From NCBI GenBank assembly GCA_902779165.1, contig CACZAN010000007.1, positions 1-64,000 of the forward strand: 64,000 nucleotides of DNA. Direction: 5' to 3'. The translations under genes were made by a program, and so were the position numbers. Of the stretch, positions 1 through 64,000 are shown piece after piece. This stretch comes from an uncultured Bacteroidales bacterium. GTDB taxonomy: Bacteria > Bacteroidota > Bacteroidia > Bacteroidales > Bacteroidaceae. Every line of letters begins with the position of its first letter. Position 1 is the stretch's first letter. The notes beneath the pieces were generated by a model, which saw only the letters and a program-made list of their open reading frames with translations, searched no databases and was not told the origin of the DNA.

Positions 1-717
1 ATACCCCCGGACAATATTTCCTTCCTCATCAAAAAGTCCGGACTCATGTTCGAAGATTTGCATCATAATATGTGCTGATTCGAATTGATGCTTGTCCAAA
101 GCGATTTGAATGGCTGACGGATAGACTTGTGCTGCCTCTGCTGTTAAGCCTCTTTCCAAGTAGAGCTGTCGAACGTGATTGATGTTCCGAAGGACAGCGG
201 CGGTGTCGCCGAGATTGAGGAAGGCATCATTGCGCAGGATCAGCCCCCTTATATAATTTAAGGTGTCACCTGCACATAATGCGTAATGGCTGAACGCGTT
301 TTCTGCTTCCAACTGTTTTTCTGGCATATATTGCCGAAAATAGATGCTTGCCATCTGACCATAGACGCGGAAGAGGGTGGCGAAGTCGCAGTCGGCGGCG
401 GTGGTGTCGGCGGCAGCGATGCCCCGCTCCCAGGTCAGCAGGGCGATGGGGGCGTCGTGCAGGTCACGATAGACGCAGCCGAGGGCATAGTGGGCGCGCA
501 GTCGGTCGTTGGGTGAGCCGTAGCGGTCGTAGTACTCGACCACCTCCAGCAGGGCGGAGTCTGAGGTGAAGGGGATGTAGTTGCGGTTCTGCTCCAGGGC
601 GGAGTCCAGCGCCGCCCGCATCCGGTCGGCACGGCGCTGGCAGCCATGCACGCCGAAGATGACGAGAAGGCTGACAGCCACGAGGGCGAGGATGATGAAA
701 AGTCCCTTTCGAGTCAT
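1..717 (-). CDS. TPR-type lipoprotein, N-terminal 239 residues (3' end outside window)
   Basis: The frame is open from the ATG at 717 to the window edge, so the C-terminus is missing. The N-terminus has a basic start (MTRKG), a hydrophobic core and a lipobox-like VHGC, which suggests an envelope-anchored protein. The rest reads as helical repeats of tetratricopeptide type (for example RLRAHYALGCVYRD and TLFRVYGQMASIYF). This layout matches the first half of Bacteroidales proteins that carry TPRs, one membrane segment and a C-terminal HTH. The gene at 9744-11183 is a complete example, so this may be a similar membrane-tethered regulator, but its DNA-binding end is not visible. A TACCTTTG box sits only 11 bases upstream of the start, which implies a leader of about four bases. 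The role is inferred from layout only. Confidence 0.75.
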   Translation of the reverse strand, partial: MTRKGLFIILALVAVSLLVIFGVHGCQRRADRMRAALDSALEQNRNYIPFTSDSALLEVVEYYDRYGSPNDRLRAHYALGCVYRDLHDAPIALLTWERGIAAADTTAADCDFATLFRVYGQMASIYFRQYMPEKQLEAENAFSHYALCAGDTLNYIRGLILRNDAFLNLGDTAAVLRNINHVRQLYLERGLTAEAAQVYPSAIQIALDKHQFESAHIMMQIFEHESGLFDEEGNIVRGY

Positions 718-727
718 AATTCCGCTG

Positions 728-735
728 CAAAGGTA
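728..735 (-). promoter_or_regulatory. Bacteroidetes -7 box (TACCTTTG) for the TPR lipoprotein
   Basis: CAAAGGTA on the plus strand reads TACCTTTG on the minus strand and matches TAnnTTTG. The predicted transcript start near 721 leaves about 4 bases before the ATG at 717. Confidence 0.6.
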
Positions 736-827
736 CATAAATTTCACGATTTCACGATTTACTATCTGTTTTTTTTCAAAAAAAGAGGAAAAAAGGGGTA
801 TTTAATGGATAATGGATAATTCATAAA

Positions 828-860
828 GAAAAGGGGGCGGCCTCACGGTCGTCCCTTTTC
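828..860 (-). terminator. Probable terminator hairpin downstream of the anti-sigma-like gene
   Basis: GAAAAGGG..GCGG and its near complement GTCGTCCCTTTTC form an imperfect stem. On the minus strand a T-containing stretch follows. The region 718-965 otherwise holds only A/T-rich and GGATAATGGATAATTC-type simple repeats. Confidence 0.45.
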
Positions 861-965
861 TACTGTGTTGCGGTTTTCAAGGTTGTAAAACGAGCAAGCA
901 CTTTGATTTATTTATCAGAGAAAAAGCAAAAATGAAGTCTGTTTGGTTGGAGCCGAAGGGGGTGC

Positions 966-1439
966 TCAATGGCTTAAGTTGACGGTGGAATCGGCTGGTT
1001 CTGCAATAGCCGAGCGGATGTCAATGACCGTGGTTTCGGTGGCATCGAGTTCGTCTTCTCCTTCGAAGGCGGCTCTGAGGTCTTGCTGGGAGGCGTTTCC
1101 CTGCGAGAGGCTTGAAGCCTGTTCCACGGCGGTGCCCAGTACAATGGCGAATGCCACGAAGGCAGCGGCTTTGAACAGTGGGCGCAGACGGCGACTGAGG
1201 GTGATGCGTTGAGCTTGTACGTGCTCTTCACCGATGAGTTGCAACATCTTCCGGTCGAATTGCTCGTCCAGATGGGCCTCGGCCATCGCCTTCTCAGCGC
1301 AGAACAGTGGTTGCCACTGTCTGAGGTGCGCTGGTACTTCGTCTTGTGCGAAGAAGTCTCGCAGCAGTTGCTCTTCTTGCAGCGAGGTCTCGGCAGCGAA
1401 GTAGCGTTCCAGCAGTTGTTCTATGTATTTGAAGTCCAT
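966..1439 (-). CDS. Anti-sigma-factor-like single-span membrane protein
   Basis: A 157-residue protein with a soluble N-terminus (about residues 1-85, rich in E, Q and L), one hydrophobic segment (about 88-106, around FKAAAFVAFAIVLG) and an acidic tail of about 50 residues. This is the layout of small Bacteroidales proteins that usually follow an ECF sigma factor gene and are assumed to be anti-sigma-like. No sigma gene is adjacent here: the gene upstream on the same strand is a cyclophilin. The region just before the start contains an ECF-type promoter (AAC, 16 bases, CGTC), so the gene is probably expressed by an alternative sigma factor. No enzyme motif is visible. The function is inferred from layout and promoter alone, and no homolog was checked. 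Confidence 0.6.
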   Translation of the reverse strand: MDFKYIEQLLERYFAAETSLQEEQLLRDFFAQDEVPAHLRQWQPLFCAEKAMAEAHLDEQFDRKMLQLIGEEHVQAQRITLSRRLRPLFKAAAFVAFAIVLGTAVEQASSLSQGNASQQDLRAAFEGEDELDATETTVIDIRSAIAEPADSTVNLSH

Positions 1440-1468
1440 ATAATCTGGATTTGCATTTCTACGTTGAA

Positions 1469-1491
1469 GACGATTCAGCCGGCAAAAAGTT
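1469..1491 (-). promoter_or_regulatory. ECF-sigma-type promoter (AAC-N16-CGTC)
   Basis: On the minus strand TGTAACTTTTT is followed 16 bases after its AAC by CGTCTT. AAC in the -35 and CGTC in the -10 with this spacing is the usual form of ECF-dependent, often autoregulated, promoters. The ATG at 1439 lies about 30 bases further on. No canonical TAnnTTTG box is seen here. Confidence 0.55.
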
Positions 1492-1560
1492 ACAGCCAGC
1501 CCGAATATTTAACGTTGTTTAAGATTTAAAGGATCCTTTCGGGAAGATGAAGGTGGCCTG

Positions 1561-2400
1561 TCAGTTTATCCTTATTCGCTTGATGCTTACGGCTTTGCGC
1601 GGCCTTTCGCGAGCGTCGACAGGCGTTCGCCCAATGCGCAGTGCAATGGGCATTCCGTCCACGACTTCTCCGAAAACGGTGTATTCGCCATCGAGGTGGG
1701 GCGCACCACCAATCTTGGAGTAGGCTTGTTTCTGTACCTCGTTGAAGGGTCGCGGCGGGTTCTTGGCCATGGTCTCTTCGGCTTCTACCTGCAGGCGGTT
1801 GAGTAGGTCTTGATGGGCTGCGTGGTCTGTGGCCTTCAACTGGGCAATCTCTTCTGCATGCTGGCGTTGCAGGCTTTCGAAGAGGGCAGCGACCTTGGCT
1901 TCATAGAGGGTGGCCTGCAACTCGGCGAGCTGGGTGGCACTGTATTTGCTGCCCGTGACAATATACCACTGCAGGGCGCTGGATTCCTTTCGCGGATTGA
2001 TGCTGTCTGGTTCGCGTGCAGCAGCCAGAGCTCCTTGTTTATGGAAGTGGCGCGGATAAATGATTTCGGCTGAGAGGGTGGGGGAGTGCTCCGAGGTGGC
2101 TGGCTCTTCGTGTTGTTCACTATTCCCTCCTTCACTCTTCACCTTTAACGTCGTGTCGCCGGCCTGAATCACCATATCTGGCACAATGCGGTTGAAGAGG
2201 ATTCCGTCATAGACGCCAGCCTTGACGTTACGGATGAAATTATCGCGGTGCAGGGGGGTGTCGTCGTAGAGTCGCACGACGATATCTCCCTCTGAGGTTT
2301 CGATGATGACTTCGGTTGTTCCGATGGCATCTCTGCGGCTGTCGTTGCACGCCACGAGGAGCGTGAAAGCTAAAATAAGGGTGAAAAAGGCTCGTTTCAT
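1561..2400 (-). CDS. Cyclophilin-type peptidyl-prolyl isomerase, lipoprotein
   Basis: A 279-residue protein. A signal peptide ending in LLVAC (Cys18) marks it as a lipoprotein. The cyclophilin fold follows: EVIIETSEGDIVVRLYDDTP at the start, then HRDNFIRNV, ILFNRIVPDMVIQAGD and FHKQGALAAAREPDSINPRKESS. The catalytic Arg of FNRIV and the following Gln of IQAGD are both present. It ends with the usual VFGEVVDGM..ALRIGRTP block. Members of this family isomerise Xaa-Pro bonds during folding, here in the periplasm or at the outer membrane. A glutamate-rich stretch of about 80 residues (around VAALFESLQRQHAEEIAQLK) interrupts the domain, as in other Bacteroidales members. The linker after IQAGD resembles translated intergenic repeat. 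The start is supported by a -7 box at 2426-2433. Confidence 0.9.
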   Translation of the reverse strand: MKRAFFTLILAFTLLVACNDSRRDAIGTTEVIIETSEGDIVVRLYDDTPLHRDNFIRNVKAGVYDGILFNRIVPDMVIQAGDTTLKVKSEGGNSEQHEEPATSEHSPTLSAEIIYPRHFHKQGALAAAREPDSINPRKESSALQWYIVTGSKYSATQLAELQATLYEAKVAALFESLQRQHAEEIAQLKATDHAAHQDLLNRLQVEAEETMAKNPPRPFNEVQKQAYSKIGGAPHLDGEYTVFGEVVDGMPIALRIGRTPVDARERPRKAVSIKRIRIN

Positions 2401-2425
2401 TGCTTAAATAAGGTTATTTTTGCTG

Positions 2426-2433
2426 CAAAAGTA
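2426..2433 (-). promoter_or_regulatory. -7 box (TACTTTTG) for the cyclophilin gene
   Basis: CAAAAGTA on the plus strand is TACTTTTG on the minus strand, 26 bases before the ATG. It lies back to back with the tamB promoter at 2477. Confidence 0.7.
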
Positions 2434-2476
2434 ATGAAAAATGCGTTAGGATGATGAAGAAAGCATGGAAAATCGT

Positions 2477-2484
2477 TACTTTTG
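2477..2484 (+). promoter_or_regulatory. -7 box (TACTTTTG) for tamB
   Basis: TACTTTTG with a predicted transcript start near 2491 fits the ATG at 2511 and excludes the upstream in-frame ATG at 2451, which would lie before the transcript start. Confidence 0.7.
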
Positions 2485-2510
2485 CACCGAAAAAAAGTGA
2501 AAGTAGACCG

Positions 2511-5500
2511 ATGAAGCGCTTTCTAATGTGGGCAGGAATCATCCTGATAACGCCTTTGTTGCTGATACTCCTGCTGGCTGTCATGCTTTATTTGCCTCCC
2601 GTGCAGGACTTTGCTGTTCGGAAGGCGACGGCTTATGTATCTGAACTCATGGGAAAGCAGGTCTCTATCGGTCGCCTGCGATTGAGTTTTCCTCTGGATT
2701 TAGACTTACAGGAGCTATGTGTCATGGACGGTACAGATACGCTGTTGGCAACCCGTCACACGATAGTGGATCTGAACCTTTCAGAGGCGTTGTCGTGGCG
2801 CGTAGGCCTGGATGGCGTCTCGTTGAAGGACGTGCAGGTGGATTCCAAGGATCTGATAGCAACGGTGCTCCTGCGGGGCCGGTTGGAGGAATTTACGTTG
2901 CACGACGACGTGGATCTAAAGGCGCAGCGCGTGGCAGTGAGTAAGTTGGCAGCCCGTGGACTGAACTTGGACATCGCATTGCGTGATACCCTTACCGAGG
3001 AAGACACCACGGAGTCAGCTCCGCTGGAGTGGATCTTCGAGATACAACGTGCGGCCATCACAGATGCACACGTCCGCTTCGCGCTGGCCGACGGCACGTC
3101 AATGACCTTTGATCCTGTGGAGCTGCAGGCTGATAGTATAGCTTTGGATCTCGGTCTCCAGCACCTGCGTGTACCTTCTGCTTCTTTGAATCTTGCCGGC
3201 TCAGAACTGCTGGCCTCTGCGGATATGGACTTCGATGCTTTCTCTGCTGGGGCCGACGGTGCGTTGCACGCCACCTTGGAGAGTAGTCTGAGCAAGAAAG
3301 AACTCTTCGGCTACACTGAACCTTGGCTGCCTGCAGACCTTCGCAATGGCTTCTTCCGTGAACTCCGGGCCGCTTATCCCGATACTCTGACGCGTGTCTG
3401 TGTCGCTGTTGAAGGCAACATGGATCATCTGGCACTGCGACGGACGGAACTCACACTGCCAGGTTCCCTGCATCTTGACGCCAGCGGTAACCTGATGAAC
3501 CTGATCGATTCCACGGCAGTACTCGGTGGAAACCTCAACCTGGACCTCCAAACGATGGATATCGGATGGGTGCGGCGCTGGCTTGGACTGACCGACGTGA
3601 AACTGCCGCCGATGCAACTGTCGGCTGCTGCCGCAATGGAAGGCGCACAGTACGACGTCAGCGGTCAGTTGCGCGAGAGTGCCGGACTTGTCAAATTTGC
3701 GCTCTTTGCAGACACCCGCGACGACCTCTCGTACGATGCTCGCGTCAATGCCATTCGGTTGAACCTGAACCACTTCCTGCCAAAAGACAGTCTGGGAACC
3801 ATCAGCCTCACTGCCAATGCAAAAGGTCGCGGAACGGACTTGCTGGCACGCACCACCCGTCTCGACGCTAACGCTCGCCTGTCGCAATTCTGCTACAAGA
3901 AGATAGATCTCAGTGGTTTGGCGTTGCAGGCTCAAGTGGCGAATGGTCGTGGCCGTGCTCGCGTAAAATCCGATACAGACTTGCTGGTAGCCACGGCAGA
4001 CGTAGATGCCTTGTTGGGCCACAAGCTGACTGACCTCACCTTTGCCCTCGACCTCAGTCGTGCCGACCTCTACGGGTTGGGACTGGTCGATGAACCGCTG
4101 AAGACGGCAATGTGTCTGCACCTCGACGGCACTACGAACCTAAACGACCACCACGAGGTGCGCGGCTCTATCGTTGATATCCTATTAATGCCCCGCGATA
4201 CGCTCTTCCGTCCGGAGGACATGCAGGTCGAGGCCATTATTGCCAAGGACACCACCCATGTGTTCCTTTCCAGTGGCGATCTCATGTTGACCGCCAACGG
4301 ACGCACAGGCTATGACCGTTTGCTCGACCAGCTCTCGCACTTCACCGATGAATTGAGTCGCCAGATGGAGGATCGTCGCATCGATACCGACGCACTCGTG
4401 CATCGTCTGCCGCAGATTGATGTTCACATGCAATCTGGCGAACATAACCCCTTCCACGATATCCTCTTATCCATGGGCTACGGCTTCGGTCAGGTGCGGA
4501 TGGACCTGAACCTCGACCCGTTGGTGGGCATCAACGGAGGCGGCCATATCTACCGCTTGACCCCAGGAGCCATGCAGCTTGACACCATTCGGATGCACAT
4601 GTATCAGGATTCCACTGGCGTGAAGATGTATGCACATATCATCAATGGTAAGCAGAATCCTCAGATCACCTTTGATGCCCGCCTGAATGCCTACCTCCTT
4701 CCCACGGGCGCCGGCGCAAACCTTATTTATTTAGATGAACGTGGCCGTAAAGGTGTGGATCTCGGAATGCTGATGAATATCACAGAGGACGGTTTCCGCC
4801 TCCATTTCAATCCGTTGGATCCCATCATTGCCTATCGTACGTTCCACCTCAACGAAAGCAACTATGTGATGCTTGGCCGTCAGGGTCGTGTCAGTGCAGA
4901 CCTCGACCTGTTGGCCGACGACGGTACGGGTCTGAAGCTCTATTCTTCGCCCAACGAAGATGCGCTGCAGGACCTCTCCTTGGCTCTCAATCATTTCAAT
5001 TTGGGCGAGCTGATGACCGTACTGCCCTATGCTCCCCATATCACGGGCTTGTTGCAAGGTGATGTGCATGCCATCCAGACCACCGAGAACCTCAGCGTCT
5101 CTACCGACCTCACTGTCAACAATATGACCTTTGAGGGTGCCCCTTTGGGACAAATAGGTCTGCAAGCCGTTTATTTGCCAGAAGCCGACGGCAGTCATTT
5201 CGTCGACGGCTCACTGATGCAGACGGGTGTGCCGGTAGCCTCCTTCCGCGGCTCCTACACTCCCAAGGGTGAAGACGGCGTGCTGGACGTCAATGCCACG
5301 CTCGACCGCCTGCCCTTCTCCATGGCTAATGGCTTCATTCCCGATGGCATGGCACGGCTGGAGGGCGTGGCCATCGGAGATATCCATGTCGGTGGAACAA
5401 CGGCGAAACCTGTTGTTGATGGCATACTCAGTACCAATGGGTTACGTGTGCGATCAGATGCTTACAGCCTTGACCTCCGTTTCCGCGACGACAGTATCCG

Positions 5501-6857
5501 AGTGCAGCAGAGCGACCTCCGTTTCGACCGTATTGAAGTCTACTCTACAGGTGCCAATCCCTTCATTTTCAACGGTGGCGTGAACTTCTCGGATTTCGAC
5601 AGAATCAGCCTCGATGCCACCCTTTCCGCCAATAACTTCGAACTCATCAATGCCAAGAAGACTGCGCAGTCATTGGCCTACGGCAAAGTCTTTGTTGACT
5701 TCAATGCCATGCTTCGCGGTACCCTCGATAACCTCCGGATGTTCGGACGGCTCAGGGTCCTTGGCGACACCGATGTGACCTACATCCTCACAGACTCTCC
5801 CCTCACGGTCAACGACCCGCTGGCCGATCTCGTGGAATTCGTGGATTTCGAGGACAGTACGCGTGTTGACAATGAGGTGTCCAGCCGTCCGCAGCACATG
5901 AATATCACCATGAATGTCAGCATCGACAATGCCGCACAGATCCATTGCCTGCTCAGCCCCGATGCCTCCAGCTACGTGAATCTTGAAGGTGGCGGCGACC
6001 TCTCCATGACCTATTCGCCCGAGAAGGACCTCCAACTCAACGGACGCTATACCATCAACAGCGGTACCATCAAGTACAAGATGACGGTGATTCCTCTCAG
6101 GGAGTTCAACATCAAGTCTGGCAGTTATGTGGAGTTTCGCGGCCCGCTGACGAATCCTACGTTGAATATATCCGCTACTGAGCGAGTGCGCACTACCATC
6201 ACGGAGAACGACCATCCCCGCACTGTGAACTTCGACGTCGGACTGAATATCACCCAAACACTGGAGAACCTTGGACTGGAGTTCACCCTCGACGCACCCG
6301 ACGACCTCTCTCTGTACAATGAATTAGCTACCATGTCACCCGAGCAGCGTGGACGCGTAGCGGTGACCATGCTCGCCACAGGAATGTATCTCAATGAGAA
6401 CGGCAGCAAAGGTTTCACCGGACAGAACGCCCTCAACACCTTCCTCCAGACACAGATCTCGAACCTCACCAGCAAAGCCTTGAAGAGTGTGGACCTCTCC
6501 ATCGGATTGGAACAGGGCACCAGTGCCACCGGCACCACTCAGATGGACTACAGTTTCCGCTTCGCCAAGCGCTTCTGGGGCAATCGCGTCAGTGTCATCG
6601 TCGGAGGAAGGGTCAGCTCCGGAGAGGATGTGAAGAATACGGGCGAGACGCTGATTGACAACGTCAGCATCGAGTACCGCCTCGACAAGAGTGCCACCCG
6701 CTACGTCAACCTCTTCTATGACAAGAGCTACGAGTCGTTGCTCGACGGCGAAGTCATCGAGATGGGAGCAGGACTTGTCCTTCGCCGCAAGACCGACCGC
6801 CTTAGCGAACTCTTCCTCTTCCGAAACAAGAAAGATAAACAGGCTCCCACCCCATAA
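2511..6857 (+). CDS. tamB: TamB-like translocation and assembly module protein
   Basis: A protein of 1448 residues from the ATG at 2511. It has an N-terminal membrane anchor (MKRFLMWAGIILITPLLLIL) and then very long beta-repeat sequence of AsmA/TamB type, such as VRKATAYVSELMGKQVSIGRL near the start. The C-terminal quarter is a TamB (DUF490) domain with GRYTINSGTIKYKM, FRGPLTNPTLNISATERV and a final KRFWGNRVSVIVGGRVSS segment. TamB proteins span the periplasm as a hydrophobic groove and help deliver lipids or outer-membrane proteins. The next gene, 17 bases downstream, encodes a lipidated Omp85 protein, the expected partner. The length is in the usual range for Bacteroidetes TamB. An upstream ATG at 2451 was rejected because the promoter box lies between the two. 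Confidence 0.92.
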   Translation: MKRFLMWAGIILITPLLLILLLAVMLYLPPVQDFAVRKATAYVSELMGKQVSIGRLRLSFPLDLDLQELCVMDGTDTLLATRHTIVDLNLSEALSWRVGLDGVSLKDVQVDSKDLIATVLLRGRLEEFTLHDDVDLKAQRVAVSKLAARGLNLDIALRDTLTEEDTTESAPLEWIFEIQRAAITDAHVRFALADGTSMTFDPVELQADSIALDLGLQHLRVPSASLNLAGSELLASADMDFDAFSAGADGALHATLESSLSKKELFGYTEPWLPADLRNGFFRELRAAYPDTLTRVCVAVEGNMDHLALRRTELTLPGSLHLDASGNLMNLIDSTAVLGGNLNLDLQTMDIGWVRRWLGLTDVKLPPMQLSAAAAMEGAQYDVSGQLRESAGLVKFALFADTRDDLSYDARVNAIRLNLNHFLPKDSLGTISLTANAKGRGTDLLARTTRLDANARLSQFCYKKIDLSGLALQAQVANGRGRARVKSDTDLLVATADVDALLGHKLTDLTFALDLSRADLYGLGLVDEPLKTAMCLHLDGTTNLNDHHEVRGSIVDILLMPRDTLFRPEDMQVEAIIAKDTTHVFLSSGDLMLTANGRTGYDRLLDQLSHFTDELSRQMEDRRIDTDALVHRLPQIDVHMQSGEHNPFHDILLSMGYGFGQVRMDLNLDPLVGINGGGHIYRLTPGAMQLDTIRMHMYQDSTGVKMYAHIINGKQNPQITFDARLNAYLLPTGAGANLIYLDERGRKGVDLGMLMNITEDGFRLHFNPLDPIIAYRTFHLNESNYVMLGRQGRVSADLDLLADDGTGLKLYSSPNEDALQDLSLALNHFNLGELMTVLPYAPHITGLLQGDVHAIQTTENLSVSTDLTVNNMTFEGAPLGQIGLQAVYLPEADGSHFVDGSLMQTGVPVASFRGSYTPKGEDGVLDVNATLDRLPFSMANGFIPDGMARLEGVAIGDIHVGGTTAKPVVDGILSTNGLRVRSDAYSLDLRFRDDSIRVQQSDLRFDRIEVYSTGANPFIFNGGVNFSDFDRISLDATLSANNFELINAKKTAQSLAYGKVFVDFNAMLRGTLDNLRMFGRLRVLGDTDVTYILTDSPLTVNDPLADLVEFVDFEDSTRVDNEVSSRPQHMNITMNVSIDNAAQIHCLLSPDASSYVNLEGGGDLSMTYSPEKDLQLNGRYTINSGTIKYKMTVIPLREFNIKSGSYVEFRGPLTNPTLNISATERVRTTITENDHPRTVNFDVGLNITQTLENLGLEFTLDAPDDLSLYNELATMSPEQRGRVAVTMLATGMYLNENGSKGFTGQNALNTFLQTQISNLTSKALKSVDLSIGLEQGTSATGTTQMDYSFRFAKRFWGNRVSVIVGGRVSSGEDVKNTGETLIDNVSIEYRLDKSATRYVNLFYDKSYESLLDGEVIEMGAGLVLRRKTDRLSELFLFRNKKDKQAPTP

Positions 6858-6874
6858 GTCCCCATATCATCGTA

Positions 6875-9517
6875 ATGTCCACACGTCCTACCATATTCTA
6901 TAATGAGTCTTATGAGTCCTATAGGCCCTATAGGTCCCATAAGCCCCATTGGCCCCATTATCCCTCCATCTTCTCTCACTTTTCATTTTTAATTTTCCTT
7001 TTCTCCCTTCTCACCCTCCTCTCCTGTTCCACCACCTCTAAACTGCCTGAAGGCGAAATACTCTACACGGGCATCTCGGAAATTGCCTACAACCGGCCGC
7101 CCAAGGCTCGCGGCAAGAAGGCTCCCGCACAGGATTCCACTGGCGTCATCACCGCTATTGCAGATGCCTACACGACTGCCGCCGACCTCTTCACTGGACG
7201 TGTGGATGCCGATAAGGTCATCCAACGACTGGAGCAACAGGCGCACGACAAGAACCTCACCCCACAGCAACGTGATAGCATCGAGCATGAGATGGAGATC
7301 TATCGTCAGGCCACCAAGACGGCGCAGGAAGAAGTCAATGCCGCCCTCGCCTATGCACCGAATAACAACATCTTCGGCAGCAGCTCGGCACGATGGCCCT
7401 TCCCCGTGGGATTGTGGTTCTATACAGGCTTTGTCAACGATTCCACCCGCTTCGGCCGATGGGTCTTCGATACCTTTGCCGCCACACCACGCACCATTTC
7501 TACAGCCAATCCCCGCCTGCGCACTCAGGTGGCACAGAACACCCTGCGCTCCTATGGATTCTTCAACAGCCACGTTGACTACCAGGTTCAGCCCCACCGG
7601 CATGATTCCCTGAAGGCGCGCCTCGCCTACAGTGTTTATCCTGGTCCCCTTCATCGTTTGGGCACTATTGAATATCGCAACTTCGGCCCCATCACCGACA
7701 GTCTCATCCACGCCACTGCTGACAAGTCTTATATCCATGAGGGTGATGCCTTCAGTGCCTCGAACCTCGATGCAGAGCGCCAGCGTCTGGCTGAGCTCTT
7801 CCGCAACAACGGATTCTACTATTTCCGTCCAGAGCACATCGCCTATCGGGCAGATACCATCCAGCAGCCCCTCACGGCTCAGCTGCGCGTGAGCCCGCGT
7901 TCCAACCTTTCGCCACAGACCCTGAACCGCTACTATATCGGACGCACCAATATCACTCTTTTGCCCTACGACGACTATAAGATTACAGACAGCCTCGTCT
8001 TTCGTGATGGCAACACCATGCGTTGGAGTGGAGGTACCAAGAAGCCGCCGGTGCGCTACGGACCAATCCTTCACTACCTCTTCTACCGTCGCGGCTCGCT
8101 CTATCGCCAGAATCTCCAGGAACTGGTGCAGTCCAAACTCAGCGGCATGGGCATTTTCTCCAGTTTACAGATGAACTATGTTCCGCGCGACACCAGTGCC
8201 ACCTGCGACACCCTCGATGTCAATATCTTCGCCATCATCGACAAACCCTACGACAGCGAACTCGAAGCCAAGATCACCAATAAGAGCAACGGCCTGCTGG
8301 GGCCTGGTCTTGCGTGGGGAATGACGAAACGCAACGTCTTCCGCGGAGCAGAGACCGTGAACTTCAAGGTCTACGGCTCCTATGAGTGGCAGACAGGTGC
8401 CGGAATCTCCAATGGCGACCGCAGCCTTATGAATTCCTTCGAGTTGGGAGCCGCACTCACACTCACTTATCCCCGCTTCCAGTTCTTCGGCCTCACTCGG
8501 GACATCAACCGACGGGCACAAGCCTCTACCTCATACAAACTGGATATCGACTGGATGAACCGTGCAAACTACTTCCAGATGATAAACGTCGGTGGGCGCA
8601 TTGCTTACACCTACCAGCGCCGTCGTGATATCAAGCACGAAATCACCCCCTTCCGCCTTGACTACACAATGCTTTTGCACCGCTCAGAGGCCTTCGATTC
8701 CATCATGCGTGACAATGAAGCCCTATACGTCAGTATGAGGGATCAGCTCGTACCTTCCGTGGGCTACACGTTCACTTATACACCTCGTCACCAACGTGGT
8801 TCTTCCACCGCCTCCTCGCAGCTTGGCAAGGCTTCATCGACCCTCATCCTCACCGCCAAGGAAGCCGGTAATGTCATCAACACCATCTACGGCCTTTGCG
8901 GACGACCCCTGAAAGAACGCAATAAGCACCTCCTTGGAGTGCCCTTTGCTCAATATCTGAAGCTCTCTGCCGAGTACCGCCACTCCTTCCCCATCACCGC
9001 ACGCAGCAATATTGCTACCCGTGCCTTCCTCGGAGCCGTATGGAGCTACGGCAACTCTACGATGGCACCTTATGCCGACCTCTTCAATGTGGGAGGTGCC
9101 AATAGTATACGTGCCTTCGGCGTGCGAACGATAGGTCCTGGACGCTACCATCCAGCGAACTCTAAGTGGAGTTATGTCGATCAGGTCGGTAACATCAAGC
9201 TCGAACTCAACGCTGAATACCGTTTCCCCATCGTGGGCAATCTCGAAGGGGCCGTCTTCCTCGATGCAGGTAATACCTGGCTCATGCAACCCGATCCGGC
9301 CCGTCCGGGTGGAGCCATCGACGCCAGCGAGTTCTTCAAGGATATCGCCCTCGGCACAGGTGCCGGAGTGCGTTATGACCTCGACTTCCTCGTCCTCCGA
9401 TTCGATATAGGAGTCGGTATCCATGCTCCCTACGATACCGGTAAGAGCGGCTACTACAATATGCGCCGCTTCTGGGATTCCCTTGGCTTCCACCTCGCCG
9501 TAGGCTATCCTTTCTAA
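6875..9517 (+). CDS. tamL: TamL-like lipidated Omp85 (BamA/TamA family) outer-membrane protein
   Basis: 880 residues as given. The protein has a lipobox (LLSC, Cys51), POTRA-like sequence (RLAELFRNNGFYYFRPEHIAYR; NLQELVQSKLSGMGIFSSLQM) and a C-terminal 16-strand-type barrel. Typical Omp85 barrel segments are seen: NVGGANSIRAFGVRTIGPGRY (VRGY/F-like element), LELNAEYRFPI and the terminal aromatic AVGYPF. It directly follows tamB, and in Bacteroidetes the TamA equivalent is a lipoprotein called TamL. The start is uncertain: the only ATG gives an odd 31-residue leader (SYESYRPYRSHKPHWPHYP) encoded by an intergenic-type repeat. The hydrophobic core FSHFSFLIFLFSLLTLL is encoded by T-rich repeat-like DNA. 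An ATT start nearer the core cannot be excluded. Confidence 0.88.
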   Translation: MSTRPTIFYNESYESYRPYRSHKPHWPHYPSIFSHFSFLIFLFSLLTLLSCSTTSKLPEGEILYTGISEIAYNRPPKARGKKAPAQDSTGVITAIADAYTTAADLFTGRVDADKVIQRLEQQAHDKNLTPQQRDSIEHEMEIYRQATKTAQEEVNAALAYAPNNNIFGSSSARWPFPVGLWFYTGFVNDSTRFGRWVFDTFAATPRTISTANPRLRTQVAQNTLRSYGFFNSHVDYQVQPHRHDSLKARLAYSVYPGPLHRLGTIEYRNFGPITDSLIHATADKSYIHEGDAFSASNLDAERQRLAELFRNNGFYYFRPEHIAYRADTIQQPLTAQLRVSPRSNLSPQTLNRYYIGRTNITLLPYDDYKITDSLVFRDGNTMRWSGGTKKPPVRYGPILHYLFYRRGSLYRQNLQELVQSKLSGMGIFSSLQMNYVPRDTSATCDTLDVNIFAIIDKPYDSELEAKITNKSNGLLGPGLAWGMTKRNVFRGAETVNFKVYGSYEWQTGAGISNGDRSLMNSFELGAALTLTYPRFQFFGLTRDINRRAQASTSYKLDIDWMNRANYFQMINVGGRIAYTYQRRRDIKHEITPFRLDYTMLLHRSEAFDSIMRDNEALYVSMRDQLVPSVGYTFTYTPRHQRGSSTASSQLGKASSTLILTAKEAGNVINTIYGLCGRPLKERNKHLLGVPFAQYLKLSAEYRHSFPITARSNIATRAFLGAVWSYGNSTMAPYADLFNVGGANSIRAFGVRTIGPGRYHPANSKWSYVDQVGNIKLELNAEYRFPIVGNLEGAVFLDAGNTWLMQPDPARPGGAIDASEFFKDIALGTGAGVRYDLDFLVLRFDIGVGIHAPYDTGKSGYYNMRRFWDSLGFHLAVGYPF
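6898..7010 (+). repeat. CCCATAAGCCCC-type repeat plus T-rich TTTTCA repeat inside the tamL 5' end
   Basis: Positions 6909-6960 repeat 9-11-base units of the form CCCTATAGG / CCCATAAGC / CCCCATTGG. The same family occurs at 36737-36756, 49775-49808 and 53121-53163. Positions 6974-7010 are T-rich (CTCACTTTTCATTTTTAATT). Both are read through as tamL codons. Confidence 0.7.
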
Positions 9518-9593
9518 AGCCGTCCCCCTTTCTTCATTTTTTTGATAGAAAAGAAGCTCCCTCACGCACTTATTGTCAAGCCCCCACCTCACT

Positions 9594-9630
9594 TTTCCAT
9601 GACCTAAAAAATGGTGATCCATGGAAAATC
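9594..9630. promoter_or_regulatory. Imperfect palindrome upstream of the TPR/HTH regulator
   Basis: TTTTCCATGA and TCCATGGAAAA face each other across about 15 bases, roughly 100 bases upstream of the -7 box at 9712. It could be an operator. The region 9518-9711 shows nothing else recognisable. Confidence 0.3.
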
Positions 9631-9711
9631 ATTAGAAATCAATAAGAAACATTTTTATGGATGGCGTAAAATTTCCACGGGGGAAGTGATACAACCTATC
9701 AGAAAAAGCCG

Positions 9712-9719
9712 TACCTTTG
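9712..9719 (+). promoter_or_regulatory. -7 box (TACCTTTG) for the TPR/HTH regulator
   Basis: TACCTTTG ends 24 bases before the ATG at 9744. It overlaps the TTG at 9717, so that codon is not the start. Confidence 0.7.
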
Positions 9720-9743
9720 CCGCAGATTTCAACGTCATTTACA

Positions 9744-11183
9744 ATGAAAGCCGTCAGAAACCTGCTTTTACTGCTTGCGGCAACACTCATAACAGCCTGT
9801 GAGCGTGGACAACGGACATCAACCGATGAGTCTGGTGATGACCTCGGCAGTGCACGTGCCTGCTACGAACGTGCTCTGGAGGCTTTCGACGGCGACAGCA
9901 TCCGCCTTGGTGAGCAGTTGTTGAACCAGGCAATTCGTCTTGCCACAGCTTCCGACGACCTTCACACCCTCTACCTTGCGCAGTCGCGACTGGCAGAGTC
10001 CTTGGCCTGGGGCAACAGCGAAGCGGCACTCGAAATGGCCAAGCAGGCGTTGGCCACCTATGAACGGCGACCCGACGACGAACGCAACCACATTATTCTA
10101 TTAGATTATATAGGAACGTACGCGAGCCAGCTGGCTTTCAATACCGACGGTTCCTTCGACGAGGCCCTCGACTACACCAACCGTGCTTACCAGCTCGCCC
10201 TTGCTTCACGGGACTCGCTGGGCACAGAGCAGATGTGCCAGACCCTCACCAGCCTTGCCAACATCCATTGGGCCATGGAGGAATACACCACAGCCCTCGG
10301 CTTTGCGCGTCAGGCTGTGGTATGTGCCGACGACGGGCAGCTGCTGGGCGTTCAGCAGGTGCTGGCGCGATGTCTTGTCAGCTGCGATTCGTTGCCCGAG
10401 GCCGAGGCCGTGTATCGGCAGATGCAGCCCGGCGCTGACCTGCAGGCAGCCTACATTGTGCAGAGCAACCTCGCCAAGCTGGCCCTGCACCGCAGCGACA
10501 TCGCGGCGGCAGAGGAGGCCATAGACTCTGCTTTCAGCCACGCCGAAGACCTCTATTACAAGGCGTTGCAACAGAAGGACGAATATTATCAGACGGCTTT
10601 GCAGCAGGAACTCGACAACGAACAGTTGCGCTATAGGACTGCCCTGCAGCGCCGCACGCTCTGGAGCGGTATCATCATCATACTGCTGCTGGCTGGTGTC
10701 ACAGCTTATATCGTTCGCCATCGCCTGCGCGACAGCCGGCAAAAGCTTGCCATACAGCAACAGCAGCTGCAACTGCACGAACAGGAGGCAGCAGCGCAAC
10801 GCGAACAATTGCGGCAGCGCGACAGCATTATCGACTTCCTTCAGGATTTCATTCTCCAGCGCTCAGAGGTCATCCAGAAACTCGGAGCCAGCAGCGAACG
10901 ACATATCGCCCTCACCCCGCGTGAGTGGAATGAGGTGGAGCGCACCCTCAACGCCATTGACAGCGACCGCTTTGTCCGTCTGCGCCTGCGCTTCCCCGAC
11001 CTGCGCGAAGAGGATCTGCAACTCTGTATCCTCACCCGCCTGCGTCTCACCAACCGCGCTATCGGAAACATCTACGGCGTCAGTATCTCCGCAGTACAGC
11101 ACCGCAAGCTGAAACTCAAGAAAGAAGTCTTCGGCGAAGACAACCCCGACATCCCCTTCGAACAAGTGCTCGATTCTTTGTAA
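9744..11183 (+). CDS. Membrane-tethered TPR / helix-turn-helix regulator
   Basis: 479 residues from the ATG at 9744. The N-terminus is a lipoprotein-type signal (LLLLLAATLITAC). About 280 residues of TPR-like helices follow (SARACYERALEAFDGDSIRLGEQLL; LTSLANIHWAMEEYTTALGFARQAV). One transmembrane segment lies at about 306-326 (LWSGIIIILLLAGVTAYIV), then a Gln-rich coiled coil (about 328-375). The C-terminal domain of about 90 residues contains LTPREWNEVERTL and NRAIGNIYGVSISAVQHRKLKLKKE, which reads as a LuxR-like HTH. The topology would place TPRs outside and the HTH in the cytoplasm, a one-component membrane regulator design common in Bacteroidales. The target is unknown. Neighbours suggest the surface proteins downstream, but that is inference. 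The partial gene at 1-717 has a similar N-terminus. Confidence 0.85.
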   Translation: MKAVRNLLLLLAATLITACERGQRTSTDESGDDLGSARACYERALEAFDGDSIRLGEQLLNQAIRLATASDDLHTLYLAQSRLAESLAWGNSEAALEMAKQALATYERRPDDERNHIILLDYIGTYASQLAFNTDGSFDEALDYTNRAYQLALASRDSLGTEQMCQTLTSLANIHWAMEEYTTALGFARQAVVCADDGQLLGVQQVLARCLVSCDSLPEAEAVYRQMQPGADLQAAYIVQSNLAKLALHRSDIAAAEEAIDSAFSHAEDLYYKALQQKDEYYQTALQQELDNEQLRYRTALQRRTLWSGIIIILLLAGVTAYIVRHRLRDSRQKLAIQQQQLQLHEQEAAAQREQLRQRDSIIDFLQDFILQRSEVIQKLGASSERHIALTPREWNEVERTLNAIDSDRFVRLRLRFPDLREEDLQLCILTRLRLTNRAIGNIYGVSISAVQHRKLKLKKEVFGEDNPDIPFEQVLDSL

Positions 11184-11237
11184 AGTTGAGAATTGAATTA
11201 ATGAAACATTGAATATTAACTAATAATCCATACAACT

Positions 11238-13976
11238 ATGAAGCAAGTAGGTTTTATCATCTTTCTGGTTTGGGCAGTTTCTCTTCCCTTATCAGCTGTT
11301 AAGGTCACAATAAATGATATTCGCTATGAGGTTGACACAATTAGTAGAACGGCCGAAATAGAAAAAGTTTTAGATAGTTATTCATCATATTCAGGAGATA
11401 TTATTATTCCATCTACAATTACTGTAGAAGGTGCAGATTGTAGTGTAATAAGTATAGCTGCAAATGCTTTTTACGGTTGCTCGGCCACGAGCATCACATT
11501 ACCAAATAGTATAAGCAAGATAGGTCGGGCAGCATTCAAGGAATGCGAAAAATTGACCACAATTATACTTCCCGAAAGATTGGATAGTATCTCTGCAGAA
11601 ACATTTTATAATTGTTTTATATTAAAGAATGTTCTCATACCAGAAAACGTCAAATCAATTGGAGATTATGCCTTTTGTAATTGCGTGGAGCTTTCTTTGA
11701 ATATCCCGAGCAGTTTAGAGAAGATCGGTATTGGAGCATTTAGCAATTGTCATGCAATTGAGGATATAATTATCCCCGAAGGAGTTACCGTTATTCCCCA
11801 TTATGCATTCTATTGGTGCGCGTCTTTGAAGTCCGTCATTCTTCCTGAAGGGTTGAAAGAGATAGGGACTTCAGCCTTCTTTGGATGTAAAAATCTAGGT
11901 AATTTGAATATTCCTGAGGATGTTACAATCATTGGTCCTGGCGCCTTTATTGGATGTTCTAGCTTCACAGAGATGAAGATTCCTCAGAAAGTAACACGAA
12001 TAGAAAGCAACACGTTTGAATCTTGTTCGAACTTGAATTCTATTTCATTACCTGATAATATCCGTAGTATCGGAATCGAAGCCTTTCGTAGGTGCAAAGC
12101 ACTAAAAACAATAGATATGTCCAACAATATAGAATATATAGGAACAGATGCATTTAATGATACACCATGGTACCAAAATCAATCAGATGGTCTCTTATAT
12201 ATCGGTCGGGTAGCATACAAGTATCTTGGTGAAATGCCTCCTCAGACAATAATCCAAATCAAAGAGGGGACAAAAAGTATTTCTTCAAATGCATTCGAGA
12301 ATTGTACAGGACTGTCGGAAATCCATATTCCCAATAGTGTATTTGATATCGGTGATTATTGTTTTTCAGGATGTGTCAACTTGTCACATTTTGACACTCC
12401 CGATTCACTAAAAAGTATAGGTGCGTTTTCTTTTAATAGTTGTAAAATGTTGGTGAAAGTAAATCTTCCTCCTCAAGTATCAATGATTGGTCCGTATGCT
12501 TTTGCCAATTGTTACAAATTGAGAAGTGTCAATCTTCCAGATAGCTTACCTTACATTCGTCAATATGCATTTTTGAATTGCGTATCGATTTCTTCCATCA
12601 CCATTCCTAAGAAAGTACAATATATTTCATCGTCAGCTTTCCAGAACAATACTAGTTTAACAACTGTTTATCTTCCTAAGAATAGTTTGGAATGGATATA
12701 TGACAATGCTTTTTCTGGATGTAAGAACCTTTCTGATGTATATTGCCCTGCAACAGTGATACCTAATTTATACAGTTCTGCTTTCAGTAGCACACCTATA
12801 GAATCTGCCACTCTTCATGTTCCTGACACGTGTGTCGAGGCATATCGGAAAGCTGATGGATGGAGCGGATTTGGAAGAATTGTTTCTTTATTAGATAAAC
12901 CTTATCTCACTTTTGTAGATGGTGGTAAATTGTGGAATACGGGAATCATGGCCGATGACGAGTTTTTGAAGCAGTATGAATACCGCTTCTACGGGGATAC
13001 GATTATCAATGGAAGAAGATGCATGGAGTTGATACGGAGTGAATTGATGACGAGGCAGTATGGCGGTACCCAGCCCATAGACACGATCTATGTCGGTGCG
13101 TTGTATGAGGAAGACCAGAAGGTGTATTGTGCTTTCCCAGGCCAGCAGGAGTTCGAGCTCCTCTACGACTTCGCATCGCCTGTGGGTTCGGATGTCGAGA
13201 TTCGTGGCGAACAATTCACTATAGTCCGCAAGGAGATGAGTCAAGAACCAGGATTCAAGGGGAATTGCACCTATCTTCAATTGAAGGGTCAAACGGATGC
13301 ACCCCTTCTGTGCTGGATGGAAGGCATCGGCAACCAGTCTAATCCTTTGGCCCCCCTTTTCTATCGGCATTCAACCGACTTCCAAGATGAAGTTCTGCTG
13401 TTCTGCTCTATCCTCCCCGATGAAATCATTTATTTGAGGGACGAGAGCCTGCCCTCAAATATCGAAGTCAAGAAGCAGTGGCTGGACTTCACGCATACCA
13501 CGAAACCGAGGCCGAAGAGTCCGAAGAAAAATGAAGGCCCCACTCCAACTCTCCCCGTGGGGGCGAGGGATGAGACTGATGGCGAAGAGAACCTGACGGG
13601 TGAGTATTCGGCGAAGGAGCTGTTTGTGAATATGAACTCATTGTCAGGAACTTACAATGTTGCGTTGACGGACGCCATCGGCAACGAGGTGTATCGGAAG
13701 GAGGTGCAGACAAACAACATCGTCGCGCTCAACACCGATCTGACGAAGTACGTCGAAGGGACTTACACCCTCACCATTGAGAATAATGAGGAGCTGTACA
13801 CCGCAACCCTCACCCTCCCTCTCATCGACGATGCCGTCCGCCACTTATCCACTACCCCAAGTTCTAATTCCTCCACTCGCCACTCATACTACACCCTCTC
13901 CGGCCGACGCCTCTCCACCCCGCCGACCCGAAAGGGAGTGTATATCAGAGGCAGGAAGAAGGTGGTGGTGAAGTAA
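11238..13976 (+). CDS. BspA-like leucine-rich-repeat surface protein
   Basis: 912 residues. A signal peptide (MKQVGFIIFLVWAVSLPLSA) is followed by about 20 LRR_5/TpLRR repeats (residues about 60-540) with the signature IPxxVxxIGxxAFxxCxxL. A module of about 150 residues (about 555-720) carries GDTIINGRRCMEL and YVGALYEEDQKVYCAFPG and is shared with the gene at 14683. The last 170 residues are nearly the same as the end of that gene, ending in LSGRRL...GVYIRGRKKVVVK. BspA-type proteins are surface adhesins. The LRR part is clearly AT-richer than the C-terminal third (roughly 40% against 55% GC in sampled rows), suggesting a mosaic gene. Residues 767-779 (GPTPTLPVGARDE) come from a GC-rich palindromic insert absent from the paralog. 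Confidence 0.88.
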   Translation: MKQVGFIIFLVWAVSLPLSAVKVTINDIRYEVDTISRTAEIEKVLDSYSSYSGDIIIPSTITVEGADCSVISIAANAFYGCSATSITLPNSISKIGRAAFKECEKLTTIILPERLDSISAETFYNCFILKNVLIPENVKSIGDYAFCNCVELSLNIPSSLEKIGIGAFSNCHAIEDIIIPEGVTVIPHYAFYWCASLKSVILPEGLKEIGTSAFFGCKNLGNLNIPEDVTIIGPGAFIGCSSFTEMKIPQKVTRIESNTFESCSNLNSISLPDNIRSIGIEAFRRCKALKTIDMSNNIEYIGTDAFNDTPWYQNQSDGLLYIGRVAYKYLGEMPPQTIIQIKEGTKSISSNAFENCTGLSEIHIPNSVFDIGDYCFSGCVNLSHFDTPDSLKSIGAFSFNSCKMLVKVNLPPQVSMIGPYAFANCYKLRSVNLPDSLPYIRQYAFLNCVSISSITIPKKVQYISSSAFQNNTSLTTVYLPKNSLEWIYDNAFSGCKNLSDVYCPATVIPNLYSSAFSSTPIESATLHVPDTCVEAYRKADGWSGFGRIVSLLDKPYLTFVDGGKLWNTGIMADDEFLKQYEYRFYGDTIINGRRCMELIRSELMTRQYGGTQPIDTIYVGALYEEDQKVYCAFPGQQEFELLYDFASPVGSDVEIRGEQFTIVRKEMSQEPGFKGNCTYLQLKGQTDAPLLCWMEGIGNQSNPLAPLFYRHSTDFQDEVLLFCSILPDEIIYLRDESLPSNIEVKKQWLDFTHTTKPRPKSPKKNEGPTPTLPVGARDETDGEENLTGEYSAKELFVNMNSLSGTYNVALTDAIGNEVYRKEVQTNNIVALNTDLTKYVEGTYTLTIENNEELYTATLTLPLIDDAVRHLSTTPSSNSSTRHSYYTLSGRRLSTPPTRKGVYIRGRKKVVVK
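13536..13574 (+). repeat. In-frame GC-rich palindromic element in the LRR protein gene
   Basis: The sequence runs GGCCCCACTCC..CTCCCCGTGGGGG..GAG and reads GPTPTLPVGARDE. The otherwise very similar paralog (17745-17815) has a different, shorter linker at this point. Confidence 0.7.
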
Positions 13977-13979
13977 AAA

Positions 13980-14019
13980 GAAAAAACAAATTTTAACAGA
14001 AAAAGAGCGCACCCGTCAC
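13980..14019 (+). repeat. 40-bp dispersed 3' element, copy A
   Basis: It contains AAAAAACAAATTTTAACAG followed by AAAAAGAGCGCACCCGTCAC. It is 39/40 identical to copy B (21046-21085) and matched in reverse by copy C (31109-31140). It starts three bases after the LRR gene stop. The remaining 190 bases before the next gene are AT-rich with no other feature except the -7 box at 14181. Confidence 0.8.
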
Positions 14020-14180
14020 ATGGTGAATTCATCTTAGAACATCAAAGAAGTAAAAGGCATTTAAAAATGGCGATATAATCAGAAAGTGGCCTCCTGCTGT
14101 AATATTTCTGCTGAAAAGTGTGTATATGTGAATAGGAAGCAATAAATCGATAATTATTTGGCTATATCATATAGAATGAG

Positions 14181-14188
14181 TAGTTTTG
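14181..14188 (+). promoter_or_regulatory. -7 box (TAGTTTTG) for the small lipoprotein
   Basis: TAGTTTTG lies 22 bases upstream of the ATG at 14210. Confidence 0.55.
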
Positions 14189-14209
14189 CATTGTGAAACC
14201 CCTTAAAAT

Positions 14210-14614
14210 ATGACGAAAATGAAAATAAAACAATTATTTGTTCTATTGGCATATTTTGTAATGCTGACCTGCGTTATTATATCCTGTGGTAGTGATAAGG
14301 AATCAGACCAGTCTTTCATCAACCTTACAGCTGTAGGGCAATATGTAGAAGATAAGGATGATCTGAGTGGCATCATCAGCTACAACAACTCCACTGATAA
14401 ATGGTTCATACAGGTACCGGTGGAAGGTTCGATAGATCATGTCGCGTACTATTATCCCATTCAGATAGAGCCGTTTTTTTGTAACGATAGGTTGAGAGTC
14501 CGCTTTTCCGGGAAAGTGTATCAGCTGGATGAAACACTAAAGTCACAGATTCCCCAAATGGGTGGGTGTGATTATTATGCTATCCAATTAACACGAATCA
14601 TTAGAGACGATTAA
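14210..14614 (+). CDS. Small lipoprotein of unknown function
   Basis: 134 residues. The N-terminus MTKMKIKQLFVLLAYFVMLTCVIISCGSD contains a lipobox (IISC), so the protein should be lipid-anchored. The mature part of about 105 residues has alternating hydrophobic strands and aromatic residues (WFIQVPVEGSIDHVAYYYPIQIEPFF), which suggests a small beta fold. No family was recognised. It is AT-rich like the front halves of its two neighbours and lies between them with its own promoter box and its own short 3' gap, so it is probably transcribed separately. A role together with the neighbouring surface proteins is only a guess. Confidence 0.7.
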   Translation: MTKMKIKQLFVLLAYFVMLTCVIISCGSDKESDQSFINLTAVGQYVEDKDDLSGIISYNNSTDKWFIQVPVEGSIDHVAYYYPIQIEPFFCNDRLRVRFSGKVYQLDETLKSQIPQMGGCDYYAIQLTRIIRDD

Positions 14615-14643
14615 TACTCTCACTTATTTGTGTGATTCATACC

Positions 14644-14651
14644 TACCTTTG
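14644..14651 (+). promoter_or_regulatory. -7 box (TACCTTTG) for the modular secreted protein
   Basis: TACCTTTG lies 32 bases before the ATG at 14683. The predicted leader is about 25 bases. Confidence 0.65.
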
Positions 14652-14682
14652 CCATATCATCTCATAAAAAACACTTTTGTAT

Positions 14683-17600
14683 ATGAAACGTTTATTAATA
14701 TCATCACTTTTCTCCTTTATCTGCTTAGGAAGTTATCTCCTCGCAGACGAAGAGGAATATGCATCCTTTATAGTTAATAATTCAGGTATTGACTCCTGTG
14801 CTATCGGGCTTCCCGTAATTACCTCTGCAGAGCAATCCGTAACACAGTCCATTCAACAACAATGGACTATGCTTCCAGGAGAGCAATGCACGAAATTGAC
14901 ATACTATGGCTATAATCCTGGCAAAGCCATCACTCGGCATTTTGAAGTTTGGATGGGACGTATAGACGATTTTGCCTTTTTTGTCCAAAATCTTTTTGTC
15001 CCTAAAGAAAAACTCCAAAAGGTATTTGATGGAGAATGTACAATTGTACAAGGAGGAAGTAATGAAGAACCTATAGCGTTGTTGGAAATACCTTTTGATG
15101 TACCTTTTATAGCAAATAACTATACCTATACATGCATACAGATTTTGAGTTCCGGTGAAGCGACCAACGATGTTTTCTTTCAAGTCTGCAATAGTGGCAA
15201 AGGATTATATACGATTGGTTCATCCGGAGAACAACAAACGGTCAACGATGTTGCAATCGATTACACTATCAAGAGCAAAGTAAACCATTATTTGGGAAAT
15301 GTCAAGAATCAAGAGAGCAGGCCAATAGCAGAAGCTAAGATTATTATGAAAAGCAATTATGCTCAATATGAGACTGCAACAGATGAAGCAGGCAACTTCG
15401 ACATCTCCATTACAAGAGATTGTAAATATGACTGTCTTGTAATGGCTTCTGGCCATACATTTTTCTATGAGTCACATGCGCAGTTCCTTCCTAATCTTCC
15501 CATACAATATGAGCTCTTCGATAAGTTTAGCTACAAAGCAGGTAAACGTTATACTATCATGCTACCTTACGAACCCAACGCGGAGGTCGGCAAATACTTT
15601 CGCTTTGACCGTGTGGAGGGTAGCATGTTTATCTTTGAAAGAGAATTTGCCCCCCAAGCTAATTGCCCCTATGTTTTCGTTCCTTCAAAGGATATGCAGC
15701 TTGATGTGAATGGGTTAGAATTGTCTTTAGAACCTATATGCATAGAGATTGATAAAGTCAGATTCATTGGAGCTTATGGTCAATCTTTCATGGTAGTGTC
15801 GACAAATAATGCATCATGGCATGGGGAGAATCCCGTCCATGACGGCCAAGAGATGTCAGGAACCTATCTCCCACTACAAGGTGTTCTCTATTGGGATTCC
15901 ATGCAATATCCTGGAGCAGAATTAGTTTTCAACGATCCCACCCCCACTTACCGCCCCTTCATTGAAGAGGGCAAGCGTTGGACCTATGTCCGCACTCCTG
16001 ATCATCCCGCTTATAGCCCTTACTTCTATGAGTATTATTTGGAAGGGGACACGGTCATCGGCGGACAGAAATGTCTGAAATTGTTTTCGGAGAACGAATA
16101 CAATGATAACAAAGTCATCTATAAAGGATCGTTGTACGAAGAAGATAAGAAAGTGTACGCCTTTCTCCCTGAACAGGGAACTGCGGACCTACTCTACGAT
16201 TTCGGGTGCGAAGTCGATGATGAAATTTGTGTTTCCGAAGGAAGAATGTTGGTCACAGACATCATTCAGAGGGAGTATGACGGTATGACCTTGCGCTTTT
16301 ATAACTTATTATGGTTATCAGATGATGGAATGCATAATGTAGATGGATGTGTATGGGTTGAGGGCATCGGTGGACTGATAGACTTTTTCCAAACGGTACC
16401 AACTATCGGTAGTTCTAAATGGCTATATCGCTGCGAAGTGAATGGTGAAGCACTCTATCGATATGAGTATGTACAGCCGAAGTACACAGAGGAGGATTAC
16501 CATGAAATGGCAATAGAGGGCAAGACGTGGAACTACATCCACCATTATATAGACGAAAAGGGTACACATGTTGAGGAACCTTACTCCTATGTGGTGAAGG
16601 GTGATACCATCATTGAACAGAAGATTTGTAAGAAACTCTATTATCAGGATTCCCAAACGGAAAGATTCGTTTGTGCCTTATGGGAAACTGGTCGTGACTT
16701 GATGAAACGACCTTCTGGAAGTGATTCGTGGCAAAGAACATATCAGTTTGGACGTACTGACATAGGCCGAGTCTTCGATTGGGACTCTAAACAGGGAACA
16801 GGCCGAGTCTTCTGGATGCTCCACGACAGAGACACCATCACAGTGAACGGAATGGATTACTATCGCCTTACATTCTATAGTAAAACCATTGATGGAGGTA
16901 CGACAGGTATGCTCACGACTATAGAGGACGGCCCTGATGTATGGCATGAGATATGGGTGGAAGGTGTCGGCTCAGAGCTAAACGGCATCGAAGATCCTGT
17001 ACATGAGAAACCTCTGAATAACGAGGACTACACGCGCTTTGTGTCATGTTATGAGGACGGCGTTTGTATATTCACCGCCAATGACTTCAGGATGGAGAAG
17101 CCCGACCCCGCCACCACCTACCGCCCCTTCATTGAAGAGGGGAAGGTGTGGAAGGTGGGATCTCCTGATTTGCTGGGTGAAATCTACTGTCTGGATACTT
17201 ACTATTTTGAAGGAGACACAATTGTGGGCAACAAGACTTGCAAGAAGATGATGTGCCATACCGAATGGAAAGAGTCTTATGGCCACGAACCATGGACCGG
17301 ATATGTTGGGGCATTGTACGAAGAGAGCAAGAGAACATATATTGCTCATCCTGGCAGCCAGCAGTTCGTCCTCCTCTATGACTTCGCCGCACCTGTTGGC
17401 ACAACTATCGATTTCTACGACGGCTACGAGCAAATGCCCTCATCCTGCCTTATCAGCAAAAAGTATATGAGTACAGATAGCATCTTTCATGGAATGGTGA
17501 CAGAGATAAAGATGTATGACCCAGATCTGCAACTCATGACCTCGACGACTTATAGTGAATGGAGAGAAGGCGTTGGATATAACTGCATACAGAATGTTTA

Positions 17601-18189
17601 CAACTTGAACAAGAGTACAGATAAAGAAACATTGAAATCATGCACGGTAGGGGATGAGGTACTTTACTATAATCCTAAACCGATAGATACGATTACTCCT
17701 GTTGGCGGCGAAGTGAAGAAACAGTGGCTGGATTTCACGCACACGACGAAGCCGAGGCCGAAGGCACCAATGCGCAGTTCACAATCGGCAACGGAGGAGG
17801 AGAACCTGACGGGTGAATACTCGGCGAAGGAACTCTTCGTGAGTCTGAAGCCCCTAACGGGACCTTACACCATCACGCTGACGGATGCCGCCGGCAACGA
17901 GGTGTATCGGAAGGAAGTGCAGACCAGCAATGTCGTGGCGCTGAATACCGACCTGACGCAGTATGCCGAGGGCACCTATTCCCTCACCGTGGAGAACGCT
18001 GCGGAGCTATACACCGCCACCCTCTCCCTGCCACTCGTCGACGATGCCGTTCGCGACCTCCCATCATCCCTTCTTTCTCAACCCTCATCCCTCCCCACCT
18101 GGACCGACCTCTCCGGCCGCCGACTCACAACCCCGCCCACGCAGAAGGGAGTGTATATCAGAAACAGTCGCAAAGTCCTGATAAAGTGA
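14683..18189 (+). CDS. Large modular secreted protein with sorting-like tail
   Basis: 1168 residues from the ATG at 14683. A signal peptide (MKRLLISSLFSFICLGSYLLA) is followed by a region of about 180 residues of unknown type and a carboxypeptidase-regulatory-like beta domain (about 205-265: SRPIAEAKIIMKSN...TDEAGNFDIS). Three copies of a module of about 150-200 residues follow, beginning near residues 423, 605 and 805. Their marks are (Y)RPFIEEGKxW, Y..GDTxIxxxxCxK, and LYEE.K.VY...P......LLYDF. A fourth copy is in the LRR protein at 11238. The last 170 residues (VKKQWLDFTHTTKPRPK..., ENLTGEYSAKELFV, EVYRKEVQT) are nearly shared with that protein and end in DLSGRRL...GVYIRNSRKVLIK. It is probably exported to the surface. 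Function is unknown. Confidence 0.8.
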   Translation: MKRLLISSLFSFICLGSYLLADEEEYASFIVNNSGIDSCAIGLPVITSAEQSVTQSIQQQWTMLPGEQCTKLTYYGYNPGKAITRHFEVWMGRIDDFAFFVQNLFVPKEKLQKVFDGECTIVQGGSNEEPIALLEIPFDVPFIANNYTYTCIQILSSGEATNDVFFQVCNSGKGLYTIGSSGEQQTVNDVAIDYTIKSKVNHYLGNVKNQESRPIAEAKIIMKSNYAQYETATDEAGNFDISITRDCKYDCLVMASGHTFFYESHAQFLPNLPIQYELFDKFSYKAGKRYTIMLPYEPNAEVGKYFRFDRVEGSMFIFEREFAPQANCPYVFVPSKDMQLDVNGLELSLEPICIEIDKVRFIGAYGQSFMVVSTNNASWHGENPVHDGQEMSGTYLPLQGVLYWDSMQYPGAELVFNDPTPTYRPFIEEGKRWTYVRTPDHPAYSPYFYEYYLEGDTVIGGQKCLKLFSENEYNDNKVIYKGSLYEEDKKVYAFLPEQGTADLLYDFGCEVDDEICVSEGRMLVTDIIQREYDGMTLRFYNLLWLSDDGMHNVDGCVWVEGIGGLIDFFQTVPTIGSSKWLYRCEVNGEALYRYEYVQPKYTEEDYHEMAIEGKTWNYIHHYIDEKGTHVEEPYSYVVKGDTIIEQKICKKLYYQDSQTERFVCALWETGRDLMKRPSGSDSWQRTYQFGRTDIGRVFDWDSKQGTGRVFWMLHDRDTITVNGMDYYRLTFYSKTIDGGTTGMLTTIEDGPDVWHEIWVEGVGSELNGIEDPVHEKPLNNEDYTRFVSCYEDGVCIFTANDFRMEKPDPATTYRPFIEEGKVWKVGSPDLLGEIYCLDTYYFEGDTIVGNKTCKKMMCHTEWKESYGHEPWTGYVGALYEESKRTYIAHPGSQQFVLLYDFAAPVGTTIDFYDGYEQMPSSCLISKKYMSTDSIFHGMVTEIKMYDPDLQLMTSTTYSEWREGVGYNCIQNVYNLNKSTDKETLKSCTVGDEVLYYNPKPIDTITPVGGEVKKQWLDFTHTTKPRPKAPMRSSQSATEEENLTGEYSAKELFVSLKPLTGPYTITLTDAAGNEVYRKEVQTSNVVALNTDLTQYAEGTYSLTVENAAELYTATLSLPLVDDAVRDLPSSLLSQPSSLPTWTDLSGRRLTTPPTQKGVYIRNSRKVLIK

Positions 18190-18229
18190 GCGACATACAA
18201 GCTTCTTTCCTGTAGTTATATATTTTGCA

Positions 18230-18271
18230 AACCACCCGTCGGCATCAGTTTTCTGACGGGTGGTTTTTTAT
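18230..18271 (+). terminator. Rho-independent terminator
   Basis: AACCACCCGTC and GACGGGTGGTT form a perfect 11-bp stem with a 14-base loop, followed by TTTTTTA. It ends the transcript of the gene stopping at 18189. Confidence 0.9.
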
Positions 18272-18385
18272 GTGGCCAACTGTTTTTTGTTAGTGAGTGT
18301 TCTCTTTCCACCCCCTAACCTTGAAAATTTCCATGAGGCGCAAGGAGGGGCTGACTTTAAAAGTCTTGATGTCTGTGGATTATAC

Positions 18386-18393
18386 TACTTTTG
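18386..18393 (+). promoter_or_regulatory. Upstream -7 box (TACTTTTG) for the GH95 gene
   Basis: The first of two boxes before the GH95 gene. CCATGAGGC occurs twice around it (near 18332 and 18409) and might be a regulator site. Confidence 0.4.
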
Positions 18394-18445
18394 TCTAAAT
18401 GAAAAACTCCATGAGGCAGGTATTGCCTAAACGATAATTATTCCA

Positions 18446-18453
18446 TAACTTTG
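18446..18453 (+). promoter_or_regulatory. Proximal -7 box (TAACTTTG) for the GH95 gene
   Basis: TAACTTTG lies 41 bases before the ATG at 18494. Confidence 0.65.
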
Positions 18454-18493
18454 CAGCAAGTTTCAACTATTATTCATTTCTATTATTCACAAC

Positions 18494-21040
18494 ATGATGG
18501 AACAATTGAGATTTGCTTTAGTGACGGTGTGTCTTCTGCTTTGCGGAACAATGAAGGTTTGTGCGGAACCGAAGGTAACGGGCAGCAAAGACTACCGACC
18601 AATGAATGATCAGACACTATGGTACTTGCAGCCGGCAGATAGCCGTGGGTCTAAGAATGCATGGATGGAGTATTACCTGCCTCTTGGAAATGGGCACTTG
18701 GGTGCAATGCTCTCTGGGGGTGTCTTTCACGATGTAATTCAGTTGAACGAAAAGACCTTTTGGGAAGGGAGCGATAACGTCTTTGGCGATTATCAGAATT
18801 TAGGCTATATCTACCTTGATGACCTGCAGCCAGCAGATGCCGCTGACTATCACTTTGCACTGGATTTGACTACGGCAATGGCGGAGACGGAATGGGTGTC
18901 GGAAGAAGGGACTGGTTTCCGACGGGAATACTTCTGCAGTTGGCCGGATCGTTGCCTTGTCATCCATCAGACGGCTTCGAGCCCTGCCGCCATTCACCAA
19001 CGTATCTACTTGGAAGGCACTCATGGTGAGCAAGTACATTACGACGGCTGTTCCGCTTGGATGCAGACTACACTGACGGCAATCAAGGCTGCTACTGTAG
19101 TTCGGGTGTCGACGGATCCTCATGCTACATTACTCGTTATGGAAGATGGACTGTATGTTTCAGATGCCACGGAGGTGACCATATTTCTGGCAGCAGAGAC
19201 GAATTACGATGCCTCGGAAGAAAGATATGTCAGCAAGTTGGGAAATGAACTGACAAAGGCTCAGCGACTGGTAGCAGATGCCGCAGCCCGCGGATGGAAA
19301 GCCTTAGGAAATGATCATGTGCTTGACTACGAACGATTGTTCAGTCGAATGGCAATATCGTTGGATGGCGCTCATAGTGAACGACCCACGGATGAATTGG
19401 TGATGAACCCGGAAAAGGCCTCACCCGAAGAGCAACGTGCACTGCAACAATTGTTCTTTGACTATGGACGTTACCTACAGATAGCCTCCTCTCGCGACGG
19501 GGCTGTACCCAGTAACTTGCAAGGTATCTGGTGTAACACGAACAAACCAGCCTGGCACTGTGCTATCGTATCGGATATCAATGTGGAAATGAATTACTGG
19601 CCAGCAGAACCTACAAATCTTGGAGAAACCGCCACGCCCTTTCTGGACTTCATCTATTCGGGGGCTATGGAGCACAATTACTGGCGCGAATACGCACAGA
19701 AGATGACGGGCATCTCTGAAGGCTGGCTCTGCTCTTTTGTCAATACACCGTTGGGGTGTGGTGATCCGTGGTATCCGAACCATGTCTGTTGTGCCACGCC
19801 TGCATGGTTTTGCTGGCATCTCTGGCAGCACTATGTCTATTCTCAAGACACAGAGTTCTTGCAGAAGAGAGCGCTGCCCGTCATGCTTGGAGCTGTTGAT
19901 TTTTGGATGCTTAGACTGGTACGCGACAAGGAAGACGGCCTATGGGTGGCCCCCACTGAGTGGAGCCCGGAGCAGGGACCATTGGACGACGGCACGGCCC
20001 ACACACAACAATGTGTGTGGAACCTCTTTGACTTCACGCTGAAAGCTATCGAAATCGTTGGTCTGCAGAATGCTGGAATCACCAACGAACGGCTGAAGGC
20101 TATCCGACAGAAATATAGTGAGTTGGATACGGGAATGCACACAGAGCCCTATACGGGAGCCTACGGGAATGAAGTGAACGGAGTACGGACGGGAGCCCTT
20201 CTGTTGCGCGAATGGAAACACTACCCCTACACCCGTGCCAGCGAACGGCAACACCGCCACGTCTCTCATCTGCTCTGTCTCTATCCATTTAACCTGATAG
20301 ACGGTAATGCTGAACTGGCAGAGGCCGTGCGCAATAGTATGCTTCTGCGCGGCGAACGTAACACGGGGTGGTCTATGGCCTGGAAACTGTGCCTCTGGGC
20401 ACGCATGAACGACGGCAGCAGATGCCATGATATTCTGACCAGTGCCCTGAAGCACGCCAGCACCTACAATATAAGCACGGACCCCAAGAACTCGGGCATT
20501 TACTGTAACCTGTTCTCCGCGCATCCTCCTTTTCAGATAGATGGAAATTTCGGCTTAACAGCAGGCATTGTCGAGATGCTTTTGCAAAGTCAAGGCGGGA
20601 TCTTGCGCTTGTTACCGGCACTGCCAGAGGCTTGGGCTGAAGGCGGAAGCGTTCGCGGCGTATGCACTGAAGGGGCTTTCGAGGTTGATATACAATGGGA
20701 TGCTCATATTGTTGAGGCTGCTGTTTATTCAAAAGCGGGAAGGGAATGCAGGGTGAAATGTCCACAAGGACAGCGGGTTGAAGTGCACGATGCAGAGGGA
20801 CAACTTCTGGCCTGCGCTCAAGATCACCTTGCCGTTCTCTCTTTTCCTACTACTGCAGGAGCCACATATTTGATATCGGTATCTGACGACAATTGTTTCA
20901 ACAGCCAAAATCTCTTGGCGCATGAAGACAATGTTTATTACGACCTCAGTGGATGTGTAATCGCAAACGATAAAGCATCCCGCCGCAAAAAACACAAAGG
21001 TATCATTATAAACAGCAGAAAGAAGATGCTGGTGAGGTGA
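18494..21040 (+). CDS. Glycoside hydrolase family 95 protein (alpha-L-fucosidase-like)
   Basis: 848 residues. A Sec signal peptide (about 1-25) is followed by the GH95 N-terminal beta domain (WMEYYLPLGNGHLGAMLSGGVF, IQLNEKTFWEG) and the (alpha/alpha)6 barrel with QGIWCNTNKPAWHC, NVEMNYWPAEPTNL, SPEQGP, HRHVSHLLCLYP, TGWSMAWK and FQIDGNFG. The family general acid is expected at Glu493 (SPE), and Asp683 (IDGNFG) is the conserved carboxylate. Where fucosidases of this family usually have Asn-x-Asn, this protein has Asp361-Ile-Asn363, so specificity or mechanism may differ. GH95 enzymes remove terminal alpha-L-fucose or L-galactose from glycans. The C-terminus carries a degenerate sorting-like tail (YYDLSG...KGIIINSRKKMLVR). 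No SusC/D genes are adjacent. Confidence 0.88.
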   Translation: MMEQLRFALVTVCLLLCGTMKVCAEPKVTGSKDYRPMNDQTLWYLQPADSRGSKNAWMEYYLPLGNGHLGAMLSGGVFHDVIQLNEKTFWEGSDNVFGDYQNLGYIYLDDLQPADAADYHFALDLTTAMAETEWVSEEGTGFRREYFCSWPDRCLVIHQTASSPAAIHQRIYLEGTHGEQVHYDGCSAWMQTTLTAIKAATVVRVSTDPHATLLVMEDGLYVSDATEVTIFLAAETNYDASEERYVSKLGNELTKAQRLVADAAARGWKALGNDHVLDYERLFSRMAISLDGAHSERPTDELVMNPEKASPEEQRALQQLFFDYGRYLQIASSRDGAVPSNLQGIWCNTNKPAWHCAIVSDINVEMNYWPAEPTNLGETATPFLDFIYSGAMEHNYWREYAQKMTGISEGWLCSFVNTPLGCGDPWYPNHVCCATPAWFCWHLWQHYVYSQDTEFLQKRALPVMLGAVDFWMLRLVRDKEDGLWVAPTEWSPEQGPLDDGTAHTQQCVWNLFDFTLKAIEIVGLQNAGITNERLKAIRQKYSELDTGMHTEPYTGAYGNEVNGVRTGALLLREWKHYPYTRASERQHRHVSHLLCLYPFNLIDGNAELAEAVRNSMLLRGERNTGWSMAWKLCLWARMNDGSRCHDILTSALKHASTYNISTDPKNSGIYCNLFSAHPPFQIDGNFGLTAGIVEMLLQSQGGILRLLPALPEAWAEGGSVRGVCTEGAFEVDIQWDAHIVEAAVYSKAGRECRVKCPQGQRVEVHDAEGQLLACAQDHLAVLSFPTTAGATYLISVSDDNCFNSQNLLAHEDNVYYDLSGCVIANDKASRRKKHKGIIINSRKKMLVR

Positions 21041-21045
21041 GCCAA

Positions 21046-21085
21046 GAAAAAACAAATTTTAACAGAAAAAGAGCGCACTCGTCAC
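21046..21085 (+). repeat. 40-bp dispersed 3' element, copy B
   Basis: It is 39/40 identical to copy A at 13980 and starts five bases after the GH95 stop codon. Confidence 0.8.
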
Positions 21086-21137
21086 CCAGCTTGTCGCCTT
21101 TATAAGAGGCAAATAGGCCTTAATATTTCATTTTTAT

Positions 21138-21305
21138 CGATAAGACGTATGGGTTTCTGCGATAAGACGTCACGTCTTCCGCGATAGGACGTTACGTCTT
21201 CCATGAATGGACGTCTCGGTTCTTACGTATATATGTCTCGGCTCTTACGTATATATGTCTTGGGCTTTACGTATATATGTCTCAGCCCTTACGTATATAT
21301 GTCTC
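21138..21305. repeat. 22-bp-period tandem array of palindromic units
   Basis: Units start every 22 bases. The first part has CGATAAGACGT at 21138 and 21160 and CGATAGGACGT at 21182, with GACGT at 21144, 21166, 21188 and 21210. The second part has TTACGTATATATGTCT at 21223, 21245, 21267 and 21289. The units contain dyads (GACGTCACGTC, ACGTATATATGT). The array runs into the 3' end of purN and supplies its last codons and stop. Confidence 0.85.
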
Positions 21306-21875
21306 GGCCTTCCACAGTTCCTCCAAGACTGCGGGGTAGTGGGCCATTTCGAGTTGGTGTACTTTGTCGGCGATGGTTTCTGGGGTGTCGTCGGGCGAGA
21401 GGGGAGTGCGGAACTGGGCAATGATCTCGCCTGCGTCGCAGACGGGAGTGACGTAGTGGATGGTGATACCGGTCTCTGTTTCGCCGGCAGCCTTCACGGC
21501 TTCGTGGACGTGATGTCCCCACATGCCTTTTCCTCCGTACTTGGGCAGGAGGGCAGGGTGGATGTTCACGATGCGGCGGGGATAGAGGTCGAGGAGGTAG
21601 TCGGGCACCATGGGGAGGAAGCCGGCGAGGACGATGAAATGGATGTCGTTGGCACGCAGCAGGGGCAGCATGATGTCCGGATTCTGCAGGTCGGCCTTCG
21701 GCACCACACAGGCGGCAACGCCCAGCCGCTTTGCACGCTCCAGAGCGTATGCATCGCTGCGGTTGCTGACAACGAGTTTGCAACAGACGTCTTCTCGTCC
21801 GCTGAAATAACGGATGATATTTTCACAGTTCGTGCCGCTGCCCGACACAAAGATGGCTATATTCATGCACTTCAT
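21282..21875 (-). CDS. purN: Phosphoribosylglycinamide formyltransferase
   Basis: 197 residues from 21875, or 194 from the Met at 21866 (MNIAIFVSGSGTN), which fits the family start better. It transfers formyl from 10-formyl-THF to GAR in purine synthesis in the cytoplasm. The visible motifs are the phosphate-binding SGSGTNCENI, the family core FIVLAGFLPMVPDYLL, the catalytic region IVNIHPALLPKYGGKGMWG with its His, and GITIHYVTPVCDAGEII with the catalytic Asp. The length is typical. The last residues (ETYIRKG) and the stop are encoded by a 22-bp tandem repeat that continues past the gene. A TAACTTTG box lies upstream at 21913-21920, divergent from the next gene. Confidence 0.95.
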   Translation of the reverse strand: MKCMNIAIFVSGSGTNCENIIRYFSGREDVCCKLVVSNRSDAYALERAKRLGVAACVVPKADLQNPDIMLPLLRANDIHFIVLAGFLPMVPDYLLDLYPRRIVNIHPALLPKYGGKGMWGHHVHEAVKAAGETETGITIHYVTPVCDAGEIIAQFRTPLSPDDTPETIADKVHQLEMAHYPAVLEELWKAETYIRKG

Positions 21876-21912
21876 GAGCGATAGTTGCAGAGTTTTTTCT
21901 CTAACTTGGCCG

Positions 21913-21920
21913 CAAAGTTA
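21913..21920 (-). promoter_or_regulatory. -7 box (TAACTTTG) for purN
   Basis: CAAAGTTA on the plus strand, 38-47 bases before the two possible purN starts. Confidence 0.65.
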
Positions 21921-21994
21921 CGGAATAATTCGCTAATAACCCTGCTTTCACAATTATTTTCTGCAAAATGTCCCTCTCTTTAGAAACTTTTTCT

Positions 21995-22002
21995 TAACTT
22001 TG
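21995..22002 (+). promoter_or_regulatory. -7 box (TAACTTTG) for the DUF2461 gene
   Basis: TAACTTTG ends 21 bases before the ATG at 22024. Confidence 0.65.
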
Positions 22003-22023
22003 CACCGCAAATACTAAGGAATA

Positions 22024-22689
22024 ATGGATATTACTCCCATTTACACGTTTCTACATCAGATTGCAGAACACAATGACCGCGACTGGTTCCACGCCCACCA
22101 GCCAGAGTACAAGGCGGCGCGTGCACTCTTCGAGGACATCACCCAGCAGCTGATTGTCAGGATAGCAGCCTTCGATGCATCGGTGGCCTACCAGACTCCG
22201 AAGACATGTATCTATAGGTTCGCGCGCGATATACGTTTCTCCAACGACAAGTCGCCCTATAAACGTCACTTCGGAGCGTTCGTCTGTTCGCATGGTCGCA
22301 AGAGCTACCGCGGCGGCTACTATCTTCATATCCAGCCGGGAGGAAGCCTTGTTGCAGGCGGATCCTGGTGTCCGCCTCCTCCGATGCTGAAGCATATTCG
22401 TGAGACGATTGTCGATGGAATCGACCATTTCCGCGATATAGTGGAGGACGAGCGCTTCCATGCGTTGTATCCCGTGGTGGGTGAAGACGCCTTGAAGACA
22501 CTGCCCAAAGGCTGCCCCAAGGACTTCCCCTTTCCCGACTATCTGAAGCCGCGACTCTACACGGTCTGGCATCCTCTCTCCGATGATTCCTTCCAGAAGC
22601 CCTCAGCTATGGATGAGATTGAGGAGATGTTCCGCACCATGGCCCCCTTCAACCGTTTCCTCAACGAGATATTCGATGATTATGAATAA
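22024..22689 (+). CDS. DUF2461 (TIGR02453) family protein
   Basis: 221 residues, no signal peptide, cytoplasmic. It matches the DUF2461 family by length and by HNDRDWFHAHQPEYKAAR near the N-terminus, then YRFARDIRFSNDKSPYKRHFGAFV and GGYYLHIQPGGSLVAGGSWCPPPPMLK in the middle, and LKPRLYTVWHPLSDD near the end. The biochemical role of the family is not known. The stop is 27 bases before the GH51 gene, so the two are probably co-transcribed from the box at 21995, although no functional link is evident. The divergent neighbour is purN. Confidence 0.9.
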   Translation: MDITPIYTFLHQIAEHNDRDWFHAHQPEYKAARALFEDITQQLIVRIAAFDASVAYQTPKTCIYRFARDIRFSNDKSPYKRHFGAFVCSHGRKSYRGGYYLHIQPGGSLVAGGSWCPPPPMLKHIRETIVDGIDHFRDIVEDERFHALYPVVGEDALKTLPKGCPKDFPFPDYLKPRLYTVWHPLSDDSFQKPSAMDEIEEMFRTMAPFNRFLNEIFDDYE

Positions 22690-22716
22690 AAAGCTAATAC
22701 ATAAACTATAAGCATT

Positions 22717-24774
22717 ATGAAACTCAAACACTTCCTCCTTGGCGCAGCCCTGTTCTGCACAGCCAACGTCCAATTCTCAGACTTTAGTCTCCAGCTTTCG
22801 ACCGCTTCGGCCGGCAATGTCATCACTGTCAATGCCAAGAAGTTGGGTGCGCCCATCCAATCCACGCAGTGGGGTATCTTCTTCGAGGACATCAACTATG
22901 CTGCTGATGGCGGTCTGTATGGCGAACTGCTGAAGAACCGTTCATTTGAGTTCCCCGATCACTATTGCGGATGGGATATCTCCGGCAAGGTGACGTTGAT
23001 GAACGATGGTCCCTTTGATAAGAATCCTCACTACGTTCGTCTGGCACCCTCTGGCCACCGCGACAAGCATACGATGATTGAAAACCACGGTTTCTTCGGC
23101 ATTGGAGTCGTGGGCGGCGAGGAATACCGCTTCTCTGTCTGGGCGCGAGTGCCAGAAGGCGGAAATGCCAAACTGTGGGTGGACCTCGTGGACAATGCCA
23201 CGATGACCGAAGATCAGAAGATGGGCAATGTAGGTGTTGACGTTAGCGGGTCGGAGTGGAAGAAATACACCGCTATCATCAAGCCCACCCGCACCTTCGC
23301 CAAGGCGCACCTCCGCGTGTGGGGCGACAGCAAGGCGACTACGGATGTGGAGCATGTCAGCCTCTTCCCCGTCAAGACCTACAAAGGTCATGAGAATGGT
23401 ATGCGACTGGATGTGGCTCTGGCTCTGGAAGACCTGCATCCCGGCGTGTTTCGCTTCCCCGGTGGCTGCATCGTAGAAGGCACCGACCTGGAAACGCGCT
23501 ACCAGTGGAAGAACTCAGTTGGACCCGTAGAGAACCGTCCGCTGAACGAGAACCGCTGGCACTACACGTTCACCCACCGCTACTTCCCAGACTATTTCCA
23601 GAGTTATGGCCTCGGCTTCTTTGAATACTTCCAGCTGGCAGAGGAAATCGGCGCAGAGCCGCTGCCCGTGCTGAATGTTGGTATGGCTTGTCAGTTCCAG
23701 AACGGAGTGGAGGCTCATGCTCCCTGCACGAAGGAAGGCCTGCAGCAGTTCATCGACGACTGCATCGATCTCATCGACTTCGCCAACGGTGACCCCGCTA
23801 CGAACCAGTGGGCCAAGCTGCGTGCCGACATGGGACATCCCGCTCCCTTCAACCTTAAGTTCCTGGCCATTGGCAATGAGCAGTGGGAGAAACCCTACTT
23901 CGACCGTCTGGCCATCATCGCCCCCGAGGTGCGCAAGGCACATCCTGAAATCAAACTCATCGGCACCAGCGGTCCCAACGCTGAAGATGACTACTTCAAG
24001 CACGGCTGGCCTGCTATGCGCGAGCTGAAGGCAGACCTCGTCGACGAGCACTACTACCGTGATATTCAGTGGTACAAGAACTGGATGAACCGCTATGACG
24101 ACCGTGCGTTCTACACGAAGGACGGTCCGCGTGTGTTCGCTGGTGAGTGGGCTTGCCACGACCGCGGAAAGAAGTGGAACCACGCCGGCGCCAGCATCTA
24201 TGAAGCAGCCTTCATGACGAATATCGAGCGCAATGCCGACCTCGTTCACATGGCTACTTATGCTCCACTCTTCGCACATGTCGAGGGATGGCAGTGGCGT
24301 CCGGACCTCATCTGGTACGACAACCTCTCTACGGCCCGCACTGCCAGCTACTATGTACAGCAGCTCTATATGCTTAATCGTGGTACCAACGTGCTGCCGA
24401 CCACCCTCAGCATCGACGGCGGACAGCCCTCAGTGAATCCCGTGGAGAAAGGTCAGGACGGTGTCTTCGCCTCCAGTGTCATCGACACCCAGAAGCAGGA
24501 AATCATCGTCAAGGTCATCAATACCACCTCCGCAGCACAGCCACTCACCATCAAACTGACAGGCATGAAGGCCAAACAGCTAACAGCCATCAAGACCAAC
24601 GTTGAACTCATCAGCCTTAACTGTGCAGACTACGATGCAGAGAACGTTCCAGGACAGCCTGAAGTTGTCAGCCCGCAGACCTTCGGTGCTACGCTGACGG
24701 CTGATAAGAAGGAAGCCTCCATCGAAGGACGCATTCCTGCCAAGACGTTCCAGGTTTACAAGGTGAAGCTGTAA
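22717..24774 (+). CDS. Alpha-L-arabinofuranosidase, GH51
   Basis: 685 residues. A signal peptide (MKLKHFLLGAALFCTANV) puts it outside the cytoplasm, unlike many bacterial GH51 enzymes. The catalytic barrel begins with QSTQWGIFFEDINYAADGGLYGELLKNRSFE. A carbohydrate-binding-like insert of about 150 residues follows, then FRFPGGCIVEGTDLETRYQWKNSVGP. The acid/base is expected at Glu388 (AIGNEQW) and the nucleophile at Glu477 (FAGEWACHD). The C-terminal beta domain ends in RIPAKTFQVYKVKL. These enzymes release arabinofuranose from arabinan or arabinoxylan. It is the second gene of a pair with the DUF2461 gene. No transporter or regulator for arabinose is nearby. Confidence 0.93.
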   Translation: MKLKHFLLGAALFCTANVQFSDFSLQLSTASAGNVITVNAKKLGAPIQSTQWGIFFEDINYAADGGLYGELLKNRSFEFPDHYCGWDISGKVTLMNDGPFDKNPHYVRLAPSGHRDKHTMIENHGFFGIGVVGGEEYRFSVWARVPEGGNAKLWVDLVDNATMTEDQKMGNVGVDVSGSEWKKYTAIIKPTRTFAKAHLRVWGDSKATTDVEHVSLFPVKTYKGHENGMRLDVALALEDLHPGVFRFPGGCIVEGTDLETRYQWKNSVGPVENRPLNENRWHYTFTHRYFPDYFQSYGLGFFEYFQLAEEIGAEPLPVLNVGMACQFQNGVEAHAPCTKEGLQQFIDDCIDLIDFANGDPATNQWAKLRADMGHPAPFNLKFLAIGNEQWEKPYFDRLAIIAPEVRKAHPEIKLIGTSGPNAEDDYFKHGWPAMRELKADLVDEHYYRDIQWYKNWMNRYDDRAFYTKDGPRVFAGEWACHDRGKKWNHAGASIYEAAFMTNIERNADLVHMATYAPLFAHVEGWQWRPDLIWYDNLSTARTASYYVQQLYMLNRGTNVLPTTLSIDGGQPSVNPVEKGQDGVFASSVIDTQKQEIIVKVINTTSAAQPLTIKLTGMKAKQLTAIKTNVELISLNCADYDAENVPGQPEVVSPQTFGATLTADKKEASIEGRIPAKTFQVYKVKL

Positions 24775-24821
24775 CCCCAATCGGTCATTAGGCGACAATT
24801 ATTTATAATTCGTTTAGCCTA

Positions 24822-24895
24822 AACCCAAATAAAGCATTTCCTTTTTTAACACCATGTTTTTATTCTTGGTGTAAAGGAAATGCTTTATTTGGGTT
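24822..24895. terminator. Long hairpin between convergent genes (likely bidirectional terminator)
   Basis: AACCCAAATAAAGCATTTCC, extended by TTT, is perfectly complementary to AAAGGAAATGCTTTATTTGGGTT (23 bp). AACACCA/TTGGTGT continues the stem after a small bulge, and the loop is about 11 bases. It lies between the GH51 (+) and dgt (-) stops. The stem is unusually long and AT-rich for a terminator. Confidence 0.7.
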
Positions 24896-24907
24896 TGGGT
24901 TAAATTA

Positions 24908-26266
24908 TCAGATGTTGGGGATGCTCATGCCCAAGGTCTTGCGATACAAATCGAGGGCATAGACATCCGTCATTCCTGAGATGTAGTCGAGCACTGCCAT
25001 CAGGCGGTCGAAGAGTCGTGGCGCACGAATCTGGTACTGACGCGAGACGCGGTTCAGCAACAGTTGGGAATAGGTCCGCGTAGGATGCATCACGGCATCG
25101 ACCATCAAGTGCAGGAGCTCTGTGATGACCCTGAAACCGGCTAACTCTATATCTACCACCTCCTTGGAGTGGTAGATGTGTCCGTAGCTCATCTTCACAC
25201 AGGCTTCGTAGGCTTTCAGGGGAACATCGGAGAGATGCTTGATGAGTGTTCCCTCGAAGGTGCCGTTCAGGATTTCTTCCTCATGGTCTACGAAGATACG
25301 GGCGCATTCCCCTTCCAGCAGGTTGATGATGCAGGATCGGAGATATACAATCTGTTCGTTCACGTCGTACACATCCAGACGGTCGAGGTAGTTCTCTATT
25401 TCGCGGCGACGTTCATCTGTGAAATAAGCCAGAAGCAGGTCCTTCGTATCGGAGGTGGAGAGTATCTTCAGCTTATGTGCATCCTCGATGTCCATGATTT
25501 CATAGCAGATGTCATCTGCCGCCTCAACGAGATAGACGAGCGGAAAGCGGGCGTAGCGCAACGTGCCTTCAGGGCTGGGCAGGCGGGTAATGCCCAATTC
25601 ATCGGCAATTCTCAGGTAATCCTCGCGTTCGGAAGAAAAGAATCCGAACTTCTGATGACTGCCGGCGAGGTTGCTGGAGAAAGGATATTTCACGATGCTG
25701 GCCAGCGTGCTGTAGGTCATCACGAAACCGCCTTTGCGACGGCCGTCGAAGTGGTGCGTCAGCAAGCGGAAGGCGTTGGCGTTGCCCTCGAAGTGCGTGA
25801 GGTCGTTCCATTGTTCAGGGGTGAGGCAGTCGCCCGTAGTCTCGTCCACATAGTCGCGCAGCCAACTGCCCTTGCCTTCGCTGAAATAGGTGGCGATAGC
25901 GCGCTCACCCGAGTGGCCGAAGGGCGGATTGCCGAGGTCGTGGGCCAGACAGGCAGCACTGACGATGTTGCCCAGTTCCGTGAAATGTGTCTCGCGCAGT
26001 TCCGGATGCCGTTCTAAAAGCAGTCGCGACACGTCGTTGCCCAGCGAACGTCCCACACTGGAAACCTCCAGGCTGTGGGTCAGACGGTTGTGAACGAAGA
26101 TACTTCCCGGAAGAGGAAAAACCTGCGTCTTGTTCTGCAGCCGGCGGAAAGGGGCCGAGAAGATAAGGCGGTCGTAGTCGCGCTGGAATTCCGTACGGTC
26201 GTCGCGCTGCTGTCCTCTGCTTTCCAGTCCCAGGCGCTTGCTGCTCAAAAGTTGTGTCCAATACAT
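24908..26266 (-). CDS. dgt: Deoxyguanosinetriphosphate triphosphohydrolase-like HD protein
   Basis: 452 residues, cytoplasmic. HD-superfamily metal motifs are visible: HNRLTHSLEVSSVGRSLG, the central AHDLGNPPFGHSGE, and EAADDICYEIMDIEDAHK. The N-terminus carries RTEFQRDYDRLIFSAPFRRLQNKTQVFPL, which is typical of the dGTPase family. The enzyme cleaves dNTPs (classically dGTP) to nucleoside and triphosphate and so acts on nucleotide pools. It is a stand-alone gene. dut lies divergently upstream with its own promoter, which puts two dNTP-pool enzymes side by side. A TACCTTTG box is at 26318-26325. Confidence 0.92.
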   Translation of the reverse strand: MYWTQLLSSKRLGLESRGQQRDDRTEFQRDYDRLIFSAPFRRLQNKTQVFPLPGSIFVHNRLTHSLEVSSVGRSLGNDVSRLLLERHPELRETHFTELGNIVSAACLAHDLGNPPFGHSGERAIATYFSEGKGSWLRDYVDETTGDCLTPEQWNDLTHFEGNANAFRLLTHHFDGRRKGGFVMTYSTLASIVKYPFSSNLAGSHQKFGFFSSEREDYLRIADELGITRLPSPEGTLRYARFPLVYLVEAADDICYEIMDIEDAHKLKILSTSDTKDLLLAYFTDERRREIENYLDRLDVYDVNEQIVYLRSCIINLLEGECARIFVDHEEEILNGTFEGTLIKHLSDVPLKAYEACVKMSYGHIYHSKEVVDIELAGFRVITELLHLMVDAVMHPTRTYSQLLLNRVSRQYQIRAPRLFDRLMAVLDYISGMTDVYALDLYRKTLGMSIPNI

Positions 26267-26317
26267 ATATTATATAATGTGTGGGGATTAGAGGCGTATT
26301 TAATGCCTAATTGGGTG

Positions 26318-26325
26318 CAAAGGTA
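26318..26325 (-). promoter_or_regulatory. -7 box (TACCTTTG) for dgt
   Basis: CAAAGGTA on the plus strand, 52 bases upstream of the dgt start. Confidence 0.65.
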
Positions 26326-26453
26326 CATAAAAGTTTCATGTTTCGTTCTGTAAAAGCGTACTTTTCGGCTTTCCATATTATAAATAAGGTAAAAAAAGGC
26401 GTTTCTGTCGCAAAAACTTTCGGCTTTAAACTTTAAACCTTAAACTTTTTATG

Positions 26454-26461
26454 TACTTTTG
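26454..26461 (+). promoter_or_regulatory. -7 box (TACTTTTG) for dut
   Basis: TACTTTTG ends 22 bases before the dut ATG at 26484. Confidence 0.65.
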
Positions 26462-26483
26462 CGCCCAAAATAAGGAATAAGAC

Positions 26484-26918
26484 ATGCAAGTACCCGTTAT
26501 CAACCGTTCCCACCACGCCCTGCCGGCTTATGCCACGGCGCTCTCGGCTGGGTTAGATCTTCGTGCAAACATCGATGCTCCCATCGTTCTCGAACCTTTG
26601 CAGCGAGCCCTGGTGCCCACAGGACTCTTCATGGCGCTGCCCGCAGGAGTGGAGGCACAGGTGCGGCCCCGTAGTGGTCTTGCCATCAAACATGGAATCA
26701 CCGTCCTGAATTCTCCCGGTACCATCGATGCAGATTACCGTGGTGAGGTGTGTGTCATCCTCGTGAACCTCTCCTCGGAACCCTTCACCATCAATGACGG
26801 CGAACGTATTGCGCAAATGGTAGTGGCCCGCCACGAGCAGGTAGAATGGCTGCCGACCGAGACATTGGAAGAAACAGAACGCGGTGCCGGTGGATTCGGG
26901 CATAGTGGAAAGAGTTGA
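26484..26918 (+). CDS. dut: dUTP diphosphatase (trimeric dUTPase)
   Basis: 144 residues, the usual length. All five dUTPase motifs are visible: AGLDLRA (1), [12 protein letters not shown] (2), [13 protein letters not shown] with the catalytic Asp (3), GERIAQMVV (4) and [10 protein letters not shown] (5). It hydrolyses dUTP to dUMP and PPi, which keeps uracil out of DNA and feeds thymidylate synthesis. It is the first gene of a cluster also found together in other Bacteroidales (dut, TPR lipoprotein, DUF4292 lipoprotein, EnvC-like). The gap to the next gene holds a short dispersed repeat. Confidence 0.96.
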
Positions 26919-26926
26919 AACATTGA

Positions 26927-26978
26927 GATTTCGAAATATCGAAATGTCGAGATGACGAAATAACGAAAGTCGAAATGA
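26927..26978. repeat. CGAAAT-type dispersed repeat
   Basis: Runs of CGAAATATCGAAATGTCGAGATGACGAA lie between dut and the TPR gene. The reverse complement motif ATTTCGTCATCTCG occurs at 34166-34192 before exuT. Confidence 0.6.
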
Positions 26979-26989
26979 CGTAAAGCAAA

Positions 26990-28813
26990 TTGGGTAAAAA
27001 ACGATTCATAGGAATATGCTTGGCGGCAATACTGCTGGCGTCCTGCGGTGCTTCGAAGAAAGCGGCGGGGGACGATGCGTATGTGCCTCAATCTCCTGCT
27101 CTCGACTGCTCGCAACCGCCCCGCTATACCCATCTCTCTGTCTCTGACCGCGCCCGACTGGATTACATCTATCAGGAAGCTGGCCGACAGAAGCTGGCAG
27201 AGAACCATACTGCTGCCTTTGACCTCCTCTGCCATGCACAGCAGATTTGTCCCGATGCGCCCGAGGTGCTTTATGACCTCGCTCTCTATCGTCTGTTGTT
27301 GCGTCAGGATTCGTTGGCGGAACTGCTGTTGGAGCGCGCTGCCTACCTCGATCCCCTGAATACTTATTATAAAGAAGCACTCGCATCGTTCTACCTGCAG
27401 CGTCGTAATACAGAGAAAGCCCTGCCACAACTTGAGACTCTGGCGGCACTGCAATCCAAGCGAACAGATGTCCTCTCGCAACTCGTCAATATCTATTCCA
27501 GTCTCGATCGTCCTGCAGACGCTATCCGCACCCTCGACCGCATCGAGGTCCTGGAAGGAAAGATGGCATCGGTCAGCTATCGCAAGTTCCAACTCTATAA
27601 GTCTATGGAAAAAGAGGAAGAGGCCTTCGCCGAGCTGGAATCACTCTGCAAAGAGTTTCCCCATGAGATGAGTTACCGTCTGGCTATTGGTGATCAGCTT
27701 TTGAAGGCAGGGCGCATCGAAGAGGCAGAGCGCGTCTATGACGAGGTGCGCAGGTTGGAACCTGATAACCTCGGACTGCAACTCTCCATGCTCGAACTCT
27801 ATCGCGAGACGGAGCAGGATTCCCTTTACCGAACCACGCGCGACTCGCTGCTCTTTGCCCCAAAGACCGAGTCCGAAGCACGTGTGGCGTTGATGCGCGA
27901 TGTCATAGCCTCTGAGCAAAATGCCGATTCCATCGGCCCCCAGCGCATCAGATCTTATTTCCGGCGCCTGGACGATTCCTTCCCTCAGGACCTCTCGCTG
28001 TTGCAGCTGCAGGCCGCCTACCTCGCCACCTATGACTCCTCCAATGATTCGGCTTTCGTGGCAGTGATGGATCGAGTGCATGAATTGGAACCTGCCAACA
28101 CCCAGGCCATGTACTACCTGGTGCAGTACTACGCCGAACATCAGGATTTTATCCGTCTGGAGAATATCTGCCGTCGGGCCGTGCTGACTCACCCCGACGA
28201 GCTACTGTGCCACTATTTCCTGGGCGTAGCCCTCTACCAGCAGGATAAGAAGCGCGAAGCACTGGCTGCCTTCCGTGCGGGTATCGTGCAAAAGACAGAG
28301 GACAGTCGGCCGGCAATGGTGTCTGATCTCTACAGTATCATGGGCGATATTCTCCATGAAATGGGGGCAAATGAAGAAGCCTACGAGGCTTATGACTCCT
28401 GCCTCGTCTATCAGGACGACAATATTCAGTGCCTGAATAACTACGCCTACTACCTCTCGTTGGAGGAAAGAAATCTGGACCGCGCTGAGGAGATGAGCTA
28501 CCGCACTATCCGGCTGCAACCCGATAACAAGACTTATCTCGACACTTATGCCTGGATTCTCTTCATGAAAGAACGCTTCAGTGAGGCACAGATATATATA
28601 GATCGCGTGTGTCCGCCTGATACCGCAGACTCGGTGCTGCTCAATGATGAAGGTATCTCGGGAGTGGTGTTCGAACATGCAGGTGATATCGCAGCCTGCA
28701 ACGGCCTCATGGAACAGGCGGTGCGCTTTTGGATACTGGCGCAGCAAGCTGGAGGCAATGGACTTACCGCCCTGCTCCCCAAGAAAATAAAACTCAGAAA
28801 ATACCTCCGATAA
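26990..28813 (+). CDS. TPR lipoprotein of the dut/DUF4292/EnvC cluster
   Basis: 607 residues. Translation must begin at TTG 26990, because the nearest upstream ATG (26975) runs into a stop after two codons. The product then has a complete lipoprotein signal (MGKKRFIGICLAAILLASCGASKK). The rest is about 12 TPR-like helical pairs (LDYIYQEAGRQKLAENHTAAFDLLCHAQQICPDAPEVLYDLALY; LNNYAYYLSLEERNLDRAEEMSYRTIRLQPDN). It is probably a periplasmic scaffold at the outer membrane. It is co-transcribed with a DUF4292 lipoprotein two bases downstream and an EnvC-like protein after that, so a role in envelope or cell-wall assembly is likely but unproven. Confidence 0.85.
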   Translation: MGKKRFIGICLAAILLASCGASKKAAGDDAYVPQSPALDCSQPPRYTHLSVSDRARLDYIYQEAGRQKLAENHTAAFDLLCHAQQICPDAPEVLYDLALYRLLLRQDSLAELLLERAAYLDPLNTYYKEALASFYLQRRNTEKALPQLETLAALQSKRTDVLSQLVNIYSSLDRPADAIRTLDRIEVLEGKMASVSYRKFQLYKSMEKEEEAFAELESLCKEFPHEMSYRLAIGDQLLKAGRIEEAERVYDEVRRLEPDNLGLQLSMLELYRETEQDSLYRTTRDSLLFAPKTESEARVALMRDVIASEQNADSIGPQRIRSYFRRLDDSFPQDLSLLQLQAAYLATYDSSNDSAFVAVMDRVHELEPANTQAMYYLVQYYAEHQDFIRLENICRRAVLTHPDELLCHYFLGVALYQQDKKREALAAFRAGIVQKTEDSRPAMVSDLYSIMGDILHEMGANEEAYEAYDSCLVYQDDNIQCLNNYAYYLSLEERNLDRAEEMSYRTIRLQPDNKTYLDTYAWILFMKERFSEAQIYIDRVCPPDTADSVLLNDEGISGVVFEHAGDIAACNGLMEQAVRFWILAQQAGGNGLTALLPKKIKLRKYLR

Positions 28814-28815
28814 CT

Positions 28816-29772
28816 ATGAAGAAGGATATTTACAGGATGAAAAAGAAAGCCCTTTGCCAATGGGCGCTCATACTGCTGATGGCTCCAGCCTTGTTGCTGG
28901 TGGGTTGCCGTTCCAGTAAGCGGGCGGTGCAGGAAGGCAGTTCTGCCACGGCGCCTGCTACCGACGCCACTACAGGTGCCTCACCCTCTGCCGTCACTGT
29001 TCAACCCGCTACGGGCGAAGACTCAGGAAAAGCCAAGAAGGGTAAGAAGGGCAACTCGGTGGTTGCCCGCATCAATGCAAACCGCCAGACGGCTCGCGGC
29101 ATTCGGGGTAAGATGAACCTCACCCTGCGTACTGGCAGCAGTCCCCTGTCGGCATCCGGCACCATCAAGATGAAACGCGATGAAATCATTCAAATCTCCA
29201 TCACTGCACTCGGATTGCTGGAACTCGGACGCATGGAGCTGACGCCCGAGTACCTGTTTATTCAGGACCGCTACCATAAACGCTATATCAAGGCGAACTG
29301 GAATGACATTCCCTCGCTGCAAAGTGCGGGCATCGATTTCACAGCCCTGCAGGCGTTCTTCTGGAACGAACTGTATGTGCCGGGAAGCCGTGCGCTGCCT
29401 ACGGACGATGACTACGAGCATAAGAGCGTATCGCCCAAGATTTGTCTGCAGCCCAAGTTAGGACAACAGGTGATGGAAGCCCTCTTCTATACTAACGATG
29501 ACAAGGAACTGGTGCAGCAGACCTCTCTTGTTGCCCGCAACGGTAAGATGCGTTTCGACGGACTTTGCCGCAGCTGGACGAGACTCGACGGAAAGCAGTT
29601 CCCTGCTGATATGTATATGGCGTTCTCTGTAGGAGACAAAGGCTACACTCTCGAGCTTGCTTTTACCCGACTGCAAGTTGATGAGGCTATGGGCGATATT
29701 GCGACTTCGCTTTCTGATGGAAAGTACACACGTGTTGAACTCGGCGAGATCCTTAAAGGATTACATCTTTAA
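28816..29772 (+). CDS. DUF4292 family lipoprotein
   Basis: 318 residues from the ATG at 28816, two bases after the TPR gene stop (an internal Met at 28837 is also possible). The signal ends in LLLVGC, so it is lipid-anchored. A low-complexity A/T/S/G-rich linker (about 35-75) follows. The main domain, with INANRQTARGIRGKMNLTLRTGSSPLSASGTIKMKRDEIIQISI, has the outline of DUF4292 and recalls LolA/LolB-like half-barrels that bind lipids. It sits between a TPR lipoprotein and an EnvC-like protein. Transport or chaperoning of an envelope lipid or protein is plausible. No catalytic residue is evident. Confidence 0.82.
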   Translation: MKKDIYRMKKKALCQWALILLMAPALLLVGCRSSKRAVQEGSSATAPATDATTGASPSAVTVQPATGEDSGKAKKGKKGNSVVARINANRQTARGIRGKMNLTLRTGSSPLSASGTIKMKRDEIIQISITALGLLELGRMELTPEYLFIQDRYHKRYIKANWNDIPSLQSAGIDFTALQAFFWNELYVPGSRALPTDDDYEHKSVSPKICLQPKLGQQVMEALFYTNDDKELVQQTSLVARNGKMRFDGLCRSWTRLDGKQFPADMYMAFSVGDKGYTLELAFTRLQVDEAMGDIATSLSDGKYTRVELGEILKGLHL

Positions 29773-29790
29773 CACCTTTATATATAGCCG

Positions 29791-31083
29791 ATGAAATCGA
29801 CGATTCTTGTATCTCTCCTTCTGCTGGCTACCAGTGCTACAGCACAAACCAAGCAAATACGTGACCTTCGGAACCAGAAGGCACAGTTGGAACGTGGCAT
29901 CAAGCAATCTCAGACGCAGCTGGAACGGACCCGCCATCAGGCAGACAAAAAGGAGAAAACAGCCGATTTTATTGAAGATCAATTGAAGATACGACTGGAC
30001 TATATTGGGCAGTTGGAAACTGAAATCGACAGCCTCAATAAGGAGGTCGAACGCTTGGAACAGGAGTTAGGAGAACTGGAAATACAGGTGAACGCCCGAA
30101 AGAATAAATATATCACCAGTCTGCGTCAGGCTCGAAGCTCCCTCGCTCTGCATAATCCTCTCTTGTTCATTTTCTCCGCTGAATCCTTTCCCCAGATACA
30201 TCGTCGTATGCGCTACGCCCGAGAGTTCGCTGCGCTTCAGAAGACCTTGGGCATTCAGCTGATGGAAAAACAGAACAGCGCCCGCGATAAGCAGAATGAA
30301 TTGCTCGAGACGAAGCAGAAGGTGAGCGGACTCGTGCAGGAGGTTATCCGTCAGCGCCGACATCTGGCGGCTGAACATTCTGTGGTGCAGGCGAACGTAG
30401 CGCAACTGCATAAGAAGCAGAAAGAGATCGAGAGGCAAGTGGCTGAGCAGCAGAAACAGCTGAATACGTTGACCAAGAAAATCGATGAATTGGTAGCTTA
30501 TGAATTGGAGCAGGCACGTAAACGTGCTGAGGCTGAAGCTCGTCGAAAGCGTGAGGCTGAGCTTGCAAAAGCGAAGAAAAATGGCAAAGGCTCGTCTGGC
30601 AAGGGCGGTGCTAAGGGCACTACCTCTGGCAAAGCTGTTGCTCACTCAAAATGGCTGACTGCCGAAGATCAGAAACTCAATGGTAACCTTGAGCAGAACA
30701 AGGGTCGCCTGCCCGTTCCCATCACAGGACCCTATCGTATCGCCCGCCGTTTTGGGTTGACACAGGTGACGGCAGGTGTGGTTCTTGATAATAAGGGAAC
30801 TAACTATTTGGGACAGACTGGTGCTCGTGCCCGTGCCATCTTTGACGGTGAGGTCTCTGCCGTCTTCCAACTTGGTAATATGAAGAACGTCCTTGTGCGC
30901 CACGGTTCCTACATCTCGGTTTATTGTAATCTCTCATCGACGATTGTCCAGCGAGGACAAAAGGTGAAAGCCCGGGATATCTTGGGCACGGTAGCTGACG
31001 ACGGTCAGGGCAACTATGTTCTTCACTTCCAATTGCGCAAGGAGACTGCCAAACTCAACCCTGAAGCCTGGATTGGCCGATAG
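29791..31083 (+). CDS. EnvC-like murein hydrolase activator (degenerate M23 domain)
   Basis: 430 residues. A signal peptide (MKSTILVSLLLLATSATA) is followed by a long coiled coil (about 22-250, with KNRKAQLERGIKQSQTQLERTRHQ-type heptads) and a Lys/Gly-rich linker. The LytM/M23 domain occupies about 305-430. The zinc motifs of active M23 peptidases are altered: the HxxxD site reads GVVLDNKG, HG.GY..YYAHL reads HGSYISVYCNLS, and only the final LHFQLR is kept. As in E. coli EnvC, this points to an activator of amidases rather than an enzyme. Such proteins act at the division septum. It is the last gene of the dut-led cluster. Confidence 0.9.
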   Translation: MKSTILVSLLLLATSATAQTKQIRDLRNQKAQLERGIKQSQTQLERTRHQADKKEKTADFIEDQLKIRLDYIGQLETEIDSLNKEVERLEQELGELEIQVNARKNKYITSLRQARSSLALHNPLLFIFSAESFPQIHRRMRYAREFAALQKTLGIQLMEKQNSARDKQNELLETKQKVSGLVQEVIRQRRHLAAEHSVVQANVAQLHKKQKEIERQVAEQQKQLNTLTKKIDELVAYELEQARKRAEAEARRKREAELAKAKKNGKGSSGKGGAKGTTSGKAVAHSKWLTAEDQKLNGNLEQNKGRLPVPITGPYRIARRFGLTQVTAGVVLDNKGTNYLGQTGARARAIFDGEVSAVFQLGNMKNVLVRHGSYISVYCNLSSTIVQRGQKVKARDILGTVADDGQGNYVLHFQLRKETAKLNPEAWIGR

Positions 31084-31108
31084 CTGTTGGAATAAACAAG
31101 CAGGTTGA

Positions 31109-31140
31109 GTGACGGGTGCGCTCTTTTTTTGTTAAAAATT
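31109..31140 (-). repeat. Dispersed 3' element, copy C (reverse orientation)
   Basis: The minus strand reads AATTTTTAACAAAAAAAGAGCGCACCCGTCAC, matching copies A and B. It lies 26 bases after the EnvC-like gene. Confidence 0.7.
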
Positions 31141-31213
31141 GAAAAAATATGGGCAAGAGCACCAAAAGATGAGAAAAAACACAGAAAATATCGGTATTGT
31201 GGCGGGAAATCCT

Positions 31214-31221
31214 TATATTTG
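31214..31221 (+). promoter_or_regulatory. -7 box (TATATTTG) for the rubredoxin operon
   Basis: TATATTTG with a leader of about 85 bases. The leader contains a hairpin (CTCTGCC at 31248-31254 and GGCAGAG at 31265-31271). Confidence 0.5.
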
Positions 31222-31311
31222 TCCCCCGAAATGAGCAAATAAGCGCCCTCTGCCACCTGTTGGCGGCAGAGAAGTTCCTAACCTGCAACTCACTTATAAA
31301 CCATTACGATT

Positions 31312-31470
31312 ATGAAAAAGTATGTTTGCGACCCCTGTGGTTACGTTTATGACCCTGAACTTGGCGATCCGGACAACGGCATAGCTCCCGGCACCGCTTT
31401 CGAAGACCTGCCCGATGATTGGGTGTGCCCCATCTGTGGAGTAGGCAAGGAAGATTTCACCGCTGAATGA
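31312..31470 (+). CDS. Rubredoxin
   Basis: 52 residues, no signal. Two Cys pairs that bind one iron are visible: [15 protein letters not shown] (residues 6-20) and [11 protein letters not shown] (39-49). The conserved aromatic and acidic core ([11 protein letters not shown]) is present. It is a small electron carrier for oxygen or peroxide reduction in anaerobes. Its stop overlaps the start of recX (ATGA), which implies translational coupling. A flavodoxin/ferredoxin protein follows recX, so two electron carriers flank a RecA regulator in one transcription unit. Confidence 0.96.
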
Positions 31471-31910
31471 CCTACGAACAAGCACTCGGCCGCATGGCCG
31501 CCCTCTGTAGCACTGCCGAACACTGCGAGAGCGAGATTCGCGAGAAGCTGCAGCGGGCGGCTTTGACCGAGACTGACATTCAGCGTATCGTAGATTACCT
31601 CTATGATGAGCAGTATATGGACACGGCACGTTATTGTCGTGCATTTGCTCATGACCGCTTACGTTTTGCCCATTGGGGGCGGGTGAAGATCCAGCAGTCA
31701 CTGCGACAGCGTGGCCTGCCGGAAAGTGACATCCGACACGCACTTGACGATCTTCCCTCCGATGAATACAGCCGTGTCCTTGAAGGACTGTTGGAACAGA
31801 AAGCCCGCAGCCTGCATGATGAGGACGACTATACACGTCGAGGCAAACTGATTCGTTTTGCTGCTGGAAGAGGTTTTACGATAGACGAAGTTCTACACGC
31901 TTTAAACTAA
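31467..31910 (+). CDS. recX: RecX family regulatory protein
   Basis: 147 residues, typical for the family. RecX modulates RecA filament growth. The helical repeats are visible in [62 protein letters not shown], followed by [19 protein letters not shown] and the C-terminal [19 protein letters not shown]. It starts inside the rubredoxin stop and ends 12 bases before the next gene. recA is not in the window. Confidence 0.88.
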
Positions 31911-31922
31911 GACCGCACCCTT

Positions 31923-32735
31923 ATGATTTTCTATTTTTCTGGTACAGGCAACACCCGCTGGGCAGCGCAGAAAGTCGCTGAGGCCACAGGTGACCGATTG
32001 TTGTTTATCCCCGACGAGCTGAAGGGCGACTGCTCTTATTCTCTCGTGCCTCATGAGGCCGTTGGGTTCTGTTTCCCCGTTCATGGATGGCAACCTCCTC
32101 ATATCGTGCGAGAGTTCATACGCCGTCTGAAACTCACCTCCTCGTTTCCCCTGAAGGTGCATTTCTGTTACGCTTTGGTCACCTGCGGCGACAGTATCGG
32201 TCGTACCATGAACATCCTAAGCAAAGAACTGGCAACAATCGGGTTAGGGCTCAACAGCCGTTTTTCCCTGATTATGCCGGAGAGTTATGTATGTCTACCT
32301 TTTATGTATACAGATACGCCAGCCCGCGAGCGTGAAAAAATAGAAAAGGCGACAGCGGACTTGGAGCAATATTCTGAACTCATCGTCAAACATACCCGTA
32401 ACGAGCGTCATATCCGCCGCGGACTCACTCCATGGACCTTCTCTCATGTCTTTGGCGCTTACTTCAACGCGAAGATGATAAGTGACAGGAAGTTCACCGT
32501 TGACGCAGACAGCTGCATTCACTGTGGCCGTTGTCAGAAGTCTTGTCCGGTAGGCGATGTCACCCTTGTTGACGGGCTGCCGCAGTGGCATCACGATGGT
32601 TCGTGTACCAATTGTCTGGCCTGTTATCATTACTGTCCTCAGCACGCCATCAATTACGGCATTATTACCCGTAAACGCGGGCAATACTACTTCGGACATG
32701 ACGAACAGTTGAAAGATTCAAATATTGAAAACTAA
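31923..32735 (+). CDS. EFR1-type flavodoxin/4Fe-4S ferredoxin protein
   Basis: 270 residues, cytoplasmic. The N-terminal flavodoxin-like domain starts MIFYFSGTGNTRWAAQKVA, where SGTGNT is the FMN phosphate loop. The C-terminal part has two 4Fe-4S motifs, CIHCGRCQKSCPVGD and CTNCLACYHYCPQHAI. Proteins of this kind are annotated EFR1 family ferrodoxins. Their partners are mostly unknown, but the fold implies electron transfer between a flavin and clusters. It is co-directional with rubredoxin and recX. The stop is 7 bases before uxaC, so hexuronate genes may be read from the same transcript. Confidence 0.9.
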   Translation: MIFYFSGTGNTRWAAQKVAEATGDRLLFIPDELKGDCSYSLVPHEAVGFCFPVHGWQPPHIVREFIRRLKLTSSFPLKVHFCYALVTCGDSIGRTMNILSKELATIGLGLNSRFSLIMPESYVCLPFMYTDTPAREREKIEKATADLEQYSELIVKHTRNERHIRRGLTPWTFSHVFGAYFNAKMISDRKFTVDADSCIHCGRCQKSCPVGDVTLVDGLPQWHHDGSCTNCLACYHYCPQHAINYGIITRKRGQYYFGHDEQLKDSNIEN

Positions 32736-32742
32736 TACATAT

Positions 32743-34152
32743 ATGAAACCATTTATGGATAAGAACTTCCTGTTGCAGACAGAGACCGCTCAGGAACTAT
32801 ATCATCGCCATGCTGCCAAGCAGCCCATTATCGATTACCATTGTCATCTCGACCCCGCCATGGTGGCCGAAAATCACCGCTTCCGCAGCATCACAGAGCT
32901 GTGGCTGGGCGGCGATCATTATAAGTGGCGTGCCATGCGAACCAATGGTGTGCCTGAACGGCTTATCACAGGCGATGCTTCGGACTGGGAGAAGTTCGAG
33001 GCGTGGGCGGCTACGGTGCCTTACTGCCTGCGTAACCCGCTCTATCATTGGACACATCTGGAGCTGAGCACCGCCTTCGGTATCCATGAATGCCTGAATC
33101 CTCAGACGGCACGCAGCATCTATGACCGCTGCAACGACCGCCTGCAGAACGATCCGAATTTCACGGCTCAGGGACTGATGCGGCACTATCATGTTGAAGT
33201 AGTCTGCACGACGGACGACCCCATAGATGATTTGCGATACCATAAAAGCCTCTCGCCCCAATCTGGATTTACCATGTCGCCCGCCTGGCGTCCTGATAAA
33301 GCCATGGCCGTAGAGTCACCGAAGGCTTTTTGTGGCTATGTGGAGAAACTCGGGGCTGCGGCGGACGTCAATATACGCACATTCTCCGATTTCATCGATG
33401 CTTTGCAGCGCCGCCACGACTACTTCCACGAACAGGGAAGTCGCCTTAGTGACCACGGATTGGAGGAATTCTATGCAGAGCCCTACACCGATACCGAAAT
33501 TGATGTCATATTCAATAAGGTGATGGACGGCAATGAACTCGATAACCTGGAGATCCGTAAGTTCAAGAGCGCCATGCTCTACATCTTCGCCGTGCAGGAC
33601 TACGAGGCCGGCTGGGTGCAGCAGTACCACTATGGTGCCATGCGCAACAATAACAGTCGGATGATGGCACAGCTGGGTCCTGATACGGGCTTCGACTCTA
33701 TTGGTCAGTGGCAGACGGCGAGGTCGATGTCGCGCTTCCTCGACTTGTTGGATAGTGAGGAACGTCTCACCAAGACGATACTCTATAACCTTAACCCTGC
33801 TGATAACGAGATGGTAGCCACTATGTTAGGTAATTTCCAAGATGGTAGTGTGGCAGGCAAGATACAGTGGGGCTCCGGCTGGTGGTTCCTCGACCAAAAG
33901 GACGGCATGGAACGTCAGATGAATACCCTCTCGCTGCTGGGGCTCCTCAGCCGCTTCGTGGGTATGCTCACCGACAGCCGCAGTTTCCTCAGCTATCCCC
34001 GTCACGAATACTTCCGCCGCACCCTCTGCAACCTTCTCGGTAACGACATAGAGAATGGTGTCATCCCCTTCACGGGTTATGAGGAACAGCGCGTGCGTCA
34101 GATGGTGGAGGATATTAGCTACAATAATGCAAAACAGTATTTTAGCCTTTGA
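32743..34152 (+). CDS. uxaC: Glucuronate (uronate) isomerase
   Basis: 469 residues from the ATG at 32743, which matches the family length. It isomerises D-glucuronate to D-fructuronate and D-galacturonate to D-tagaturonate. Family motifs include PIIDYHCHLDPAMVAENHRF near the N-terminus (metal-binding His-x-His), LGGDHYKWRAMR, VVCTTDDPIDDL and the late GMLTDSRSFLSYPRHEYFRRTLC. It is the first committed step of the hexuronate cluster together with exuT downstream and uxuA and an SDR on the opposite strand. The upstream in-frame TTG at 32725 was rejected because it overlaps the previous gene. Confidence 0.96.
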   Translation: MKPFMDKNFLLQTETAQELYHRHAAKQPIIDYHCHLDPAMVAENHRFRSITELWLGGDHYKWRAMRTNGVPERLITGDASDWEKFEAWAATVPYCLRNPLYHWTHLELSTAFGIHECLNPQTARSIYDRCNDRLQNDPNFTAQGLMRHYHVEVVCTTDDPIDDLRYHKSLSPQSGFTMSPAWRPDKAMAVESPKAFCGYVEKLGAAADVNIRTFSDFIDALQRRHDYFHEQGSRLSDHGLEEFYAEPYTDTEIDVIFNKVMDGNELDNLEIRKFKSAMLYIFAVQDYEAGWVQQYHYGAMRNNNSRMMAQLGPDTGFDSIGQWQTARSMSRFLDLLDSEERLTKTILYNLNPADNEMVATMLGNFQDGSVAGKIQWGSGWWFLDQKDGMERQMNTLSLLGLLSRFVGMLTDSRSFLSYPRHEYFRRTLCNLLGNDIENGVIPFTGYEEQRVRQMVEDISYNNAKQYFSL

Positions 34153-34208
34153 TTTTGTTGTTCCTACATTTCGTCATCTCGTAATTTCGTAAACATTATT
34201 TTACTAAC

Positions 34209-35729
34209 ATGAATAAGAGTAATTGGCGCTGGTGGCTGTGCGGCCTTCTCTTTGTCGCCACCACAGTAAACTATCTCGACCGACAGGTCCTTTCGCTGAC
34301 ATGGAAGGACTTTATAGCACCAGAGTTTCATTGGACGAACTCCGATTACGGTAGCATTACCGCCGCTTTCTCGTTGTTCTATGCTTTCGTCAGTCTCTTT
34401 TCAGGAAAGTTCATCGACTGGGTCGGCACGAAGAAAGGGTATCTCATCGCTATCTTTGTCTGGAGCTTGGGTGCTTGTCTGCATGCGGGTTGTGGTTGGT
34501 TGACGATGCACATCCATGGCTTGGAGAGCGTGGAAGCACTGAGACTGGTGGAGGCAGGCAGCACGCTGGCACTCGCCATCTCGACCACCAGCGTGTGGCT
34601 TTTCATGGTCTGCCGTATGGTGCTGGCTGTCGGTGAGAGCGGTAACTTCCCTGCTGCCATCAAGGTCACGGCTGAATACTTCCCCAAGAAAGACCGGGCA
34701 CTGGCCACCAGTATTTTCAATTCCGGAGCTTCTGTGGGAGCCTTGGTGGCACCTGTCACCATCCCCTTCCTTGCCAGCGCCTACGGCTGGGAGTGGGCTT
34801 TCATCATCATCGGTGGTCTTGGTTTTCTGTGGATGGGCTTTTGGTATTATATGTATGAGAAGCCTGAGCAGAGCCGGCACGTGAATGAAGCGGAGCTGGA
34901 GTATATCAATCAGGATGAGATAGACTCTCCCCCCGCCCTCCCTGTTAGGGAGGGAGCAGAATGTGAAGAGCAGGCATCCGCTTCGCAATCCTCGATTGTA
35001 TCCGCTCCCTCCCTAACAGGGAGGGCGGGGGGAGAGTCTGAATCCTCTGGCATTTCTATTTGGAAATGCTTCACCATCCGTCACACTTGGAGCTATATCT
35101 GTGGCAAGTTCTTCACCGATGGTGTCTGGTGGTTCCTGCTTTTTTGGGCACCCGCCTACTTCAGCGACCAGTATGGCTACCGCAGTGACTCAGCGATGGG
35201 TGCCACGCTCATCTTTATCGTTTATCTCATTGTTACCCTTGTCAGTATCGCTGCCGGTGGCTATCTGCCCAAGTACTTCATCGAACGACGTGGTATGGAA
35301 GCGTATGCAGGACGACTGCGTGCTATGTTGATGTTTGCCTTCCTGCCTGTCTTCTCCCTCTTCGCGCAACCGTTGGGCGCTTACAGCGCTTGGTGGCCGG
35401 CTATCATCATTGGCTTGGCAGGCGCAGGACACCAGTCGTGGTCTGCTAACCTTTACAGCACCGTAGGCGACATGTTCCCCAAGAGTGCTGTTGCAACGAT
35501 TACAGGAATCGGAACGATGACTGGTGGCATCGCCTCTTTCGCTATCAACAAAGGAGCCGGTTGGCTCTTCGACTATAGTGATGCACAAGGTTCCGCCTTC
35601 CAATTCCTCGGCTTCGAGGGAAAGGAAGCAGGCTATATGATAATCTTCTGCTATTGTGCTGTCGCTTACCTTATTGCTTGGGCGTGTATGAAGACGCTCG
35701 TACCACGTTATAAAAAGGTGGAGCTCTGA
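34209..35729 (+). CDS. exuT: MFS hexuronate transporter (ExuT-like) with a palindrome-encoded loop
   Basis: 506 residues with 12 predicted membrane segments. The start WRWWLCGLLFVATTVNYLDRQVLSL and the motif-A-like GKFIDWVGTKKGY are typical of ACS-family hexuronate permeases, as is GESGNFPAAIKVTAEYFPKKDRALATS. It imports hexuronates by proton symport for the neighbouring uxaC/uxuA pathway. The central cytoplasmic loop between segments 6 and 7 contains an insert of about 40 residues (about 238-278, with PPALPVREGAE and APSLTGRAGGES), encoded by a perfect 36-bp inverted repeat. Family members normally have a much shorter loop here. Being in a loop, the insert probably leaves transport intact. 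Confidence 0.9.
   Translation: MNKSNWRWWLCGLLFVATTVNYLDRQVLSLTWKDFIAPEFHWTNSDYGSITAAFSLFYAFVSLFSGKFIDWVGTKKGYLIAIFVWSLGACLHAGCGWLTMHIHGLESVEALRLVEAGSTLALAISTTSVWLFMVCRMVLAVGESGNFPAAIKVTAEYFPKKDRALATSIFNSGASVGALVAPVTIPFLASAYGWEWAFIIIGGLGFLWMGFWYYMYEKPEQSRHVNEAELEYINQDEIDSPPALPVREGAECEEQASASQSSIVSAPSLTGRAGGESESSGISIWKCFTIRHTWSYICGKFFTDGVWWFLLFWAPAYFSDQYGYRSDSAMGATLIFIVYLIVTLVSIAAGGYLPKYFIERRGMEAYAGRLRAMLMFAFLPVFSLFAQPLGAYSAWWPAIIIGLAGAGHQSWSANLYSTVGDMFPKSAVATITGIGTMTGGIASFAINKGAGWLFDYSDAQGSAFQFLGFEGKEAGYMIIFCYCAVAYLIAWACMKTLVPRYKKVEL
34922..35039. repeat. Perfect 36-bp inverted-repeat element inside exuT
   Basis: AGACTCTCCCCCCGCCCTCC begins the left arm (34922-34957) and the right arm (35004-35039) is its exact reverse complement, with a 46-base centre. 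Each arm also holds its own palindrome CCCTCCCTGTTAGGGAGGG. The whole element reads as exuT codons. Confidence 0.95.
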
Positions 35730-35742
35730 AAAGAAGTTAGAT

Positions 35743-35875
35743 AAGTTATGTGGCCTTTAGCCATGGAAGTAATGTCGCGATGCGACGGAAGTTTCCGAAT
35801 TATCAAGGTGTTGCGAGTACCAAACGATGTAGATTACTTCTTTATGACATTCCGTGGCTGAACGCCACATAACTT
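35743..35875. repeat. 133-bp structured inverted-repeat element between convergent genes
   Basis: AAGTTATGTGGC..TTAGCCATGGAA on the left is matched by TTCCGTGGCTGAACGCCACA and TAACTT on the right. Internal pairs GAAGTAAT/ATTACTTC and GTCGC/GCGAC extend the structure. No ORF is present. It lies between exuT (+) and the SDR gene (-) and may double as terminator. It could be a small MITE-like element. Confidence 0.75.
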
Positions 35876-35899
35876 CTCGATAAGCGTAGCTCGCTAAAA

Positions 35900-36712
35900 C
35901 TACATTGCGAAGGCATTGAAGCCACCGTCGACCACTGCGACGGTTCCGGTTACAAAGCGCGACGCATTAGAAATCAGGTAATGAATGGTGCCGCAGAGTT
36001 CTTCGGGTTCTCCCATGCGGCCGAAGGGGGTCTGACGAATGACATCCTGTCCGCGTTGCGTGAAGCTACCGTCGGGATTCGTCAGTAGTGAGCGGTTTTG
36101 CTCCGTGATGAAGAACCCTGGAGCGATGGCGTTCACACGTATGCCTTCGCCGAATTTCTTGGCGCACTCGGTAGCCATATAGGCCGTGAAGTTCGAGATA
36201 CCGGCCTTTGCGGCAGCATAGCCACAGACACGTGTCATCGGACGGAAGGCTGCCATTGAAGAGAAATTGACGATGGCGCCACGCTTTTGAGCCGCCATGG
36301 GACGCAGGAACACCTGAGTGGGGATGACCGTGCCCGTGAGGTTCAGGTTCAGCACCGTCTGGAACTGTGCCGGATCTAAATCGAAGAACGTCTTATCGGG
36401 AGCGATGGTGGCACCGGGCATATTGCCTCCTGCGGCGTTCAGCAAGGCGTCCACACGTCCGTATTTTTCCACAATTTCATCGCAGTTTTGCTGTACCTTG
36501 GCAATATCGAGCACGTCTGTTTCGAGGAACATAGCCTCGTTACCTGCAGCCTGGATTTCTGCCACGATAGCGTTGCCGACTGCGGCCTTGCGACCAAGAA
36601 TAACGACCTTAGCACCTTCTGCGGCCAGGTATTTGGCGATGGAACGGCCGAGTACGCCTGTACCGCCTGTGATGACAACAACGTTGTCTTGAATGTTAAA
36701 GAGAGAAGACAT
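35900..36712 (-). CDS. SDR-family oxidoreductase, probable D-mannonate oxidoreductase (fructuronate reductase)
   Basis: 270 residues, cytoplasmic. The Rossmann motif TGGTGVLGRSIA, the NAAGG segment and the catalytic SSMAAFRPMTRVCGYAAAKAG (Ser, Tyr-x-x-x-Lys) are all seen, as is PGFFITEQNRSLL near the end. Standing after uxuA in the same direction, it most likely reduces D-fructuronate to D-mannonate and so replaces the classical long-chain UxuB. That assignment comes from context. Sequence alone says only SDR. The 59-base gap to uxuA holds a fragment of the CCCTATAAGCCCC repeat. Confidence 0.88.
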   Translation of the reverse strand: MSSLFNIQDNVVVITGGTGVLGRSIAKYLAAEGAKVVILGRKAAVGNAIVAEIQAAGNEAMFLETDVLDIAKVQQNCDEIVEKYGRVDALLNAAGGNMPGATIAPDKTFFDLDPAQFQTVLNLNLTGTVIPTQVFLRPMAAQKRGAIVNFSSMAAFRPMTRVCGYAAAKAGISNFTAYMATECAKKFGEGIRVNAIAPGFFITEQNRSLLTNPDGSFTQRGQDVIRQTPFGRMGEPEELCGTIHYLISNASRFVTGTVAVVDGGFNAFAM

Positions 36713-36736
36713 GATGAATAGTATTAATTGTGATTA

Positions 36737-36756
36737 TGGGGCTTATAGGGCCAATA
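36737..36756 (-). repeat. CCCTATAAGCCCC repeat fragment
   Basis: TGGGGCTTATAGGGCCAATA matches in reverse the family seen at 6909, 49777 and 53123. Confidence 0.6.
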
Positions 36757-36771
36757 GAGGTCAAGGGGCAA

Positions 36772-38001
36772 TTAAATCGCTGCCATCACTCCCTGCACCT
36801 GTGCCATGGCAAACATACGGCCGAGGAAGCTGTAGCCGGCGTTGTAGCCGCGTGTCTCGTCGCCAAGCATTGTCTTGCCGTGGTCTACGCGGAAGGGGAG
36901 AAGACCCTGTGAACTATCATTAGGGAGAGAGGTTGCCTGGCGACGAGTTTCTTCTGCACTGAAAATGCGGCAGAGCTCCACGACATTGGCGCGTCCGCCC
37001 AAGTGACTGGCCTCTGTGAAATCGCCATTGGGGAAGATGTGGCAGGAACGAAGGTGGACGAAGTGCGTGCGAGGAGCAAACTCACGGGCCATGGCCACCA
37101 CATCATTGTAGGCTCCTGCCGAAAGGCTTCCGGCACAGAATGTGAGGCCATTGTGGGGATTGGGCACTGCGTTGAGGAACCAACGGATATCCTCTGACGT
37201 GCGGACAATACGCGGCAAACCTAAGATTTCGATTGGGGGATCATCGGGATGTACGCACATATTGATGCCGCATTCTTCGCAGACAGGCATGATGGCTTCG
37301 AGGAAGTACTTCATATTGGCGCGAAGCTGCTCCTTGCCAATGCCTTTATATTTGTCGAGTAGCTGATGGAATAGCTCCAACGGATGCTCGTCGCCCTCCT
37401 TGAAGTTGCCGCTGACGAAGCCTTGCGTCTTGATGACGATGTTCTCTACCAACAGATGATCCTTCTCTGGTGTCATCGTGCGGGCCAGCTCGTCGGCTTC
37501 GGCCAGTACGTTGCGGCCTTCACCCACGCCGTCGGGGAAGCGGAATGCAGCCCACTCTTCCCGCGCGCCTACGCGTTTTAATATATAGGTGTCGAAGTAA
37601 GCAAACTCCGAGTAGGAGAAGTAAAGGTTATAGGTGCCGTCGTCATTAGGATGCATCAGGTCTGTGCGCGCCCAATCCAACACGGGCATGAAGTTGTAGC
37701 ATACTGTATGAATACCTTCTGCTGCCAGGTTGCGCAGACTCTGTTTGTAGGTTTCTATTTGTTCGTCGCGGTCGGGGCCACCATATTTTATGGTCTCTGT
37801 GACGGGAAGGCTCTCCACGACACTCCATCGCAATCCTCTGGCCTCGATGAACTCCCGCAGGTCACGAATCTGTTCCCGAGTCCATACTTGTCCGAGAGGC
37901 ACATCGTGCAGGGCAGTTACGATTCCCTCCACGCCGATTTGCCTTAACATTTCTAATGTGATCTTGTCCTTTTTGCCGAACCAGCGCCATGTTTTTTCCA
38001 T
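36772..38001 (-). CDS. uxuA: Mannonate dehydratase
   Basis: 409 residues, near the usual 390-400. It dehydrates D-mannonate to 2-keto-3-deoxygluconate. Family sequence is clear from the start MEKTWRWFGKKDKITLEMLRQIGVEGIVTALHDVPLGQVW, with VVESLPVTETIKYGG and VCYNFMPVLDWARTDL following. Metal and substrate sites are in NMCVHPDDPP, TFCAGSLSAG and FVHLRSCH. The gene precedes the SDR reductase in a two-gene unit. KDG kinase and aldolase are not in the window. A TACTTTTG box is at 38036-38043. Confidence 0.96.
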   Translation of the reverse strand: MEKTWRWFGKKDKITLEMLRQIGVEGIVTALHDVPLGQVWTREQIRDLREFIEARGLRWSVVESLPVTETIKYGGPDRDEQIETYKQSLRNLAAEGIHTVCYNFMPVLDWARTDLMHPNDDGTYNLYFSYSEFAYFDTYILKRVGAREEWAAFRFPDGVGEGRNVLAEADELARTMTPEKDHLLVENIVIKTQGFVSGNFKEGDEHPLELFHQLLDKYKGIGKEQLRANMKYFLEAIMPVCEECGINMCVHPDDPPIEILGLPRIVRTSEDIRWFLNAVPNPHNGLTFCAGSLSAGAYNDVVAMAREFAPRTHFVHLRSCHIFPNGDFTEASHLGGRANVVELCRIFSAEETRRQATSLPNDSSQGLLPFRVDHGKTMLGDETRGYNAGYSFLGRMFAMAQVQGVMAAI

Positions 38002-38035
38002 ATATTTTAGGGCTTTTTAAATGATTTCTTTGTGC

Positions 38036-38043
38036 AAAAGTAC
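38036..38043 (-). promoter_or_regulatory. -7 box (TACTTTTG) for uxuA-SDR
   Basis: CAAAAGTA on the plus strand, 35 bases before the uxuA start. The interval 38044-38199 shows A-rich sequence only. Confidence 0.65.
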
Positions 38044-38199
38044 TACTTTTCGATGAGAAACCGCCTTTTCATACCTCAAAATATGCAAAAGCAACATCCA
38101 GAATCGACAAAAAGAGGGAGAAAAACAGGAAAATGGAAGAAAAAAGGTCCTTTATTACGTTTTTTTTGCAAAAAACCTTGCTCGTACCGCCAAAAGCCG

Positions 38200-38207
38200 T
38201 AACTTTG
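38200..38207 (+). promoter_or_regulatory. -7 box (TAACTTTG) for the 2171-residue protein
   Basis: TAACTTTG lies 84 bases before the ATG at 38292, giving a leader of about 78 bases. Confidence 0.6.
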
Positions 38208-38291
38208 TCCCCGCTAAGGGTGAAATATGCCCTATGCCTACCTATCTAGAAACTTTAATTAACCCTATTTATTAACTTAATTCATCAAACT

Positions 38292-41200
38292 ATGAAGAAA
38301 AAACTACTATTTCTCTTCTCGATGATGGCTCTCCTGTTCGCTCCGTTTTCTTTGAGCGCTCAAACAGATGATGAGTACAATGCTGCTCTCGCAGCCATCA
38401 CAGATGGAGGTACGTATCGTGTCTTCACAGACATTGGAGGAACCAATTATTATCTGAATACCTCAGGTAAGTTGGTTAGCAATGTCAAGAAGGCATCGAC
38501 TTTCACCTTTACCGCAGTAAAGGCTGAAGGTACTCTCTATGAAACGGGTTGGAACCTTGGTTGCAAGTTTACCAACCCCAGTCTTGATGGTGGTTCCACT
38601 GGTAATGTCGTCCAAAAGGGCGGTATCAATGTGGGTTCCAACGACCGCAATGATTGGGAACGTCAGGTATTCTTCAAGAATGCTGAGGGCAAGTATGCCA
38701 TCCGTTCCACAAATGCCAACAGTGCTAACTGGGGTGCCAATACCTATTGGGACGCCGTAACTTACGAAGAATTACCTGCTGCAGGCTATTCTCTCGAAGC
38801 TTCTTTCGTTTGGCAGATCGAGGCAAACGTCGACAACCGTCCTGCAGCTTGGAATAAGACTCAGACTTGGGCTCCTATTCTTCAGGCTCTCGGAGGTCTG
38901 GCTACAAAGGGTGAACAATTCACATCCAATGCTAAAGAGTCAAGTGAAGGAAGTTATGACGCCCTCGTAGATGGCGAATATACGACCTACTTCCACTCCA
39001 CATGGAGCGGATCGGCTGATGCTGACCACTATCTTCAGGTTGCATTGCCCGATGCAGTTCAAGACTTCTACATCTATTTCAAGAAGCGTTCTCAGAACAA
39101 CAACAACCGTCCGACTGATATCATCGTTAGCGGTAGCAATGATGGCGAGGCTTTCACTCAGATTACTGAGATTAACGAAGGGTTACCTACAGGTGCAACG
39201 CCTATTGATTACATTTCCGCTAAGGTTTCGGGAGCTGAGGCTTACACATATCTCCGCTTCACGATTATTGACACTAACAACCATGCAGTTGACAAGTCAG
39301 CTGAAGGTCACAAGTTCTTTACTTTCTCCGAATTCTACATCCTGCCCAGCAATGCCCTGACGGATGCTGCCGCTCCTCTGATGGTTGCTGACTACACCGA
39401 TCTTGAGGATGAGGATGTTGCAAAGATTAACGAGCTCGATGCAAAGATTGCAGCACAGGCACAGTATGCTGATGCAATGGCTAAGATTGAAGATGGCGGC
39501 AACTATAGCATATCCACAGAGTTCGGTGGTGATAAGTATTATCTGACTGCTGCTGGTACTCTTACAAAGGATATTGCTTCTGCTGGTGCCTTCACCTTCA
39601 CGAAGGTTGCTGGTGTTGAATACCCGTATGGCTTCTATGTTGATGCTGGAAAACGCTTCACCAATGCTCCTGGGACATCAGAGTCTGTTTTGAAGTGTGG
39701 AAACATCAATGTTACTGATGGTAATCGTGCAGATTGGGAAGCACAGGTGTTCTTCATGAACGAAGAAGGTAAGTTTGCTGTCCGTTCTACCAACGCTGGC
39801 TATACAGCAAGCGGTTGGGGATGGATTGGCAGCGCTTATTGGACCGTTGATGAAGTTGACGGTGCTCCCGTTGCTCAGTATAGTTTTGATAAGATTTTCA
39901 TCTGGACACTTGAGGACAACAGCCTCATTGACGTAACCTACAACCTCGTTGTCAACGGCGAAATCGCTGCTACCGAGTCTATTAAGGCTCCTGTTGGCTT
40001 CGTTCCTACAGCTCCCGCAAGCTTCAACGAAGCTATCGCAGGCCAGACTCATGGTCTTTTTGCCCTGAAGCCCGATGTGGAGGCTATCACAGCTGAGACC
40101 ACAGTCGTGAACTTCACTCCCGAATGGGGCGGTCTCTTCGAGTTCTCTGAGAGCTTCGCAAAGGCTAAGTGGTATAACATGACCATCCGTGGCGATTATT
40201 GGGTAGCTATGGACGAAAGCGAGCCTTACTATCCGAAGTCCGACAAGGATCTCAAGAACCTGAACAGCTATTGGGCATTCAAGGCTGTCGAGGGCGAACC
40301 CCTTCAGGTCGTCATCATGAATGCTGCAGCTGGTGAAGGCAAGAGCCTGTCCGTAGATGGCGACAACGTCGTTATGCGTGATGGCGAGTGCAAGTGGGAT
40401 ATCTATGGCAATAGTGACGGTTTCGTAATGCGTCCTGTGGAAGGTGGCGAGAACGACTGGGTGAACCAGAATGGCGGTTCCAGTGGTCCTCTGCAGTTCT
40501 GGAAGAGCACAGGTGGCCGGACCGATAATGGTTCTACTTTCCGTGTTAAGGAAGCTGCAGCTATCTATGCAATCACACTCGCAGAAACAGTTAACGGAAC
40601 TGTCGCTGCCGACAAGGATAAGGCTCCTGTTGGTGCAACGGTTAAGTTGACTCTCACTCCTGATGAGGGCAAAGTCGTCGATGAGGTTATTGTTAAGGCT
40701 GGTGAAGAGACTGTCGAGTATGACGCCAAGAAGTTCACTTTCGTGATGCCTGCTTCTGATGTCATAGTCACCGTCACCTTCACAGATGCTCCTGACATCT
40801 ACATCGAAACCGACCTCACCGCTCAGTTCCCGATCGATTGGCAGGGCTGGACTGGTGCAACCGGTTTTGTTGGCTGGGCAGCTCCCGCTGTTACTACCAA
40901 TGACGGTCGCGAGACACCTGCTTGCGAAAAGTACCAAGGAACTTGCGAGCCTACGGGTGATGTGTTCACTCGCACTCTGACAGGTCTGGCAAATGGTATA
41001 TATAATATTGAATTGTATGGTGCCGCAGCCTATACTTCTGGCCGTGGCTTCGACTCCGAACTGGTGGAGGGCGACGAGACCGCTGTATATCTCTATGCTA
41101 AGACTCCTGCTGGTGAGGTTAAACAATACATTCCTGCTCACGTTGCTGACAACTTCAATGGAACAGGCATTGCTACCGCATTACTTGAAAATGTGGAGGT

Positions 41201-44200
41201 CACCGATGGTACCATTGTAATTGGTATGACTAAAGAGAAGGGCCTGACCAACTGGCATGTCGTACAGATTAAGGGTGTGACAGCTAAGGTTAAGGCTGCT
41301 GAAGTGTTGGCTACTACTGTAGCTCGTGCTAAGGCTGTTGATACTTCTGTTCTTTCCAGCGCTCTCGCTGGTAAGTTGGCACAGGCTGTTGAGGACAACG
41401 ATGGCGTTTATTACACAGCCGAAGATTACATTGCAGCCATCAATGCTATTGAGGCTGTCATCGCTGAGGCCGACATTTACGTTGTTGCCGCTCCGAAACT
41501 TGAGCAGATGAAGAAGTTCGTAGACGCTACCAACTTCTACACAGCCGAGGCTAAGGCTACCTATTATGACACTCCGAAACAAAAGCTGGATGAGGGTACA
41601 CTGACCATGGGCGAAGCTAATGCCCTGCAAGATCCTTATGTTATTACAGGCTGGCGTGCAGACGTCGCTGTTGATGACCTGCTTTGCAGTGTTTGGGATG
41701 TCGAACCCGCAGACTGGAATAACCTCCACGTGAATACATGGAGCAATGAAGGCGTGAACGACGGCTCTGAGTTCAAGGTTCCGTTCTTCGAGTACTGGAC
41801 AGGTGATGACAACTCTTTGGCTGAAAAGACAATGACCGCCACCTTCGAAGGTCTCGAGGCAGGTAAGACCGCTTTGGTTAACATTTGGGTACGTGTACGA
41901 GCTAAGAACGAAGTGGCCGCTGCTGACGCTACCGGCATCACTCTGCAGGTGAACGACGGCGAAGCTGTTGACGTAACCGAAGGTGAGGCTTTCGGCCAGT
42001 TCAATGTTGCTAAGTATGCTGCTCTTGGTGTTGTTGGTGAAGATGGCAAACTCGTTGTTAAGTTCAACGTTGCCGCTGACAACAACATCAGCTGGCTCAG
42101 CTTCCAGAACGCTCAGTACAGCTACGTTGATCCTGAGTTGGTGGATTATGCTACAGCTCTGTACAATATCGAGGATGGTGCTAACTACAGCATCACTACC
42201 AAGGTTGGTGAAGATACCTATTATCTGACAGCCGATGGTAAGTTGACCGCCGATGCTGACGCCGCTGGTATCTTCGGATTCCAGAAGGTCGAAGGTGCAC
42301 AGTATGAGTATGGCTTCTTGCTGACTTCTCAGAACAACACTCGCTTCAGCAATCCTGTTAACACCGAGGAAGCCGCTCTGACGAATGGTAGCCTGAATAC
42401 TTCCACGAACAACCGTACCGATTGGGAAGCTCAGGTCTTCTTCTATAAAGATGGTAAGTTTGCCGTGCGTTCCACAAACGCTGCCTATAACGGTGAAACC
42501 AGCGGATGGTCTTGGATTGGCAACACCTACTGGGCAGTCCATGAAGGTCCTCTCGCTGAGTACGGCTGGGAGAAGAGCTTCGATTTTGAACTCGTGAAAG
42601 TGAATACCGTGAAGGTGACCTATGCATTGTATGATGATGGTAGCGAAGAGCCCGTTCAGAGCGTTGTTGTTACTCAGAAGATGAACAGCGAAGTCTCGAT
42701 ACCTTCTGCTTACACCTCTGTCGCATTCTACGATTATGTTGCTGAAGGCACGATCGGTACGGAAGACTGCACCATCAAGGTGACCCGTACCTACAAGGCT
42801 GGCTTGATCTTCAATCTCGATGATCTGAGCAATACAAAGGCTTACACCGTCGCTTGCGACCGCGGTGCTATGCTGACAAACGGCGAAACCATCGCCTCCA
42901 CATCAAGCACCGATTATGCAAGCGCAGATCCTGGCCAGTTCGCTATCATCAGCTATGAGGACAACTACTACCTCTATAGCGTGGCTGACAAGAAGTTCGT
43001 GACCAACAGCGGTATTTTGTCAGACGTTCCCGTGAACGGTGCTGCAGATGCCATCAAGATGGATCCGAAGACCGCTCCTTACTTCATGTACTACTTCACG
43101 GTTGCCGAAGGCACGAACTACGGCGTCAACACGAACGGTACGGGCAATCTTGGAGGCATTGTCATTAACGATTGGATGACTGCCGATCCTGGTAACCAGT
43201 ACTACATGATTGAGGCCGCTGACTTCGATCCCACTGCAGCTCTGGCAATGTTGGAGAAGGGTGCATATCTCGTTCCGTTACAGGAAGCTCTGGCTGCCAA
43301 CGAGCCTAATCCCGTACTTGCTGGTGCAGGCCTGTTCCAGAAGCCTCAGGGAGCTTATGACACCTATAAGCAGATTTACGATGCACAGAAGCTCGTGGCT
43401 GAAAACGAGGCTTCCACCATTGCAGAACTCATAGATGCTAAGGCTGCTCTTGATGACGCAATTGCAGACTACGCTGCTGTTGAGGTCAACAAGCCCATAG
43501 CCGGTGAGTTCTATATGTTCCAGCACAAGTCCAGTGGTGGTTACATGGGCTTCAATGAGGCAGGCAATCTGTTCGTACTTGATGATCCCGATGCCTTCGT
43601 TTGGAGCGAGGTCGAGGGTGGCTACAACCTCAACAATGGAGCTGTCTTCATTGCCGTAGATGGTAGCACACTGCTTGGTAACGCTGCAGAAGGTGTTCTG
43701 ATTAATGCTACTCCTGTTGCTACTACTGAGGACGGTCAGCTGTTCTACAATATCTTCACCACCACCACCGATGGTAAGGTAAGAGCTATCACTGGTTCTA
43801 CCGCAGGTAAGAAGGCAACCTTGCTCACCACTCCCAGCGAGAAGTCTCAGTGGACGATTGTGAAGTACGAGCCTAAGACCACTATAGATATCGCCGTTAA
43901 TGTCGAGCGCTATTCTGGCATGGGTTACACCGTAACCGAAGCAAGCGTAGACTTCGCTGAAGCTAAGAAGTTCCTCGGTGTTGAAGAACTGACAACCGAC
44001 ATGCTCAGCATCATCAATCCTGATGAGACTGAAATCACCGACTATGCAACGTATGACGGTTGGTTCAATGCAGAAGGTGTTGCTACCACTTGGGGCGAGA
44101 CCACTGCTATCAATGTGAAGTTCTTCCAGGCTATTCCTGATGGTAAGTTCACCATCTGCGACATGAATGGTGCAGACGAGATCGGTAAGGCCTACACTGT

Positions 44201-44807
44201 TAAGTGGGCTCTGACCGCTAACGGGAAGAAGGCCATCTTCGCCATCACAGTCACCTTCGTCGAAGCTCCTTCTTACAAGCCTGAAATTATTAAGACTATT
44301 GAAATTGCTCACACTGAGATGCCTGAAACTGCTTACAGTGAGGCAGAGCCTGCTCCTAAGTTCGACGTGGCAGAAGTATGCAACGCTCTGGGTATTGCTG
44401 ATATCAGTGAGGCCAAGGCTTATATTGTCAACGTGACAACAGGAGAATTCGTAGAGAACACCACCGATGGCTGGCGTGATGCTAATGGTGATGCCGCTCA
44501 ATGGGCAAAGGCTGAAAATGGCTTCTGCGTGAAGTTGGATAATCCCTCAAGTGGTGAGTTCAATTACACAGGTGCACACGATGCTAACTTCAAGGAAGGT
44601 GACACTTACCTTGCACAGTGGGGTATCGTTGCTAATGATAAGGCTGTTTTGTTGAAGGTAAACGTGACATTCTCAACTCGTGTTGGCATCCGCGATATGC
44701 AGCTCGATGGTAAGGCTGAAATCTACGATCTCAACGGTCGCAAGGTCAGCAAGATCCAGCGCGGCGGTATCTATATCGTCAACGGCAAGCGCGTAGCTGT
44801 GAAGTAA
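38292..44807 (+). CDS. Giant secreted repeat protein (2171 residues)
   Basis: A signal peptide (MKKKLLFLFSMMALLFAPFSLSA) starts a multi-domain exported protein. A beta-trefoil-like module of about 150 residues occurs three times, starting near residues 29, 392 and 1286. Its marks are A..I.DGG.Y.I.T..G...YYL, DWE.QVFF and FAVRSTNA. Between them are a discoidin-like (F5/8C) domain (about 205-355), a bacterial-repeat domain (about 757-830: TVNGTVAADKDKAPVGATVKL) and coiled and beta regions. Two DUF4859-like modules lie at the C-terminal end (GWFNAEGVATTWGE; GWRDANGDAAQWAK). The tail is VGIRDM...YDLNGRKVSKI..GGIYIVNGKRVAVK. The domains suggest binding of glycans at the cell surface. No catalytic domain was recognised. 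A protease gene with a similar tail follows. Confidence 0.82.
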   Translation: MKKKLLFLFSMMALLFAPFSLSAQTDDEYNAALAAITDGGTYRVFTDIGGTNYYLNTSGKLVSNVKKASTFTFTAVKAEGTLYETGWNLGCKFTNPSLDGGSTGNVVQKGGINVGSNDRNDWERQVFFKNAEGKYAIRSTNANSANWGANTYWDAVTYEELPAAGYSLEASFVWQIEANVDNRPAAWNKTQTWAPILQALGGLATKGEQFTSNAKESSEGSYDALVDGEYTTYFHSTWSGSADADHYLQVALPDAVQDFYIYFKKRSQNNNNRPTDIIVSGSNDGEAFTQITEINEGLPTGATPIDYISAKVSGAEAYTYLRFTIIDTNNHAVDKSAEGHKFFTFSEFYILPSNALTDAAAPLMVADYTDLEDEDVAKINELDAKIAAQAQYADAMAKIEDGGNYSISTEFGGDKYYLTAAGTLTKDIASAGAFTFTKVAGVEYPYGFYVDAGKRFTNAPGTSESVLKCGNINVTDGNRADWEAQVFFMNEEGKFAVRSTNAGYTASGWGWIGSAYWTVDEVDGAPVAQYSFDKIFIWTLEDNSLIDVTYNLVVNGEIAATESIKAPVGFVPTAPASFNEAIAGQTHGLFALKPDVEAITAETTVVNFTPEWGGLFEFSESFAKAKWYNMTIRGDYWVAMDESEPYYPKSDKDLKNLNSYWAFKAVEGEPLQVVIMNAAAGEGKSLSVDGDNVVMRDGECKWDIYGNSDGFVMRPVEGGENDWVNQNGGSSGPLQFWKSTGGRTDNGSTFRVKEAAAIYAITLAETVNGTVAADKDKAPVGATVKLTLTPDEGKVVDEVIVKAGEETVEYDAKKFTFVMPASDVIVTVTFTDAPDIYIETDLTAQFPIDWQGWTGATGFVGWAAPAVTTNDGRETPACEKYQGTCEPTGDVFTRTLTGLANGIYNIELYGAAAYTSGRGFDSELVEGDETAVYLYAKTPAGEVKQYIPAHVADNFNGTGIATALLENVEVTDGTIVIGMTKEKGLTNWHVVQIKGVTAKVKAAEVLATTVARAKAVDTSVLSSALAGKLAQAVEDNDGVYYTAEDYIAAINAIEAVIAEADIYVVAAPKLEQMKKFVDATNFYTAEAKATYYDTPKQKLDEGTLTMGEANALQDPYVITGWRADVAVDDLLCSVWDVEPADWNNLHVNTWSNEGVNDGSEFKVPFFEYWTGDDNSLAEKTMTATFEGLEAGKTALVNIWVRVRAKNEVAAADATGITLQVNDGEAVDVTEGEAFGQFNVAKYAALGVVGEDGKLVVKFNVAADNNISWLSFQNAQYSYVDPELVDYATALYNIEDGANYSITTKVGEDTYYLTADGKLTADADAAGIFGFQKVEGAQYEYGFLLTSQNNTRFSNPVNTEEAALTNGSLNTSTNNRTDWEAQVFFYKDGKFAVRSTNAAYNGETSGWSWIGNTYWAVHEGPLAEYGWEKSFDFELVKVNTVKVTYALYDDGSEEPVQSVVVTQKMNSEVSIPSAYTSVAFYDYVAEGTIGTEDCTIKVTRTYKAGLIFNLDDLSNTKAYTVACDRGAMLTNGETIASTSSTDYASADPGQFAIISYEDNYYLYSVADKKFVTNSGILSDVPVNGAADAIKMDPKTAPYFMYYFTVAEGTNYGVNTNGTGNLGGIVINDWMTADPGNQYYMIEAADFDPTAALAMLEKGAYLVPLQEALAANEPNPVLAGAGLFQKPQGAYDTYKQIYDAQKLVAENEASTIAELIDAKAALDDAIADYAAVEVNKPIAGEFYMFQHKSSGGYMGFNEAGNLFVLDDPDAFVWSEVEGGYNLNNGAVFIAVDGSTLLGNAAEGVLINATPVATTEDGQLFYNIFTTTTDGKVRAITGSTAGKKATLLTTPSEKSQWTIVKYEPKTTIDIAVNVERYSGMGYTVTEASVDFAEAKKFLGVEELTTDMLSIINPDETEITDYATYDGWFNAEGVATTWGETTAINVKFFQAIPDGKFTICDMNGADEIGKAYTVKWALTANGKKAIFAITVTFVEAPSYKPEIIKTIEIAHTEMPETAYSEAEPAPKFDVAEVCNALGIADISEAKAYIVNVTTGEFVENTTDGWRDANGDAAQWAKAENGFCVKLDNPSSGEFNYTGAHDANFKEGDTYLAQWGIVANDKAVLLKVNVTFSTRVGIRDMQLDGKAEIYDLNGRKVSKIQRGGIYIVNGKRVAVK

Positions 44808-44821
44808 ATTTGTTCCCCATG

Positions 44822-44880
44822 CTGCAACAATGTTGCAGTTGAGATAAGAGCGGGGCGGCCATTGCGGTCGCCCCGCTTTC
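44822..44880 (+). terminator. Dyad plus rho-independent-type terminator
   Basis: CTGCAACAATGTTGCAG (44822-44838) is a near-perfect dyad. AGCGGGGCGGCC pairs with GGTCGCCCCGCT (44849-44877) followed by TTTC. Confidence 0.8.
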
Positions 44881-44954
44881 GATTGTCCTCCATGGCTCAT
44901 ATCCTTAAATATTCATGCTTTTCCCATATCAATAGATAGAAACTTCCCGAAAAA

Positions 44955-44986
44955 TTTGCACAATCACGAAGAAAGCAGTACTTTTG
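44955..44986 (+). promoter_or_regulatory. Full Bacteroidetes promoter (TTTG-N20-TACTTTTG) for the M60 gene
   Basis: TTTG at 44955-44958 and TACTTTTG at 44979-44986 are 20 bases apart, close to the consensus -33/-7 arrangement. The start codon is at 45019 (or 45013). Confidence 0.75.
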
Positions 44987-45018
44987 CCGACACAATAACT
45001 AACAAAACCCCTATGATT

Positions 45019-48000
45019 ATGAAACGTCTTTACCTATTTATGATTGCTTTCCTCGGAGTCGTAGGAAGCATAACCGTGAGCGCTCAGGACATCCCGACAG
45101 GGCTGATTCGACTGAAGAGCGACCGTACGTCGTGGTACCTTTCTACTGCCAGCGCAGGCAATGCTACCACAACAGCCAAGAATCTGAACAAGCTGGACCA
45201 AGTGTGGATCCTGCAAACTAACGGCAGTGGATACTCATTGCGCAGCGCCAATACTGGTGAATACCTGCAGGCCACGATGACAGAAACGGGAAGTGGCAAG
45301 GCTACTCTTTACATCCGCAAGAGCCCCAATGCCACCAACTCGAAAGAGCTTTATAACATCTCGGCGAAGAGCGACTGTAGTGGTGATTTTCTGAATACCA
45401 ACACCAGCCATAACCTCTTTAAATATTCCTTTGATGCCGGATGCGACTGGTACTTTGAAGCAGTGGAGAACTTCACGGTTGATGAGATCCGCGAACGCAT
45501 CCTGGGGATGAGTCCTTATGCCAAGGAACTGGAGGACGGCGCCTACTATCGCCTCGTCAGCTACTATGACCTCGTAGCCACTGGAGGTAGTGATATCAGC
45601 ACTAAGAATTCCGATCCCGCCAACTTCTATCAGTACTGGCAACTGAAGAAGAGCGGAACGGGGTGGACTATACAGGATGTGGTTTCTCAGAAGTACATCC
45701 AGCACCAGACGACCACCAGCGCCATTTATCGTGAAGGTTCCACCAAGGTCATCTTCAACATCAAGCCCGTCAATGATGATTGGGACTACCGATGGACGAT
45801 AGCCTATGGAAATGAGAGCGCAGGCTTGCACGATGCCAGCACGCAAGGTCATAATGTGGTGCTCTGGAGTACCAATGCCGCCGCCAGTGAATGGCACTTC
45901 GAGAAGGTGGAGCTTTCGGAGCAGGATATTGAGAATGCTCGTGCCGGACAAGGTGCCTATGATGAACTTGTCAAGAACAAGAGCCAGTTGCAGAAGAAGC
46001 TCGACAGCCTCTTTGTCGATAAGTCTTGTCTGACGCTGAAGGATGATATTCAGGCTCTCAGCGATGAGGCTTTGGCTGCAAATGAGAACTTTGCAGCCCT
46101 CACCGACGACATGAAGGCAATGGTGCTGAAGGTAAAAAACAATACATGGCAACAATATACCTCATCAACGGGCTATACCGCTGGATACGAGAAGTTCTTC
46201 CGTGCTGCTGACTATAGGATATATAGCAACTATAATGAGATGTATAAGGTCTTCACGGTATCAAATCCTTTTGGACGTTTGTCTGGCCCCACGGGTATCG
46301 TGGCAAATCCGGGTGATATTCTCTATGTTTATGTTGGCTCCGCTCCCAAGACGGGAACTACGTTGCAGCTTGAAGCCGTGAGCACTGACGGTTGGTCTGG
46401 CAGTCATCCGACAGGTGAATTGACCACGCTGAAGGCTGGCCTTAACCTCTTCCGCTTTACCGAGCAAAAGATGATTTATATCCTTCATCAGCTTACAGAT
46501 ACAAAGAAGTTTCTGAAGGATTATCCTGACATCACGGTACACATCGAAGGCGGTCAGCTCAACGGCTACTGGGATGCCACCCGCGGTATGACAAATGATG
46601 ACTGGAAACTCTTGCAAGAAAAACTGCTAAAGGCTGGTCGCTACATCAATTTAAAGACCGAACGACTCGTACACCAGGTCGAAGCTGAATACGTACTACT
46701 GGAAAAAGATAATATGGAAGGTCTCATGCATATGTGGAACACCATTTGTGCAAACGAGCAGCGTTATATGGGTGTTGAGGACTTCGAGGGGCGCTACAAT
46801 AATATCTGGAACGTATTTGCTGTTGCTAATTCACCCAGTTATGCCGCATATTCCACGACTTACGGTACGTATTATGCAGAGAACGCCATAAAAGGTGCTA
46901 TGAAATATAGTGAATGGTTAAAGGGCGGTAACTTCTGGGTTTCAAGCCATGAAATCGGCCACAACCATCAGGCTAGCATCAATGTCATAGGAACTACGGA
47001 GAGTTCTAACAATGTATTCTCGAACATCAATGTCTTTGAGTCTGGCATTCATAATTCCCGTGCCATGTATCCCCACCAGAACTTTGAATACATGGCAAAT
47101 GGAACACATTGGCTGGATCGCAGTATATGGATGACTACGGATATGTTCTTACAGCTCTACCTCTACTTCCATGTTCAGGGCCACAACCCCGACTTCTATC
47201 CCAATCTGTTTCGTCTGATGCGTAAAAATCCCATCAACAAATGGAGCGGCCCCGGCAACGGTGGACCAACCTCCTATGGTAAGGATGACTACTTGCATTT
47301 GGCCAAGATGATTTGCGATGCCGCTCAGGCTGATCTCAGCGAGTTCTTCGAAGCCTATGGCATGTTCATCCCCTGCAACATGCATCACGTTGGTGACTAC
47401 TCCAACTATGACGTTACCACCACACAAGCGCATATCAATTCCGCCAAGGCATATATGCAGAAGTACGAGAAGAAACTTGGTAACATCATGTTCATTGACG
47501 ATCGTGTCATCAAGAAGAAAGCCGACCCGGATAATATCTTTGGATGTGTTCCCGAGTCTGATGGCTACAAGCGGCAAACCGAGGAGTGGGCGTATCTGAT
47601 GGCTACTTCTACGTCATCTTACGTAGGTGGCGACTACGAATCCTTCACCGATGACGCAGCACCTGTCACGGATGACTGGTATAAGTTATCCAGTAATGGC
47701 AAGACCATTACCTTCCAGGGGACCAAGAAATATGCAGGCCACAAGTTCTATGATGCTGACGGAAACCTTATCTGGGCGACCAACACGGTGAAAGCGACCT
47801 TGCCTAAGTGCGTGTTAGACCTGGGTATCGAGAATGTCACTATTATGACCGCCAACTACGATATGAGTGACACACCTTGTACTGATGTAGATCCTGCAGT
47901 AGCCGTGCGCGATGTCCAGAGGGGCGATGTACCCGAGAGTATGAAGGTCTTTGACCTTACGGGCCGCCGCATCAACACGATTACGCAATCTGGCTTGTAT

Positions 48001-48033
48001 ATCGTAAATGGAAAGAAGGCGTACATTAAGTGA
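45019..48033 (+). CDS. M60-family (enhancin-like) secreted metallopeptidase
   Basis: 1004 residues from the ATG at 45019 (an ATG at 45013 adds MI). A signal peptide (MKRLYLFMIAFLGVVGSITVSA) is followed by two beta-trefoil/ricin-like carbohydrate-binding domains (about 22-150 and 155-300). The peptidase M60 domain includes PNPGDILYVYVG-like sequence and the zinc motif SSHEIGHNHQ with His644 of HEIGH. A Glu further on (NVFESG) is a candidate third zinc ligand. The tail is DLTGRRINTI..SGLYIVNGKKAYIK. M60 peptidases often cut O-glycosylated mucins, so this may be a host- or mucin-directed enzyme. The substrate is not known. The gene ends 11 bases before the duplicated DUF6057 cassette. Confidence 0.88.
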   Translation: MKRLYLFMIAFLGVVGSITVSAQDIPTGLIRLKSDRTSWYLSTASAGNATTTAKNLNKLDQVWILQTNGSGYSLRSANTGEYLQATMTETGSGKATLYIRKSPNATNSKELYNISAKSDCSGDFLNTNTSHNLFKYSFDAGCDWYFEAVENFTVDEIRERILGMSPYAKELEDGAYYRLVSYYDLVATGGSDISTKNSDPANFYQYWQLKKSGTGWTIQDVVSQKYIQHQTTTSAIYREGSTKVIFNIKPVNDDWDYRWTIAYGNESAGLHDASTQGHNVVLWSTNAAASEWHFEKVELSEQDIENARAGQGAYDELVKNKSQLQKKLDSLFVDKSCLTLKDDIQALSDEALAANENFAALTDDMKAMVLKVKNNTWQQYTSSTGYTAGYEKFFRAADYRIYSNYNEMYKVFTVSNPFGRLSGPTGIVANPGDILYVYVGSAPKTGTTLQLEAVSTDGWSGSHPTGELTTLKAGLNLFRFTEQKMIYILHQLTDTKKFLKDYPDITVHIEGGQLNGYWDATRGMTNDDWKLLQEKLLKAGRYINLKTERLVHQVEAEYVLLEKDNMEGLMHMWNTICANEQRYMGVEDFEGRYNNIWNVFAVANSPSYAAYSTTYGTYYAENAIKGAMKYSEWLKGGNFWVSSHEIGHNHQASINVIGTTESSNNVFSNINVFESGIHNSRAMYPHQNFEYMANGTHWLDRSIWMTTDMFLQLYLYFHVQGHNPDFYPNLFRLMRKNPINKWSGPGNGGPTSYGKDDYLHLAKMICDAAQADLSEFFEAYGMFIPCNMHHVGDYSNYDVTTTQAHINSAKAYMQKYEKKLGNIMFIDDRVIKKKADPDNIFGCVPESDGYKRQTEEWAYLMATSTSSYVGGDYESFTDDAAPVTDDWYKLSSNGKTITFQGTKKYAGHKFYDADGNLIWATNTVKATLPKCVLDLGIENVTIMTANYDMSDTPCTDVDPAVAVRDVQRGDVPESMKVFDLTGRRINTITQSGLYIVNGKKAYIK

Positions 48034-48215
48034 AAAGTAAATAAATGAAAGGTGAAAGGATGAACAGTGGCAAACATAAATCACCAAAGTCTGTTAAGGT
48101 ACAGATGGCAGACAACTTTCGTAAAAAGCAAATAGCAGAGAGTTCTCCAAAAGGAGTGACTGCCGTCCGAGAAAACTCCCTTTTTCCACTCTCCATTCTT
48201 TCACTTTTCACTTTC
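48031..48215. repeat. GTGAAAAGT-type repeats in inverted orientation bracketing the DUF6057 gene 5' end
   Basis: AAGTGAAAAGTAAATAAATG at the M60 stop and CTTTCACTTTTCACTTTCTT at 48197-48216 are inverted copies of the same simple repeat. The sequence between them encodes a hydrophilic N-terminus not shared by the paralog at 51453. Confidence 0.55.
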
Positions 48216-49718
48216 TTTGCCCTCTCCTGGCTGTGGGCTGGGTGGTGGATGGGCGACACGTTACGCATTGCTTATGAGCGTTCGTTCTTTGCCGCCGATG
48301 CCACCTTAATGCATTGGCTGTGGCAGCAGTCATTTGGCTCTCTCTGGATCCTTGGTCGCGCCTTGCTGACGCTCTACCACTGGCCTGTCGTAGGGGGATT
48401 GCTGGTAGCTTCCTTATTGACAGCGGGCTCCCTCCTGTTTGGCTACTGCCTGCGTCTGCCCAAGCGATGGAGGTGGATTCAGTATCTTCCAGCTGGAGCA
48501 TGGATGATTTGGGTATCTTGGTCCGGACTTGACCTCTTCTTCATGCATGAGCCAGGACGAATTCTTGGGATTCCCCTGTTGGCGGTACTGGTTTGCCTGA
48601 TGGACGCTGTGATTATCTGGAGTTTCAAGAGAAGAAGGCCAGCCTCCAGCAGCCCCACCCCCAACGCTTCGCGGGATGGGGTGAGAGCGGGGCTTTTCGG
48701 TCTTTTGGTAGTAGTCCTTTTATTCCTTCTCCCCTGTTTGCTTCTCAATCAACGCCACCCCTATCTCCGTCCATTAATGCGGATGCAGGTGCAGTTGTTG
48801 CATGATGACTATGCAGGAATGTCAGCCACAGCCCACGAAAATGCTTCGTTGAGCTATAGGCCTCTTGCAGCTTACTATGCTGTCGCCCTTACACGTCAGG
48901 GAACGATTGCCGAGCAGCTATTCGACGTTCGTCTGGAGTATGACAGCATCTGTGTTCATGACTATGATGGCGACCCGGATTTAGGGGGTAACTATTATCT
49001 TATCGACTGTGACTACCATTCGGGCCTTATCCGTCCGGCCATGCACCGTGCTGTGGAGGAACTGACGATGGACGGTCCTTCGCTGTTCACGTTGAAGTAT
49101 CTGGCGAAGATGTCGCTGATTGAAAACGATTGGGCGTTGGCACGCAAGTATTTCCACATCCTGCATCAGGCGCCTTTTGAAGGTGAGTTCCTTGCTAAGT
49201 ATGAGCCGATGTTAGATCGTCCCGACCTCGTGCAGGCCGACCCTGAGTTTGCTGGTGTCCTGAAGGCGGCTCCCATCCAGGATTCTTTCGAAAGTTTTTA
49301 CGAGAAACCTTGTTTCCTGGGATATCATGCAGTGACGTCCTCTGGCCGCACGATGGAAGCCCTCACGCTGAGCGTGATGGCCAATCTCTACAGCAAAAGA
49401 ATGCCCGATTTTCTGATGCGTTGTCAGCCGTTTGTAGGCACTACCCCCCCACGTTCCATTGCTGAAGGACTTATCACACAGACTCAGAAACATCCAGAGA
49501 TATTGCAGGCCTTCCCGCAATTGCAGATGGATGCACAGCGTTTCCGCGGTTTCATTCAGGTGGCACAAAACTATATGCAAGACCGTCCGCGAGGGGCAGA
49601 GGTTCTCTTCAACCAGTTCTGTGGTTACTATCCCTACTACTATTTCTTCGGCAACCTTCGCGCTACCCGAAAGAGTGGGGATTCGGAGAAAGAACACTCG
49701 AAAGCGGGGGTGAATTAA
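48045..49718 (+). CDS. DUF6057-like polytopic membrane protein, copy 1
   Basis: 557 residues. A hydrophilic N-terminus of about 45 residues, which looks repeat-derived, is followed by about six membrane segments (about 50-245, for example LSWLWAGWWMGD, LLVASLLTAGSLLFGYCL, LFGLLVVVLLFLLPCLLL). The soluble helical part of about 310 residues starts LNQRHPYLRPLMRMQVQLLHDDY and ends YYPYYYFFGNLRA. It is about 55-60% identical by eye to the protein at 51453. The family is known from Bacteroidales but its function is not. It stands immediately before a CxxCH/PD40 lipoprotein gene, and this pair is repeated. The linker SSPTPNASRDGVRAGLF before the last membrane segment comes from a GC-rich palindrome. 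Confidence 0.75.
   Translation: MKGERMNSGKHKSPKSVKVQMADNFRKKQIAESSPKGVTAVRENSLFPLSILSLFTFFALSWLWAGWWMGDTLRIAYERSFFAADATLMHWLWQQSFGSLWILGRALLTLYHWPVVGGLLVASLLTAGSLLFGYCLRLPKRWRWIQYLPAGAWMIWVSWSGLDLFFMHEPGRILGIPLLAVLVCLMDAVIIWSFKRRRPASSSPTPNASRDGVRAGLFGLLVVVLLFLLPCLLLNQRHPYLRPLMRMQVQLLHDDYAGMSATAHENASLSYRPLAAYYAVALTRQGTIAEQLFDVRLEYDSICVHDYDGDPDLGGNYYLIDCDYHSGLIRPAMHRAVEELTMDGPSLFTLKYLAKMSLIENDWALARKYFHILHQAPFEGEFLAKYEPMLDRPDLVQADPEFAGVLKAAPIQDSFESFYEKPCFLGYHAVTSSGRTMEALTLSVMANLYSKRMPDFLMRCQPFVGTTPPRSIAEGLITQTQKHPEILQAFPQLQMDAQRFRGFIQVAQNYMQDRPRGAEVLFNQFCGYYPYYYFFGNLRATRKSGDSEKEHSKAGVN
48651..48694 (+). repeat. In-frame GC-rich palindromic element in DUF6057 copy 1
   Basis: The sequence begins AGCCCCACCCCCAACGC and ends GAGCGGGGCT. 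It reads SPTPNASRDGVRAG in a loop where the paralog has an unrelated sequence. Confidence 0.6.
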
Positions 49719-49812
49719 GGTTGAAAAGTTGAAAGGTTGAAAAGTTGAAAGGTTGAAAGGTTGAAAAGTTCCCATGAGCCCTATAAGCCCCATGAGTCCC
49801 ATGAACCCCAAT
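49719..49812. repeat. Tandem GGTTGAAAAGTTGAAA repeat plus CCCATAAGCCCC repeat, copy 1
   Basis: Five to six 10-base units of (G)GTTGAAA(A) run from 49719 to 49770. CCCATGAGCCCTATAAGCCC-type units follow to 49808. The same block recurs at 53088-53163. Confidence 0.8.
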
Positions 49813-49825
49813 TAATAATTAATCC

Positions 49826-51442
49826 ATGCGCTGCAATTATACATTCTTGAAGTGTCAAGCGAGCAAGCTCGAGCGATACATTATACATTATACATTCGCC
49901 ATCGCATCGACGATGGCGCTACTTGCCTGCAGTTCCCGTCCTTCTGCTATTCCTGCGACCTTCACGGAACTGACTGACAGCGCTACAGTCTATCCTGACT
50001 ACCGCGATGTAACCATTCCGCCGAATATTGCGCCACTGAACTTTATGGTCACCGATGCCTCGGCCAGCGAGTTCGTTGCTGAGGTGGGAGGTATTGTCTG
50101 TGGCGCGAACAAGGACGGCAAGTTTGATATCGATACCATCGCTTGGCGCCAGCTACTCGCCGGCAGTAAAGGAAAGGACGTTCGAGTGAATGTCTATGCC
50201 CACCGCGAAAACGGATGGGTACAGCAGCCCGCGTTCTCATTTCATGTGGCTGCGGAGGATATTGACGGATACCTCTCATACCGCCTTATTGAGCCGGGCT
50301 ACGAGCTCTATCGGCAGATAGGTCTTTATCAGCGTAACCTGACGAACTTCACTCAGACAACCATCTACGAGAACAACCGCACTTTTGATGGCGGCAAGAA
50401 CCATTGCGTCAACTGTCATAACTATCAGAACTACGACACAGAGCGGATGCTGTTCCATGTGCGCGCTGCTCATGGAGGTACTGTCGTCACGCATGGTAGC
50501 AAGGCTCATAAGATTGCCATTAAGCACGACAGCATCCTCGCAGCAGGCGTTTATCCCAGTTGGCATCCCACCCTGCCTCTTGTGGCATTCTCCACCAACA
50601 AGACCGGGCAGGTCTTTCATCTCCTGCACCCGGAGAAGATAGAAGTTCTGGATACAGAGTCCGACCTTATCCTGTATGATGCCGACCGCAATGAAGTGAA
50701 GAATGTCCTCCGCACCACTGATTTTCTGGAGACCTTCCCTTGTTGGACTCCTGATGGACGACGCCTGTTCTATTGTTCTGCACGTGTGCCTCAATACGAT
50801 GCACCTACTTTAGATGTTGGTCTCACAACTCGCTATGATAGCCTGCTCTATGATATCTATTCCATGTCATTTGATCCCGAGACTCGCTCTTTTGGCGAGC
50901 CGCGGCTCGAGGTGGATGCCAGCTCGAAGGGAATGAGCTGTAGCGTGCCGCGCATCAGTCCCGACGGACGCTATCTCCTTTATACCCTTGGGCAATACGG
51001 ACAGTTCCACATTTGGCACAAGACTGCAGATCTGTGGGTGAAGACGTTGAACGATGATAGTTTAGATGTGAGTGAAGAGAACTGTTATCCCCTTTCCGCA
51101 GCAAATTCCTCAGATGCCGACAGCTATCACACTTGGTCCTCTAATGGTCGATGGATTGTCTTCAGTTCCCGGCGCGATGATGGTAATTTCACCCGTCCTT
51201 ATATTGCTTATTTCGACCAAACGGGTCAGGCTCATCGACCCTTCATGCTGCCGCAGCGTGATCCTGAGTACAACCTCTTGCTACTCAAGAGCTACAATGT
51301 ACCGGAGCTCACCCGTTCTGCCGTGCGCGTATCAATTGAAGAACTGAACCATGTCGTGCGGCACACCGAGGCAGAGTTGGCTACTTTTCAAGGACCCGCC
51401 CCTGAACCCCTCTCAGGGAAGGGAGAAGCCTCCGGACAATAA
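49826..51442 (+). CDS. Lipoprotein with CxxCH haem motif and PD40/TolB-like propeller, copy 1
   Basis: 538 residues. The lipobox LLAC gives Cys35. The N-terminal domain has VYPDYRDVTIPPNIAPLNFMV and runs to about residue 160. One c-type haem motif CVNCH lies at 194-198 (HCVNCHNYQNYD). The rest is a beta-propeller with PD40-like blades (WHPTLPLVAFSTNKTGQVF, TPDGRRLFYCSARVP, SPDGRYLLYTLGQYG, SSNGRWIVFSSRRDD). Together with the membrane partner just upstream this suggests an exported monohaem redox or sensing protein at the outer membrane. That is inference. The signal peptide core (YIIHYTFAIA) is encoded by a TTATACATTATACATT repeat. The C-terminus (GPAPEPLSGKGEASG) is encoded by a palindromic element. 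Confidence 0.82.
   Translation: MRCNYTFLKCQASKLERYIIHYTFAIASTMALLACSSRPSAIPATFTELTDSATVYPDYRDVTIPPNIAPLNFMVTDASASEFVAEVGGIVCGANKDGKFDIDTIAWRQLLAGSKGKDVRVNVYAHRENGWVQQPAFSFHVAAEDIDGYLSYRLIEPGYELYRQIGLYQRNLTNFTQTTIYENNRTFDGGKNHCVNCHNYQNYDTERMLFHVRAAHGGTVVTHGSKAHKIAIKHDSILAAGVYPSWHPTLPLVAFSTNKTGQVFHLLHPEKIEVLDTESDLILYDADRNEVKNVLRTTDFLETFPCWTPDGRRLFYCSARVPQYDAPTLDVGLTTRYDSLLYDIYSMSFDPETRSFGEPRLEVDASSKGMSCSVPRISPDGRYLLYTLGQYGQFHIWHKTADLWVKTLNDDSLDVSEENCYPLSAANSSDADSYHTWSSNGRWIVFSSRRDDGNFTRPYIAYFDQTGQAHRPFMLPQRDPEYNLLLLKSYNVPELTRSAVRVSIEELNHVVRHTEAELATFQGPAPEPLSGKGEASGQ
51392..51436 (+). repeat. In-frame GC-rich palindromic element at the C-terminus of propeller copy 1
   Basis: GGACCCGCCCCTGAACCCC..CAGGGAAGGGAG reads GPAPEPLSGKGEASG just before the stop. 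The paralog ends in an unrelated acidic tail. Confidence 0.7.
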
Positions 51443-51452
51443 TCACTGACGT

Positions 51453-53087
51453 ATGAAAAAGAGCAATAATAGTACAAAGAATAATTCACGACCTACAGCA
51501 TCGCGCCAACCTTCTTCCTTCCTTTATTGGAGGGGCTTGGGAGTGGGCCTCCTTTTCTTTCTTCTCTCCTGGCTGTGGGCCTCATGGTGGATGGGTGATG
51601 TGTTTCGTATCGCCTACGAACGCTCGTTTATTGTAGCCGACAGCACGCTGATGTTCTGGTTGTGGCAAAAGTCCTTCGGGTGGTTGTGGATAATAGGGCG
51701 TGCGCTGCTCATCATGTATCGTTGGAAAATAGTGGGTGGATTGCTGGTGGCTGTTCTCCTGACAGTCGGTTCCTGGCTCTTTGGTTATTATCTGCGACTG
51801 CCGCAGCGGTGGCGTATCCTACAATTCCTGCCGGCTTCTCTTTGGATGCTATGGACAGCGAAGGTGGGACTGAACCTCTTCTATATGCACGAGCCTGGGC
51901 GCATCCTTGTCTTCCCCTTCCTCCTTTTTGTGGTATGTGCGATTTGGGCCGGAATCGTTTGGCGCTTGAAGAGAAGCAAGCCAAGTTTCCCAAATCTGAC
52001 GAGTAGTACCAGTTCTCCTGAGACTCCTCGTTCTTCTCGTAAGTTGAGAACCCTCCAGGCTTTGGCTTATGTGGTTGTTCTTATAGCCTTCTTTGCCGTT
52101 CCCATGTTTTATCTCAATCATCGCCACCCTTATTTGCGTCCCTTGACCAAGATGCAGGTGCAGCTGCTGCATGAGGACTACGAAGGCATCTCGCGCACGG
52201 CCCACGAAAATGCAAACTTGAGCTACCGGCAAATGGCAGGCTATTATGCCCTTGCCCTTGCCCGTTTGGGACGACTGGGTGACCAACTCTTCGATATTAA
52301 ACTGGATTTCGATACCCTCCACACCTATGGTTACCACAACCAGCATACCAACAGTATGAACTATCATATCATCGACTGTGACTATCATGCTGGTCTTATC
52401 CGTGCAGCCCGTCATTACGCAGTGGAATCTCTGACGATGGATGGGCCTTCGTTGTTCTCCATAAAATATATGATAAAGATTTCTCTTATCGAGGGGGACT
52501 GGGTGCTCGCCCGTAAGTACCTTCATATCCTTCATAAGGTACCTTTCGAGAGCGATTTCATCAACAGATATGAACCGATGGTCGGGCGAGCGGACTTGGT
52601 CCAGGCAGATCCTGAGTTTTCGGCCATTATGGCAACCCTCCCACCTTATCATACCTTTGAACAAATGGACTTGAAACCTGGTTTCATCGGTTTTTATGCA
52701 GGTTTGAGATCCTTCAACAGTTCCGAAACGCTGATATGGAGTGCAATGGCCTGTCTATACAGCAAACGCATAGATGCCTTCCTGATGCGTTGCAAGAAAC
52801 TGAAAGGTACTTCGCTCCCGCGTTCTATTGCCGAAGGGCTCATTGTTGCTGCCGGCAAGGAGCCTGCGATACTACAAGAATTCCCGCAGCTGCAGATGGG
52901 GGCGGAACGCTACTACCTCTTCTTGCAAGCAGCACAGCCATACATGAATGATCGGGAGCGAGGCAGCGAGGTGCTCTTCGAGCAATACAAGGGCTACTAT
53001 CCTTACTACTATTTCTTCGGGAACATCCGCTCATCACAGAAACCCGATGAAGAAGACGAGGGACATCACAAAGCGGGAGTTAATTAA
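51453..53087 (+). CDS. DUF6057-like polytopic membrane protein, copy 2
   Basis: 544 residues. After a Ser/Asn/Thr-rich N-terminus it shows the same six membrane segments (LSWLWASWWMGD, LLVAVLLTVGSWLFGYYL, VVVLIAFFAVPMFYLN) and soluble region as the gene at 48045. Shared blocks are NHRHPYLRPLTKMQVQLLHEDYEG, MDGPSLFSIKYM and YYPYYYFFGNIRS. It begins 10 bases after the stop of the first propeller gene, so the four genes are probably one transcript. YWRGLGVGLLF at residues 25-35, just at the first membrane segment, is encoded by a half-copy of the GC-rich palindrome. Function is unknown. A complex with the CxxCH lipoprotein is suggested by the conserved pairing. Confidence 0.75.
   Translation: MKKSNNSTKNNSRPTASRQPSSFLYWRGLGVGLLFFLLSWLWASWWMGDVFRIAYERSFIVADSTLMFWLWQKSFGWLWIIGRALLIMYRWKIVGGLLVAVLLTVGSWLFGYYLRLPQRWRILQFLPASLWMLWTAKVGLNLFYMHEPGRILVFPFLLFVVCAIWAGIVWRLKRSKPSFPNLTSSTSSPETPRSSRKLRTLQALAYVVVLIAFFAVPMFYLNHRHPYLRPLTKMQVQLLHEDYEGISRTAHENANLSYRQMAGYYALALARLGRLGDQLFDIKLDFDTLHTYGYHNQHTNSMNYHIIDCDYHAGLIRAARHYAVESLTMDGPSLFSIKYMIKISLIEGDWVLARKYLHILHKVPFESDFINRYEPMVGRADLVQADPEFSAIMATLPPYHTFEQMDLKPGFIGFYAGLRSFNSSETLIWSAMACLYSKRIDAFLMRCKKLKGTSLPRSIAEGLIVAAGKEPAILQEFPQLQMGAERYYLFLQAAQPYMNDRERGSEVLFEQYKGYYPYYYFFGNIRSSQKPDEEDEGHHKAGVN
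51529..51552 (-). repeat. Half GC-rich palindromic element in DUF6057 copy 2
   Basis: GGAGGGGCTTGGGAGTGGGC ends in CTCC. The minus strand (GGAGGCCCACTCCCAAGCCC) aligns with the left arm found at 13536. Confidence 0.6.
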
Positions 53088-53170
53088 GGTTGAAAGGTTG
53101 AAAAGTTGAAAGGTTGAAAGTTCCCATGAGCCCTATAAGCCCCATGAGTCTCACGAACCCGAATAAAAAA
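53088..53170. repeat. Tandem GGTTGAAA repeat plus CCCATAAGCCCC repeat, copy 2
   Basis: A shorter copy of the block at 49719-49812, again between the membrane-protein gene and the propeller gene. Confidence 0.8.
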
Positions 53171-53177
53171 TTAATCC

Positions 53178-54851
53178 ATGCGCAGCAATTATACATTCTT
53201 GAAGTGTCAAGCGAGTAAGCTCGAGCGATACATTATACATTATACATTCGCCATCGCAGCAATGATGGCTCTACTTGCCTGCAGTTCCCGTCCTTCTGCT
53301 ATTCCTGCGACCTTCACGGAACTGACGGACAGCGCTGTAGTCTATCCTGACTACCGCGATGTGACCATTCCGCCGAATATTGCGCCGCTGAACTTCATGG
53401 TGATGGATTCTGCAGCCTGCGAGTTCGTTGCTGAGGTGGGATGCATCGTCTGTGGCGCGAATGAGGACGGCAAGTTTGACATCGATACCACCGCTTGGCG
53501 CCAGCTTCTCGCAGACAGCAAGGGGAAGGAGGTCCGGGTGAACGTCTATGCCCACCGGGTGAATGGATGGGTGCGGCAACCCGCCTTCTCGTTCCAGGTG
53601 GCAGCGGAAGAAATTGATCCCTATGTCACTTATCGTCTTATCGAACCAGGATATGAGGTCTATTTCCAGCTTGGAATCTACCAACGGAACCTGACCAACT
53701 TTGATGTCACGACCCTCTATGAGAACGAACGTACGGATCACACCCGCAGCCACTGTATCAACTGTCATCAGTTCCAGAACTACGACACACAGAGAATGTA
53801 TCTCCATGTGCGAGAGAATAATAAAGGAACGGTGATTACCCATGGGACCGAGGCGCATAAGATGCTGATCAGGCACGACAGTATCGTAGCCTCTGGCGCT
53901 TATGGCGGTTGGCACCCTACGCTTCCCATTATTGCCTTCAGCAGTAATAAGACGGCACAAGTGTTCCACTATCATTACAACGAAAAGATAGAGGTGTATG
54001 ATGCGGAATCCGACATTATCCTCTATGATGCCGACCGCAATGAGGTGCGAAACATCATCCGTACTCCAGATTACTTCGAGACCTTCCCCTACTGGTCGGC
54101 CGACGGCACACGCCTTTACTACTGTTCGGCACGTGTGCCTAAGTTCGAATCTACCAACTTCGAGGCCAGTCTTGTCCTGCGTTTCGACAGCCTGCACTAT
54201 GATATCTATTCCATGCCTTTCGATACGGTAACTTATACTTTCGGTGAACCCAGACTGGAGGTGAATGCCAGTGCCCAGGGACTCAGCGCCAGCGTGCCTC
54301 GTCCCAGTCCCGACGGACGCTATCTACTCTTTGCCCTTGCGCGCTATGGCCAGTTCCACCTCTACCATAAGGATTCTGATTTGTGGGTGAAGGATTTAAG
54401 ACCCACCCCCGCCCCCTCCCGTAAGGGAGAGGAGTCCTCCGGGTCGTCTGAGGGTGACCGTACTCCCCTCTCTAACGGGAGTAGCTTGGGTGAGGGCCTT
54501 TACCCATTAACCGCCACCAATTCCCCAGAGGTCGAGAGCTACAGCTGTTGGTCCTCGAATGGACGGTGGGTGGTCTTCAGTACCCGCCGCGATGATGGTG
54601 ACTTCACCCGCACCTACATTGCCTACTTCGATGCTCAGGGACAGGGCCATCGTGCTTTCATCCTTCCACAGCGCGACCCGGAATACAATTTGCTCCTTCT
54701 GAAGAGTTATAATGTCCCTGAACTCACTCGTACCGCTATCCCTATCACTCAGGAACAGATGAACCACGTCATCCGGCACACGGAATCAGAACTGGCCACT
54801 TATATTGATGAAGCATCACCTCAGAATGCGGAGTCGGGTGACAAAAAGTGA
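53178..54851 (+). CDS. Lipoprotein with CxxCH haem motif and PD40/TolB-like propeller, copy 2
   Basis: 557 residues and the same architecture as the gene at 49826: lipobox Cys35, VYPDYRDVTIPPNIAPLNFMV, haem motif CINCH at 193-197, and PD40 blades (WHPTLPIIAFSSNKTAQVF, SPDGRYLLFALARYG, SSNGRWVVFSTRRDD). The first 55 residues are almost identical to copy 1 while the rest has diverged more, which hints at recent duplication or gene conversion of the 5' ends. An insert of about 33 residues (about 408-440, LRPTPAPSRKGEES...TPLSNGSSLGEG) stands where copy 1 has about 11. It is encoded by a double palindromic element. The two copies are the last and second genes of a four-gene run. Confidence 0.82.
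   Translation: MRSNYTFLKCQASKLERYIIHYTFAIAAMMALLACSSRPSAIPATFTELTDSAVVYPDYRDVTIPPNIAPLNFMVMDSAACEFVAEVGCIVCGANEDGKFDIDTTAWRQLLADSKGKEVRVNVYAHRVNGWVRQPAFSFQVAAEEIDPYVTYRLIEPGYEVYFQLGIYQRNLTNFDVTTLYENERTDHTRSHCINCHQFQNYDTQRMYLHVRENNKGTVITHGTEAHKMLIRHDSIVASGAYGGWHPTLPIIAFSSNKTAQVFHYHYNEKIEVYDAESDIILYDADRNEVRNIIRTPDYFETFPYWSADGTRLYYCSARVPKFESTNFEASLVLRFDSLHYDIYSMPFDTVTYTFGEPRLEVNASAQGLSASVPRPSPDGRYLLFALARYGQFHLYHKDSDLWVKDLRPTPAPSRKGEESSGSSEGDRTPLSNGSSLGEGLYPLTATNSPEVESYSCWSSNGRWVVFSTRRDDGDFTRTYIAYFDAQGQGHRAFILPQRDPEYNLLLLKSYNVPELTRTAIPITQEQMNHVIRHTESELATYIDEASPQNAESGDKK
54400..54498. repeat. In-frame double GC-rich palindromic element in propeller copy 2
   Basis: GACCCACCCCCGCCCCCTCC opens the left arm (to about 54436). 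The right arm (about 54461-54498, ACTCCCCTCTCTAACGGGAG...GGTGAGGGCC) is a degenerate inverted copy. The paralog has no such sequence. Confidence 0.85.
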
Positions 54852-54934
54852 CAAAAAGTAAGCAAAATCACAAATATTTGTCTGTTTTTGCATCTTTTTC
54901 TTCTAAAATGCATGGTGGTGTGCGGAATAATGTG

Positions 54935-54942
54935 TACTTTTG
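54935..54942 (+). promoter_or_regulatory. -7 box (TACTTTTG) for nagB
   Basis: TACTTTTG about 75 bases before the ATG at 55018. GTGACAAAAA is repeated at 54838-54859 just upstream. Confidence 0.65.
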
Positions 54943-55017
54943 CCGCGCAAATTCAGAGCAATTAACTCTTCAAGCAACGATAAAAACAATCATAACCAAC
55001 AAAAAGTAAATAAGACT

Positions 55018-55809
55018 ATGCGCGTAATTATTGAACCGAACTATGATCAGATGTCCCAATGGGCAGCTGAGTACATCATCAACAAGATTAATGCTGCTCA
55101 GCCCACCGCTGAGAAGCCCTTCGTCCTCGGTCTGCCTACCGGCAGCAGCCCCATTGGCACCTACCAGGCTCTCGTAAAGGCCAATAAGGCAGGTCGCGTC
55201 AGCTTCAAGAACGTCCTCACTTTCAACATGGACGAATATGTGGGTCTTCCCGAGAGCCATCCTGAGAGCTACCACAGCTTCATGGCCACCAACTTCTTCA
55301 ATCACATCGATATTCCCAAGGAGAATATCCATATTCTCAATGGCAACGCCAAAGACCTCACTGCCGAGTGCGCGCACTACGAGCAGATGATCGAGGAAGC
55401 AGGCGGCATCGACCTCTTCATGGGTGGCATCGGTCCCGACGGGCACATCGCCTTCAACGAGCCGGGCAGCAGCCTCACCAGCCGCACCCGTCAGAAGACG
55501 CTGACAACAGACACCCGCGTGGCCAACAGCCGTTTCTTCGGCGGCAAGCCCGAGGACGTCCCCGCCACTGCACTCACTGTTGGTGTTGGCACCGTGATGG
55601 CTGCCCGCGAGGTCCTCATCCTCTGCAACGGCCACAACAAGGCTCGCGCTCTCCAGGCTGCTATCGAAGGTCCCGTCACCCACTGGTGGACCATCAGCGC
55701 CCTGCAGCTCCATGCCCACGGCATCATCGTCTGCGACGAGGCTGCCACCGAGGAAATCAAGCACGGCACCTATAAGTACTTCAAGGACATCGAGAAGGAT
55801 AACCTCTAA
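55018..55809 (+). CDS. nagB: Glucosamine-6-phosphate deaminase
   Basis: 263 residues from the ATG at 55018, close to E. coli NagB (266). It converts glucosamine-6-phosphate to fructose-6-phosphate and ammonia. Clear motifs are [38 protein letters not shown] with the catalytic Asp, [23 protein letters not shown] and [25 protein letters not shown]. It is cytoplasmic and mono-cistronic, with its own promoter and a strong terminator. It would let the cell use amino sugars, in line with host-glycan degradation suggested by GH95 and M60 nearby. Confidence 0.97.
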
Positions 55810-55860
55810 ACCTTCTTCGAACGGACAATACTCGTCCTCGAACGAATAAAAAGTAAAATA

Positions 55861-55900
55861 ATTGCACGCCCGGCCCTGTGCTGAGGCGTGCAATTTATGT
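55861..55900 (+). terminator. Terminator hairpin after nagB
   Basis: ATTGCACGCC (55861-55870) and GGCGTGCAAT (55885-55894) form a perfect 10-bp stem followed by a T-rich tail. Confidence 0.85.
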
Positions 55901-55992
55901 TTTGCAGCAGAATTTCAGAGAATTCTTTGCCAAGGATTTTGTCAATAAGTCAATACTTTGTTTCTTTGCATCATCAAATGAAGCTAAAGCCT

Positions 55993-56514
55993 ATGAAACG
56001 CATCCGTAGAATGCTCTTCATCAGTTTATTCGCATGTCTTGCCGTGTGTAGCATCTATGCACAAACGGATGTCCGTTCAGTGATGCACCTCACTTTGAAA
56101 GACGGTACCGTATACCACTTCCTGTTATCTGACCAGCGTCCTACGCTCAAGAGTCACTACAGTCGATTGGTAGTTACTTATCAGTACGCTGATGGTAGTG
56201 GACAGGCATCACAGCTGACCTTCGAGCGTGATGTCGTTCAGTCGCTGACCTTCGGCGACTACGACCCCACCGCCGTTGCCTCGCGAAAGTCCGAGAGCAC
56301 CATTCGTTTCAACCTCACCGCTCCTGGTGAAGTCCGCGTCAGCGGTTTGCAGCCGGGCGATTGCCTTGAAGCCTACGGCGCTGACGGCAAACAGGTTGCT
56401 GCTGCACGTCGTGCGGCTTCGGGCGAGCTTTCGCTGAATTTTAGCCGCCAGCCGCGAGGAGTTTATATTATCAGCGTCAATCGTCGTCAGACCTTTAAAT
56501 TCTTGAAACCATGA
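55993..56514 (+). CDS. Small secreted protein with T9SS-type-A-like C-terminal domain
   Basis: 173 residues from the ATG at 55993 (an ATG at 55978 is also in frame). The start chosen mirrors the next-but-one gene, which has the same CCTATGAAACGC context. A signal peptide (MLFISLFACLAVCSIYA) is followed by a short DG-strand domain (MHLTLKDGTVYHFLLSDQ...VQSLTFGDY). The C-terminal domain of about 70 residues (IRFNLTAPGEVRVSGLQPGDCLEAYGADGKQV...RGVYIISVNRRQTFKFLKP) resembles a type IX secretion sorting domain. It is the first gene of a three-gene operon, and its TGA overlaps the next ATG. It is probably exported to the surface. Function is unknown. Confidence 0.75.
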   Translation: MKRIRRMLFISLFACLAVCSIYAQTDVRSVMHLTLKDGTVYHFLLSDQRPTLKSHYSRLVVTYQYADGSGQASQLTFERDVVQSLTFGDYDPTAVASRKSESTIRFNLTAPGEVRVSGLQPGDCLEAYGADGKQVAAARRAASGELSLNFSRQPRGVYIISVNRRQTFKFLKP

Positions 56515-58199
56515 AGCGACAGATTCTATACCTCTTATCAACCGTGGTCTTGGTTGCTGCCCAGCCTGCGCTGAATAGTGCAGGCACAGCTCGCGCCCAG
56601 CAATTCCTGGTGGTCGAGACTGCTGAGGGTCGCGAGGTGTTGCTGGCCGACGAAGTCGAAAGCATTACTGTCGAGCGCGATTCCGTCTTCTACGACCACC
56701 TGCTGCCAGCCGCAATTGCTGCCGACCCCGCTACACAAATCTTCGGACAGGTCCTGCAGCTTACGGGGTTGGCAGATTCCCTGACGGCTTTTGTGGACGA
56801 CACCTATCCTGAAATGACGGATAAGGAGAGGATAAGGTGGTTCTACTCATTCAATGTATCGAACTATATGGAGATCCCTATAGTACGTCGCCGCAGTTTC
56901 ACAGCTTTCGTGGAACCCGACTCCGTCTTTGCTGCTCACGGTATTCGTTCACTGAAAGATCTCGAAGCTTATGCTCGCCGCATTTATGACGAGGCTTTTC
57001 CTGAGGATAAGGGAATCAGCGACCCAGCCGACCGCCGTCATCCCCTGAACCGCTTCGTGGCATATCACCTGTTGCCTTTCGGCAGTACCTACGATGAATT
57101 GACGCCTAATCCAATAATGTTTTACCGCCGTTTGGCCGATGTGGCCGATTGGTACCAGACGTTGCTGCCTTGTGGCTCGCTGAAGTTTTCGCGTCCCCGA
57201 GGTGAGGAAGAGGGCATCTACCTCAATCGCAGAGGCATCGCCAGCGACCCTGACCCCTATGGTTTGAAAGTGCGAGGCGCACGTATCATTCCTTCCAAGA
57301 GTGGTGAATGGACGCAGACCGCGAGTAATGGTGCCTACTACTACATCGACGATTTGCTGGCCTACGATCTCACGACCCAGCGCGAGACGCTGAATGAACG
57401 TTGGCGCATTTCAGCCCTCTCGCTCTCGCCCGACTTTATGACACATGGAATTCGTGCATTGGCGCCTCTTGATGGTACCTTAAACTTTGACTACGACCGA
57501 GTTTTCATCTCCAGTTACTTAGATAACTATATAGTGGCCGACTCCTCTTATGTTGGGGTCTTACTGCCGCGAAAGTATTATTGGAATTACGAAACTGATA
57601 TCAGTTTTCAGGCCATAGAGCACCCTGAGCAAGGGCGTTGCGACCTGACGTTGGCGCTGCCCGCTCTGCCCGAGGGGGATTACGAATTGCGTTTCGGAAC
57701 GACGATGTATGCTCGTTCACCGCGAGTGCGTTTCTCTTTGGATGGCGTCCTGCTGGCAGACAGCGTTGACTTTCAGAATATCAACGATAAGCAATTAGAG
57801 GAACGAATAGGCTGGAAGGATTATACCACCGATTCTGCCGAGGTCTATGTCCGTCGTGAGATGCGTAGTCGGGGATGGATGCGAGGGCCGAAGGAAAGAG
57901 CTCTATGCACCATTGGGGCTGGGGCGCAGTATGATGAACCTACATCCGCGAACTCGTGGCCAATGTCCTCCATAGCTCGAAATGCCCGAAGCGTTGTCGG
58001 AAGGTTCCATAGTGACGGTCGCCGAGCCAAGCAATTGCGCATAGAAAGCATTCCATATACTAACGAAGAAATGGAGCAAAGGGGAGTCGTGAATGGATCA
58101 TACTTGGGAGGGAGTTATTATAGCGAGCCAATTAAGCTTGATTATATAGAGCTGTGCCCCGTCTGGATTGCTGACAATGAAGAGATTCCTGAAGACTAA
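56511..58199 (+). CDS. Secreted FAS1 (fasciclin)-like protein
   Basis: 562 residues. A signal peptide (about 1-29) is followed by a short DG-type strand motif (FLVVETAEGREVLLADEVESITVE). A divergent FAS1-like domain lies at about 60-260, with SFTAFVEPDSVFAAHGIRSLKDLEAY, NRFVAYHLLP and the final GAYYYIDDLLAYD. The C-terminal half of about 280 residues is beta-rich with no recognised family, although it ends in a region (PIKLDYIELCPVWI) like carbohydrate-binding or jelly-roll folds. FAS1 domains usually mediate adhesion. It overlaps the previous gene by four bases (ATGA), indicating coupled translation, and is 18 bases before the next. No catalytic motif is seen. Confidence 0.72.
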   Translation: MKRQILYLLSTVVLVAAQPALNSAGTARAQQFLVVETAEGREVLLADEVESITVERDSVFYDHLLPAAIAADPATQIFGQVLQLTGLADSLTAFVDDTYPEMTDKERIRWFYSFNVSNYMEIPIVRRRSFTAFVEPDSVFAAHGIRSLKDLEAYARRIYDEAFPEDKGISDPADRRHPLNRFVAYHLLPFGSTYDELTPNPIMFYRRLADVADWYQTLLPCGSLKFSRPRGEEEGIYLNRRGIASDPDPYGLKVRGARIIPSKSGEWTQTASNGAYYYIDDLLAYDLTTQRETLNERWRISALSLSPDFMTHGIRALAPLDGTLNFDYDRVFISSYLDNYIVADSSYVGVLLPRKYYWNYETDISFQAIEHPEQGRCDLTLALPALPEGDYELRFGTTMYARSPRVRFSLDGVLLADSVDFQNINDKQLEERIGWKDYTTDSAEVYVRREMRSRGWMRGPKERALCTIGAGAQYDEPTSANSWPMSSIARNARSVVGRFHSDGRRAKQLRIESIPYTNEEMEQRGVVNGSYLGGSYYSEPIKLDYIELCPVWIADNEEIPED

Positions 58200-58217
58200 T
58201 CAAATGCTGTGAAACCT

Positions 58218-59738
58218 ATGAAACGCTATATCCTCTTTATTATAACCCTGATGGCCTGCTCTTTTGTACAGGCGCAGGATGCTTTCCTCATACACTTCAA
58301 GGATGGCACCACCCAACGAATTCCCCATGGTATCTATTCGGGTATCCTCCGCACTTGGGGAACAGAGACGGAAGAACTGGAGTTCGACGGGTTTACGCCC
58401 TTGGAAAATGATGACCCTTGGGCGGGGCTCACGGGAAATGTTGCTAAGAACGAGGACGACTTCCTTACAGCCATGTGGAAAGACCACGATGGTCAATTCA
58501 TCTATACGGTTCTCCTCTTGATACCTGCCACAGCACCTACTTCGTTGCCCTATAGTTTCTGTATGAGTACGTCTCCGGGCGTTGATTTGGTACACGCAGA
58601 CACGGTGTTGACCCTTTATAAACCTAAGGGATATGAGGAACAGACGGATGTGATATGCTCTGTAGGGCTGGGCGAACGGCTTGTCAACGATTATGGCAAT
58701 GGCGCAGGAATCCTCAATGGGCTGCATTACTCTTGGGGCAATATCAGTCCCAACAATTTTCGCATTCCCCTCGTTCACGGTACGACTTATTACTATCGGT
58801 TGGTGGCCCATATTCCAACTCTTCGACAGGGTGGGCTGCGAGATACGCTGACCGTATATGGCCCCGAACTCTCATTCCGCATTCCTGATTTTGTGGGCGA
58901 GAGTGGTGTGGTGCCTGCTCGCATGGATGCCGACGGAATCCTTGTACCTACCTCAGATGCGTGGGCGGCTTTCAAGGCAAGATCCTTCGATGTAGGGCTG
59001 GTCGCACCTGCTGATTCATCGCTTTGTGAATTATGGGTGGAATGGACGAAAACAGAGGGCGGTCGGCAGGCCACAGAGTCGCTGTCGCGCACCAGCCATC
59101 ATTACGACGACGTCTTGGTCTACTTCTGCGACACTGTTCCAGACGCCTTCCTCCCTTGGTTGCAACATCGGGAATTGGTGTTCACGCAGGAAGAAGACTT
59201 TATTGTAGCCCAAGGCGTGACGAACGAAGGGCTGAAGCCCATCGCCGCAAAAGAATATGTCGATGATTCTGCATCTACCTGGGGCAACCCCTCTGGACAT
59301 TTCATCCGTTTCTCGCCTATTAACCTCGAAGGGCAGAAAGCCACAACCAACGCTACTACCCTCATCAGTTTGCGCCAAATCATTCCAGATGTAAGTTATC
59401 GCATGACCGTCACCCTGGCTCCTGAGACAGATACCTTGAGCCACGCTCCCCTTCCTTATCGTATGCGTATTTGGCGTACCACCAATTCATTACAGTTGGA
59501 AAGTGGCCTGATTCCAAGTTCTACCAGCATGAATGATATCTATAATGTGACGGACGTCCTGTCCTCCACAGAACCGCACATCCTTACTTTCGAATTTGAA
59601 CCTAATAAGCTGCTAAATCAGATACTGGTCGTGCAGACGAACAACACGGTCTCTGCTGTAGCACGACAAAGGGCCATTAGCGAATTCCGTATTGCAGAAA
59701 TCCGCCTGACGCCCATTGAATCCGACGAGGGCGACTAA
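58218..59738 (+). CDS. Secreted protein of unknown function, third gene of the FAS1 operon
   Basis: 506 residues from the ATG at 58218 (a GTG at 58209 would add three). A signal peptide (MKRYILFIITLMACSFVQA) is followed by the same DG-strand start as its two operon partners (FLIHFKDGTTQRIPHGIYSGI). The rest is beta-rich with Ig/Fn3-like stretches (TVLLLIPATAPTSLPYSFCMST; TTYYYRLVAHIPTLRQGG). The end (HILTFEFEPNKLLNQILVVQTNN...FRIAEIRLTPIE) parallels the C-terminal half of the FAS1-like protein. It is presumably surface-exposed or extracellular. No family was recognised. The operon ends in a strong terminator. Confidence 0.7.
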   Translation: MKRYILFIITLMACSFVQAQDAFLIHFKDGTTQRIPHGIYSGILRTWGTETEELEFDGFTPLENDDPWAGLTGNVAKNEDDFLTAMWKDHDGQFIYTVLLLIPATAPTSLPYSFCMSTSPGVDLVHADTVLTLYKPKGYEEQTDVICSVGLGERLVNDYGNGAGILNGLHYSWGNISPNNFRIPLVHGTTYYYRLVAHIPTLRQGGLRDTLTVYGPELSFRIPDFVGESGVVPARMDADGILVPTSDAWAAFKARSFDVGLVAPADSSLCELWVEWTKTEGGRQATESLSRTSHHYDDVLVYFCDTVPDAFLPWLQHRELVFTQEEDFIVAQGVTNEGLKPIAAKEYVDDSASTWGNPSGHFIRFSPINLEGQKATTNATTLISLRQIIPDVSYRMTVTLAPETDTLSHAPLPYRMRIWRTTNSLQLESGLIPSSTSMNDIYNVTDVLSSTEPHILTFEFEPNKLLNQILVVQTNNTVSAVARQRAISEFRIAEIRLTPIESDEGD

Positions 59739-59781
59739 TTAGTATTGCAAAGATGTAGGAAGGATAACCTCTGAACAATTA

Positions 59782-59830
59782 GACGTTATCGTCAAGACGA
59801 CCTGACGTGGGCGCCGGGACGTATATACAT
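59782..59830. repeat. Short copy of the GACGT / ACGTATATA 22-bp-period repeat
   Basis: GACGT occurs at 59782 and 59804 (22 bases apart) and ACGTATATACAT starts at 59819, 15 bases after the second. The same spacing occurs at 21210 and 21225 in the array near purN. Confidence 0.6.
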
Positions 59831-59836
59831 AAAGGT

Positions 59837-59886
59837 AATCGCGACCAGTCGTAGGAAAGCTAACGACTGGTCGCGATTCGTTTTAT
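59837..59886 (+). terminator. Rho-independent terminator of the FAS1 operon
   Basis: AATCGCGACCAGTCGT pairs perfectly with ACGACTGGTCGCGATT (16 bp, 10-base loop), followed by CGTTTTAT. Confidence 0.9.
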
Positions 59887-59924
59887 CACTGGCGGGAAAG
59901 GGCAATTCTGCCCTTCGTATAAGT

Positions 59925-60010
59925 GAGTTCCACTGGTGGAACTCGCGAATTCCAGCAGTGGAACTGATGAATTCCACCGGTGGAACTCTGGAATTCCACT
60001 GGTGGAACTC
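59925..60010. repeat. 22-bp-period tandem array of GAATTCCAC-type palindromes
   Basis: Four units start at 59925, 59947, 59969 and 59991, exactly 22 bases apart. The consensus GAATTCCACTGGTGGAACTC is almost a perfect palindrome. The array lies just after the terminator and before the stop of the GH36 gene on the other strand. Confidence 0.9.
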
Positions 60011-60036
60011 GGCTAAGGGGATACTTGTCGGAGGCG

Positions 60037-62205
60037 TCAGACCTTGCGGAGTCGGATGACGCGACTGCTGTACTGGCCGGAGAGGTTGGCATCGAGACCG
60101 GTTTCCATAAGGAAGCGGCCGCTGAAGGTCTTGCCCTCGAAGTAGCGGCCACGCTCTGTGCCGCCGAACTCATTGAGCTGGTAGGTGGCATCGGGATCGA
60201 GGCCGGCCATGTGCCAACGTGGCGTCTGCAAGCCTACGTAATGCTCGAACTTATAGCAGAAGAAGACGGCCTCGGTCTTGTCCTCGGTCACGAACATCTC
60301 GCTGCAGAAACCGTTGCCCTCGTAGGGCGAGATGAGTCGGTACTGATCGCCGAGCTGGATGATGGGACGAATCTCCTTGTAGAAGGCGACGGCCTGTTTG
60401 GCGTATTCGCGCTCCTGGTCGTTGAGGTCGCTGGGCTTCATTTCCATTCCGAGGCGTCCGGTCATGGCGACGTCAAAGCGGAACTTCAAGGGGATGATAC
60501 GATGGGTCTGGTGGTTGGGAGAGGCACTGACGTGTTGAGCCATTGCCATAGTGGGGAAGAAGTGGCTGGTGCCCCACTGGATGAAGAGGCGCTGCTGGGC
60601 GTCGGTGTTGTCGGAGCACCAGAACTCATCGAAGTAAGGCATGAAGCCCCAGTTGACACGTCCTCCACCGCTGGAGCACAGCTGGATGACGAGGTTGGGA
60701 TGGGCGGCACGAATGCGTTCGAGTGCGCTGCGCAAGCCGAGGTGGAAGTCGACGAAGAGGTGGCTCTGCTTGTCGGCGGTGAGGTAGCTGCTGCCGAAGT
60801 TGTTCATCGACATATTGCAGTCCCATTTTATGTAGTAGAGGCGAGGATTCTCCTTGACGAGGTTGTCTACGATGCTGACCACGAAGTCCTGCACCTTAGG
60901 ATTCGACATATCGAGCACGAGCTGTGTGCCGCCGCGTCCTTTAGACAGCTCGCGGGTGGGGTGTGCTACGACCCAGTCGGGGTGTGCTTCAAAGAGTTCG
61001 CTCTTGCTGTTCGTCATTTCGGGTTCAATCCATATTCCGAACTTCAGCCCACGGTCCTCGGCGGCCTTGAGCAGGGCAGGCACGCCGTTGGGCAGCTTCT
61101 GTGTGTCGGTCACCCAGTCGCCGAGACCCTGAGTGTCGTCGGTGCGGCGATACTTGCGGCCAAACCATCCGTCGTCAACGACGAAGAGCTCGCCGCCCAA
61201 CTCCTTGATGCCGTCCATCATCTGTTCGCATACTTCCTGATTGACGTTCATATAAACGCCTTCCCACGAGTTGAGCAGGATGTCGCGCAGCCCTTGTCCG
61301 TTGTGAAGTTTGCCGTTGCGTCCCCAGCGGTGGAAGGCACGGCTGACGCCGCCCTTTCCTTCGGTGCTGTAGGCCAGAGCCAGTTCCGGAGTGCGGAACG
61401 TTTCGCCGGGCTTCAGGGTGTAGGCGGTGTGGAGGTCGTCAATGCCGGCAACGAGGGTGTGGCGATAGTGTCCGCGGGTGTCGATGCGAATCTTGTAATT
61501 GCCCGTCCAGCAGAGTGCTGCTCCGATGACGCGTCCGCTGTTTTCCTGCGGTTTGCCGTCGAGGCTGACCATCACTTCTGCGCGGTCGTTCATTCCATTG
61601 CGTACGCCGTCGTGATTGACAATGGTCTTGAGTCCTTGGGCTAACGGTTCCTCGGTCATCTGTGCTTCCTGCCCCCAGGCACCGTGGAAGTGCGTAATCC
61701 AGGCTCCTTCCTGTCGGAAGGTCATCACGCCGCTGGCATACTGTTCCAACTTGATGGGCTTCTTCTCGCCGTTGCGGATGACGGTCCATGTTTCAATGAC
61801 GTCGCTCTGTTCGTTGGCTTTGTAGTAGAGGTCTACGAAGAAGTCGTATGCCTTGTCCTTCATGGAGATGATGGTGAGGTCGCCCTCGGTGCGTGAGCCG
61901 GTAATGGCCAGTTCTGTGGTCATGTTTCCGTCGGCGTGGGTCACACTGAGTGCGGTCTCGTCAAAGCTCTCGCGTCCAAAGGCAGGGTAGGCGTCGTAGT
62001 TGATGCTCATCGCATCAATGACCTCGCGGCCCTGATCGGGCGTAATGCGCGAACCATAGTAATGAATTCGGGGCGTGCCACCTTCGTTAGCGGTGAGCAT
62101 GAGGGTGGTCTTCGGAGTGTTGACGAAGATGTTTTGAGCCTTGACGAAACCTTGCGGACAAACCGCAAAGCCCAGGGCAAGAAGGGAAAGAAGTACTTTT
62201 TTCAT
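60037..62205 (-). CDS. Alpha-galactosidase, GH36
   Basis: 722 residues. A signal peptide (MKKVLLSLLALGFAVCPQGFVKA) is followed by an N-terminal beta-supersandwich and a GH36 barrel. Diagnostic blocks are DDGWFGRKYRRTDDTQGLGDW, FGIWIEPEM, the nucleophile Asp462 in YIKWDCNMS and the acid/base Asp532 in FWCSDNTDAQQR. The C-terminal beta domain ends in LSGQYSSRVIRLRKV. It removes terminal alpha-1,6-galactose from galactomannan or raffinose-type sugars. It lies downstream of a GH2 galactosidase gene on the same strand, but a separate -7 box lies between them. No SusC/D genes are visible. Confidence 0.95.
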   Translation of the reverse strand: MKKVLLSLLALGFAVCPQGFVKAQNIFVNTPKTTLMLTANEGGTPRIHYYGSRITPDQGREVIDAMSINYDAYPAFGRESFDETALSVTHADGNMTTELAITGSRTEGDLTIISMKDKAYDFFVDLYYKANEQSDVIETWTVIRNGEKKPIKLEQYASGVMTFRQEGAWITHFHGAWGQEAQMTEEPLAQGLKTIVNHDGVRNGMNDRAEVMVSLDGKPQENSGRVIGAALCWTGNYKIRIDTRGHYRHTLVAGIDDLHTAYTLKPGETFRTPELALAYSTEGKGGVSRAFHRWGRNGKLHNGQGLRDILLNSWEGVYMNVNQEVCEQMMDGIKELGGELFVVDDGWFGRKYRRTDDTQGLGDWVTDTQKLPNGVPALLKAAEDRGLKFGIWIEPEMTNSKSELFEAHPDWVVAHPTRELSKGRGGTQLVLDMSNPKVQDFVVSIVDNLVKENPRLYYIKWDCNMSMNNFGSSYLTADKQSHLFVDFHLGLRSALERIRAAHPNLVIQLCSSGGGRVNWGFMPYFDEFWCSDNTDAQQRLFIQWGTSHFFPTMAMAQHVSASPNHQTHRIIPLKFRFDVAMTGRLGMEMKPSDLNDQEREYAKQAVAFYKEIRPIIQLGDQYRLISPYEGNGFCSEMFVTEDKTEAVFFCYKFEHYVGLQTPRWHMAGLDPDATYQLNEFGGTERGRYFEGKTFSGRFLMETGLDANLSGQYSSRVIRLRKV

Positions 62206-62246
62206 TGTGTTGTGGATTTAATGACTATAGGATTAATATCTGTGTG

Positions 62247-62254
62247 CAAAGTTA
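62247..62254 (-). promoter_or_regulatory. -7 box (TAACTTTG) for the GH36 gene
   Basis: CAAAGTTA on the plus strand, 42 bases before the GH36 start. Confidence 0.65.
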
Positions 62255-62322
62255 ATTCAATTATTGTAGATGACCAAAGGATTCTCAGAAAGGAGTCATA
62301 AATGGATAAGATAGTGTTATCT

Positions 62323-64000
62323 TTACTCTGCTAACACGGTGAATTCGGCACCAGAGGCGAAGTCAAGGCCGTTCTGAGAGGAGAGTGCGGTGAAGCGGAG
62401 GTAGCGGGCACGCGTGGGGGTGGCGAAGGTGATGCGCTTGAGGCCTGAGCCACGTTCAAATTCACCTTCAGCAATGGGGTCTCCCCATGTCTTGCCGTCC
62501 TGTGAGAGTTGAACGCGATAGCCCTTGATGTTACCATTGTTGCCGCCATCCTGACGGGGCAGGTAGGTGAAGCCCTTGATGGTCTTCGTCTCCGAGCAGT
62601 CGAAATCAACGCTGTGCGGGTACTTAGTGACCGTGACGCCGTAGGCGGTGTGCCAGATGGTCTCGGGCTTGCCGTCGACGAGGTTGCTGGCGTTCTCACC
62701 CGGTTCCTCGCTGCTGCAAGCGAGCACGGTGACAGGCACATACTCCACCTTGTCAAACGTGCGGCTGATCTTCACTTCGGGGGCGTCGGCATGCCAGACG
62801 GTGATGATGCCTCCAGCTCTCATATTGATAGGTTCACTTGCATAGGTCTTTCCTTCAGCCTTCTCCGTTTTTCCTTTCGCCGAAGGTTCTGCACCACTTA
62901 TGACATAGCGCACATCTTCGCCATTGAACTCATTATAGACAATGGTCACGTCACCCTTGGCATCGCGGGTGATGGCGATGGGCAGGTCACCGCCGTGCAT
63001 GACGGGGAAATTGGCCTCGCTGATCTTGTGCGGGTCAGCGGTAGTCGTGGGACGGATGAAGAAGCCGAAGCAGTAGGCGTCGGCATAGACACGGTCAGGC
63101 GTCAGCGGGCCACCCTGGCCGCAGCTGTTGCCGCCGAGTCCAGTGACTTTCGTGTCGAGGTGAACATAAACATGGTCGCTTTCGGGCAGCTCATACGGAT
63201 GAGGAGCGCAGGTCAACTGAAGGTCACTCCAGGGCATGACGCTGGTGCACATCCAACCCGTCAGAGCACCGAAGACGAGGCCGTTTTCTGTGTCGTCGGT
63301 CAGTGCCAGCCACTGCACGCCTTCGCGGTTGCCCATATCTTGTGGCTTGGGGAAGGGTACGAACTGGTCACGCACGGTGCTCTCATAGACGTGTGAGAAC
63401 ATGCCGCTCATGCGGTCGGCATAGTTGTTCTGGGGGCCACAACCGAAGTAGCTGAGCTTGCTGCCCTCTGCCTCGAAGCGAGTGGGCAACTTGAAAAGGA
63501 AGCCCAGACGCGGCAGGACGGCCTTCGGTTTGTTGCTCGTGATGGCGCTCTCGTTTTCAATGGTGCCGTCGGGATAGACCGTCCAAACAATGTTGCTTGT
63601 CAGGACGAAGTCAGAGGGTTCCCCTTTATCATCAATGGTGTATCGCCCGCTGCTGCCGCCGTGAATCTGTCCCCTTGTGCCTTGGCTTTCGACCGTGTAA
63701 TTCAGAACCACAGCTCCATCCTTGCGGGTATAGACGTTGCGGTTTATCACTTTATGGTGAAGGTTGTGCAATCCGTTCTGATACCACGACTGATAGTACC
63801 AGTTGTCGTTATCCACGGGAGCACGGAGGGCATCGAGGACGGGACCGCAACCCGGCTCGATGAGAGTAATCAAATCGGCATCGTCGCACGCTTCGCCGCC
63901 TAAACCAAGATAGTGGATTGTGCCGCGCGCGTCGTCGAAGGTGACAACGAAGGGGTTCGTGTGGGCATCAATTTTCTTCGGACGGATGATGGTGCGGCGG
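62323..64000 (-). CDS. GH2 beta-galactosidase, C-terminal part, with discoidin domain (5' end outside window)
   Basis: About 559 residues are visible and the frame is open to the window edge, so the N-terminal and catalytic domains are missing. The visible part starts in the beta-galactosidase small-chain domain (NPFVVTFDDARGTIHYLGLGG, LRAPVDNDNWYYQ, YFGCGPQNNYADRMSG, QDMGNREGVQWLALTDD, HPYELPESDHVYVHLD). A region of about 120 residues follows, then a C-terminal discoidin (F5/8C) domain (ENASNLVDGKPETIWHTAYG...KGYRVQLSQDGKTWG...ARYLRFTAL). The architecture is typical of exported Bacteroidales galactosidases. With the downstream GH36 gene it suggests a galactoside-degrading pair. Confidence 0.9.
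   Translation of the reverse strand, partial: RRTIIRPKKIDAHTNPFVVTFDDARGTIHYLGLGGEACDDADLITLIEPGCGPVLDALRAPVDNDNWYYQSWYQNGLHNLHHKVINRNVYTRKDGAVVLNYTVESQGTRGQIHGGSSGRYTIDDKGEPSDFVLTSNIVWTVYPDGTIENESAITSNKPKAVLPRLGFLFKLPTRFEAEGSKLSYFGCGPQNNYADRMSGMFSHVYESTVRDQFVPFPKPQDMGNREGVQWLALTDDTENGLVFGALTGWMCTSVMPWSDLQLTCAPHPYELPESDHVYVHLDTKVTGLGGNSCGQGGPLTPDRVYADAYCFGFFIRPTTTADPHKISEANFPVMHGGDLPIAITRDAKGDVTIVYNEFNGEDVRYVISGAEPSAKGKTEKAEGKTYASEPINMRAGGIITVWHADAPEVKISRTFDKVEYVPVTVLACSSEEPGENASNLVDGKPETIWHTAYGVTVTKYPHSVDFDCSETKTIKGFTYLPRQDGGNNGNIKGYRVQLSQDGKTWGDPIAEGEFERGSGLKRITFATPTRARYLRFTALSSQNGLDFASGAEFTVLAE

What the first reader, a model, noticed from the sequence alone, without database searches (positions are those of the whole stretch)
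13536..54498. A family of GC-rich palindromes inserted in frame in at least five genes (protein-coding palindromic elements)
Seen directly: related GC-rich, C-then-G sequences at 13536-13574, 34922-35039, 48651-48694, 51392-51436, 51529-51552 and 54400-54498. They follow roughly GRCCCWCYCC..CCCCTCCC-n-GGGAGGGGA. All lie inside coding sequence, none adds a stop, and in the left-arm orientation all are read in the same frame as Pro-Thr/Ala-Pro-rich peptides (GPTPTLPVG, PPALPVREG, SPTPNASRDG, GPAPEPLSGKG, RPTPAPSRKG). All sit in loops, linkers or termini. Known comparison: Rickettsia palindromic elements behave this way. Inference: a mobile small repeat in this lineage spreads through proteins by having one frame that encodes harmless linkers.
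Basis: partly seen in the sequence, partly recalled or inferred. Interest (0 to 1): 0.85.

Follow-up and report, generated by a model that had tools for sequence, protein, structure and literature searches.

The report
Nuclease-linked coding palindromes in bacterial genes
Short GC-rich palindromes sit in frame inside ordinary bacterial genes, and they appear to be the ends and shrunken copies of a mobile element that carries a small DNA-cutting enzyme (DUF559), which would give such protein-coding repeats a visible driver.

Summary
In the window 34922-35039 is a full element, 54400-54498 a decayed one, 51392-51552 a probable decayed one across a gene junction; 13536-13574 and 48651-48694 do not stand out. 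The own genome holds 112 strict copies of the core palindrome (control 0). Of 34 sampled copy groups 14 lie inside called genes and 19 at or within 28 nt of gene ends. Orthologues carry, lack or hold another insert at the same site.

The new result is the partner. The same palindromes, inverted, flank a small gene, DUF559 (PF04480), kin to homing endonuclease I-Bth0305I: 136 of 142 mostly best-scoring loci of Prevotella-like Bacteroidales (shifted controls 0 of 133 and 3 of 295). Palindrome load follows DUF559 count, not RAYT count. Closely related DUF559 elements occupy different gene junctions. Elsewhere in Bacteroidota DUF559 lies in frame inside LeuRS, MetH and HsdR. I conclude that the palindromes are ends and non-autonomous derivatives of a DUF559 mobile element. 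How it moves is inferred, not shown. Ten full-text searches of open-access papers gave no description of it.

The parts
34209..35729 (+). host gene: MFS transporter, 506 aa, with the element in its central linker (aa 238-277)
   Evidence: Pfam MFS_1 14-444, E 1.2e-52; insert absent in G018 (L062, 92% identity), present or varied in others
34922..34960 (+). left arm of a full family-A element (outer end AGACTCTCCCCCCG, stem CCCTCCC..GGGAGGG)
34961..35000 (+). short middle of the element, where full-length relatives carry the DUF559 gene
   Evidence: compare the 483-nt element at G000:C2
35001..35039 (-). right arm, inverted copy of the left arm
   Evidence: 97% complementary to the left arm; 39.7 bits
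53178..54851 (+). host gene (PD40 beta-propeller family protein) of the decayed element
54400..54440 (+). left arm of a decayed element, read RPTPAPSRKG
   Evidence: E 4e-4 in 464 kb; 20.7 bits
54455..54498 (-). right arm of the decayed element
   Evidence: 10.2 bits, 3 of 4000 random windows reach it
51392..51436 (+). probable left arm remnant at the end of ORF 49826-51442 (GPAPEPLSGKG)
   Evidence: 8.0 bits, 5 of 4000 random windows reach it
51500..51552 (-). probable right arm remnant near the start of ORF 51453-53087, mate of 51392-51436
   Evidence: 5.0 bits, 9 of 4000 random windows reach it
   Evidence: no profile hit, fold z -0.39
   Evidence: no profile hit, fold z -0.62

Best explanation
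The palindromes are the two ends, and the internally deleted copies, of a mobile element built as: C-rich hairpin arm - gene for a small Vsr/EDxHD-type endonuclease (DUF559) - the same arm inverted. Shown: arms flank nearly every DUF559 gene tested in this genus and its kin, the two arms of one element tend to match each other, short copies share arms and some sub-terminal sequence with the full element of the same genome, sites are polymorphic, closely related DUF559 elements sit at different gene junctions, and DUF559 is under purifying selection. Shown too: the arms can be read without stops in the frames used; at gene junctions an ATG at or just behind the DUF559 stop often opens a frame through the right arm into the next gene. 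Inferred: DUF559 cuts or nicks DNA and this drives copying of the element (homing-like, or hairpin transposition without target duplication); short copies are moved in trans; insertions that break genes are lost by selection, so those that keep a frame or fall at gene ends remain.
For: Flanking inverted repeat (score 30 or more): 65 of 72 genus loci against 0 of 133 shifted controls; 78 of 80 named Bacteroidales loci against 3 of 295; pooled and made distinct 136 of 142. For 53 of 142 left arms the own right arm scores best of all 142, for 85 it is among the best three. Own genome: the 483-nt DUF559 element at G000:C2 has the same 35-nt arm, letter for letter, as short elements in the window, L005, L011 and L132; six other arms in five loci also share sequence past the arm, 27 nt in L005. 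Palindromes per genome track DUF559 count in 121 genomes (rho 0.65; partial on genome size 0.57, p 1e-11), not Y1/RAYT count (partial 0.07, p 0.42). Mobility: DUF559 of L019, L142 and L101 differ by dS 0.15-0.35; L101 lies between other genes than the other two, and L101 and L142 are two copies on one contig of G094. Polymorphic sites: MFS, PurL. Nuclease kinship: 3hrl (2.9e-31) and I-Bth0305I 3r3p (1e-7) by profile, and the same two first by model. A Caulobacter DUF559 protein (VsrA) is reported to be required for a DNA-damage response (PMC12907096, passages). dN/dS median 0.082 in 15 pairs. ATG restart: 80 of 122 against 254 of 710 random positions; in 57 of 122 the ATG lies within 6 nt of the stop.
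Against: No movement was observed, and no empty site is close enough to show an exact junction; no target-site duplication. 7 of 37 genomes without a DUF559 hit still have 20 or more palindromes, one of them 129, and 5 of 84 with DUF559 have 0-2; the genomes are drafts (57-100% complete), so absences are weak. The correlation is not corrected for kinship. Arms are shared between elements too: 134 of 720 cross pairs also reach 30. In three genomes reached through named isolates the strict palindrome is rare: 3 (P. denticola), 10 (P. veroralis) and 1 (P. lacticifex, control 6). In the wider phylum only 19 of 30 loci, and on plasmids 9 of 14, have matched arms. Most loci tested were the best-scoring DUF559 hits, not a random draw. 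Association does not prove that DUF559 is the mover rather than a passenger.
Confidence: 0.72

Rival explanations
1. DUF559 is a passenger or parasite of the palindromes: an unknown host process (replication slippage, template switching at hairpins, or another transposase) spreads the hairpin pairs, and the nuclease gene lodged in one of them and homes into others.
For: Some genomes have many palindromes and no DUF559 found. Other unrelated palindromes occur in the same permissive loops of PurL and the MFS protein, so hairpin-forming insertions are not unique to this family.
Against: Near-constant association in this genus and its kin (136 of 142), and in part elsewhere (19 of 30 in Bacteroidota, 9 of 14 plasmid loci), with arms that tend to match within an element; a passenger would be expected to sit in foreign arms more often.
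Confidence: 0.15
2. The palindromes are REP/REPIN elements moved by RAYT (Y1/HUH) transposases.
For: Same general look: short hairpins in inverted pairs, no target duplication. Y1 genes exist in 51 of 121 genomes, and 21 of 32 Y1 loci tested also have flanking inverted repeats, 2 of the 32 with a C-rich arm by a loose pattern (L357, L366).
Against: Those repeats are mostly of other families (e.g. GCGTGCCTTTAGGTACGCGACA), and palindrome load does not follow Y1 count once genome size is allowed for (0.07, p 0.42). The three own Y1 loci carry none of the strict palindromes. GTAG follows the stem in 28 of 120 arms and CGTC occurs in 4 of 120, so neither tag is general.
Confidence: 0.05
3. They are hairpins that regulate or terminate transcription around DUF559 and other genes, not mobile elements.
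For: Many copies lie at or within a few bases of gene ends, and strong hairpins there could act on mRNA.
Against: 14 of 34 own-genome groups are inside called genes (9 of 34 by a stricter coding test); the same arms occur at unrelated sites and come and go between species.
Confidence: 0.05
4. Ordinary Pro/Gly-rich linker sequence that converged on C-rich and G-rich codons; chance.
Against: 112 palindromes against 0 control; identical arms at unrelated loci; empty and filled orthologues.
Confidence: 0.02

Closest known systems
Rickettsia palindromic elements (RPE); coding palindromes of Wolbachia and Methanocaldococcus (the last two seen as reference titles only)
   Same: About 100-150 nt, palindromic, found in frame in unrelated protein genes as well as between genes (PMC2229807 and PMC3733652, passages).
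   Different: Other sequences, other phylum. The passages I read name no driver for RPEs and report 19 reading frames; here a nuclease gene sits between the same arms, and full and short copies coexist. I did not test RPEs for a DUF559 partner.
REP/REPIN with RAYT (TnpA-REP)
   Same: Inverted pairs of short hairpins, a protein gene flanked by them, many non-autonomous copies, no target duplication.
   Different: The protein is a Vsr/EDxHD-type nuclease, not a Y1/HUH enzyme; many arms are translated; RAYTs of the same genus mostly have other repeats. Intragenic REPs are on record in some species (PMC3733652, abstract and passages).
EDxHD / Vsr-like homing endonucleases (I-Bth0305I)
   Same: Closest solved relatives by sequence and by model: 3r3p, besides 3hrl. 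Selfish-gene logic fits.
   Different: No intron or intein found: no Rfam match at gathering scores in 14 DUF559 loci, no intein family among Pfam matches at E 1e-8 in 15 proteins. The element is flanked by hairpins and exists in many ectopic copies. Cleavage is not shown.
Inteins
   Same: A nuclease domain inserted in frame in essential or conserved proteins (LeuRS, MetH, HsdR).
   Different: No splicing domain found; the insert seems to stay in the protein, tolerated in a loop.
MITEs of DDE insertion sequences
   Same: Short internal-deletion copies with the terminal inverted repeats of a larger coding element.
   Different: No target-site duplication at 2-9 nt in 44 elements; the coding gene of the full copies is DUF559, not a DDE transposase.

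Membership tests
Protein-coding palindromic repeats (RPE-like) | palindromic repeat of about 100-150 nt in many copies | tested here: met
   118-nt element in the window; 112 core palindromes in the genome
Protein-coding palindromic repeats (RPE-like) | in-frame insertion in genes of conserved proteins, absent in orthologues | tested here: met
   two sites with empty and filled orthologues; further host genes
Protein-coding palindromic repeats (RPE-like) | sequence kinship with Rickettsia RPEs | not tested
   not compared; membership by descent is not claimed
REP/REPIN-RAYT | associated Y1/HUH transposase flanked by the repeat | tested here: not met
   three own Y1 loci lack the strict palindrome; genus Y1 loci mostly have other repeats, no partial correlation
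REP/REPIN-RAYT | GTAG or CGTC tag beside the stem | tested here: not met
   GTAG after the stem in 28 of 120 arms, CGTC anywhere in 4 of 120
REP/REPIN-RAYT | mainly extragenic | tested here: not met
   14 of 34 groups inside called genes, 15 more overlap a gene end
DDE-transposon MITE | fixed-length target-site duplication | tested here: not met
   44 elements: direct flank identity at 2 nt 2 observed, 1.57 expected; 0 at 3-9 nt. Inverted flank identity is slightly raised (13 against 8.0 at 2 nt), from the A that precedes GAC in 80% of ends
EDxHD homing endonuclease | homology of the nuclease domain | tested here: met
   3r3p at 1e-7 by profile and Foldseek 9.1e-5
EDxHD homing endonuclease | cuts the empty allele and is copied into it | not testable with these tools
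   needs biochemistry or a cross
EDxHD homing endonuclease | carried by a self-splicing intron or intein | tested here: not met
   no Rfam match in 14 loci; no intein family at E 1e-8 in 15 proteins. Free-standing homing endonucleases lack this too (recalled)

The most novel reading that the evidence does not exclude
DUF559, a widespread 'domain of unknown function', is the engine of a class of mobile element not yet described: a Vsr-type nuclease gene between two translatable hairpins that invades protein-coding genes in frame without any splicing device, either at gene junctions, where it supplies a new start codon for the next gene, or inside conserved enzymes such as LeuRS, MetH and HsdR, and that seeds genomes with short coding palindromes in several phyla. 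The unexplained coding palindromes of other bacteria may have had drivers of this kind.
Probability: 0.45. Interest if true: 0.95.

Novelty: new variant of a known kind. Interest (0 to 1): 0.86.

Why it matters
Protein-coding palindromes have been known since the Rickettsia work, but the passages read here name no mover for them. If DUF559 moves these, there is a defined enzyme and a defined substrate, so the question of how DNA repeats enter proteins becomes testable. It would also give a role to a common domain of unknown function, explain recurrent Pro/Gly-rich N-terminal and linker peptides (PSLTGRAGGES, PLPVREG and the like) that can mislead gene-start annotation, and show a route by which protein length and linkers evolve through selfish DNA without splicing.

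Tried and rejected
RAYT as mover: three Y1 hits in the own genome, none with the strict palindrome; genus-wide test negative. GIY-YIG as an alternative partner: in 25 relatives most hits lie in frames of about 600 aa, as expected of UvrC, with a few short frames, one of them in the genus (G010); flanks not tested. Target-site duplication: none. Other perfect palindromes: 24 in 464 kb of own sequence against 1 in a resample, of other families; not pursued. Self-splicing RNA: none. A first strict scan of unselected stretches found too few copies for frame statistics (15 hairpins), so I used the pattern hits listed on contigs C1-C15, the first listed on C16, and stretches around them; one search listed only part of its 112.
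Two frame tests differ. With 150-nt coding windows 34 groups gave: 9 in frame on both sides, 13 'opposite strands', 7 one side only, 4 same strand with frame change, 1 same frame with a stop. With gene groups gave 18 interior, 7 C-terminal, 4 N-terminal, 5 both, 5 without overlap; I drop here the five groups of L268-L271, which came from a protein-similarity list, leaving 34: 14, 7, 4, 4, 5. The duplicate filter also dropped one arm of the DUF559 element (G000:C2:19049). The method cannot see a gene broken by an insert; of the four junction-spanning groups three are flanked by separate genes by Pfam (two AMP-binding proteins; truA-like and EamA; a DNA polymerase III subunit and MTHFR), and for the fourth (L266) I scanned one neighbour and one ORF that is not the neighbour, both without a hit, so it is untested.
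Full report
WHAT WAS CLAIMED AND WHAT STANDS. The element at 34922-35039 is beyond doubt: two 39-nt arms 97% complementary, fold z = -14.15, in frame in a 506-aa MFS transporter. The one at 54400-54498 is a decayed pair. The two stretches at 51392-51552 are best read as one decayed pair that spans a gene junction. The stretches at 13536 and 48651 do not stand out from the arm profile's background or from shuffles.

THE FAMILY IN THE OWN GENOME. The genome (3,589,683 bases, 75 contigs) has 112 strict palindromes CCCTCCC-N(2-14)-GGGAGGG and none of the reversed control. A typical full unit is A-GACTCTCCCCCCG-CCCTCCCTGTTAGGGAGGG-AGCAGAATG, a middle, and the same inverted. Palindromes listed on contigs C1-C15, the first on C16 and one on C20 form 34 copy groups: 14 inside a called gene, 4 at a gene start, 7 at a gene end, 4 spanning a junction, 5 without overlap, of which four lie 3-28 nt from a gene and one 896 nt away beside a contig end (less the five groups of L268-L271 picked through protein similarity). 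Two of the near-gene ones read by eye as N-terminal extensions, of a peptidyl-tRNA hydrolase-like start (L014) and a ValRS-like start (L265) (names not from Pfam). A stricter coding test found 9 of 34 in frame on both sides. Interior hosts with Pfam matches include PurL, AcrB/AcrD (one domain, 45-1107, spans the insert at 458-503), MFS_2 (25-479, insert 280-301), MutS2 (MutS_V before, Smr behind), an epimerase and altronate dehydratase; and, from the similarity list, HisRS, a DHH protein and a HATPase. Of the 17 interior ORFs scanned, three had no Pfam match at the E-value used (L254, L252, L263). No clear gene break was seen, but the method could miss one.

POLYMORPHISM. Among 19 MFS sequences (own included) the element is present in G000, a variant in G015, a decayed form in G019 and perhaps G016, an insert of another family at a nearby place in G024, and none of this kind in, for example, G018 (92% identity), G017, G001 and two other genera of the order. 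In PurL, of 30 loci examined (own included), G000 and G019 share a family-A element, G120 has a different C-rich palindrome pair at the same place, and the other 27 have no C-rich pair: most have short unrelated loops, some have other palindromes. So these are insertions in permissive loops.

THE PARTNER GENE. One own-genome pair (G000:C2:19049-19505) holds about 400 nt between its arms, and this encodes a DUF559 protein. The second strong DUF559 gene (G000:C30) is flanked by another palindrome family, CTCCCCCCGTGGGGGGGAG: it is fused in frame to IspG (GcpE 30-401, DUF559 432-537), and a CysS-like frame (named by eye) appears to start just behind the DUF559 stop and to read through the right arm. 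A third, weak PF04480 hit in the own genome (8.3e-4) was not pursued. PF04480 is found in 84 of 121 genomes of the genus. I aligned the left flank with the reverse complement of the right flank (350 nt each): 65 of 72 loci reach a score of 30 (the 2 own, 30 given by the search, 40 fetched; the higher-scoring hits), against 0 of 133 shifted controls in the same loci and 134 of 720 cross pairs. Of 80 loci from named records (best 80 of 580 relatives; mostly rumen Prevotellaceae and Bacteroidaceae MAGs, with Prevotella lacticifex, P. denticola and P. veroralis) 78 reach it, against 3 of 295 controls. Pooled and made distinct: 136 of 142; the own right arm is the best of all 142 for 53 and among the best three for 85. 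Arms differ between elements but tend to match within an element.

FULL AND SHORT COPIES. The 483-nt DUF559 element has the same 35-nt arm, letter for letter, as short elements in the window, L005, L011 and L132. Six other arms in five loci also share sequence past the arm, mostly 11-14 nt, 27 nt in L005; L005 matches on the other side too (83%). In 44 paired elements found by pattern in the loci held, 14 are 108-179 nt, one about 250, and 29 are 460-610 nt (the share of long ones is set by how the loci were fetched). This is the usual relation of a non-autonomous to an autonomous element.

MOBILITY OF THE FULL ELEMENT. DUF559 of L019 (own genome) and L142 (record JAFXTO010000017.1) share the upstream gene (97.7% identity) and, by eye, the downstream permease, so they are one old site. 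L144 and L147 share a further junction, L145 has yet another. So related full elements occupy different junctions. Of the 15 close pairs, most share at least one flanking gene, as expected of inherited sites. DUF559 is under purifying selection: 15 pairs with dS below 1.2 have dN/dS 0.041-0.141, median 0.082.

DISCRIMINATING THE DRIVER. Over 121 genomes the palindrome count follows DUF559 count (rho 0.65; median 33.5 in 84 genomes with, 3 in 37 without; counts taken by hand, own genome set to 2 because its third hit is weak). With genome size held: 0.57 (p 1e-11). The Y1/RAYT count gives rho 0.22 (p 0.015) raw and 0.07 (p 0.42) with size held, and the Y1 genes mostly have inverted repeats of other kinds (21 of 32 loci with a repeat, 2 with a C-rich arm). 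No correction for kinship was made. Against the reading: seven genomes without DUF559 have 20 or more palindromes, up to 129, and five with DUF559 have 0-2.

WHAT DUF559 IS. The profile of 18 domains finds 3hrl (endonuclease-like protein, 2.9e-31), 3r3p (mobile intron protein, 1e-7) and PvuRts1I (0.003). An AlphaFold2 model (mean pLDDT 86.2) finds 3hrl, then the catalytic domain of homing endonuclease I-Bth0305I, and weakly Vsr. In Caulobacter a DUF559 protein, VsrA, is reported to be needed for a DNA-damage response in cells lacking a cytosine methyltransferase; its authors read it as a repair enzyme (PMC12907096, passages only), which is a different role from the one proposed here. No self-splicing RNA family matches 14 DUF559 loci.

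HOW THE HOST GENE SURVIVES. In 122 elements where DUF559 stops before the right arm, 80 have an ATG behind the stop that opens a frame through the right arm and at least 30 codons further (random positions 254 of 710), and in 57 this ATG lies within 6 nt of the stop. In some cases DUF559 is fused to the upstream frame (9 of 139 have 100 or more in-frame residues upstream, 10 downstream, 1 both), for instance IspG and a phosphoglycerate mutase. In the wider phylum, where 170 of 296 genomes have DUF559, 11 of the 30 loci given have it inside a frame with 100 or more residues on both sides: LeuRS twice, HsdR four times (one also with a GIY-YIG domain), MetH and a Type ISP enzyme with Pfam matches on both sides, HsdM and an N6/N4 methylase with matches upstream only, and one (L225) without another match. 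Matched arms are found in 19 of these 30 loci against 1 of 56 controls. On plasmids of Cyanobacteriota, Deinococcota and Pseudomonadota 9 of 14 fetched loci have them, controls 1 of 28; in Pseudanabaena galeata DUF559 lies in the frame of an Eco57I-like methylase.

MECHANISM, WITH WHAT IS SHOWN AND NOT. Shown: architecture, matched arms, polymorphism, ectopic copies, selection on the nuclease, translatable arms, restart codons, no target duplication (44 elements; an A precedes GAC in 80% of 88 ends). Inferred: that DUF559 cleavage starts copying; that the arms, as hairpins, are its recognition or repair structure; that short copies move in trans; that the lack of broken genes is selection after insertion. 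I put 0.72 on the element reading as a whole, lower on any particular chemistry.

NOVELTY. The short copies are a new case of a known kind (protein-coding palindromes). The link to DUF559 I have not found in print: searches, open-access PMC papers only; 14 papers name DUF559, of which I read passages of one and saw the rest as a listing. Subscription papers were not searched, so this is a limited statement. Other papers used: PMC3733652 and PMC6006769 (abstracts and passages), PMC2229807 (passages).

Noticed in passing
L062 (MFS linker), L310 and L321 (purL loop): Orthologues without the C-rich element hold other near-perfect palindromes in the same loop (seen by eye), as if several kinds of hairpin enter the same permissive sites.
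   Followed up: no
L346-L366 and L016; L132, L133, L139: Many Y1/RAYT-like genes of the genus carry inverted repeats of their own, e.g. GCGTGCCTTTAGGTACGCGACA, and related TAGGTACGCGACA palindromes are scattered in the own genome.
   Followed up: partly
L244: A HsdR protein carries both a GIY-YIG and a DUF559 domain in frame.
   Followed up: no
L210 (Prevotella lacticifex), about 3312-3700: DUF559 followed by a tandem array of about four copies of the right end.
   Followed up: no
window 59829-60010: Cluster of overlapping inverted repeats around GAGTTCCACTGGTGGAACTC; similar ones in L132 and L135.
   Followed up: no
L105, L154, L178, L342: Some DUF559 loci have much longer flanking inverted repeats (score 144-235), with several hairpins in a row.
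   Followed up: no
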